From positions 1 to 37,633 of the forward strand of contig CANQJJ010000014.1 in NCBI GenBank assembly GCA_947624215.1: DNA of 37,633 nt. The letters run 5' to 3'. The notes beneath the pieces are model-generated. The model was given only the letters and a program-made list of their open reading frames with translations, was not told where the DNA came from and searched no databases. Positions within the stretch are counted from its first letter, which is position 1, and the number at the start of each line of letters is the position of its first letter. Both the position numbers and the translations under genes were made by a program. This stretch comes from an uncultured Clostridia bacterium. Its GTDB lineage: Bacteria; Bacillota; Clostridia; Christensenellales; Borkfalkiaceae. Shown here one piece after another: positions 1 to 37,633 of this stretch.

Positions 1-15
1 AGGAGATATAATAAA

Positions 16-2391
16 ATGAAGAAAATGAGTTTTTTACTTTCATTGATTTGTGGTGTAATGTTGGCGTTAGGGTTGTTTTTTTGGTTTGAACCAAGCGAAA
101 AAGAACTTGTTGATGCTATGAAAAAGGATGGGTGTGAGACTTATAATGATTACGCAATGAACAATTATCTAGTCTTAAATGGGTATGGCGGAGTTTTTGC
201 ATTTGGGGAAGAAATTTTTTTGAAAGGTACTCTACATGGCGAGCAACGGATCTCGAACATTCAGACCTCGGGAGAGGGCTTTGGGGTGCTTGGGTTGTGG
301 CAAAAAGATGACGGCTTCGAGCTGTCGGTCGTTTTGGTATCGACGGAAAACCCTCCGATGATTGAAATTCTCTGTCGGCTTGATGACGGCGGTACTCTTT
401 CGACCGCCGTTTACAGCTATGTTGCGGAGGATAAGGTATTCCTCGGAGAGGGAAATCTCGATGCAGCGTTTGAAAGCTATTGTGGTTATGCTCGTGAAAA
501 TCATACGATTCCAGATCCAGATTTAGAGCAACTGCGGAGCGAATTTTATAACGCCTGCGTCACGACGACGGTCACAACATCGCCGAGCAAAATGCGGTCG
601 GGGAATGCCACTATCGACGGTCATATCTATTGGATAGATGATCAAAAGGTGATAGAAGGTAGTGGAAGAAATAATCAACATATTTGCACTCAAGTAAAGG
701 TAGAACTCTGTTTCTTGGAGAACGGGAAAGAAGTAAAAAGTAAAAACTTGAATACGACAACCAGCGACAGAGGATATTATTCCTTTACATTTTCCGCACC
801 CGACAATACCGATGGTATCAAGCATGAGTTTTTTATCAGGACATATTGCGAAAATGCAAAATCGAGTATTAAGGTTGTAAGTGAAGAAGGAGCCGAATAT
901 CCAATTGAATCGGACAAGGTTGGTTCGGTATACGCAAATACCGTAACGCATATTCAATTGGATATCAATATGTCAACAACATCGGGACAAGCCATGCAGA
1001 TTACTCAGGCCATCATCTATGCAGAAAAATATATGATGGTCATGAGTGGAATCAACGCACAAACTGTTCTTGCACGATATCCTGTATATTCAATTTCGGA
1101 TTCAAAATATAATGTTTTTTTTGGTAGAACTAATGAGATTTGGATTCGCAAACCTTTTAGTTTAAGTGAGTCAAATGGTTCATTACAACCGTATGCGAAT
1201 TGGGATAAGGTGATGCATGAATACGGGCATCATGTGCAAACTCATTTTGATATCAGTGATAATCCTGGAGGTGAGCACGATGGGATTAACAATATTAAGT
1301 TGTTATTATCGCAGAAGGAATCGTATAAAACGGTAAAAAATAAAGCGTTGCGATTAACTTGGGCCGAATCATGGGCAACTTTTTTTGGGATGATGGCACA
1401 GATTTATTTTGGGAACGAATTGACAGATATACCGTCAGTTGGAGATTTTGTTTATAACGGATACAAAGATAGCTTTTATAACTATAAACTTCATGAGTCT
1501 TTGATATATAGGACAGGTGAAGCATGCGAAGCATCGATATTAGATGTTTTGTTTGACATCTTTGATGATGAAACCGACGGCGATAATCGCGATGAGATCA
1601 GCTTGGGGCATCAAGGAGTCTGGGACATGGTGATTGAATCAAAAGCAAAAACCTTCAATGACTTTGTGCAATACATGTATAAATGTTCCGAGACATACAA
1701 AAGGAGCCTTGATCCTCTTCTTAAAAGAGCACATTTTACGTCAAACTATGTGACATGCTATGTGGATGATTTTACAAAAACGTCGCCAACGTCAAATTTT
1801 GATATTTTTACAAAGGGTGGATATTATGAAGGAAATATAGATTATTCTAACAATAAAATTATAGCAAATGTTTATGATGGGAATGGAAAATTTCTTTTTA
1901 CGATTAACGAAAATGGTGCTTTGCAACTTTCGGTAGCAAATTTAAGGACAGTTTTACAGGCAGAAGGTTATAATATTGAGGTTTATTTAATCGAATATCA
2001 AGACGATGGATTTATGAAGACAGGGCCATATTACTCATATCATACCGTATCGAAGCCTGAACCTCCCGAGCTAAGGACTTGGGAACCACAAACCGTGACG
2101 CTCTCATCAACTCATGTATTTGAAATCTTCACTTTTGTGGCCCCTTCGAGCGGTACATATTCATTCTATACGGAGCATGACCAAACTGTTTACATGGCTT
2201 TTTGGGGACAACTCTATTCTCGTCCTGTCATAGATACGGATAATCCGAGCGCATATCGGCTTGCCGATCACTGGCCCGGGAGCGGGGACTTTAAGATCAA
2301 CTACGCCTTGACGGCGGGGCAAAGAGTTTACCTCCGTGCAAACAGCAGAAACAGTAGCGGAACATTTACCGTCAATGTGAAAAAAATCTGA
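16..2391 (+). CDS. Secreted zinc-metalloprotease-like protein (gluzincin-type HEXXH)
   Basis: This is a 791-residue exported protein, probably a peptidase. Residues 1-24 form a basic start plus hydrophobic stretch, so a signal peptide or N-terminal anchor is likely. AGGAGA at 1-6 lies 9 nt before the chosen ATG and favours it over the ATG at 25. Residues about 196-300 look like a beta-sandwich of the carboxypeptidase-regulatory kind (SDRGYYSF). The motif HEYGHH places zinc ligands at H401 and H405 and the catalytic Glu at E402. LTWAESWATFFG puts a candidate third ligand at E451, a gluzincin-like arrangement. Residues about 690-791 resemble a PPC-type C-terminal beta domain. The DNA is AT-rich except around 230-600 and 2040-2390, unlike the GC-rich genes downstream. 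I do not recognise a named family. The protease call rests on the motif pair and on export; the substrate is unknown. Confidence 0.75.
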   Translation: MKKMSFLLSLICGVMLALGLFFWFEPSEKELVDAMKKDGCETYNDYAMNNYLVLNGYGGVFAFGEEIFLKGTLHGEQRISNIQTSGEGFGVLGLWQKDDGFELSVVLVSTENPPMIEILCRLDDGGTLSTAVYSYVAEDKVFLGEGNLDAAFESYCGYARENHTIPDPDLEQLRSEFYNACVTTTVTTSPSKMRSGNATIDGHIYWIDDQKVIEGSGRNNQHICTQVKVELCFLENGKEVKSKNLNTTTSDRGYYSFTFSAPDNTDGIKHEFFIRTYCENAKSSIKVVSEEGAEYPIESDKVGSVYANTVTHIQLDINMSTTSGQAMQITQAIIYAEKYMMVMSGINAQTVLARYPVYSISDSKYNVFFGRTNEIWIRKPFSLSESNGSLQPYANWDKVMHEYGHHVQTHFDISDNPGGEHDGINNIKLLLSQKESYKTVKNKALRLTWAESWATFFGMMAQIYFGNELTDIPSVGDFVYNGYKDSFYNYKLHESLIYRTGEACEASILDVLFDIFDDETDGDNRDEISLGHQGVWDMVIESKAKTFNDFVQYMYKCSETYKRSLDPLLKRAHFTSNYVTCYVDDFTKTSPTSNFDIFTKGGYYEGNIDYSNNKIIANVYDGNGKFLFTINENGALQLSVANLRTVLQAEGYNIEVYLIEYQDDGFMKTGPYYSYHTVSKPEPPELRTWEPQTVTLSSTHVFEIFTFVAPSSGTYSFYTEHDQTVYMAFWGQLYSRPVIDTDNPSAYRLADHWPGSGDFKINYALTAGQRVYLRANSRNSSGTFTVNVKKI

Positions 2392-2409
2392 TCATAATAC
2401 CTCCTGATG

Positions 2410-2434
2410 GGCTCCGTCTTCGGACGGGGCCTTT
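2410..2434 (+). terminator. Likely Rho-independent terminator of the metalloprotease gene
   Basis: Arms 2410-2418 and 2423-2431 pair over 9 bp with one G-U, closing a TTCG tetraloop. The tail is TTTCCCTTT, so the U-tract is interrupted and the terminator may be weak. It starts 18 nt after the stop codon. Confidence 0.65.
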
Positions 2435-2467
2435 CCCTTTGGGTATGTCATGCAGTATAGCTCGTGT

Positions 2468-2560
2468 GAACGCCCCCTTGGCGCCCAAGCTCGTTTAAGC
2501 GACCCCTTGGCGCCCCTGTAAGGGGAGCTGGCCCGCGGTCCTTGGCGGGACTGAGGGGTT
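2468..2560. repeat. Palindromic intergenic repeat with three-way-junction fold
   Basis: ACCCCT at 2502-2507 pairs with AGGGGT at 2554-2559 as an outer stem. It encloses two hairpins: CCCCT-GTA-AGGGG at 2513-2525, and CCCGC at 2532-2536 with GCGGG at 2545-2549. A partial copy of the left part (CCCCTTGGCGCCC) lies 30 bp upstream, around 2474-2486. The pattern resembles hairpin repeats that I recall between genes in gut Firmicutes. That link is from memory and not checked. No convincing coding sequence is present here. Confidence 0.55.
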
Positions 2561-2584
2561 TTCGCATCCAAGCCCAATCAAAGC

Positions 2585-2990
2585 GTCATTCTGAGCCGAT
2601 AGAGCACGCACGAGAGCGAATTGCTTATCTGCGAAGAATCTTGCTACGACCAAGCATCGTGTGAACGACCAAAGCATTCCAAATAACGTCATGTTGAGCG
2701 TAAGTCGAAGCATCACCTTATTATTAAATTGCGGTGACCCTTCGACAGAGCTCAGGGTGACGTATTTAGAGCACATGCTTGTCAACATGACATATTTATA
2801 GCGCATGGTCTGTTTTCCAAACAGTCGGACTTCGTTCTTCGGGATCCTTCGGAGACAGCCGTGCAGGACTTCGTACCATCATTTCGCCTCAGGATGACGC
2901 ACTTACCACCACCGCGGACTTCGTTTGAGGGGATACACTCAGCCCCTTATGGGGCTTCGGTATGACAGCGTAGACCTAAGTCTCCCTCGG
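2585..2990. repeat. Cluster of degenerate interspersed repeat fragments (REP-like), gene-free
   Basis: This gene-free stretch strings together similar fragments. They include GTCATTCTGAGC (2585-2596) with CGAAGAATC (2632-2640), GTCATGTTGAGCG (2688-2700) with CGAAGCATC (2706-2714), CCCTTCGACAGAGCTCAGGG (2738-2757), and CCTCAGGATGACG (2887-2899). Two 20-bp imperfect direct repeats, 17 of 20 bases alike, lie at 2758-2777 and 2788-2807. A short hairpin, CTGTTT-TCC-AAACAG, is at 2810-2824. Open frames across this stretch have no recognisable product and are probably chance. The rest, up to the uvrC promoter at 3197, shows nothing I can name. Confidence 0.5.
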
Positions 2991-3196
2991 TATGAGGTTT
3001 GAAACCCTTTCGGCGCACAAGGGCAGTGCGCCACTTTCCCTTCCGGGGGCAGCAAGGGGCACGTCGCTCACCACCGCAATGAACCCCAAACCTCTCCCAA
3101 GCCTTTCCCCGCGCCCGCTTTGGCGTCTTCTCCGCGTCCGCGCTCCCGTGCATGCGAAAAACCTCTGCGGGCTTCGCGGAAAATGTGAAAATTCCC

Positions 3197-3225
3197 TTGA
3201 AAAATGCGGACGAGTTGTGTATAAT
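3197..3225 (+). promoter_or_regulatory. Sigma-A-type promoter of the uvrC operon
   Basis: TTGAAA at 3197-3202 and TATAAT at 3220-3225 are separated by exactly 17 nt, preceded by TGTG. The expected transcription start is around 3231-3233, which coincides with the uvrC ATG at 3232. The transcript would therefore be leaderless or nearly so. Confidence 0.75.
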
Positions 3226-3231
3226 AGGGAT

Positions 3232-5046
3232 ATGGCCGAAGGTGTCGTCCGCGAAAAACTCAAACTGCTTCCCGATTCCCCGGGGGTCTACATCATGTAC
3301 GACGCCGAGGGAACGGTCATCTATGTCGGCAAGGCGCGCGTGCTCAAAAACCGTGTGCGGCAATATTTCCACGCCTCCGAGAAGCCCTTCAAGGTGCAGG
3401 CCATGGTGGAGTGCATCGCCGATTTTTCCTACATCGTCGTCCCCACCGAGCTGGACGCCCTCGCCCTCGAAAATACCCTCATCAAAAAGTACAAGCCCAA
3501 ATACAACATCCTCCTCAAAGACGACAAGACCTATCCCTACATCAAGGTCCACACGCGGGAGGAGTTTCCGCACATCTCGATCACCCGCCGCGTCATGGGT
3601 AAGGACGGGAAATACTTCGGGCCCTTCATGGGCGGCGTCAGCTGCAAAGACATCGTGGACGTGGCTGCCAAGGTCTACAATGTGCGCACCTGCAACGTCT
3701 CCATCGGTACCAAGCCCAAAAAGCCCTGCCTCAACCACCATCTCGGCCGCTGTCTCGCCCCCTGCGCGTGCAACGTGAGCAAGGAGGAGTATGCCGCCCG
3801 CGTCGAGAAAGTGCTCGCCTTTTTGGGGGGTGACTACGAGGAGGCGCAGGCCATCCTCGCCGAGAAGATGCAAAAATTTTCCGAGAACGAGGAGTTTGAA
3901 CTCGCCCTCGAATACCGCGACCGCCTCCGCATGCTCGAGAAGTTGGGCCAGCGCCGCATCACGGCCATGCCCCGCGATGTCGACGCCGACATCTGGGCCT
4001 ATGCCTCCAACGGGCTCTACGCGGCCATCTCGCTCATCGTCACCCGCCGCGGCATCATGCAGGGCTCGCTGAATTTCTCCCTCGACGAGGGGGCAGGGGA
4101 ACGCAGGGAGACCTTCACGAGTTTTCTCACCCAATTTTACGAGACCAAGCCCATCCCGCACGAGCTGGTTTTGGAGGAGCCCTTCGACGGCGAACTCTTC
4201 CTTGCGTACTGCAAAAAGAAGGAGGGACGGGGCGTGGAGATCACCTCTCCGAAATTCGGTATCCGAAGGGAGCTTTTGGACATGGCTACCCGCAATGCGG
4301 CCGAATACCTCGAAAAGTCCATCTCTGCCATCGCCCACAAGAACGACATGACGACCTCTGCATGCGAGCGTTTGAAGACGCTTCTCGCCCTCGGAAAATA
4401 CCCCAAGCGCATGGAGTGTTACGACATCTCCGACATCTCGGGCGTGGACAAGGTGGGGAGCATGGTCGTCTTCACCGACGGCGAGGCGGACAAGTATGAA
4501 TACCGCCGCTTCCGCATCAAGACGGTGGAGGGCGCCAACGATTTCGCCTCCTTGCAGGAAGTTTTGCGGCGCCGTCTGCAAAAGCTCGGCACCGAGGAGG
4601 AGATCAGATTCGCCCGCCCCCAGCTCATCGTCATCGACGGCGGCAAGGGCCAGCTCTCTGCCGTCAAACAGATATTCGATGAATTGAACATCCAAGACAT
4701 CGACCTCGTCGCGCTTGCCAAGCAGGAAGAGGAGGTCTACACTTTGAAGAGCGACGGGCCCATCCGCCTCGACAGGCGCGACTACGCTCTCCGCATGCTT
4801 CAGCGCATCCGTGACGAAGCCCACCGTTTTGCCGTGATGTACTTCCGCAATGTGCACTCCAAGCGCAATCTCTCCTCTGTTTTGGAGGAGATCGAGGGCG
4901 TGGGGGCGGAAAAACGCAAACTGCTCATGGAGAGATTCGGCACTATCGACAGGATCATGAAGGCCGATGAGGCCGAGCTCATGCGGGTGGAGGGCGTCGG
5001 CAAGGAGCTCGCGGGCCGCATCCGCAGATATTTCGAGGCGTTATGA
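3232..5046 (+). CDS. uvrC: Excinuclease ABC subunit UvrC
   Basis: UvrC is the nuclease of the UvrABC nucleotide-excision-repair system and cuts the damaged strand on both sides of a lesion. The 604 residues match the family length. The N-terminal GIY-YIG domain covers about residues 12-95 (DSPGVYIMYD, IYVGKA). A cysteine-rich segment follows (RTCN, PCLNHH, RCLAPC), typical of the family iron-sulphur site. A UVR coiled motif starts near residue 204. The RNase-H-like endonuclease domain has ECYDISD around D398 and DGGKGQ at D469. The C-terminus carries tandem helix-hairpin-helix motifs (IEGVGAEKR, VEGVGKEL). The open frame extends upstream to 2992, but that would add 80 non-family residues and run across the promoter. 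ATG 3232 is therefore preferred, even though no usable Shine-Dalgarno precedes it. It is the first gene of a five-gene overlapping operon. Confidence 0.96.
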   Translation: MAEGVVREKLKLLPDSPGVYIMYDAEGTVIYVGKARVLKNRVRQYFHASEKPFKVQAMVECIADFSYIVVPTELDALALENTLIKKYKPKYNILLKDDKTYPYIKVHTREEFPHISITRRVMGKDGKYFGPFMGGVSCKDIVDVAAKVYNVRTCNVSIGTKPKKPCLNHHLGRCLAPCACNVSKEEYAARVEKVLAFLGGDYEEAQAILAEKMQKFSENEEFELALEYRDRLRMLEKLGQRRITAMPRDVDADIWAYASNGLYAAISLIVTRRGIMQGSLNFSLDEGAGERRETFTSFLTQFYETKPIPHELVLEEPFDGELFLAYCKKKEGRGVEITSPKFGIRRELLDMATRNAAEYLEKSISAIAHKNDMTTSACERLKTLLALGKYPKRMECYDISDISGVDKVGSMVVFTDGEADKYEYRRFRIKTVEGANDFASLQEVLRRRLQKLGTEEEIRFARPQLIVIDGGKGQLSAVKQIFDELNIQDIDLVALAKQEEEVYTLKSDGPIRLDRRDYALRMLQRIRDEAHRFAVMYFRNVHSKRNLSSVLEEIEGVGAEKRKLLMERFGTIDRIMKADEAELMRVEGVGKELAGRIRRYFEAL

Positions 5047-5861
5047 GGTACAGGCTCTTTCTCTCGGATTACGACGGGACCCTCGCCGGGGCCGACGGGA
5101 GGGTCTCCCGGGAAAATATCGACGCGATCGCCGCATACAGGCGCGCGGGCGGGATCTTCGCCGTCTGCACGGGCAGGATGCTGCCATCCATTCTGCCGCG
5201 CCTCAAAGAGATGGGGCTCGATGAGGGGTATGTTGCCGCTCTGCAAGGCGGGCAGATCGCGGATATCGCGACGGGGGAGCTCGTCTCGGACGAAGCCTTC
5301 CCCGAGGCCGATGCCATTGACATCTTACACGCCTTGGAGAAGATGGATCTGCACATCCACATCTACGCGGGGATGCGGTTTTATTCGGGCCGCGACGACG
5401 AATATCTGAGGGCATACGAGAAGTTCGTCGGGGTCCGCGGCACCGTCTGTGAGGGGTCACTTGCGGACATGGTATCCGCCAATCACCTCAGAGTCGTCAA
5501 AATTCTCGTGATGACGGAGCCGTGCGCGAGTGCGGACCTCTGCGCCCTCTTTGCCGCGATGTTTCCTGAAAAATGCTATGTCGCCCGCTCATCGGACGTG
5601 CTCGTGGAGCTCATGCCGCCGCAGCTCACCAAGGCCGCGGCCGTCCGCTTCCTCGCAGCAAGATACAATATCCCGACCTCTGAGATCGCCGCGATCGGGG
5701 ACCGTGAGAACGACGGGCCCATGCTCGGCGCGGTGGGGGGGAAGTTCGCCGTAGCCAATGCGGCGAGCGCGCTCAAAACAGGTGCGACCGTCGTGCCCTC
5801 GTGCGATGAGGACGGCGTCGCCTATGCAATACGCAATTATGCCATGGGGGAAAGTGTATGA
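5043..5861 (+). CDS. Cof-type HAD-superfamily hydrolase (sugar-phosphatase-like)
   Basis: This is a 272-residue cytoplasmic HAD phosphatase of the Cof/IIB class, probably acting on small phosphorylated metabolites. Motif I is DYDGT, with nucleophile D9 and acid/base D11. The conserved lysine is in PPQLTKAAA, and motif IV is GDRENDG with D220 and D224, binding magnesium. The cap domain lies between motif I and the lysine, as in the class. The start overlaps the uvrC stop by 4 nt (ATGA), so translation is probably coupled. The substrate cannot be told from sequence, and the link to repair or to HprK is positional only. Confidence 0.9.
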   Translation: MRYRLFLSDYDGTLAGADGRVSRENIDAIAAYRRAGGIFAVCTGRMLPSILPRLKEMGLDEGYVAALQGGQIADIATGELVSDEAFPEADAIDILHALEKMDLHIHIYAGMRFYSGRDDEYLRAYEKFVGVRGTVCEGSLADMVSANHLRVVKILVMTEPCASADLCALFAAMFPEKCYVARSSDVLVELMPPQLTKAAAVRFLAARYNIPTSEIAAIGDRENDGPMLGAVGGKFAVANAASALKTGATVVPSCDEDGVAYAIRNYAMGESV

Positions 5862-6787
5862 ACGAAGAGATCATCATGCCGCACGAGACTGTGATGCTCG
5901 ACAAGTTTGCCTCCGACCTCGGGTTGGAGCTTCTGTACGCGGGCCGCGGGCTCATCACGCTCACGAGCGTCAGTGTAGACAGGCCGGGGCTGCGGCTTGC
6001 TGGCTTTTTCACGGCGTACGATACCCAGCGCATCATGCTCGTCGGTCTCACCGAACACGAGTACATGCGCTCGTTCACCTCGGAGGAACGCACGGAGATG
6101 ATCGAGAAGCTCTTCTCCTTCGGGGAAGTGCCGTGCGTCATCTTTTCAAGGGATCTGCCCGTGCTCCCCGAGTTCATGGAGTGTGCGCGAAGGTCGGGAA
6201 CGCCCGTCTTCCGCACGGGGCGGCTCACCACGCAGATCATGGCCGACCTCTGCGCCTATCTCTCCCGCTTGCTCGCCCCCAAGACGACGGTGCACGGCGT
6301 GCTCTTGGACGTCTTCGGCGCAGGCATCCTGCTCACGGGCAGTTCGGGCGTGGGAAAGAGTGAGACGGCAATGGAGCTCATCAAGCGCGGGCACCGTCTC
6401 GTCGCCGACGACTCCGTGCTCATCAAGCGGGTGGAGAGCGAGCTTGTCGGCACCGCCCCCGAGCGCATCCGCTATTTCATGGAACTGCGCGGCATCGGCA
6501 TCATCAATGTCAAGAATATGTACGGCTCGGGCTCGGTCATGACGGAGAAGGAAGTCGAACTCGTCATGGAGCTCGAGCATTGGATACAGGGGAAGGAATA
6601 CGACCGCATCGGCGGCGAGGGGGGCACCGAGACGATCCTCGGGATCAGGGTCCCCAAGCTCACCGTGCCCGTGAGCCCGGGCAGAAATCTTGCCATCCTC
6701 ATCGAAGTGGCGGCGCGCAACCACCGTCTCAAACTCATGGGGTATGACGCCGCGCAGGAGCTCATCCAGCGCACCATCGGAAGATGA
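5858..6787 (+). CDS. hprK: HPr kinase/phosphorylase
   Basis: HprK phosphorylates and dephosphorylates Ser46 of HPr, setting carbon catabolite repression in Bacillota. The 309 residues match the family. The N-terminal domain (about 1-130) is followed by the kinase core. That core has a conserved His at H146 (TVHGVLLD), a P-loop GSSGVGKS at residues 161-168, and the HprK signature ELRGIGIINVKNMYG near residue 210. A basic C-terminal helix region (NHRLKLMGYDA) is also typical. The ATG overlaps the preceding stop as ATGA. HprK next to uvrC is a familiar arrangement in clostridia, as I recall. No ptsH or regulator is in the window. Confidence 0.97.
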   Translation: MNEEIIMPHETVMLDKFASDLGLELLYAGRGLITLTSVSVDRPGLRLAGFFTAYDTQRIMLVGLTEHEYMRSFTSEERTEMIEKLFSFGEVPCVIFSRDLPVLPEFMECARRSGTPVFRTGRLTTQIMADLCAYLSRLLAPKTTVHGVLLDVFGAGILLTGSSGVGKSETAMELIKRGHRLVADDSVLIKRVESELVGTAPERIRYFMELRGIGIINVKNMYGSGSVMTEKEVELVMELEHWIQGKEYDRIGGEGGTETILGIRVPKLTVPVSPGRNLAILIEVAARNHRLKLMGYDAAQELIQRTIGR

Positions 6788-8901
6788 CGGAGCTACTCGC
6801 CCCCGCCGGGGGGATGCAGGCGGCCGTCACCGCGCTCACCTCGGGCGCAGACGCCATCTATCTCGGTCTTCGGCAGTTTTCCGCGCGCAGCAGTGCGGAA
6901 AATTTCGATGAAGGGGCCTTTGCGGACATCCTCCGTTTGGCCCATCTTTTGCATGCCAAGGTCTACGTCGCCCTGAACACGCTCGTCAAGGACGCCGAGC
7001 TCGCAGATTTCTTTGCCGCGGCGCGCGCGGTCTGGAATGCGGGGGCCGACGCCATCCTCATTCAGGATCTCTTCCTCGGGAAGGAGCTCCGCCGCCGCTA
7101 TCCTGAGATGGTCTTGCACCTCTCCACGCAGGCGGGCTGTTGCAACGTGTATGGCGCAGAACTCGCAAAGCAGTTCGGATTTTCCCGCGTCGTCCTCGCC
7201 CGCGAGACCCCGCTTTCGGACATGGCTGCCATCTCGAAGGTCATCGAGACGGAAGTCTTCGTGCAGGGCGCGCTCTGTACGGCCTTCTCGGGGCAGTGCT
7301 ACCTCTCCTCCTTCGCGGGGGGCAACAGCGGCAACCGCGGCAGATGCAAACAGCCGTGCAGGAAGAAATACCGCCTCGACCGCGCGGGGTTTGAAGAACA
7401 GGCCTATGCGCTCTCCACCTCCGATCTGATGCTCGGGGCAAGGCTCAAAGAGTTGCAAGAGGCGGGCGTGTGCTCCCTCAAGATCGAGGGCAGGATGCGC
7501 CGCGAGGAGTATGTGGGGGCGGCGGTCAAATACTACCGCGCTCTCTTGGACGGCACGCCCTCGGCTGCGGCGCTCACCATGCTCAGGCGGGCCTACAACC
7601 GCGGCGACTACACCGAGGGGCTCGCATTCGGGGAGAAAAATTTCCTCTCGCGCGACGTGCAGGGGCACATCGGAGAGTACATCGGACGGGTCACTTTCAG
7701 ACATGGTATGCCCGTCTGCGGTACAAACTATCATGCCGTGCGCGGCGACGGGTTCAAGATCCTCCGCGGCGGGAAGGAGGCCGGCGGCGCTCTCTTCAAA
7801 GAGGAGACTTCGGGCGGCTTCGTTCTCACGGGGGGAGCATTCCGGGAGGGCGACGAGGTCCGTCTCACCACCTCCGTCGTGAGCAATGCGGCCGCGCTCG
7901 AGCCTGTCAAAAAGAGGCCGCTCGATGTGGAGCTCTGCTTCCGTGCGGGTAAGCCCCCGCGTGCCACGGCCGAGGGGTATACCTATGTTGGGAAAGAGCC
8001 GCTTGCGCCCGCCGAGCATGCCCCCGTCGGGGAGGCCGAGCTCCTTTCCTGTTTCCAAAAGACGGACGGTCTGCCTTTCGAGGTGACCGTGCATGCCGAC
8101 GCGGGGGACGCTTTCCTGCAAAAATCGGCGCTCAATGCCTTCCGCAGAGAGTTCTACGCGGGCCTGTGCGCACATCTCTGCCCGCCGCGCGAGCCCTTGG
8201 AGGAAGTCTCCCCGCCGCTCCCTGTCATGCAAACGGAGGGGGGCATGTCCGAGGCAGTGATGGGGGAGAGCCCGCCGAAGAGCGCGGACATCTTCATCTA
8301 CAAGCCCTCCGATTACAGGCGTCTCGAGCGCCCGCCCTTCCCCGTGGTCTACCTCTACCTCCCGCCCTTCTTCACACAGGCCGACGAGGAGACGGTGGGC
8401 GGGCAGCTGAAAAACTTCGACGGCATCTACGCCGACGGCTACTACGGGATCCCGCTCGCCGCAAAATACGGTTTGCCGCTGTTTGCGGGCACGGGCTTCA
8501 ACCTCACCAACAAGATCGCCGTGAGCGGGGTGCGTGAATACGCGCGCTTTTTCGCCCTCTCCAAGGAGATCTCCACGGCCGAGCAGAACGCCCTTGCCGT
8601 CCGCGGCGCCTTCGCACTCTCGGGCGGCGGCGTCAAGGTGATGGACCTCATTCACTGCCCCTTCGGCCGCACCTGCTCTTCGTGCGATCGGAAAAATTTC
8701 TACCGCATGACCGACGAAGAAGGACGTGTTTTCCCGCTCCGCAGATACCGTGTCTCGGACATGGTATGCCGCTTTGAGGTCTACAACTGTGCAAGTTTGG
8801 AGGGGCGCGCAGGCCTGAGTTCCCGCCTTACAGACAATACCGAGCTCTTGGTGCGCGGGCCTTTTTCCACGCGCGGACACTCGGACAGGAGTATGTTATG
8901 A
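6784..8901 (+). CDS. U32 family peptidase / RlhA-like RNA hydroxylation protein
   Basis: This is a 705-residue U32-family protein. The N-terminus is a TIM-barrel-like domain beginning LLAPAGGMQAAVTA and GADAIYLG. The U32 signature EVFVQGALC...SGQC starts at residue 157 and supplies C165 and C172. NRGRCKQPC adds C188 and C192, the four-cysteine set thought to hold an iron-sulphur cluster. A second Cys cluster, CPFGRTCSSC, lies near 625-634. Long U32 proteins of this layout include E. coli RlhA, needed for 23S rRNA C2501 hydroxylation. Others were described as collagenase-like, so peptidase activity should not be assumed. The start overlaps the hprK stop as ATGA. Exact substrate and subgroup need a tree. 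Confidence 0.88.
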   Translation: MTELLAPAGGMQAAVTALTSGADAIYLGLRQFSARSSAENFDEGAFADILRLAHLLHAKVYVALNTLVKDAELADFFAAARAVWNAGADAILIQDLFLGKELRRRYPEMVLHLSTQAGCCNVYGAELAKQFGFSRVVLARETPLSDMAAISKVIETEVFVQGALCTAFSGQCYLSSFAGGNSGNRGRCKQPCRKKYRLDRAGFEEQAYALSTSDLMLGARLKELQEAGVCSLKIEGRMRREEYVGAAVKYYRALLDGTPSAAALTMLRRAYNRGDYTEGLAFGEKNFLSRDVQGHIGEYIGRVTFRHGMPVCGTNYHAVRGDGFKILRGGKEAGGALFKEETSGGFVLTGGAFREGDEVRLTTSVVSNAAALEPVKKRPLDVELCFRAGKPPRATAEGYTYVGKEPLAPAEHAPVGEAELLSCFQKTDGLPFEVTVHADAGDAFLQKSALNAFRREFYAGLCAHLCPPREPLEEVSPPLPVMQTEGGMSEAVMGESPPKSADIFIYKPSDYRRLERPPFPVVYLYLPPFFTQADEETVGGQLKNFDGIYADGYYGIPLAAKYGLPLFAGTGFNLTNKIAVSGVREYARFFALSKEISTAEQNALAVRGAFALSGGGVKVMDLIHCPFGRTCSSCDRKNFYRMTDEEGRVFPLRRYRVSDMVCRFEVYNCASLEGRAGLSSRLTDNTELLVRGPFSTRGHSDRSML

Positions 8902-11246
8902 TGAGAAGTGCCAAGCTCTTGGAGCTCGACAAAATTTTACAGGCCGCGGCCGCCTATGCCGTGCTCGACGAGAGCAAGGCCGCCCTTGCCGCCACGGAGC
9001 CTTTGGCGGACATCGGAGAGGCCGAGCATCTGCTTTCGATGACGGAGGAGGCGAGCCGCCTGCTCTTCACCATGGGTTGTCCGCGCGTGGAGTACTTCCC
9101 GCCCCTTGGCGACGCGCTCGAACGTGCCCAAAAGGGGGCCATCCTCTCCTGCAAAGAGCTCTTAGACCTCTCCGCCATGCTCCGTTCGGTGCGGGTGCTC
9201 TCGGACGGGGTCGCCTCGCTCGCAGACGAAAACATCGTGCTCTTCAAGGAGCTCGCCGTGCGCCTCACCTACGACAGGCGCCTCGAACAGGAGATCGGCG
9301 ACAAGATCGTCAGCGAGGACGCCATCGCCGACACGGCCAGCGACCGCCTCTTTTCCATCCGCAGGGAGAAGCGGCTTTTGGGAGAGCGCATCCGCGCGCG
9401 TCTCTCGGAGTATCTCACGGGCGACGAAAAGAAATACTTGCAGGAGGGCATCGTCACGGTGCGGGAAGACCGCTTCGTCATTCCCGTCAAGGCGGAATAC
9501 AAGCGGAGCATCCGCGGCTTCGTGCACGACAGGTCCCAGAGCGGCGCCACCGTCTTCATCGAACCCGAGGAAGTGCTTGAGATGAACAACGAGCTCCGTT
9601 CGCTCGCCATCGACGAAAAGGAGGAGGAAGAGCGCATCTTGAAGGATCTCTCCCTCCGTCTCGGCCGCAGGCGCAGTGAATTCGAGCTCTCCGTCTCGCT
9701 CGTCTCGGAGGCGGATACCTTCTTCGCGCGCGCGGAATATGCATACAGCCTCAAAGCCGTGCGGCCCCGCCTGAACGGGAAGGGCGTCCTCGATATCCGC
9801 ATGGGGCGGCACCCTCTCCTTGAAAAAACCACGGCCGTGCCCGTCTCCGTGAAAGTGGGGGAGGATTGCGCTTTTCTGCTCCTCAGCGGCGCCAACACGG
9901 GCGGCAAGACGGTCACGCTCAAGATGTGCGGCCTCTTCTCGCTGATGGCGGCGTGCGGGCTGTTCGTTCCCGCGGCCGAGGGCACGCGCCTTCCCGTCAC
10001 CCATGTCTTCTGCGACGTGGGCGACAGTCAATCCATTGAAGAAAACCTCTCCACGTTCTCCTCCCACATCGTGCGCATCAAGCACATTTTGGAGGAGGCG
10101 GGGGAATACGACTTTGTGCTCATCGACGAGCCGGGCGAAGGCACCGATCCCGAGGAGGGGCAGGCCCTTGCGCGGGCCGTGCTCTCGGCACTTCTCCGCC
10201 GCGGCTGCCGCGGCATCGTCACCACCCACTATGCCGCCCTCAAAGAATTTGCCTATGCCACCCCGGGGCTGGAAAACGGGAGCATGGAGTTCGACGCGGA
10301 GGATTTCCGTCCGCTCTACCGCCTCCGCATGGGGGCGCCCGGCTCCTCCAACGCGCTCGCCATCTCCACCCGCCTCGGGCTGCCCAAGGAGACGATCGAG
10401 GAGGCGCGGGGATACCTCTCGGAGGGGGCCCGTCTCTTCGAACAGACGCTCCGTGCCGCAGAGGAGAGCAGGATAAAGGCAGACGAGGTGCGGCATGAGG
10501 CCGAGGAGCTTCGCCGCACATGGCAGGAGCGCACGGAACAGCTCGCCCGCGACGAGGAGAAGTTCGCCCGTGAGCGGGAAAAATTCCTCGCTTCCGCCAA
10601 GGCCGAGGCCCGCAAGATCGTCTCCGCCCGCACGGCCGAAGCAGAGGAGATCCTCGCCGAGATCGAAGAGATCTTCCAAAAAGAGAGCATCGACGAGAGC
10701 GACCTCATCCACGCCCGCACCTTGAAGAACACGTTAAAGAGGGGTACCATGTCCGAGGAGGAGCCTTCTGTACGCGATGAACCCGTCGATTTCGCCACTC
10801 TCAAAGAGGGGGACCGCGTGCGCGTGGGGAGCATGAATGCCGAGGGGGTCGTCCTCTCCGTCTCCCGCACCAAGGGGACTGCGGAGGTGCGCGTGGGGAG
10901 CATCCGCGCCAAGGTAAAGATTTCCGACCTCTACCGTGCCGCCCCCGTCGGGCAAGGGGAGGCCAAGGTCACGGTGACGCGCAACGTCACGGCCCGTGCA
11001 GACGTCAAGCCCGAGATCAACCTCATCGGCATGACGACCTCGGAAATGGAGCCCGAGCTGGAAAAATTCTTGGATTCCGCCGTGCTCGCAAATCTCTCCG
11101 AGGTGCGCATCGTGCACGGGATGGGAACGGGCAAACTGCGCGCCGCCGTGCACGCCCTCCTCAAAAAACACAGGCGGGTGGAGAGTTTCCGCCTCGGCAA
11201 ATACGGCGAAGGGGAGAGCGGCGTGACCATCGCCTACCTCAAATAA
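8898..11246 (+). CDS. mutS2: Endonuclease MutS2
   Basis: MutS2 is a MutS homologue that lacks the mismatch-recognition domain. It limits recombination and, in Bacillus, acts on collided ribosomes. The 782 residues match the family. The lever/clamp region (about 1-300) precedes an ATPase domain with Walker A GANTGGKT at 331-338 and Walker B LIDEP with D410 and E411. A long charged coiled coil spans about 510-620. The C-terminal Smr nuclease domain (about 705-782) carries HGMGTGKLR with H740. AGGAG at 8887-8891 lies 6 nt before the ATG, and the start overlaps the U32 stop as ATGA. It is the last gene of the operon. I see no clear terminator after it. Confidence 0.97.
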   Translation: MMRSAKLLELDKILQAAAAYAVLDESKAALAATEPLADIGEAEHLLSMTEEASRLLFTMGCPRVEYFPPLGDALERAQKGAILSCKELLDLSAMLRSVRVLSDGVASLADENIVLFKELAVRLTYDRRLEQEIGDKIVSEDAIADTASDRLFSIRREKRLLGERIRARLSEYLTGDEKKYLQEGIVTVREDRFVIPVKAEYKRSIRGFVHDRSQSGATVFIEPEEVLEMNNELRSLAIDEKEEEERILKDLSLRLGRRRSEFELSVSLVSEADTFFARAEYAYSLKAVRPRLNGKGVLDIRMGRHPLLEKTTAVPVSVKVGEDCAFLLLSGANTGGKTVTLKMCGLFSLMAACGLFVPAAEGTRLPVTHVFCDVGDSQSIEENLSTFSSHIVRIKHILEEAGEYDFVLIDEPGEGTDPEEGQALARAVLSALLRRGCRGIVTTHYAALKEFAYATPGLENGSMEFDAEDFRPLYRLRMGAPGSSNALAISTRLGLPKETIEEARGYLSEGARLFEQTLRAAEESRIKADEVRHEAEELRRTWQERTEQLARDEEKFAREREKFLASAKAEARKIVSARTAEAEEILAEIEEIFQKESIDESDLIHARTLKNTLKRGTMSEEEPSVRDEPVDFATLKEGDRVRVGSMNAEGVVLSVSRTKGTAEVRVGSIRAKVKISDLYRAAPVGQGEAKVTVTRNVTARADVKPEINLIGMTTSEMEPELEKFLDSAVLANLSEVRIVHGMGTGKLRAAVHALLKKHRRVESFRLGKYGEGESGVTIAYLK

Positions 11247-11264
11247 CGCGGCAAGCGTCCCCGC

Positions 11265-11316
11265 GGGCCAAACAAGCGGGCCAAACAAGCGTGTCAAACA
11301 AGCGGGCCAAAGCGGG
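11265..11316. repeat. 13-bp tandem repeat, about four copies
   Basis: GGGCCAAACAAGC occurs at 11265-11277 and 11278-11290, then GTGTCAAACAAGC at 11291-11303 and a decayed copy GGGCCAAAGCGGG at 11304-11316. It fills the gap between mutS2 and the deacetylase gene, just upstream of a possible -10 element. Confidence 0.85.
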
Positions 11317-11349
11317 ACAAACGGGAGCATATTTTTTCACCGACGCGCG

Positions 11350-11380
11350 TACAATGGGATGAAAATCCCCCCTGTTGAGG
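11350..11380 (+). promoter_or_regulatory. Possible promoter -10 and ribosome-binding site for the deacetylase gene
   Basis: TACAAT at 11350-11355 could be a -10 element, but the matching -35 position is poor (GCATAT). Transcription would start near 11362, after the ATG at 11359. TGAGG at 11376-11380 lies 8 nt before an in-frame TTG at 11389. Together these favour TTG 11389 over ATG 11359 as the start. Confidence 0.4.
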
Positions 11381-11388
11381 TAAACTAC

Positions 11389-12090
11389 TTGAAAAAGCTC
11401 TCGTCGCGCGCCGTGGCCGTCATCACCAATCTCGCCCTTTCGCTCATCCTTATCGTCGTGGGCACCGTGTGTTTTCTGCCCTCCGCGGGCGCCGCGTCCG
11501 GGCTCGAAGACCGCGTCATCCGCAAGGGGACCTCCAAAGAGGGCGTCTCCCTCATGATCAATGTGTATTGGGGCGCGGAAGAAGTGTTGAAAATGCTGGA
11601 TATTTTCGGGCAATACGGAGCCCGCGCCACCTTCTTTTTGGGTGGGAGTTGGGCAGACGACAACGTCTCCTGCGTGCGGGAGATCGCGGCACGGGGCCAC
11701 GAGATCGGCTCCCACGGCTACTTCCACCGCGCGCACGACACTCTCGATTTAGAGGGCAACAACCGTGAGATCGGGGCAAGCGTGGAATTTTTGAACCTCA
11801 TCGCCGGCCGCCCGGTCACGCTGTTCGCACCTCCTTCGGGGGCATATAACGACGCCACGCTCGAGGCCGCCGAGGGCATGGGGTTGAAGACCGTCCTCTG
11901 GAGCAAGGATACAGTCGATTGGCGGGACAAGGACGCCGAGACAGTCTTCCGCCGCGCCACGGAGGGGATAGAAGGGGGAGATCTCGTCCTCATGCACCCC
12001 ATGCCGCACACGGTGGAGGCCCTCCCGCGCATCCTCGCCTATTACAGGGCGCACGGGCTCTCCGTCATCCCCGTCGGCGAAAATCTTTAA
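11389..12090 (+). CDS. YlxY-like polysaccharide deacetylase family protein, exported
   Basis: This is a NodB/CE4-fold protein of about 233 residues. From the preferred TTG start it reads LKKLSSRAVAV and then a hydrophobic stretch, so a signal peptide or anchor is likely. The frame also contains an upstream ATG at 11359, which lacks a Shine-Dalgarno. The usual catalytic TFDDG is replaced by MINVYWG at residues 56-62, so the metal-binding Asp is missing. The second motif, SHGYFH (H109, H113), the PPSG segment and LMHP near the C-terminus are kept. The INV-WG variant and the M16 peptidase next door match the YlxY-MlpA pair of Bacillus. That makes a sporulation or cell-envelope role plausible and deacetylase activity doubtful. 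Confidence 0.85.
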   Translation: MKKLSSRAVAVITNLALSLILIVVGTVCFLPSAGAASGLEDRVIRKGTSKEGVSLMINVYWGAEEVLKMLDIFGQYGARATFFLGGSWADDNVSCVREIAARGHEIGSHGYFHRAHDTLDLEGNNREIGASVEFLNLIAGRPVTLFAPPSGAYNDATLEAAEGMGLKTVLWSKDTVDWRDKDAETVFRRATEGIEGGDLVLMHPMPHTVEALPRILAYYRAHGLSVIPVGENL

Positions 12091-12109
12091 TTATACATAG
12101 GAGCAAATC

Positions 12110-13345
12110 ATGATCGAAACAAAGACTCTTTCCAACGGCGTGCGCGTCATCGTCAAGGGCATGGATGGCTTGCTTTCCGTCTCGATGGGCATTCTCGTCG
12201 GCACGGGCTCGGCCTTTGAGAGGGACGCCGAAGACGGTATTTCTCACTTTATCGAGCACATGCAGTTCAAGGGCACGGCGACCCGCACGGCCTTTGAGAT
12301 CTCCGACGCTTTCGACGCGCTCGGGGCGCAGGTCAACGCCTTCACGGGCAAGGACATGACGTGTTACTACGCCAAGGCGACCACCGACCACGCCGCCGAG
12401 GCCTTCGCCCTGCTCGCCGATCTCTTCCTTAATGCGACCTATCCCCCCGAGGAGATGAAGCGGGAGAAGGGGGTCATTTTGCAGGAGATCAAGAAGGATG
12501 AAGACAGCCCCGACGATCTCTGCTTGGACTTGCTCGCCCGCGCGGCATTCGGCAATGCCAACTACGGCAGGAACATTTTGGGCCCCGCGGAGAACGTTTC
12601 GGGCTTCACGCGGGAGGACGTCGCACGCTACAAGGCGGCGCGCTATTGCTCTTCGGACATCGTCATCTCCTTTGCGGGCAACATCGGTGCGGAAGAGGCC
12701 ATGGCGCTCGCGGAGAACTTTTTCGGCGGGCTGCCCGCGGCAAGCAACGAGGCGCGGCCCAAGCAGGTCGTCTGGAACAAGGGTGGCATCGTGAAGAAAA
12801 AATCCATCGAGCAGGTGCACTTTGCGCTCGGGTTTCCCTCGGTGGAGCGGGATTCGGACGACGTCCCCGCCGTACAGCTCATGAACGCCATTTTGGGCGG
12901 CGGGCTCTCCTCCCGTCTCTTCAAGCGGGTGCGCGAGGAGCTTGGGCTTGCCTACGACGTCTATTCGTATACCTCGCACTATGAGGAGACGGGCATGCTC
13001 ACGGTGTATGCGGGGGTCGAACCCGGGGAGGCAGAGGATGCCGCAGCGGCGGTCAGAGAAGTCATCGAGACCTTCAAGAGGGGGGGCGTGTCCGAGGAGG
13101 AGTTCGCGCGAGGCAGAGAACAGCTCAAAGCGAGCAGCATTTTTTCGCAGGAGAGCACGTCCTCGCAGATGCTTCTCTATGGCAGAAATCTCCTCTATTT
13201 CGATGAGGTCTACGATTTTGAAAAGCGCATGGCGGAGATCTCGGCCCTCACGCGGGAGGACGTTGCGCGCGTCATCGAGAGCAGTTTGGATCTCGGCAGG
13301 ATGGCCACGGCCGCTGTCGGCGATCTCACCTCGTTCAAGCTATGA
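12110..13345 (+). CDS. M16-family zinc peptidase (MlpA/YmxG-like)
   Basis: This is a 411-residue single-unit M16 (pitrilysin/processing-peptidase-like) protein. The inverted zinc motif HFIEH gives H46, E49 and H50. GVILQEIKKDED provides E126, 75 residues after H50, as expected for HXXEH-(74-76)-E. The second half holds the structural M16 repeat, including LGGGLSSRLFKRVREELGLAY, a family hallmark. AGGAG at 12099-12103 lies 6 nt before the ATG. Only 19 nt separate it from the deacetylase gene, so the two are probably co-transcribed. No signal peptide is seen, so it is probably cytoplasmic. Length and neighbour fit Bacillus MlpA. Confidence 0.94.
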   Translation: MIETKTLSNGVRVIVKGMDGLLSVSMGILVGTGSAFERDAEDGISHFIEHMQFKGTATRTAFEISDAFDALGAQVNAFTGKDMTCYYAKATTDHAAEAFALLADLFLNATYPPEEMKREKGVILQEIKKDEDSPDDLCLDLLARAAFGNANYGRNILGPAENVSGFTREDVARYKAARYCSSDIVISFAGNIGAEEAMALAENFFGGLPAASNEARPKQVVWNKGGIVKKKSIEQVHFALGFPSVERDSDDVPAVQLMNAILGGGLSSRLFKRVREELGLAYDVYSYTSHYEETGMLTVYAGVEPGEAEDAAAAVREVIETFKRGGVSEEEFARGREQLKASSIFSQESTSSQMLLYGRNLLYFDEVYDFEKRMAEISALTREDVARVIESSLDLGRMATAAVGDLTSFKL

Positions 13346-13824
13346 GGGCGGAGGGGTTTGCGCCCGTTTGGGACGGGGAGAGCCGCGTGCTCATTTTGGG
13401 GAGTTTTCCCTCGGTGAAGAGCCGCGCGGAGGGGTTTTATTACGGCAATCCGCAGAACAGATTTTGGCCCATGCTCGCGCATTTTTTCGGGGAAGGGCTT
13501 CCCGCGACGGTGGAGGAGAAGCGCGCGTTCGTGCTTCGCCGCAAGATCGCCCTGTGGGACATGGTCTCCTCGTGTGATATCGTGGGCTCGGCGGATGCCT
13601 CCATCCAAGGGGCGCAGACGGTGGACGTGAGGTCCATTCTCGGACATGCCCCCATCCGATGCGTTCTATGTAACGGCACAAAGAGTTATGAGCTCTTCTC
13701 GGCGGTGCATCCGGGGCTCGTGGGAATGGCCAAAAAAATGCCCTCGACGTCCCCCGCAAACCCGCGCTATCGTGAGGAAGTTTGGCATGCGGCGCTTGGG
13801 GAGGCCCTTCAAGGCGAGTTTTGA
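13342..13824 (+). CDS. DNA-deoxyinosine (hypoxanthine-DNA) glycosylase, UDG superfamily
   Basis: This 160-residue protein has the family-6 (HDG) uracil-DNA-glycosylase-superfamily pattern. Motif I is LILGSFPSVKSR near residues 17-28, followed by YYGNPQNRFWPM with the catalytic-region Asn. A Leu/Trp-rich middle follows (KIALWDMVSSC), and motif II STSPAN is near the C-terminus. Members remove deaminated adenine (hypoxanthine) from DNA as the first step of base-excision repair. The start overlaps the M16 stop as ATGA, so it is translated from the same message. The next gene has its own promoter 9 nt downstream. Function is inferred from motifs. Confidence 0.88.
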   Translation: MRAEGFAPVWDGESRVLILGSFPSVKSRAEGFYYGNPQNRFWPMLAHFFGEGLPATVEEKRAFVLRRKIALWDMVSSCDIVGSADASIQGAQTVDVRSILGHAPIRCVLCNGTKSYELFSAVHPGLVGMAKKMPSTSPANPRYREEVWHAALGEALQGEF

Positions 13825-13832
13825 AAAAACTC

Positions 13833-13861
13833 TTGACAAAGCGGTGCGGTTGGGGTACAAT
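13833..13861 (+). promoter_or_regulatory. Promoter of acpP
   Basis: TTGACA at 13833-13838 and TACAAT at 13856-13861 are spaced 17 nt apart, a near-consensus sigma-A promoter. It begins 9 nt after the glycosylase stop. Transcription should start near 13868. Confidence 0.85.
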
Positions 13862-13877
13862 AGAGATAAGAAAAAAT

Positions 13878-13891
13878 GCTCCTTAGGGAGC
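13878..13891 (+). promoter_or_regulatory. Leader hairpin just upstream of the acpP ribosome-binding site
   Basis: GCTCC (13878-13882) and GGAGC (13887-13891) form a perfect 5-bp stem with loop TTAG. GGAGG, the Shine-Dalgarno, follows at 13895-13899, 5 nt before the ATG. The first arm could alternatively pair with the Shine-Dalgarno (CTCC with GGAG) and mask it. Confidence 0.5.
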
Positions 13892-13904
13892 TTCGGAGGT
13901 TTTT

Positions 13905-14132
13905 ATGTTTGAGAAAGTTTGTAAGATGTTGGCAGAACAGCTGGGCGTGCCGGCTGATTCCATAAAGCCCGAATCGGAGGTCGTCAAGGACCTCGGTGCC
14001 GACTCGCTTGACGTAGTCGAGCTGATGATGGCGCTTGAAGACGAGCACGGCATCACGCTTCCCGAGGGGGAGATCGAGGGCGTGAAGACGGTGCAAGACA
14101 TCGTCGACATGATGAACAGGATCCTGAAGTAA
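13905..14132 (+). CDS. acpP: Acyl carrier protein
   Basis: ACP carries the growing acyl chain in type II fatty-acid synthesis through a 4'-phosphopantetheine arm. At 75 residues it has the normal length. The attachment site is S34 in GADSLDVVELMM, inside the usual helix II motif. The protein is acidic and helical, as expected. GGAGG at 13895-13899 supports the ATG. It is a single-gene unit with its own promoter and a strong terminator. No fab genes adjoin it here, so the acceptor pathway is encoded elsewhere. Confidence 0.97.
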   Translation: MFEKVCKMLAEQLGVPADSIKPESEVVKDLGADSLDVVELMMALEDEHGITLPEGEIEGVKTVQDIVDMMNRILK

Positions 14133-14154
14133 CCCATCCCCGATCAAACAAAAG

Positions 14155-14181
14155 GGAGCCTTGCACAAGGGCTCCTTTTTT
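14155..14181 (+). terminator. Rho-independent terminator of acpP
   Basis: GGAGCC at 14155-14160 pairs with GGCTCC at 14170-14175. The stem extends to 8 bp with one G-U, and six T residues follow at 14176-14181. It starts 22 nt after the acpP stop codon. Confidence 0.9.
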
Positions 14182-14203
14182 CATGTTTTCCCGTTCATTT
14201 TGC

Positions 14204-14228
14204 AAAAAAAGGCGGGTTTATCCCCGCC
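14204..14228 (-). terminator. Terminator-like hairpin read on the minus strand
   Basis: GGCGGG (14211-14216) and CCCGCC (14223-14228) form a 6-bp perfect stem. Seven A residues at 14204-14210 become a T-tract on the minus strand. No minus-strand gene is visible to the right, so it could only stop antisense transcription toward acpP. Confidence 0.5.
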
Positions 14229-14270
14229 AAAATCTGCATATATGGGCATTTGTGCCTGCCAAAATCTGCA
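14226..14270. repeat. 13-bp direct repeat pair
   Basis: GCCAAAATCTGCA occurs at 14226-14238 and again, identical, at 14258-14270. The copies start 32 bp apart, about three helical turns. Confidence 0.8.
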
Positions 14271-14300
14271 CACGGAATATTCTATTCCGTGTGTTTTTTT
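14269..14300 (+). terminator. Perfect inverted repeat with T-tract (dyad copy 1)
   Basis: Arms 14269-14279 and 14283-14293 are perfectly complementary over 11 bp around a TTC loop. Seven T residues follow at 14294-14300, giving an ideal intrinsic terminator shape. It may back up the acpP terminator, or attenuate the giant gene if transcription starts upstream. Confidence 0.7.
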
Positions 14301-14317
14301 CGCATTCGTGGCATTAT

Positions 14318-14323
14318 TATACT
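14318..14323 (+). promoter_or_regulatory. Weak candidate -10 for the giant gene
   Basis: TATACT lies at 14318-14323, and the -35 position 17 nt upstream is only T-rich. I see no better promoter between acpP and the giant gene, so its promoter remains uncertain. Confidence 0.25.
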
Positions 14324-14404
14324 ATTTATTGGCGAAGAAATCAAGGGTTTGAAAGGCTTTTTTTATATTTTTCACAAACTTTTTTATGAACACCGCTCGG
14401 AAAT

Positions 14405-14433
14405 TGTGCGCGGAATAGAATATTCCGCGCGCA
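14405..14433. repeat. Inverted repeat (dyad copy 2, opposite orientation)
   Basis: Arms 14405-14417 and 14421-14433 pair over 13 bp with one G-U and a GAA loop. The 17-nt core at 14411-14427 is the exact reverse complement of the core at 14272-14288. The flanking stem pairs differ but still pair. It lies 87 nt before the giant gene, probably in its leader. The rest of 14434-14503 shows nothing notable. Confidence 0.75.
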
Positions 14434-14503
14434 TTTTCATGCAAAGAGCTCACGCGGTCCACGGGGTGGGTCGCAATCATCAAAATCTCAAATCATCACA
14501 GGT

Positions 14504-14516
14504 AAGGAGAAGAGGT
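14504..14516 (+). promoter_or_regulatory. Ribosome-binding site of the giant gene
   Basis: AAGGAG at 14504-14509 and GAGGT at 14512-14516 form a double purine-rich site ahead of ATG 14521. Spacing is 11 and 4 nt, so either register could be used. Confidence 0.8.
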
Positions 14517-14520
14517 AAGT

Positions 14521-17500
14521 ATGAGTAAGCGGTATTCCAAAAAATTATTGGCAATTGTGCTTTGCGCTGTTCTGATGCTGGTAGTTGCGGTCATGGGTGC
14601 CCTGTCGCTCGTGAAGCCGGACAGCAGCTCGGTCGCCGTGTCTGCCGAGGAAGACACGATAGCCGAATATATCGACAGCGACATTACTAAATTCAATAAC
14701 TGGGTGGATACTTCTCCGTCGTTCGACACCGAAAACTATGGTGAGACAGCGGGAAACGTATACCAGCGTACCACTCTTTGGGATATCAAGACGCGTATCG
14801 TCGCTAGGGCGAATGTGACTTTCACTGATGAAAGCGGTGAATCACTTTCGGACGATAGTCGTGTTTTGAAGCCTCATGAATTCAATATCGAAGTTTCTGT
14901 GAACGATAAGATGTTCAGCGACCGCACGGATGGCGCAAGTTGCATGCCCTTCGCTGATGTGTCAGTTGGCAGTTCATACCAAGTAACTCTCTTTTTCGCA
15001 AAGGAAATCGAGTCCTTGCGCGTGGACAACAACCCCACGACGAGCGTACAGTTGGTACAGGACCCTGCTTATCAAAAAGGCACCATGAAAGGCGAGCCTC
15101 CGGAGGATCCCGTCTATCCTTCTACAGGGCTCCGCACCTACAATATTTACTCCTTTGACTACCGTTCGAGCATCACGGCGGTCCCTTACGGGAAAAGTGG
15201 GGCCGAACGCGTGGAAGTCCCCCGTGAACTTCTCACGTTGCAGTTTGCCAACGGCAGCGGTCCGTTTGTGTTCGGCGACTCTTCGGACAACCAAGTTACG
15301 GCGACTTTGACGTATGACACCAGCCCAAAGGAAGAAGGTGCGCAAAGTGATAGCTGCACCATATCGGGCGCGACCGGCAGTACGGCTACCCCCAAGGCTG
15401 TGCGCATCAAAATCAATCAGACCCCGAACAATAGTAAAGAAAATACGGACAAAGATCCCCTTAAGGGCACCGTTTATAACAGCGCGGCAGACGGCAAATC
15501 GGGGCATTGGCTCCGCGCCATAGGCGTGGATGTGCCTCAAAAAGCCGGCGACAACAATGGTACCCAGTATAAATATAATCCAAGCACTGCAGAGCATCAA
15601 TATTACAACTTTTTTGCGCCGAGCGAGAACGCAAGCGACTATGAGTATCTGCTCCGCTTCGGTATTTTGGTGCACGTTTACGATAACAACGGCGTCATGA
15701 CGGAGATGCTCGGCACAGACCCGAGGATCAGTATAGATCCTTCGACGAAGGTCCCCACGACGACGAACGATGTGGATCTCTTTCCCATTGCGCTCAAATA
15801 TGCCCCGGAGGGCTTGGGCAACGGCATCACATCCAACGAGATCAAAATAAGGTTTTACCATGATTCAGGTCTGTGGAACGACGTTTCCTTTACGCAACAA
15901 GTAAAGGGCTTGGATGAATGGAAAGCCGCCACAGACGAGAAAGACGAAAAAATTAGCGGCAATATTGAATTTCAAAACCCCATTTATCCCACAGACTTTG
16001 TAACCTATGGCGAGGGCGGCGTTCTGCCTCTTCTTCAAGCAAAAGGTAAACTTAATTTTACACACTACATGCGCTCGGGCAGAGAGCTCAACCCCAAACT
16101 CGGCGAGCTCAATTTATCGGGTAACGGCGCACCGGTCACAGTCAAGCAAAGTTATAGGGACAGTAAGTATAGTAGCTACGACGAATATAAAGACGGCTAC
16201 TTTATCAAGTGGATCTACTGCAATTATAACGGTGCAACCACATATTTCCCCGTGCGCGTCTCATATGAGGAGATCACGGGTCTCAACATGACGGGCGCAA
16301 TAGGCACGCAGACGTTGAACAGCGCGTTCAACTTTAACGGCACCAATGCTTCGCCGTCGTTCCAATTCACATATAAACACCATTTGTCACAAGAGGATGT
16401 AGCCTCCTCCTTTAGCTCCACGGCGGTAAGAATATACGGCAGTTCCGGCAATGCCTTGAGTACGACGGAAAACGGCAACGTAGCTCCCACGACCAACTTC
16501 TATCATCCCTTGTTTAACGCAACGGTGGGCAATCAGCAAGGTATCGGTCGCTATGGACTTTATTATTACACCAAAGAGGAATTCAAAAACGTTTTAGATG
16601 CAGGTTCAGGTACAAATGCCAAAGAAGCGGAGACAGCCTATCCGTACAGCTCAACTTTTAAGACGATCGATCTGAAAAAATTAGAGTCTGCGGGCAAAAA
16701 TATATACAGCTATTTCAGCGGCTCGATGGACGCCGCAGAGAAACCGTACGACAGATTGCGCTCGAACATCGCCTATGTGCGCCTTGTCTACGTTATAGAG
16801 GAAATCAAAACGACAGACGGTGACGTGATCCAGCCCGCCATCGCTTTTTATCGTGATTATTGGGTGGGTACTTCCTTCATTCTAACAAGCTCAAGTCAGA
16901 ACCTACCGTCGTTCGGCAGCGGTAACACAGTAACCTTCGGCGACCTTGTCAACAGCACCGATCCGAAAGAAGGCGTCTATGATCAGGGCGCAGAGCTGCA
17001 ATTGACCAACTTCGATCCCGCCAATCTCTATGCCGATGGTGTAATCAGCGCAAAGTACAGCCTGCAATTCTACCGCTATGTCGATAGCAAGTGGACACTC
17101 ATTGCTCAAACCAGTGTTACACAGGAGATGGGCTCTGAAGGCGCGGATCCCACATATAAGTGGGAAGTGAAAATGGAAAACGGCGTCACAGGCGTCAAGC
17201 TGGATATAGTTACGCATAACAAAAAATACTATTTGCAGCTGACGGGCGATTCCGTGATTGGCAACTACCGCATGTATGCCTCACTGGATAGTGACGGTAG
17301 CTTTGAGTGGTCCACTCGTGGCGGCGGTACGCCGGCGCCCTCTCCAAACGAGGAAGATTGGGGAGACGGGAACCAAGGCAAGAACCGTACCGACGTCGGC
17401 TTGCCCGAAGATTCGTCGCTATATCGCTATATTGAGTTTGAAGTCAGGGGTCTTACCCTTTCGCTCGAATACGAGATGCCCAACACCTTGGGTTACGGCG

Positions 17501-20500
17501 AAACGTTTACATTTACGCTGAAACTGTATCTCGGCGACGGCGACCAAAGGAAGTTATACAGAATTTATACCAGCAATTCCGCTTATTCCGAGGACGATAA
17601 GGATAAGGTATGGACGTTGGACTACAAGGGCGGCGCGATCGCCGAGGGGCATAAATTCCGCTTGTCCTTTGACGCAGGGGCTCAAAAATATTACTTTGAT
17701 ACAGGCGCGCCCACGGACCCGGGCTATTATACCGTACAGATCGACATTTGGCCCGACGGCAACTACAGCAGCATTTCCGTTTCAACGCACTTGAGAATTC
17801 AAGCCCGCCAGCTCATGCTGCAATGGAACCAAAAGAAGATAGAGGATACACCACTTACCTATAACGGCCAGAAATTTAACCCCTACGATTATCTCCAAAT
17901 CGTATTTTACGACAACAAAGATCTCGAATTTGACAAAACCAACACAAGTGAGGGCGATTACGATTGGCAAATCGTCTATGCAGACAGTGCTTCGGGCGGC
18001 ACGGCAGGCGAGCGCGTCACTACGTTTACGCATGCTCTTACATATAGGATTCGCGTGCAGTTAAACGGCAAATACGCAAATATCTATGCTTGGCACTCCG
18101 ACAATCTTACTTCTGACCACGGCGGTATCTGTAGCGGTATCGACAACTTAGAGGCTACGATCAACTTCACCATTGCCAAGTACGAAGGTAATGAGATCGG
18201 AGCTGACTTTACCACGAGGGAAGGGGACGGCTGGACAATGGAAGGCGTTCTTCCCACCCGCCCTTATTACAGCAAGGGGGAGATCAAAGGCAAACCTACA
18301 AGCGATCCCTTCTTCGGCGGCTACAAAGTTGCGGTGATTTCCCAAGAGACGTACGACGCATATTTTGAACAATATAAGCAGAGTTATGCTGAAACGGGAA
18401 TTCCCAACGGCGGCTTCTACCAATTTTTGGGGGAGAAAAATGCGTCCCGAACAGACGAGGATAACGCCTATTCGCTTGGCGCGAGCGAGGACAACTACTA
18501 TGCGATCGTGTACAGCACCTATATGGATACTGGAGACAACGATTCCGACTTCCAGGACTACAACTTCTGCGAATTTATCACGCCCTTCAAAATTGTAAAG
18601 CGCAAGATCGCCGCGCCCACATTGAAGGAATACGAAGTAACGTATAATGGGACGGAACAGACGGCCGAACTGCAAGGCTTTAATGCCGTTAAGTTGCCGG
18701 AAGAGACCATGGCAACATATTCCACTCTTACGAAGAGTACCATCCATGGCCTACAAAGCCCCATTACTACAAAGGATACCTCCGTCAGCGCGACAAATGC
18801 GGATGTTTATAAAATTTATGTAAGACTCACAAATTATACTAATAATGTTTGGGACGAGGAGACTAACAATGATAAAGTGACGTTTGAGAACGTCAATGGG
18901 GAAAAATACGCCGTCATCACTTGGACGATCAACCGTATGCGGATCGATCCTACGAACACCGAGACCTATCCATTCTTCGATCCCGAAGAGCGGACATACA
19001 GCGGTAGCAGTTCAGAGATTGAAGCGCACTTCCAAAAGTCGGGCAATAGTTTGTCTTATTCGCAGACGGGCACATTGACTCCGTATGTTACCCTTGTTAC
19101 GGCGGTGAGTCAGTACATAGCAACAGACGCGGGCAAATATACCCTCTACATCAAGGCAACGGACAACTATTATATCAGCGAAACGGACGATTCCGCTCTT
19201 GCCGCCCCCGGCGAAACACAGGAGAATTATCCCATCGAGTGGAAGATTCTCAAAAAGACTCTGAATAAGCCCACTACGCAAGAGTCAAAAGTTTATACCG
19301 GGAATCAAGTAACTTTTGAATTTCCAAACTTCAACGAAATTCCTGCCATCGTGAAGTTGGACGGCGTTTCTTATTCGGGCGCCGTGTTCAAGACTGCCGG
19401 TGCCTTGACTAACGAACATTATTTCACACACTATGAGATTGATACCAAGACACTGCATGCGGTGGTAACGTATGCCGGCACGTATACTGTTACTTTTACA
19501 CTGAGTGACAAGGCAAACTATTGTTGGAAGGGCGATTCTGCCGAACCGGATGACGGAGAGAATTACGCCGGCACTTGTGAAGTAAAATTCACCCTTGAAC
19601 GCAAAAAGCTTGAAATCGATTGGGGCCAAGTGGCCTTCACGTACGACGGCAATGGTCATGCCCCCGTGCCAACGGTCAAAAACGCCGGCGGCTCCGATGC
19701 CCTCAAACTTCTGCCCAAGGTTTATAAAGATAACACCGGCGAGGCGCTCGAATCGGACCCCACAGAGGCCTACGATAAATATTGGTCGGTGCTGCAATAT
19801 ACCGATTCCATCCGTGATTGCATCGAAAGCAGGCAAATCACGGGCATTTACGCCGAAGGCGAAGAAAAGTTCGTCTACATTGCCGATAACTACATGTTCG
19901 CGGGTAGCGGCAGCGGCGGCGAGGTCAAACGGGTCGAAATACAGTTTAAGATCACTTCGCAGAGCGTCGCCGTGCCCGAACTAAAAGCCATTCTCGACCC
20001 CGGCGCGACAATTGGCAGCTATAACGGCACAGATAACACCATCATCGTAACCTACAAGGGCGAAAACTATCTCTTCAACGATTTCATCTCCAACTGGGAA
20101 GAAATCGCCGATCTCATCAAGATCACCTCGCCCGACTATAAGACGGATGACAATGTCGTCACGAACAAAGCCCCCGCGTTTATGAGCGTGAAATGGGTCA
20201 CGGTGGGGAGCTCGCTCGGCTACTACGAGATCAATTACTACATCGCCGACCCCGACAACTATTCGTGGCAAGGCAACGTCAAAGGCTCCGAAGAAGCGTT
20301 CACGTTCTATCTGCAGATCAAGCCCTATGAGCTTGCCGCACCCGCGGTCAATGGCATAGACAACGTCTATGAGACGGACTACAACGGCGCGGAGCAGAAC
20401 TTTACGGACGCGCTCACAAATTGGGCGTATTATGGCGAAAAAATCGGCGACGATAGCGACACCCGCGTGAAGATTTACAACGAAAACGAGGCTACCATGT

Positions 20501-23500
20501 CCGCGACGGACGTTAAGCGCGGCACCGGCGAAGGCGACAATGCGCTCGTCGAGGCGTATGAAATTACCGTAGAACTCGCAAGCGATAACTTCGTTTGGAA
20601 AAATGCGGCAAGCGGCGACGGCAACTCCACCGATAGGGAAAATAAAACCTTCTATTTCCGCATCAACCCCATCGCTCTTCAGGTAGAATGGAAGGGCGAG
20701 GGCGACAGCGGCTATGGCACGGCGCCCACGACGACTTACAACGGCGAAGCGCAGGGCCTCGAAGTGCAGCTCGCAGGTGCCCATCCGAGCGACGACGTCA
20801 AATTCGCATACGAGCTTTCCACCACGGATAGCACAGACAGCGCAACCATCCAAGATAAAACAAAAGCCGTAAATGCAGGCTATTACACTGCCACGGTCAC
20901 AAGCATTTCGGGCGATAAAGCGCGCAACTACTATATTGCCTCCTATAAGCGTGCGAAAGCGGGCGACAAGGCGGAGGCTGGGAATGTCGCCACGCAGCCT
21001 GCGCCCAACGCGAAATATACGATTTATAAATTGGGACTTGACAAGCCCACGAGCGAAAATAAAGGCGACAGCTACGTTTATAACAAAGAATTACAGACTT
21101 TCACCCTTCAGAAATGGAACGCTTCTCTTATGGAGATAAGCGCTTTTGCGGGCAAGGACTATACTGCCGCCCAAGGCCCCATAGAGGATGTAAGCTCCCA
21201 GACTGTGGACGACACGCTTCAACTCACGGCAAAGCACGCGGGCAAGTATTCCTTTACAATTTCCCTCAAAGACGATACGATCAAGGGTAACTATTGTTGG
21301 GCCACCGATAATTACAACACGGACCGTCTGCCCGATGCGACAACGGGCATAGATTCCCTTGTCGAAGAGTACCAAGACTATTGGGAGATCAAGCAACGCA
21401 CGATCACCGCGCCCACGCTCGCAAAGGGCGCCGCAGATAAGGAAGATTACAACTTCCGCGCCCAGCCCCGTAAGGAGAACAGTGCGCTCTATCCCAACTT
21501 CGATATCGGTGAGATTCCCGACATTACGGGCAATAGCGGCACCTATACCAAGAAAGTAGACGGCGATTTGCCTTGGGAAATGACCTTCACGGTCAAATAT
21601 TACAACGCCGAAGATGAGCCTATTACCAATTCGCTTGATGAAGACAGCAAGGAAGTCGGATACTACTATTTGATCCTCACGCTCACCGTTCCCGCTACCG
21701 AATGGAGCCAAGATTACGCATGGGCATCCTCGACGGAAGCCTACGAACTCACGCAGAAGAATGCCTATCTCACCGATCATCCCGATGTTTTGATCTCGGA
21801 TGGGGACGTGGTCACGATCAAGCTGTGGTACCGTATTTTAAGGGGCAGCTATTCGGCGAACTTTGCCCTGCATATCACCAAGCAGGCCGTATCTGAGGAT
21901 AATAGCGGTGCGGCAGAAAAATGGATCTACGGCGATTTGGGCAACCAAGGCGGCGGCTATTCCGTGTACTTCACCCGTGCATGGACTTCGGCGGGTCAAC
22001 CAAATCTTTGGGATGAGGGCATAGAAATGCGGGAGCGCTCGGTCTCCTATGCCTTGGTGCGAGAGGGTTACTATGATCCCACGAGGCACACGACACTCAC
22101 CCCTAGTGAACTTGTCAAAAACCAAACGATGTCCGCAGGCGGGCTTCAGAACGTCAGTGGACCTAATACAAGCGAAGACGCGGCAAAATTCATTCCCGAG
22201 TACCTGCCCTACAAGGCGGGCAGATATGTCGCGCTCATAAAGTATACGCCCAACGGCCCCAATGACGCGAGGAACCCCACCGAGACGGCAACGCTCGATG
22301 AAAAAACCTTTGAGGTCTACTTCACCATAGAGCAGCGCGAAATAGAGTTTACATGGGGCAACAAAACTCCCACTTACAGCGGCAAATCGCAGTTGCCCAC
22401 CACGTCTATTACCAATTCCGTGACGACAAACGGGATCTATCCCGGAACCGGCAGTGTATCCGACTCCCTCAATCTCACCGTGCAATGGGTGGAGGATGGC
22501 GTTCCCCAAGCAGATGGGCCCGTAAACGTCAACCGTGCTAAAACGGTGGACCAGGTCGGCAATTACACGATCCGTGCAACAAAAATCAACGGCACGTCGG
22601 CGGATAACTATAAGTTGCCCGATCTCGACAAAGCGCAAATCGACGACTTTGCGATTCAGCCTATTCAAATTACCCTCAAAGCGCAGAATGCGGAGCGTGA
22701 ATACGGCGACTACTTGTCCGGAACCAGCAACTATGGCGATACCAATATGGGCAGGAGCTTCTTCAACTACGATGAAGCAATCGGTAAAATTCTCGAAAAG
22801 AATCTGCAAGAAGACTTGGAGAACGCATTTTATGTTTTCGGATGCACTGAAGTGACCTACAATGCGGGGGCTCTTGTAAACCAGAGGTCAGACGTGAATG
22901 GCACGTATTATACGGTCATTATGATGAACAACCCCGACACATATGCTGGCCGATACAGCAACTATATGTTCACCTACGAGGCAGGCAAGTTTACCATAAA
23001 ACCGAAACAGATCGACAAGGTAGAGTGGGTAGAAGGCTCCTATACCTATGACGGGAAAGATCACCTTGCCGGCAATGTAACGAGCTTTGTGTACTTTGTA
23101 AGCAATATAGACAATGCGCACCTTGCTCCCCAATTACGGCTCGAAGTGGATGGCGTCGAGGTCACGAACTTCAAATATGCGGGCGAATATACCTTCACCG
23201 TACTCAGCGCAGGCACGGAAAATCCCAACTTCGTACTCGTGGGTAATGCCATGAACGCTACCCACACGTTCACCATGCAAAAGCGCACGGTATATGTCAC
23301 GGCAAATGATATCACCACCGATTACGGCTCCGAACCTACTGCCGCACAACTGAAATGGAGCTATACGTCCGGTCATGGCGCATCTGCTCACTTTGTGGAC
23401 AACAGTGGCTCGGAGATCACGGGCTGGCAAGAGAGTATCGACGACTACACCGTTTCGGGTGGCGCGAATACGTTTACACTGCCCGTCACCACGACCGCGA

Positions 23501-26500
23501 AGCAATTCAGCGACGTGGGCGGCACATACACGACCAATATCACGCTTGCCGAACCGTACAACAACTATATCATTGAAATTGTAGCGGGCAAGCATACCGT
23601 TCAGCAGAAGGTCATAGAGGTGAAGTGGGACGAAAATCTCACCTTCTACTACAACGGTACCGACAGGACAAAAAATGGCACCGAAGCATGGCTTGCTTAC
23701 TATGAGTCTCTCACCGAAAAGGAAGGCGATGCGCCCAAGAAGATCTATCTGCGCGTGCGGGCCTACGAGGGGTCAAACATCAACGACTTCGTTCCGTTCC
23801 AATATGTCAAGGCAGGCGAAACGGCATATAAATTCTACGCTTACTCGTTCAACGATACGGCGACCGAGAGCAAAAACTATCGTTTGCCGCTCTCTTCCGA
23901 CGGCGACCTCTATGGCAAGCTGTTTAACGAAGTTCAGCTCAAAGCGCGGGATGTGTATCTTGAAGCGAGTGATCTGAGCTATGTCTATGGCGACGAGGTG
24001 CCCACATGGAACGGCAGTAATCACGGCTGGACCTATGGCGCCCAAAGCGCGAACGCAGAGAATCAATTCCTCACCGAGGGCGAGGAAAACAACTTCTGGA
24101 TCGCCGTTACAAGCCTTACTCAGACAACGGGCAAGCGCAAGTTAGATAACGAATTCAAGCTGATATTCAGCGGCAGCGCCGCCGACTTCAACGGGCTTGA
24201 CTACTTCATCACGAGCGGCAAGACCAGCCTCGACACCAAAAACGGACAGGGCGGCTACGACTACCATGTCCACTTTAAGAGCGCGGCGATCACCGTAAAC
24301 GCCCGCCCGATCGTCGTCACCTACGAGCGGCAGGAGCACGAATACGGCGCGGAGCGGCAAGATCCCGCCAACCATGTTACGGTCGCGCTCGCCGACAACT
24401 ATTCGACGCTTGGCGGCACAGGCTCGGCCGCCCTTGTCAACGGGCATGGCAATAGCAAAGTGTTCAAAATCGAAGCCTTGAACGGCGACGTGAATATCGT
24501 CACGTCCGAGATATATCCCGATGTCGGCACCTATAAGGTCGTCCTCACTTTGCTCGACGATAACTACTCCGTCACGTTCAAGATGACCTATTATAACGGC
24601 GGGAGCGATCACCGCACGGCGGACGATGTAAATGAGAAGTGTACGGCAGCAGAGGGCTATATCATCACCGCCTCTAAGATTTTGAGCAATGGGTTCAGCA
24701 TTACTGCATACACAGGGACCTACAATGCGGCCGCGCACAACGCACTTGGCTCTATCAGTGGCAAATACTACGATAACAAGGGCGTTTTGCAGAGCTACAA
24801 CGCTTGGGACGGCACGGCAAAGGACGAGGCAAACAACTACTTTGCGGTCTACTTCCGCATCACGGCCGATTGGAATGCCGACAAGACGCAAACGGATTGG
24901 AATGCGAGTTGGACAGACGTCACACTCACCTATAAGGGCGGCAATCTCGAATCGACGGACGGCTACATTTGGCAGAAGGCGCTTCCGCAGTTCAAGCATG
25001 CGGGTACGTATCGGGTGTACTATGCCGTCGTGGCAGACAACCACGAGTTTGTATTCGGTGAAGACAACTATATCGAAGTCGTAATCAATCAGAAAGAGGT
25101 GCAGGTTTACGCCAACTTCGAGGGATACTATAGCGAAACGTTCGCTGGCTATCAGCCACAATACAAATTCGAAGGCTTCGAGGGCGACGAAAATGAAAAC
25201 TCGGCTCTGAACATCTCGAAAGTTTCTGCCATCGAGTGGCACATCGATAGCTACTCGGCAGGTTCCCTTGCGGGCGACTATCCTCTTTTGCTCACCTTCG
25301 GCAGCTTCACCGCCACGGACTATACCTTCAAGGCCAAGGATTATTCGGCAGGGGCTGAAGGGGTCGCAGGGGCCAACCATGTCAAGGTGAAACCTCTGCC
25401 GATCACCGTGACCGTAAATGACGGAAACGCCAAGAATACTTATTACTATAACGCCGCAATGGGGAAGGAATCCCGCTACGACCTCAATCGGCTTGGCGAG
25501 AAATATGCCTACACCATCAAGGTAAACGAAGGCATAAAGAACATCCTCGGAGAGTCGATAACGGATATCTTCGCGAACGACTACAAGGACGGACATGAGG
25601 GCGTCAGTTTCTTCACGCTCTCTTCAGATGCCATTCCCGATGAAAACATGACGCTCGGCGTGGGCTTCCACGATATCAAATTTGCCTATGCCGCAAATGG
25701 CGAACAGCGCTATGCCGTCACCCTCGTTTCGGAAAGGGGCAAAGAGGTAAAGCACGACAACGGAACATGCATCAAGGACGGCTTTGAGATCACTCCCGCC
25801 GTGATCAAAGAGGAAGCAGTTCACGCCTATGGCTCGACCAATGTTGTAGGTACCGGCGGCAAGACCTACGACGAAGAGTTCCACAATGCGCTCCACCTCG
25901 GCAGCACGAGCGACACATTCAATGGGGAAAACGGCAACAAGGACCTCACCGCGTTTGCGACCGCGGCAGATAAGGAGAAAATCAACTGGACGTTTGTTGT
26001 CTTCTTTAACAAGGATGCGGAATCCAACTATGCGAACGACGCCTTCTTCGACAAAGATTATTCGAGCGATACGAGCGTAATCAAAACAACGGGCAACAAC
26101 CCGCAGATCATCGACGCGGGCACATACATCGTGTATTATCGTCTGCAACTCGACAATCACACGACTGTTTATCGCATGTTGACAGGCAAGATCGCCAAAG
26201 CCGAAAATAAGTGGGTCTCTGAGTATCAGCTCAACGGCCGCAATATAGACGGCAACGCGTGGATCTACGGCGCAAAGGCAGATAATAATTCCGATGGCTA
26301 CGATAGTAGAGACATCACCGAACAGATCCCCGTCGCCAAGTTCAACCGCAAGTACGGCGTGATCGGCAATGAGGGCAGCAGCGCGACGAAGGCCATGAAC
26401 GAGGTGCCCGTCGTCACGCTCAAAAAGGGCAGTCAGGTGATAGGCGAGTTTACCATTGACTTCTACGCCTCGTCGATCCCAGGCTGGCTCTCGCAAAATA

Positions 26501-29500
26501 GTACGATACCGGGCAAGGGAAGCTATAAAAACGGTGCGCTGCTCGGCGCGGGTACGTACACCGTTACTTTCTCCATGCCCGAAACGGAAAACTACGAGGC
26601 GATTAAGGAGCAGACCGTAAAATTTACGATCGGCAAGAAAGAGCTGACCGTAAAGACCAACGACATGGAGATCTTCTACGGCGAAGATGCGCCCACTCCC
26701 ACGGTCAGCATTACGGGCTATGTGAACGGCGAAGGGAATTCGGTATTGGAGACCGAATCCAGAACGTACAAGATACTCGACAAACTCGACCTTGGGAGCG
26801 GGAAAGAGTACATAAAGGGCTACGAACGGGGTAGCGTGGGCGACTATTATATCACTGTCCAATGGACCAGTGAAAACGCAAGCGACAACTATATTCTTGA
26901 TCTCCATTCAGACGGCAAACTCAAGGTCAAGCCGCGCGCGCTCACCGTCACCATTTCCAACCATACGAACAAGTACAACTTCAATATCAGTAAAGCCAAA
27001 GAGACCGTCCAGTGGTTTGATCTTGATACATCAAATTGGAGCCAAATGGTCACGGTCGACAACACCAACCGCGCGGATGGCACGCATTATACAGGTTTCT
27101 ATTCCGATGAAATCTCCAAAGTCATCCGCCTTACCACGGGCGCCTTGATATGGAATAGCGGCATCGGCTACAAGTATGCAGATATCAACCAAAATAAGAC
27201 CGCGGATGCGGGCTACTATGCGATCACGGGCGAGCTCAACCTCACCACGGATTACAGCAAGAACTACGTTATCACTTTTAAGGGTGATTGGGGCGAATCT
27301 GTCGAGACGCAAGCAGAGCACGGCTCGGATCCCAAGAAGGGTGAGTGCGGCATCTTCCATATCGCCCCCGCAGATGTCACCATTTTTGTCATATGGCCGA
27401 CCGACGGCCGCGTCGGCGAAACCAAGGAATTTGTTTACACGGGCCATGAAAAGGTGTTCGATGCGGGCCCGGTTCAAGGCGCAGAAGGCCTGTCGGCGAA
27501 CATCGTCTACTATCAGTGGGATTCAAGCGACTACACCATTGCATTGGAACAGGCTCCCGTCAACGTGGGCAAATACAAAGTAGGTTTCACGCTCGGCGGC
27601 GCAGGGGCAAGCAACTACACCGCGGCCACGGCCGAAGCGGAGTTTGAAATTAAGCCCAAGCAAATCACCGTGAACTATCAGACCATGTGGTACGGCGAGG
27701 GCGGCGGTAAAGAGCTTATTCCTGCAACGGATATCGTCTACTACATGCGCGAATATGTCGTAGTGGGCACATTCGGCACGCAGGAAGCGGATGTCCAGAA
27801 TGGCAACAACAACGACAAGATGGTCGTCTTTGCCGATACCGGCAAGATCCGCATCTTCATCACTTATAACAACGATCCGGACACCAAGATGATTGCCGCC
27901 GGCACCTATACTGTGACCGCAAAGGTGCAGTATAATGTCGGTGGGGACGATTGGCAAGACTGTGGAAACTACACCATTAACCAGAGGAATTCTCAGCAAA
28001 TCACCGTTTCGCAGAAAGTCGTGAATTCCCCTTCCCAAACCGCTCCCGGCGGCAACAGCCTGACCTATGACGGCGAAGAAAAAACGTTTACCGTCGACAA
28101 CTTCATGGGCGAAACGGATACATTCATCAAGCAAGCGGTCATGTCCGTCAAGTTCGAGTATTCCAAGAGTGGCTTGTTCGCGGATGACGTGCAGGTCTTG
28201 ACTGTGGAGGGCAGTGACGGCAAGATCACCGTGAACAGTATCATCAAATGGATGGTGCGCGACGCGGGCGCTTACCGCATTACGGTCACTTTGAATTCGC
28301 CCGAAAACTACGATTTCCTTGGAAATATTTCCCGAGATTCGTTGACGTTTACATTTACCGTCAATAAAAAGGATCTCTATGTGCAGGTCAAGGACGCCAA
28401 TATCGAATACGGCGATAGTTTTGACGATGCGTTCAAAAAAACGCTCGAGTTGTTGTTCAGCGATTCGCCTGTGGATGACGATAACTTCACTGCCACCGGA
28501 GGCTTTGTCTCGAGCGATATCGAGGACGGGAAAGTCAAGGAAGGCGTTCTGAACAAGAGCAGCATGTCCATTGAGCCCACATCATATAACGAAAGCAACA
28601 ACGCAGGCCATACAACCTCTATCAAACTTTCGGGCATCACGGCCGAAAACTACAATGTAACCTGCGAGAATTACGGCGTTCTCACGGTCGTGCCGAGGAA
28701 AATCACCGTTCAAATCCACGACCCCGACCAGGCCAGCGTATATATCGGCGGCGAATTCACCGTGGCAAATTTGGACGATGATTTCCGACCCACGCTGACA
28801 CTCGTGGATGGCTCCACCCTCAATACGCGAGTTGACCACGATGTAAACGAAATCGGGGTAACCTACGAGGTGAAAGGCGACACCGTCGGCACGCACGCGC
28901 TCGTTCCTACGAACAACAACGGAAACTACGACATCACCTTCACGGGCGATTGGAAGGGCGAAGACGAGTATGCCGGAAAGGCGGGCACCTTCACCGTCGT
29001 GCGCGCACCGCTCACGGTGACCGTGGTCATCACCAACGGCGCGGGCGATCAAGAGCTCGATATCACCTTCGGCGATACGCCCGTATTCGACGTAGCTTAC
29101 GAGGGCTGGAAGGGCGAAGATATCAAAACCATGCCCGAACTGTTGCAACCGTTCGAGTTCCGGAACGAGCAGCAGAACTATTCCGCACAGCCCACCTATG
29201 TGCGGGGCTCGTCCATCGCGGGTAGCAAGTACACGGTCAGTATCAGCAACCAATCTGATGCGAATATCTTCTTCGAGAACTACACCGTGAAATTTGCCGA
29301 TGCCGTGACCATGACGGTTGTCTCGCGCGTGATCACTCCCACGGTCTCCAATGACCACAGGGAGTTCGAGGCCAACGACGATAGGAGCAACAAGGACCTG
29401 CCTGCGATAATCGCTTACGAGAATCAATACGGCGACATCGCGCCGAACGCGACGGTCACCTACAAAGGGGAATATAACGATAAAGACCCCGAGAAGCAGT

Positions 29501-32500
29501 TTGCGGGCAAAGATAGTTTCGTTTCAACAATTCCTCAGCGCGCGGGCGAGTTCCAAGTGAAACTTGTTTTGCCGCAGAATACGTTGGGTGGCTACAACTA
29601 CAAGTTCGAAGGTGGCGCAACCGAGACAACTTGCAATTATACCATCGAGAAGCAGAAGATCCTGCTCGAGTGGAAATATCCGCTCATTCAGGATGGTACC
29701 GCGGAGAACAGCATTGAAAAGTTCGACCAGCGTATCATGGAGTTCAGCTACGCGTTCGAAACCGCCGTTCAAGAGTACGTACCCAGCAACCACGGCGTCA
29801 CGGTAACCATCAGCGGCGCGGGCACGGGCGTAGGGACCGTCACGCTTACAAACGAATACGACTACGCACTCATAGCGAATGAAGGCGACAAGGGGTCTGA
29901 GACACTCGTACTTACTTTCCGCGTGATCTTAGACGACGTCGGCTTTACCGTGACGATCACGGGCTGGAAATACAGTCAGTTCGACGAGGCTGAGAACCTG
30001 CCCAAGTTTAACACCACGCAGACAATCGCCAACCCCGCTGTAACGTATCTATATATCGCCCTCAAAGAGAGTGATATCGTGACGTGGGAGGCCTACTCCG
30101 AGCAGCTTGCCGACACAAATCTCGATAAGACCGTAAGGCAGAATATCATCAATGCGCTCAACCAACTTTTGAGGGAGAGAGGGTCCACAACCGTCATCGA
30201 GAACAAGAATGCGGGCAGCTACCTCGTTTACGCCACGCTTTCCGAGCAGGTCGACTACGCCAGCGCGGTCACCGCTTGCTACTTTGTGATCGAGAAGTTA
30301 GACCTTGCCGTTCCCACGCTCACGGCCGAGGGTGGACACGAAGAATGCTACTACAACGGCAGCGCGCATAAGATGGACATCACCGACTTCAACTCTGCGA
30401 CCATGGAATATATCGCGGATAGCGGGCTTACCATCTCCACCGAGCAGCGAGGCGGCAGCGGTGTCGTCACCGTGCTCAGCGCGACCGAGGCGGGTGATTA
30501 CAAAATTCAATGGGTCTTGCGCGACACGACGAACTATGTATGGCAGGGCGACGATCAGAACCCCGTCACGACCTACACCATCCACAAAAATACGGTGCAG
30601 GTGAGCAAGAACAACGACAATTCTATCACCTACGGCGAGACGTTCACGCCCACGACCACGGTGTCGTTTGTAAACCTGAATGAAACCGCGGCATTTACGG
30701 ATTTCGCCATCACGTTCGGCTATCAAAAAGCAGACGAAGGTATTTCCGAAGTTGCGCCCAAGGCGGCGGGAACGTATACGATCTATGCCAAGGTCGAAGA
30801 CGGCGGCGCGAACTTCACAGGGATCACCGACTGGACGCGGATCGGCACGCTCACGATCGGCAAGGCGAACCTTGCAATTTATACCGAAAGCGCCGAGGTG
30901 GTATACGGCGAGAAAGCGCCCGCATTCACCTACAAGACCGACTCCGGTCTATTCTACGGCGATACGCTGGAAACTCTGCTTGCAGGGCTTGGCATCACCA
31001 GCGAAGCGACGGGCTACACGGTGGGGGCAGACGTAAACGAAGACGGCTATTCCATCACAATCAATTTGAACGGCGCAACGCTCGATAACTATGAAGTTAC
31101 CAAAAATGAGGACGAGCAGAATGCGGCACGTCTCAAAGTCGTGGCCCGCGAGCTGACGCTGACTATTCAGACGCTCAAGCGCTACTTCAACGATTTCCAA
31201 GCGCCCGAATTCAAGACGGCCGTCGTTTATTCGTCGGCCGAGGGTTCGGATTACTTCACCGTCACCGATGGCTCCATTTACGGCACCGACAAGCTGCAGA
31301 TCAAGCTCACGCTTGCCCCTGCAAGTGATGGCAAGTACAGCGTCGGCAGTTATGCGCTCTCGGGCGTTGTGGATACCGATTACGAAGGCGGCGCACAGGC
31401 GAACTATGCGGTTACCGTAAACAATGGCGCGATCGAAATTGAGCGGCTGACCATCACATTTGAGCACACCGAGGTAAAGTCCGCGGTCGGCGATGGGAGT
31501 AAGATCGTCTACAACCACGGCAACGAAGTGCCTCTGCACATTCTCCTCGAGTATACCGCCGCAGATCAGGAAAGAACGCAGACGGTCGAAAATGCCGAGC
31601 TCAAAATCGGCAAGGAAGGCTATGAGAAATACTTCCGCGTGACCTATTCGGGCAGTGACAATCAAAACAATGTCTACGGCAATACCGCAGAAGTTTCGGT
31701 AGCTCCCGTAAATGCGGGCACCTACCGTGCGAGCATTCTCCTTGTCGCGGAGTATGAAGGGCAGGTGGAACTCACGGGCATCAGTTCTGCGCGCTCCGAC
31801 GTCTACAACATCGAGAGGTTCGATCTCGATATCGCGCAGGTGCAGGAAAACATCAAAAAGAACCCTGCCTACACGCACACCTACGACGGCGTGAAATATA
31901 AGCCCGCACAAGAGACCGTGCAGAGCGACGTAAAACAAGCGCTCGGGGATCTCTATGCCAAGGGCAATGCCACGGCGCAAGCTTCGCTCGCAGGGGCGTT
32001 CACTGTGGGCAAATATGGAGAGGGCCTCAACGTCGGGAGCTACAATATCCCCGTCGCGTTCACCCCGAAGGGCGCAGCGAATTATAGCTGGGTCAGAGGA
32101 GCAAATCCCGTATATTCGGAGACTGCCGAGCTAACTTTCGAGATCGTAAAGCAGTGGAATACGGAAATCACTGTCGAGAAGACAGAGACAGCGGAGCATA
32201 TCTTCGACGGCATGTTCAACGCCGACAAGCTGAAGATGAAGTCCAACGTGCGCGCGTTCAAGGATTACAAGTTGAATCCCGACATCGGCGAGATCACCGT
32301 GTATGTCGCGACGGGCGATACGCAGCCCGAAAAGGGCGCTACGGGCGAGTGGACGGAGCTCACTTACGAGCAGGCCATCGCCATCAACAGCGCGGCGGCC
32401 ATGGCAGGCAAGCATTTTATCTACATCAAGCTTGGCGAAACGGCAAACTACGCCGCGGCCGAAACGGAAATTTTGGAATATGAGATCAAGCCGAGAAATG

Positions 32501-35500
32501 TTCTCATCAAGGTGAACGGCAACGCGAACGGCGGCACAGACTATGTCGGCCCCACCTACACCGACAGCTTGACCTTGGCCCAACTCACCGCGCCCGACTA
32601 CACGTTTATCGACGGCGTCAATGCGGGCAGCACGCTCGGCAAAGACAACGCGATCGGCATCATCACCGCTTCGCTCATGGCGACCTTCACCTATTCGGGC
32701 AAGTCGTTCGGCGGCATCGAATTCGACGGCACCGATGTGCAAGCGGGCAAATATACCATCACGGCGGCCACCGGCGGCACGTGTGCGAGCTGCTTTATAA
32801 TTTCCAATGCAGCGGGTTGCGCGGTGGGAGGCAACACCCCTCACTACATCGTGCCCCGCGCCGCGGTCTACGGCAACGACGTTCGAGTAAAATCCTTCGA
32901 TTACAATGCAAAGCTGCACACTGCGGAAGAGGCCGTAAGCGGCAACGATGGCTATAATGTACTTTGGAGCGTAGAGGAGGCCTCGGGTACCAATGCGGGT
33001 ACCTATTCCTTCAACGTGACCCTCAAAGATCAAAACCACCACTGGGCGCGTTTCCAAGGCGAAAACATTGCTGATGAACGCACCGATTCCGTGCCGCTGT
33101 TCTTCACCATCAACCAGGTGACGGCTTCGGTCGAGTTCACGAGCATCACCTTCTTGGTGACGCCGCAGGGTGCGCAAGAGGCCGAAGAAAAGGTATTGAC
33201 TGCTTCGGGCGGTGTCACGTGGATCTATCGTGACGAGGCTACTCGTACGAATTTCGTCTATAAGGTCACTGCGAATAGGAACGTGCTTACGATCGATGCG
33301 GAGAAAGTGAGCGTTTTGTATTCGGTAGGCGGCGATTGGACCACGGAGCTTCCCACCAACGCGGGCACCTATCGGGTGAAGTTGAGCCTTGCCCAAACGG
33401 AGAACTTCTCGAATACCGCCGAATCGAAAGAGTTTACGTTTACCATTGAAAAGCGCACGGTGGCAAAGATCGAGGCGCCCGCCAGCCAAAACTACACAGG
33501 CGCGATGCTGGAGACGCAGCTTGAAGGCGTCGATCTCAACATCATGAACGTTGAGAAGATAACAGATGCGCTCATGATCAACTATGTTTCCGGCGAGAGC
33601 GGGTACAGGACCATGCTTCGTGCCATCAACGTCGGAACGTATAAAATCAAAGTTACCCTTATCGATACTTCCAACTACAAGTGGGAAGACGAAGTGGACG
33701 GCAAACAGGATATCACCGTCACATGGGAGATTTGGAACGTCGCGGGCAATGTCACGCTCGGAGAGGTCGAAGACGTCTTCTACGGCTTCCATTTCTCAGT
33801 GAGCGCAACTTCTACGTTTGCGACAGAGACCGAGGCATTCAAGTTCTGGTATGCCGCATATAACGGCGAGACGAGCGGCGAAGATGTAAGCGTATGGACG
33901 CCTTGGAACACAAACGGTCCCAAGAATGCGGGCATGTATTGGATCCGCGCCGAGCTTGTAAGAACGAGCAACTACGAGGCGGCGTACGATTACCAACAGG
34001 CCGAGATCAAGAAGGCGGCTCTGACCGTGACGGTCTCCATCTCTGAGAGCGGCATAGAATATCGCTACGGCGGCGCCCTGCCCACAAGCTATGGCGTACA
34101 TGCTGATGGCTTGCAGTACGGTGAGCGTTGGGACAGCCTCAATGTTACACCGAAGTATAAAACGGTCGACGCCAGTAAGCAAGACATGCTGGGCAAGAAG
34201 TTTGTCGTCGGCACGTACTATCTGACGGTCGAAGCATTCGAGCTCGACAACTACGAAGTCATGGTGGTGGACGCCGCGTTCGAGGTCCTGCCCAAGCAGA
34301 TACAGGTGAATATCCTGCCGCAGACGGCGACCTATCAGGGCGGCAAACTGCCCGAAATCAACAAAGACCAATGGGCGCTTGTGGATGAAAATGCGCTCGT
34401 GGAAGACGACCAATTGACAAACGAGAATATCACCCTCTCGGTCGAAGAAGTCGCGAAGTACAATGCGGCCGCCTACTCCATCAACGGCACGCAGAAGGGC
34501 GCAGAGAACTACGCCATCGAGTTCTTGTCGGGCACGTTGACCATCAACCCCGCCGAGATCAACATCGAGAACATCACGGCCTACAACGTAGTTTACGGCG
34601 ACGATGTCAACGTGACGTTCAAGGTGAGAGACAGAGCGGATGAGCAGAGGAGCGGCTACAAGTTTACCAAAGGCGTAAAAATCTACGTTGCCTATTTCAA
34701 GGACAATGAAGATCTGCAAGGCGGGGCGCCCAAGGATGCGGGCACCTACAATGTCAAGCTCGCGCTCGGGCAGGAAGCCCCCGGCAACGACGACAGTACC
34801 AACTATGTTCTCACGGGAAGCATCGACGCGACGCTCGTCATCGAGAAGAAACAGATCGACCACAACGAGATCGTAAAGAAGGTCAACGGAACGACCTACA
34901 CCTACACGGGCACGTTGCAGGGTCCCGTTGCAAGCACGGTCGCGGGCTATTCCGAAGAGCTGTTCGGCAAGGCTGATCTCTACACCGTGAATGGCCTCAC
35001 AAAGGAAACGAACGCCGGCACCTACGAATATCGCTTGAAGATCGCAGACGGGATGTTCGTCAACTATCGCTGGACGGAGACCGACAACCAAGAGATCGTA
35101 GCGAGCTGGGCGATTTTGCAGGCGACGAACTCCGTCAATTGGACTGCGGAGCAGCAGGATCCCTACACCGCGGTGTACGGCGAGAGCTATGAGATCACGG
35201 CAACGGCCACGTTCGGCACGGTAGGGTATGCCTATGCGGCGAAGAAGGAAGGCGACTACGAGACGAGCGATTGGGTGCTCGGATTCCCCGCAAATGCAGG
35301 GGCCTACGTCATCCGCGCCTACGTGGAGGGCACCAACAATTATACGGGCGCAGATACGCAGCACGAACTGACCATCACCCCCGCGGAGCTTTTCGTTCAG
35401 ATCGGCAGCCCCACAGTGACCTACGGCGACGAGCTCGGCACGATCCTTCTCACCGTTTCGGGCTTTAAGACGCCTTACTTCGGCACAGTTGCGGGCACGC

Positions 35501-37633
35501 GTGACGACGAAGCAAGCTCGGGTTGGACGGTCCACGAGCCCACCTTCCGCACCTTCCTCAGCCATGGCTATGAGCCCGGCAGCCCCGTTTCGGGGACCTA
35601 TCTCATCACCTATACATACAACGGCGATGTAGACCTCGGCAACTATGTCATCAAGGCTGTGAACGTTACGGGCGGCAATATCCAAGTGCAGCAGCGCGAC
35701 CTCAAGATCGTGATCGAGGACCAGCAGAAGGTGTACGACGCGGTATATGCCGAGGAGGCTCCCGAACTCGATAGCAAGAAATGGCACACTTCCAACGACT
35801 CCTCCGTATTCGGCGACGACAGGGCAACCTTGGGCATCACCCTTGTGTTGCAAGAGAGCGCCCCGTATAAAGTGGGTGAGCCTTACACCATCGACATTCA
35901 GATCACGGAAAATAACACCAACGCGAACTACACAATCACCGTTGAGACCTATGGCACCCTCACCATCACCCCGCTGGACATCGAAGTGGAACCCGAGAGA
36001 GAGGAACCCGGGGCACCCGGGACGCAGGGCGAGATCAAGGGCGGACTTGCGATCACGCCCAACATCGCCGAGGGCAACGAAGGCCACGACACGGGGATCG
36101 ACGGCAAGCCTCAGCTCGGCGGCGTGACCATCACCTACGGCGACGACTACGAGGCAGAGATCTACATCGGCGGCACGCCGTATAGAGAGGGCCAAGAGTT
36201 CTCCGCGGGCGTGTATATCCACTTCATCTACACCGCGATCGCGGCGACTGTCTCCGAGCCCGCGGGCTCCGAGTCTGCCGGCATCAGCCTGTTCTCTGCG
36301 CGGAATGGCGAATACAAGCATCCCACCGACGCGGGCGCTTACACCGTGAAGCTCGTGTTGACGACGGCACCTGTGGGCGCCGACGGCAACTATACCGTGG
36401 CAGAAAACTACACGCTGAAAGGGGATTTCGAAACCACCGTCATCATCAGCAAGAAGCAGATCGGGAGCGCCGCCGTTGTAGAGAAGGTCAATGAAACGAC
36501 CTACACCTACACGGGTGAGGCGCAGGGCCCCGAAGCAAGCGCGATCGCGGGCTATTCCGCAGAGCTGTTCAAAGTAGCAGGTCTTTACACCGTGAATGGC
36601 CTTACAAAGGAAACGAACGCCGGCACCTACGAATATCGCTTGAAGATCGCAGACGGGATGTTCGTCAATTATCGCTGGACGGAGACCGACAACCAAGAGA
36701 TCACGGTAAGCTGGGAGATCAAGCAGGCGCCGAACGAGCTCAGTTGGACCTCGAGCCCCGAAACGGCGGAATACGGCGACATCTATGAGATCAAGGCAAC
36801 GGCCGATTTCGGCACGGTAGGGTATGCCTATGCGGCGAAGAAGGAAGGCGACTACGAGACGAGCGATTGGGTGCTCGGATTCCCCGCAAATGCAGGGGCC
36901 TACGTCATCCGCGCCTACGTGGAGGGCACCAACAATTATACGGGCGCAGATACGCAGCACGAACTGACCATCACCCGCGCAACGCTCAACGTTCAAATCG
37001 ACGACAAGAGCATTACCTACGGCGATGAGGCCGGCGTATTCACCCTCACCGTTACGGGCTACAAGACGCCGTTCGGCGGTTCGTCCGCGGATGACGCGGC
37101 AAGCTCGGGCTGGGCGCTGGAAATCGAGGAATTCCTCAAGTATATCAAGGTATCCAACGGCAGCGGCGATTACGCAGCGGGCAGCAACATTGGCGACTAC
37201 ACCGTCACCTACACGGGCGGCAATATCGAACTTGCCAATTATATCATCAATGCAAAAGACAACGTCGCAGCGGGCAAGCTCAAGGTAGAACAGCGCGCCA
37301 TCACCGTTGTGATCGAGGACCAGTCTTTGCCTTATATCAAGGACTATGCGACCTCGGATCCCAACCCCGACGATACAAAGTGGCATGTCGACGGCGAGTC
37401 CGTGCTCCTCGATAAGGATAAGGAGTACATGGGGATCGGCGTGTATCTCGCCGATAAGGGTGTTGCACCTTACTTCGCCGACGGCACGCAGTATGATATC
37501 AACGGGGAATACACGGCAAACGAATACAACAAGAACTACAAGATCACGTTCGTTTCCGGATACCTCACCCTCACGAAGCAGGATATCAACATCGAAGCAG
37601 GGTCCATCAAGATCTATAACAATAATTCCGATT
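14521..37633 (+). CDS. Giant exported MBG/Ig-like repeat protein, 3' end beyond window
   Basis: One frame stays open from ATG 14521 to the window edge, at least 7,704 residues (very roughly 0.8 MDa). Residues 1-42 form a Sec signal peptide: SKRYSKK, a hydrophobic core at about 9-30, and a likely cut after VSA. Residues about 43-935 resemble nothing I recognise. A Gly/Pro-rich linker (about 934-964) precedes tandem beta-rich modules to the end. Many begin near [IL]TV and contain YG[DE], like MBG YGX-type domains (for example at 22702, 26677, 28408, 30904, 35422, 37018). Others carry a Y-[TN]-G start, NAGTY and NY.W, ending in W.I.K. Cysteine is rare. No catalytic motif, transmembrane segment or wall anchor is visible; the anchor may lie beyond the window. 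Likely a surface or adhesion fibre. Composition is less GC-rich than the operon upstream. Confidence 0.93.
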   Translation, partial: MSKRYSKKLLAIVLCAVLMLVVAVMGALSLVKPDSSSVAVSAEEDTIAEYIDSDITKFNNWVDTSPSFDTENYGETAGNVYQRTTLWDIKTRIVARANVTFTDESGESLSDDSRVLKPHEFNIEVSVNDKMFSDRTDGASCMPFADVSVGSSYQVTLFFAKEIESLRVDNNPTTSVQLVQDPAYQKGTMKGEPPEDPVYPSTGLRTYNIYSFDYRSSITAVPYGKSGAERVEVPRELLTLQFANGSGPFVFGDSSDNQVTATLTYDTSPKEEGAQSDSCTISGATGSTATPKAVRIKINQTPNNSKENTDKDPLKGTVYNSAADGKSGHWLRAIGVDVPQKAGDNNGTQYKYNPSTAEHQYYNFFAPSENASDYEYLLRFGILVHVYDNNGVMTEMLGTDPRISIDPSTKVPTTTNDVDLFPIALKYAPEGLGNGITSNEIKIRFYHDSGLWNDVSFTQQVKGLDEWKAATDEKDEKISGNIEFQNPIYPTDFVTYGEGGVLPLLQAKGKLNFTHYMRSGRELNPKLGELNLSGNGAPVTVKQSYRDSKYSSYDEYKDGYFIKWIYCNYNGATTYFPVRVSYEEITGLNMTGAIGTQTLNSAFNFNGTNASPSFQFTYKHHLSQEDVASSFSSTAVRIYGSSGNALSTTENGNVAPTTNFYHPLFNATVGNQQGIGRYGLYYYTKEEFKNVLDAGSGTNAKEAETAYPYSSTFKTIDLKKLESAGKNIYSYFSGSMDAAEKPYDRLRSNIAYVRLVYVIEEIKTTDGDVIQPAIAFYRDYWVGTSFILTSSSQNLPSFGSGNTVTFGDLVNSTDPKEGVYDQGAELQLTNFDPANLYADGVISAKYSLQFYRYVDSKWTLIAQTSVTQEMGSEGADPTYKWEVKMENGVTGVKLDIVTHNKKYYLQLTGDSVIGNYRMYASLDSDGSFEWSTRGGGTPAPSPNEEDWGDGNQGKNRTDVGLPEDSSLYRYIEFEVRGLTLSLEYEMPNTLGYGETFTFTLKLYLGDGDQRKLYRIYTSNSAYSEDDKDKVWTLDYKGGAIAEGHKFRLSFDAGAQKYYFDTGAPTDPGYYTVQIDIWPDGNYSSISVSTHLRIQARQLMLQWNQKKIEDTPLTYNGQKFNPYDYLQIVFYDNKDLEFDKTNTSEGDYDWQIVYADSASGGTAGERVTTFTHALTYRIRVQLNGKYANIYAWHSDNLTSDHGGICSGIDNLEATINFTIAKYEGNEIGADFTTREGDGWTMEGVLPTRPYYSKGEIKGKPTSDPFFGGYKVAVISQETYDAYFEQYKQSYAETGIPNGGFYQFLGEKNASRTDEDNAYSLGASEDNYYAIVYSTYMDTGDNDSDFQDYNFCEFITPFKIVKRKIAAPTLKEYEVTYNGTEQTAELQGFNAVKLPEETMATYSTLTKSTIHGLQSPITTKDTSVSATNADVYKIYVRLTNYTNNVWDEETNNDKVTFENVNGEKYAVITWTINRMRIDPTNTETYPFFDPEERTYSGSSSEIEAHFQKSGNSLSYSQTGTLTPYVTLVTAVSQYIATDAGKYTLYIKATDNYYISETDDSALAAPGETQENYPIEWKILKKTLNKPTTQESKVYTGNQVTFEFPNFNEIPAIVKLDGVSYSGAVFKTAGALTNEHYFTHYEIDTKTLHAVVTYAGTYTVTFTLSDKANYCWKGDSAEPDDGENYAGTCEVKFTLERKKLEIDWGQVAFTYDGNGHAPVPTVKNAGGSDALKLLPKVYKDNTGEALESDPTEAYDKYWSVLQYTDSIRDCIESRQITGIYAEGEEKFVYIADNYMFAGSGSGGEVKRVEIQFKITSQSVAVPELKAILDPGATIGSYNGTDNTIIVTYKGENYLFNDFISNWEEIADLIKITSPDYKTDDNVVTNKAPAFMSVKWVTVGSSLGYYEINYYIADPDNYSWQGNVKGSEEAFTFYLQIKPYELAAPAVNGIDNVYETDYNGAEQNFTDALTNWAYYGEKIGDDSDTRVKIYNENEATMSATDVKRGTGEGDNALVEAYEITVELASDNFVWKNAASGDGNSTDRENKTFYFRINPIALQVEWKGEGDSGYGTAPTTTYNGEAQGLEVQLAGAHPSDDVKFAYELSTTDSTDSATIQDKTKAVNAGYYTATVTSISGDKARNYYIASYKRAKAGDKAEAGNVATQPAPNAKYTIYKLGLDKPTSENKGDSYVYNKELQTFTLQKWNASLMEISAFAGKDYTAAQGPIEDVSSQTVDDTLQLTAKHAGKYSFTISLKDDTIKGNYCWATDNYNTDRLPDATTGIDSLVEEYQDYWEIKQRTITAPTLAKGAADKEDYNFRAQPRKENSALYPNFDIGEIPDITGNSGTYTKKVDGDLPWEMTFTVKYYNAEDEPITNSLDEDSKEVGYYYLILTLTVPATEWSQDYAWASSTEAYELTQKNAYLTDHPDVLISDGDVVTIKLWYRILRGSYSANFALHITKQAVSEDNSGAAEKWIYGDLGNQGGGYSVYFTRAWTSAGQPNLWDEGIEMRERSVSYALVREGYYDPTRHTTLTPSELVKNQTMSAGGLQNVSGPNTSEDAAKFIPEYLPYKAGRYVALIKYTPNGPNDARNPTETATLDEKTFEVYFTIEQREIEFTWGNKTPTYSGKSQLPTTSITNSVTTNGIYPGTGSVSDSLNLTVQWVEDGVPQADGPVNVNRAKTVDQVGNYTIRATKINGTSADNYKLPDLDKAQIDDFAIQPIQITLKAQNAEREYGDYLSGTSNYGDTNMGRSFFNYDEAIGKILEKNLQEDLENAFYVFGCTEVTYNAGALVNQRSDVNGTYYTVIMMNNPDTYAGRYSNYMFTYEAGKFTIKPKQIDKVEWVEGSYTYDGKDHLAGNVTSFVYFVSNIDNAHLAPQLRLEVDGVEVTNFKYAGEYTFTVLSAGTENPNFVLVGNAMNATHTFTMQKRTVYVTANDITTDYGSEPTAAQLKWSYTSGHGASAHFVDNSGSEITGWQESIDDYTVSGGANTFTLPVTTTAKQFSDVGGTYTTNITLAEPYNNYIIEIVAGKHTVQQKVIEVKWDENLTFYYNGTDRTKNGTEAWLAYYESLTEKEGDAPKKIYLRVRAYEGSNINDFVPFQYVKAGETAYKFYAYSFNDTATESKNYRLPLSSDGDLYGKLFNEVQLKARDVYLEASDLSYVYGDEVPTWNGSNHGWTYGAQSANAENQFLTEGEENNFWIAVTSLTQTTGKRKLDNEFKLIFSGSAADFNGLDYFITSGKTSLDTKNGQGGYDYHVHFKSAAITVNARPIVVTYERQEHEYGAERQDPANHVTVALADNYSTLGGTGSAALVNGHGNSKVFKIEALNGDVNIVTSEIYPDVGTYKVVLTLLDDNYSVTFKMTYYNGGSDHRTADDVNEKCTAAEGYIITASKILSNGFSITAYTGTYNAAAHNALGSISGKYYDNKGVLQSYNAWDGTAKDEANNYFAVYFRITADWNADKTQTDWNASWTDVTLTYKGGNLESTDGYIWQKALPQFKHAGTYRVYYAVVADNHEFVFGEDNYIEVVINQKEVQVYANFEGYYSETFAGYQPQYKFEGFEGDENENSALNISKVSAIEWHIDSYSAGSLAGDYPLLLTFGSFTATDYTFKAKDYSAGAEGVAGANHVKVKPLPITVTVNDGNAKNTYYYNAAMGKESRYDLNRLGEKYAYTIKVNEGIKNILGESITDIFANDYKDGHEGVSFFTLSSDAIPDENMTLGVGFHDIKFAYAANGEQRYAVTLVSERGKEVKHDNGTCIKDGFEITPAVIKEEAVHAYGSTNVVGTGGKTYDEEFHNALHLGSTSDTFNGENGNKDLTAFATAADKEKINWTFVVFFNKDAESNYANDAFFDKDYSSDTSVIKTTGNNPQIIDAGTYIVYYRLQLDNHTTVYRMLTGKIAKAENKWVSEYQLNGRNIDGNAWIYGAKADNNSDGYDSRDITEQIPVAKFNRKYGVIGNEGSSATKAMNEVPVVTLKKGSQVIGEFTIDFYASSIPGWLSQNSTIPGKGSYKNGALLGAGTYTVTFSMPETENYEAIKEQTVKFTIGKKELTVKTNDMEIFYGEDAPTPTVSITGYVNGEGNSVLETESRTYKILDKLDLGSGKEYIKGYERGSVGDYYITVQWTSENASDNYILDLHSDGKLKVKPRALTVTISNHTNKYNFNISKAKETVQWFDLDTSNWSQMVTVDNTNRADGTHYTGFYSDEISKVIRLTTGALIWNSGIGYKYADINQNKTADAGYYAITGELNLTTDYSKNYVITFKGDWGESVETQAEHGSDPKKGECGIFHIAPADVTIFVIWPTDGRVGETKEFVYTGHEKVFDAGPVQGAEGLSANIVYYQWDSSDYTIALEQAPVNVGKYKVGFTLGGAGASNYTAATAEAEFEIKPKQITVNYQTMWYGEGGGKELIPATDIVYYMREYVVVGTFGTQEADVQNGNNNDKMVVFADTGKIRIFITYNNDPDTKMIAAGTYTVTAKVQYNVGGDDWQDCGNYTINQRNSQQITVSQKVVNSPSQTAPGGNSLTYDGEEKTFTVDNFMGETDTFIKQAVMSVKFEYSKSGLFADDVQVLTVEGSDGKITVNSIIKWMVRDAGAYRITVTLNSPENYDFLGNISRDSLTFTFTVNKKDLYVQVKDANIEYGDSFDDAFKKTLELLFSDSPVDDDNFTATGGFVSSDIEDGKVKEGVLNKSSMSIEPTSYNESNNAGHTTSIKLSGITAENYNVTCENYGVLTVVPRKITVQIHDPDQASVYIGGEFTVANLDDDFRPTLTLVDGSTLNTRVDHDVNEIGVTYEVKGDTVGTHALVPTNNNGNYDITFTGDWKGEDEYAGKAGTFTVVRAPLTVTVVITNGAGDQELDITFGDTPVFDVAYEGWKGEDIKTMPELLQPFEFRNEQQNYSAQPTYVRGSSIAGSKYTVSISNQSDANIFFENYTVKFADAVTMTVVSRVITPTVSNDHREFEANDDRSNKDLPAIIAYENQYGDIAPNATVTYKGEYNDKDPEKQFAGKDSFVSTIPQRAGEFQVKLVLPQNTLGGYNYKFEGGATETTCNYTIEKQKILLEWKYPLIQDGTAENSIEKFDQRIMEFSYAFETAVQEYVPSNHGVTVTISGAGTGVGTVTLTNEYDYALIANEGDKGSETLVLTFRVILDDVGFTVTITGWKYSQFDEAENLPKFNTTQTIANPAVTYLYIALKESDIVTWEAYSEQLADTNLDKTVRQNIINALNQLLRERGSTTVIENKNAGSYLVYATLSEQVDYASAVTACYFVIEKLDLAVPTLTAEGGHEECYYNGSAHKMDITDFNSATMEYIADSGLTISTEQRGGSGVVTVLSATEAGDYKIQWVLRDTTNYVWQGDDQNPVTTYTIHKNTVQVSKNNDNSITYGETFTPTTTVSFVNLNETAAFTDFAITFGYQKADEGISEVAPKAAGTYTIYAKVEDGGANFTGITDWTRIGTLTIGKANLAIYTESAEVVYGEKAPAFTYKTDSGLFYGDTLETLLAGLGITSEATGYTVGADVNEDGYSITINLNGATLDNYEVTKNEDEQNAARLKVVARELTLTIQTLKRYFNDFQAPEFKTAVVYSSAEGSDYFTVTDGSIYGTDKLQIKLTLAPASDGKYSVGSYALSGVVDTDYEGGAQANYAVTVNNGAIEIERLTITFEHTEVKSAVGDGSKIVYNHGNEVPLHILLEYTAADQERTQTVENAELKIGKEGYEKYFRVTYSGSDNQNNVYGNTAEVSVAPVNAGTYRASILLVAEYEGQVELTGISSARSDVYNIERFDLDIAQVQENIKKNPAYTHTYDGVKYKPAQETVQSDVKQALGDLYAKGNATAQASLAGAFTVGKYGEGLNVGSYNIPVAFTPKGAANYSWVRGANPVYSETAELTFEIVKQWNTEITVEKTETAEHIFDGMFNADKLKMKSNVRAFKDYKLNPDIGEITVYVATGDTQPEKGATGEWTELTYEQAIAINSAAAMAGKHFIYIKLGETANYAAAETEILEYEIKPRNVLIKVNGNANGGTDYVGPTYTDSLTLAQLTAPDYTFIDGVNAGSTLGKDNAIGIITASLMATFTYSGKSFGGIEFDGTDVQAGKYTITAATGGTCASCFIISNAAGCAVGGNTPHYIVPRAAVYGNDVRVKSFDYNAKLHTAEEAVSGNDGYNVLWSVEEASGTNAGTYSFNVTLKDQNHHWARFQGENIADERTDSVPLFFTINQVTASVEFTSITFLVTPQGAQEAEEKVLTASGGVTWIYRDEATRTNFVYKVTANRNVLTIDAEKVSVLYSVGGDWTTELPTNAGTYRVKLSLAQTENFSNTAESKEFTFTIEKRTVAKIEAPASQNYTGAMLETQLEGVDLNIMNVEKITDALMINYVSGESGYRTMLRAINVGTYKIKVTLIDTSNYKWEDEVDGKQDITVTWEIWNVAGNVTLGEVEDVFYGFHFSVSATSTFATETEAFKFWYAAYNGETSGEDVSVWTPWNTNGPKNAGMYWIRAELVRTSNYEAAYDYQQAEIKKAALTVTVSISESGIEYRYGGALPTSYGVHADGLQYGERWDSLNVTPKYKTVDASKQDMLGKKFVVGTYYLTVEAFELDNYEVMVVDAAFEVLPKQIQVNILPQTATYQGGKLPEINKDQWALVDENALVEDDQLTNENITLSVEEVAKYNAAAYSINGTQKGAENYAIEFLSGTLTINPAEINIENITAYNVVYGDDVNVTFKVRDRADEQRSGYKFTKGVKIYVAYFKDNEDLQGGAPKDAGTYNVKLALGQEAPGNDDSTNYVLTGSIDATLVIEKKQIDHNEIVKKVNGTTYTYTGTLQGPVASTVAGYSEELFGKADLYTVNGLTKETNAGTYEYRLKIADGMFVNYRWTETDNQEIVASWAILQATNSVNWTAEQQDPYTAVYGESYEITATATFGTVGYAYAAKKEGDYETSDWVLGFPANAGAYVIRAYVEGTNNYTGADTQHELTITPAELFVQIGSPTVTYGDELGTILLTVSGFKTPYFGTVAGTRDDEASSGWTVHEPTFRTFLSHGYEPGSPVSGTYLITYTYNGDVDLGNYVIKAVNVTGGNIQVQQRDLKIVIEDQQKVYDAVYAEEAPELDSKKWHTSNDSSVFGDDRATLGITLVLQESAPYKVGEPYTIDIQITENNTNANYTITVETYGTLTITPLDIEVEPEREEPGAPGTQGEIKGGLAITPNIAEGNEGHDTGIDGKPQLGGVTITYGDDYEAEIYIGGTPYREGQEFSAGVYIHFIYTAIAATVSEPAGSESAGISLFSARNGEYKHPTDAGAYTVKLVLTTAPVGADGNYTVAENYTLKGDFETTVIISKKQIGSAAVVEKVNETTYTYTGEAQGPEASAIAGYSAELFKVAGLYTVNGLTKETNAGTYEYRLKIADGMFVNYRWTETDNQEITVSWEIKQAPNELSWTSSPETAEYGDIYEIKATADFGTVGYAYAAKKEGDYETSDWVLGFPANAGAYVIRAYVEGTNNYTGADTQHELTITRATLNVQIDDKSITYGDEAGVFTLTVTGYKTPFGGSSADDAASSGWALEIEEFLKYIKVSNGSGDYAAGSNIGDYTVTYTGGNIELANYIINAKDNVAAGKLKVEQRAITVVIEDQSLPYIKDYATSDPNPDDTKWHVDGESVLLDKDKEYMGIGVYLADKGVAPYFADGTQYDINGEYTANEYNKNYKITFVSGYLTLTKQDINIEAGSIKIYNNNSD
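17440..30300 (+). repeat. MBG/Ig-like module array, divergent part
   Basis: This is the first part of the repeat array inside the giant gene. Modules of about 80-130 residues share NAG-x-Y type strands (for example HAGKYSFTISL at 21238, DVGTYKVVLTL near 24523, GAGTYTVTFSM near 26548) and YGX starts at 22702, 23986 and 26677. Modules are well diverged, and I found no long near-identical DNA tract among them by eye. Confidence 0.75.
30301..31815 (+). repeat. Five-module super-repeat, unit 1
   Basis: About 505 residues. The order of modules is: a YNG/NY.W module (30301), a YGE module (30631), a second YGE module with GLFYGDTLE (30904), an [LI]T[LV]xIQ module (31150) and a module ending in NAGTYRASILL. 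The same order recurs downstream, with sequence identity low but module boundaries clear. Confidence 0.6.
31816..33456 (+). repeat. Five-module super-repeat, unit 2 (irregular)
   Basis: About 547 residues. Modules start near 31816 (YTHTYDG...NYSW), 32146, 32491 (NVLIKVNG), 32866 (FDYNAK...HHW) and 33118. The fourth module resembles a first-position module, so the order differs from the other units. An unusual Cys cluster (CASCF, AAGC) sits near 32782-32820. Confidence 0.5.
33457..34851 (+). repeat. Five-module super-repeat, unit 3
   Basis: About 465 residues. Modules are NYTG...NYKW with ITVTWEI (33457), a FYGFHFSVSAT module (33775), LTVTVS with YGG (34018), QIQVNI (34297) and INIENI with VVYGDD (34558). 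The module order is the same as in the next two units. Confidence 0.7.
34978..35097 (+). repeat. 120-nt near-identical tract, copy 1 (copy 2 at 36583-36702)
   Basis: The two 120-nt tracts lie 1,605 nt apart and differ at only three positions by my reading. All three are synonymous C/T changes, so the encoded 40 residues are identical. Confidence 0.9.
35212..35380 (+). repeat. 169-nt identical tract, copy 1 (copy 2 at 36808-36976)
   Basis: The two tracts lie 1,596 nt apart and read identical at every position, including synonymous sites. They span most of the FGTVGYAYA module up to the HELTIT boundary strand. Sequence on either side diverges at once. Confidence 0.92.
36457..37633 (+). repeat. 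Five-module super-repeat, unit 5, cut by the window edge
   Basis: Copies unit 4 module by module: YTYTG...NYRWT (36457), EYGDIYEI with FGTVGYAYA (36772), VQI with TYGDE (37018), RAITVVIEDQ (37297), then the start of DINIEAGSI at the right edge. More array probably continues beyond the window. Confidence 0.8.

Follow-up and report, generated by a model that had tools for sequence, protein, structure and literature searches.

A giant exported repeat-protein gene and a putative invertible promoter before it in an uncultured Clostridia bacterium

What is encoded by a bacterial reading frame that runs without a stop codon to the last base of its contig, and how might expression of so large a gene be controlled? 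Such a frame was found in the window analysed here, the whole stretch of 37,633 nt that constitutes contig C14 of an uncultured gut Clostridia bacterium (source genome of 1.98 Mb in 87 contigs, 95% complete). An original prediction had described a giant exported protein; the present analysis revealed, in addition, a second giant gene, a conversion-like tract and a probable invertible promoter.

Extent and relatives of the giant gene

The gene and its putative translation signals are:
14521 to 37632, plus strand: gene for a giant exported repeat protein, of which 7,704 codons are present and the 3' end is missing; its ortholog predicts about 9,230 codons
14504 to 14515, plus strand: two Shine-Dalgarno-like stretches, AAGGAG (14504-14509) and AGAGG (14511-14515), both 5' of the ATG

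An ORF scan of the window recovered the predicted frame, with its ATG start, 7,704 codons and no stop up to the final contig base, as well as the double Shine-Dalgarno motif ahead of it. For base-shuffled sequence, the probability of an absence of stops in this frame is approximately 10^-153, and each of the remaining five frames over the gene contains 43-504 stops. In the 5' to 3' direction, the GC3 of the frame climbs steadily from 0.59 to 0.76.

Searches with the N-terminal region identified closed (complete) genes both in congeners and in one further genus. Of 398 genomes of the family, 7 carried members, 8 in all, and a distant one was found in another family of the same order. Two subfamilies can be distinguished: A, composed of the window gene, G216 (9,228 aa), G061 (8,907 aa) and G057 (9,432 aa), and B, composed of C32, G236 (8,754 aa), G045 (7,646 aa) and G218 (split across two contigs). 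The ortholog G216, from the other genus, is closed within a 304-kb contig, and its residues 1-7697 share 60% identity with residues 1-7703 of the window protein. C32 (L007/L008; 626-23843) is a second giant frame of the source genome, open, with its ATG at 626, at least 7,739 codons and its own inverted repeats; it is 70% identical to the closed G236. The dN/dS ratio is about 0.25 for the window gene and G216, and 0.43-0.52 for C32 and G236, with third-position changes dominating, i.e. well below 1, and the giant gene is under purifying selection. Collinearity with closed genes of 7,646-9,432 aa, together with this selection, bears out the claim that the frame is a real gene, of which the window holds the 5' part (approximately 83%), with about 1,530 residues (4.6 kb) missing. 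Of 200 genomes sampled from the family, 94 contained the Pfam domain MBG_2 above its cut-off, and the longest frame reached 10,128 aa. Giant MBG proteins are common in this bacterial family and the window protein is not the largest of them; the very large size claimed originally is real, but it is not exceptional within the family.

Architecture of the predicted fibre

The following parts of the protein were distinguished:
14521 to 14646, plus strand: signal peptide, residues 1-42, with likely cleavage after AVSA (judged by eye); conserved in all relatives
14647 to 17520, plus strand: conserved N-terminal region, approximately residues 43-1000, with a TTLWDIKTR motif; candidate adhesive head
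17482 to 37632, plus strand: MBG-like stalk array, 45 segments by iterated profile

The signal peptide, also noted in the original prediction, has the expected form, with one strong hydrophobic segment (residues 9-27). No Pfam match was found in residues 1-2000, and the structure model of the N-terminal region was poor (AlphaFold, pLDDT 59.7), too weak for a fold search. Repeat modules had been claimed up to the contig edge, and the iterated profile indeed traced its 45 MBG-like segments, many of them weak, through residues 988-7576. Against a cut-off of 25 bits, Pfam MBG_2 scored 32.6 in residues 5001-7704, the last third of the protein, and 21.8, below the cut-off, in residues 2001-5000. Residues 5355-5760 of the array (406 residues) were modelled as all-beta with a pLDDT of 85.8. 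Foldseek searches with this multi-domain model gave the Bacillus anthracis TIE and Sap S-layer domains as best matches (E-values of about 1e-5 to 1e-4, TM near 0.2), and VIA-align gave Ig folds with a top Z of 6.4; as far as the model goes, this is the common Ig-like arrangement and nothing more specific.

In all closed relatives, an N-terminal signal-like helix is accompanied by a C-terminal TM helix and a basic tail, and an LPxTG-type motif is absent from their last 60 residues. The C-terminus, where the original prediction had proposed a search for LPXTG, is thus described through the relatives only (a single TM helix plus a basic tail), and the TM anchor of the window protein, whose own end is missing, is presumed from them. 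If the missing end matches that of G216, the predicted mass is about 1.02 MDa. A stalk of roughly 80-90 modules, each about 4 nm long, would measure approximately 0.3-0.4 micrometres. The best reading of the window protein is a membrane-anchored fibrillar adhesin of about 1 MDa. Its adhesion role is putative and suggested by family resemblance, the N-terminal region having no recognised adhesive domain. That the gene is genuine and its product a surface fibre is close to certain.

Second giant gene, conversion-like tract and assembly break

Two features mark the 3' end of the window:
35104 to 37633, plus strand: tract (approximately the last 2.5 kb) 91% identical in DNA to the C32 paralog; conversion-like exchange
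37557 to 37633, no strand assigned: 77-bp exact repeat in common with the C32 terminus; point at which the assembly breaks

C14 and C32 agree exactly in their final 77 nt, and the gene is still open at the edge, as had been noted, because the assembly breaks there, in the way expected of a k=77 de Bruijn assembler at a repeat; contigs C31 and C32 likewise overlap by exactly 77 bases. Queries taken from the contig end (77 and 634 bases) and from the C-terminal proteins of relatives retrieved no contig in the bin that continues either gene. A match in C15 was rejected as a continuation, since it belongs to a distinct MBG protein frame of 1,614 aa.

The proteins of C14 and C32 share about 33% identity up to residue 6800 and 81-90% past it. 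Within the tract, dS between C14 and C32 (0.12-0.15) is lower than that between the orthologs C32 and G236 (about 0.4), so C14 and C32 exchanged sequence after those species had split. Beyond residue 6800, A and B genes from different genomes become more alike as well (57-74%), which points to exchange that was repeated or older; a tree of the tract was poorly supported except for the grouping of C14 with C32 (82%). A tract of this kind would account for the common break point of these genes in short-read assemblies, and giant proteins of this kind are therefore probably under-counted.

Two objections to the frame itself can be weighed here. Near residue 6850 the identity leaps to 81-90% from about 35%, as it would after a misjoin of two giant genes that left a chimeric frame near 35.1 kb. 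However, each gene remains collinear with its own closed ortholog across the jump, with unchanged identity (63-76% for C14/G216 and 67-71% for C32/G236), in other genomes, too, the A- and B-type genes converge past residue 6800, and the joins differ in sequence, the tract being 91% and not 100% identical, all of which makes such an artefact very improbable. The other objection is that the true genes lie on the opposite strand and the plus frame is fortuitous. Antisense ORFs, which the original prediction expected annotators to report instead, are present within the gene and reach 1,278 aa. Their length is a consequence of codon bias, since TTA, CTA and TCA are nearly excluded from the giant frame (43 of 7,704 codons), and it is the plus frame that is collinear over 7,700 codons in several genera, starts with a signal peptide and shows the third-position pattern of a coding sequence, which leaves this objection with a negligible probability.

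Neighbouring genes

One feature precedes the giant gene:
13905 to 14132, plus strand: acyl carrier protein gene, which has a terminator-like hairpin of its own at 14150-14180

At the other end of the window, positions 16-2391 (plus strand) encode an exported 791-aa protein with a HEYGHH motif (metalloprotease-like) and no Pfam match; this gene is GC-poor (approximately 38%) and adjoins a core-gene cluster of about 60% GC. The gene 3' of the giant in G045, G216, G218, G211 and G048 encodes a small TM protein whose cytoplasmic part is long; short versions occur in G236 and G061, and none in G057. This downstream membrane protein (L031:12822-15809, L073 near 7,800, L117/L116 and L119) contains repeats (RGKTLCLYLAL) and a C-terminal VVGVMFRRRGRKVYWFDPDG motif, and the part of it that was searched has no Pfam match.

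Putative invertible promoter before the giant gene

Between the acyl carrier protein gene and the giant gene lie:
14273 to 14289, plus strand: left inverted repeat, CGGAATATTCTATTCCG, extending to 14267 (21/23)
14411 to 14427, minus strand: right inverted repeat, extending to 14433
14290 to 14410, no strand assigned: putative invertible 121-bp segment between the two repeats
14316 to 14344, minus strand: promoter-like site TTGATT-17-TATAAT (10/12), pointing away from the giant gene; OFF if truly the promoter

The repeats are perfect over 17 bp with a 121-bp gap, which was matched by 0 of 1,000 shuffles. Each is nearly palindromic around an asymmetric core, TATTCTA in one and its reverse complement TAGAATA in the other, and each also scores as a terminator-like hairpin. 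Taken by itself, the promoter match of the window is a weak one: 800 bp held 2 such sites against 1.0 expected, and 8% of shuffles of the segment held an equally good site. No site of at least 9/12 was found between the right repeat and the ATG, and none reading rightwards from the acyl carrier protein terminator up to the left repeat. No recombinase gene adjoins the giant gene. Elsewhere in the source genome the repeat core occurs once, with one mismatch, approximately 36 bp past the stop side of a recombinase gene (C8:24623-25522), which is also the top match in this genome to the recombinase of G216; the C8 recombinase is probably the cognate of the window repeats, as a candidate identified by sequence.

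A comparable layout was found at the C32, G216 and G236 loci. In each of them, a gene encoding a tyrosine recombinase of about 305 aa (Phage_integrase family) lies directly 5' of inverted repeats (that of C32 being split over C31 and C32), and these repeats match at 20/21 positions in G216 and 35/44 in C32 (0 of 200 shuffles in both cases) and, more weakly, at 14/16 in G236 (18 of 200 shuffles as good). The C32 and G236 repeats look homologous and differ by one core base, T in both C32 sites and C in both G236 sites, a paired change that fits matched recombination sites. In all four loci the segment contains a promoter-like site that faces away from the giant gene (10/12 in three, 12/12 in C32), and all four copies are therefore assembled in what would be the OFF arrangement; in G216, promoter-like sites occur outside the switch as well. 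A strong promoter facing the recombinase gene's end would be sensible mainly if it is able to turn round.

A further locus of the source genome, C5 (L111), comprises a tyrosine recombinase gene (71910-72815) and, after it, inverted repeats that are perfect over 20 bp; these precede an ABC transporter operon and a large exported protein (2,900 residues or more). Its promoter-like site reads inward, which is the ON arrangement as assembled. At 8-10 other giant MBG loci in the family, both a recombinase gene and comparable repeats were absent, save for low-complexity C/G-rich palindromes in G006 and G045, and a switch as a rule for giant MBG genes was rejected. Many short C/G-rich REP-like palindromes (CCTCCCCCTT...AAGGGGGAGG) are present 5' of the G045 giant (L030, region 4001-9865) and upstream in G006 C13.

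Interpretation and alternative explanations

We consider it likely that an invertible promoter precedes the window gene, and only marginally less so that the locus as a whole encodes a surface fibre of about 9,200 residues and 1 MDa under a recombinase-inverted promoter. The signal peptide would direct the protein through Sec, dozens of MBG-like Ig-type modules would build a long stalk with the conserved N-terminal region at its far tip, where it probably binds a target, and the C-terminal helix and basic tail would hold the fibre in the membrane. A tyrosine recombinase, probably acting in trans from contig C8, would invert the 121-bp segment between 14273-14289 and 14411-14427, probably giving on/off expression in single cells, and the outward promoter-like site as assembled would mean that the giant gene is OFF in the dominant cells. 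Inversion, promoter activity and trans action are putative, as they are deduced from sequence.

The same adhesin gene could instead be read from an ordinary promoter, with the repeats serving as back-to-back hairpins (terminators or insulators). The terminator-like score of both repeats, the lack of an adjoining recombinase gene and the switchless state of most other giant MBG genes all agree with this. It is nevertheless unlikely, since the cores of the two hairpins are asymmetric and oppositely oriented, which inversion sites require, and the same layout, with unrelated sequences, adjoins recombinase genes in C32, G216, G236 and C5; the window core, moreover, recurs next to the C8 recombinase, and the stretch from the right repeat to the ATG lacks any promoter-like site of 9/12 or more. 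Alternatively, the promoter may lie outside the segment, with one orientation forming a terminator in the leader RNA. This is the arrangement of cwpV, itself a surface repeat protein gene of Clostridia with inverted repeats and the distant recombinase RecV (PMC2784873), and the terminator-like repeats would suit it. Still, the segment itself holds a promoter-like site in four loci, perfect in C32, and an outside rightward site is wanting upstream of the left repeat, as far back as the terminator of the acyl carrier protein gene; we regard this version as more doubtful than the hairpins.

Returning to the invertible promoter, its extension to the genus, namely two paralogous fibres of about 1 MDa (A and B) with their own recombinase-flipped promoters, stalk ends homogenised by conversion, distinct tips, and A switched in trans, is a proposal for and against which we find the case evenly balanced. 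If true, cells could show A, B, both or neither. Two giant genes of about 27 kb would occupy approximately 2.7% of a 2-Mb genome, and a megadalton protein is costly; a flip switch would let the cell keep such genes while paying the cost only sometimes.

Comparison with known systems

MBG is a listed stalk domain of fibrillar adhesins, and in Firmicutes the adhesive domains of these proteins are mostly N-terminal (PMC9210967). The window protein, very long, exported and built of repeated stalk domains, resembles them in its great length, signal peptide, MBG-type stalk, unannotated N-terminal region and, going by the closed relatives, a presumed C-terminal surface anchor. Unlike them, it is about 8 times as long as the average training sequence (1,196 aa) and has no known adhesive domain, and its closed relatives end in a TM helix and basic tail without a sortase motif; going by these relatives, it does not belong to the LPXTG sortase-anchored class.

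The Giant1-5 proteins of Apilactobacillus kunkeei, in the part of the published account available to us (PMC12863079), are likewise exported repeat proteins of 3,000-8,000 aa from a small genome, with purifying selection and recombination tracts. They differ in ending with SH3b-like wall-binding domains without a TM helix, whereas the closed relatives here have TM ends, and in that their authors saw no recent gene conversion between paralogs, whereas a recent conversion-like tract was found here; a genetic switch is not noted in that part of the account.

As in fim-type and other invertible promoters ("invertons"), inverted repeats flank a short segment before the gene, with a promoter-like site between them and a recombinase nearby in most loci. 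The differences are that the window recombinase is apparently elsewhere in the genome and that inversion is putative here.

A further parallel is CwpV/RecV of Clostridioides difficile, where 21-bp inverted repeats are 195 bp apart and the tyrosine recombinase RecV is distant (PMC2784873). Both systems combine a Clostridia surface repeat protein with short repeats about 0.1-0.2 kb apart 5' of the gene and a recombinase that can be remote. The cwpV promoter, however, lies outside the invertible segment, whereas the promoter-like site here lies inside it, and the giant protein has MBG modules and a TM helix instead of Cwp anchoring. CwpV promotes aggregation and phage resistance, according to the parts of the reports available (PMC3080850, PMC4737114), and by analogy aggregation, attachment or phage shielding are candidate roles of the giant fibre.
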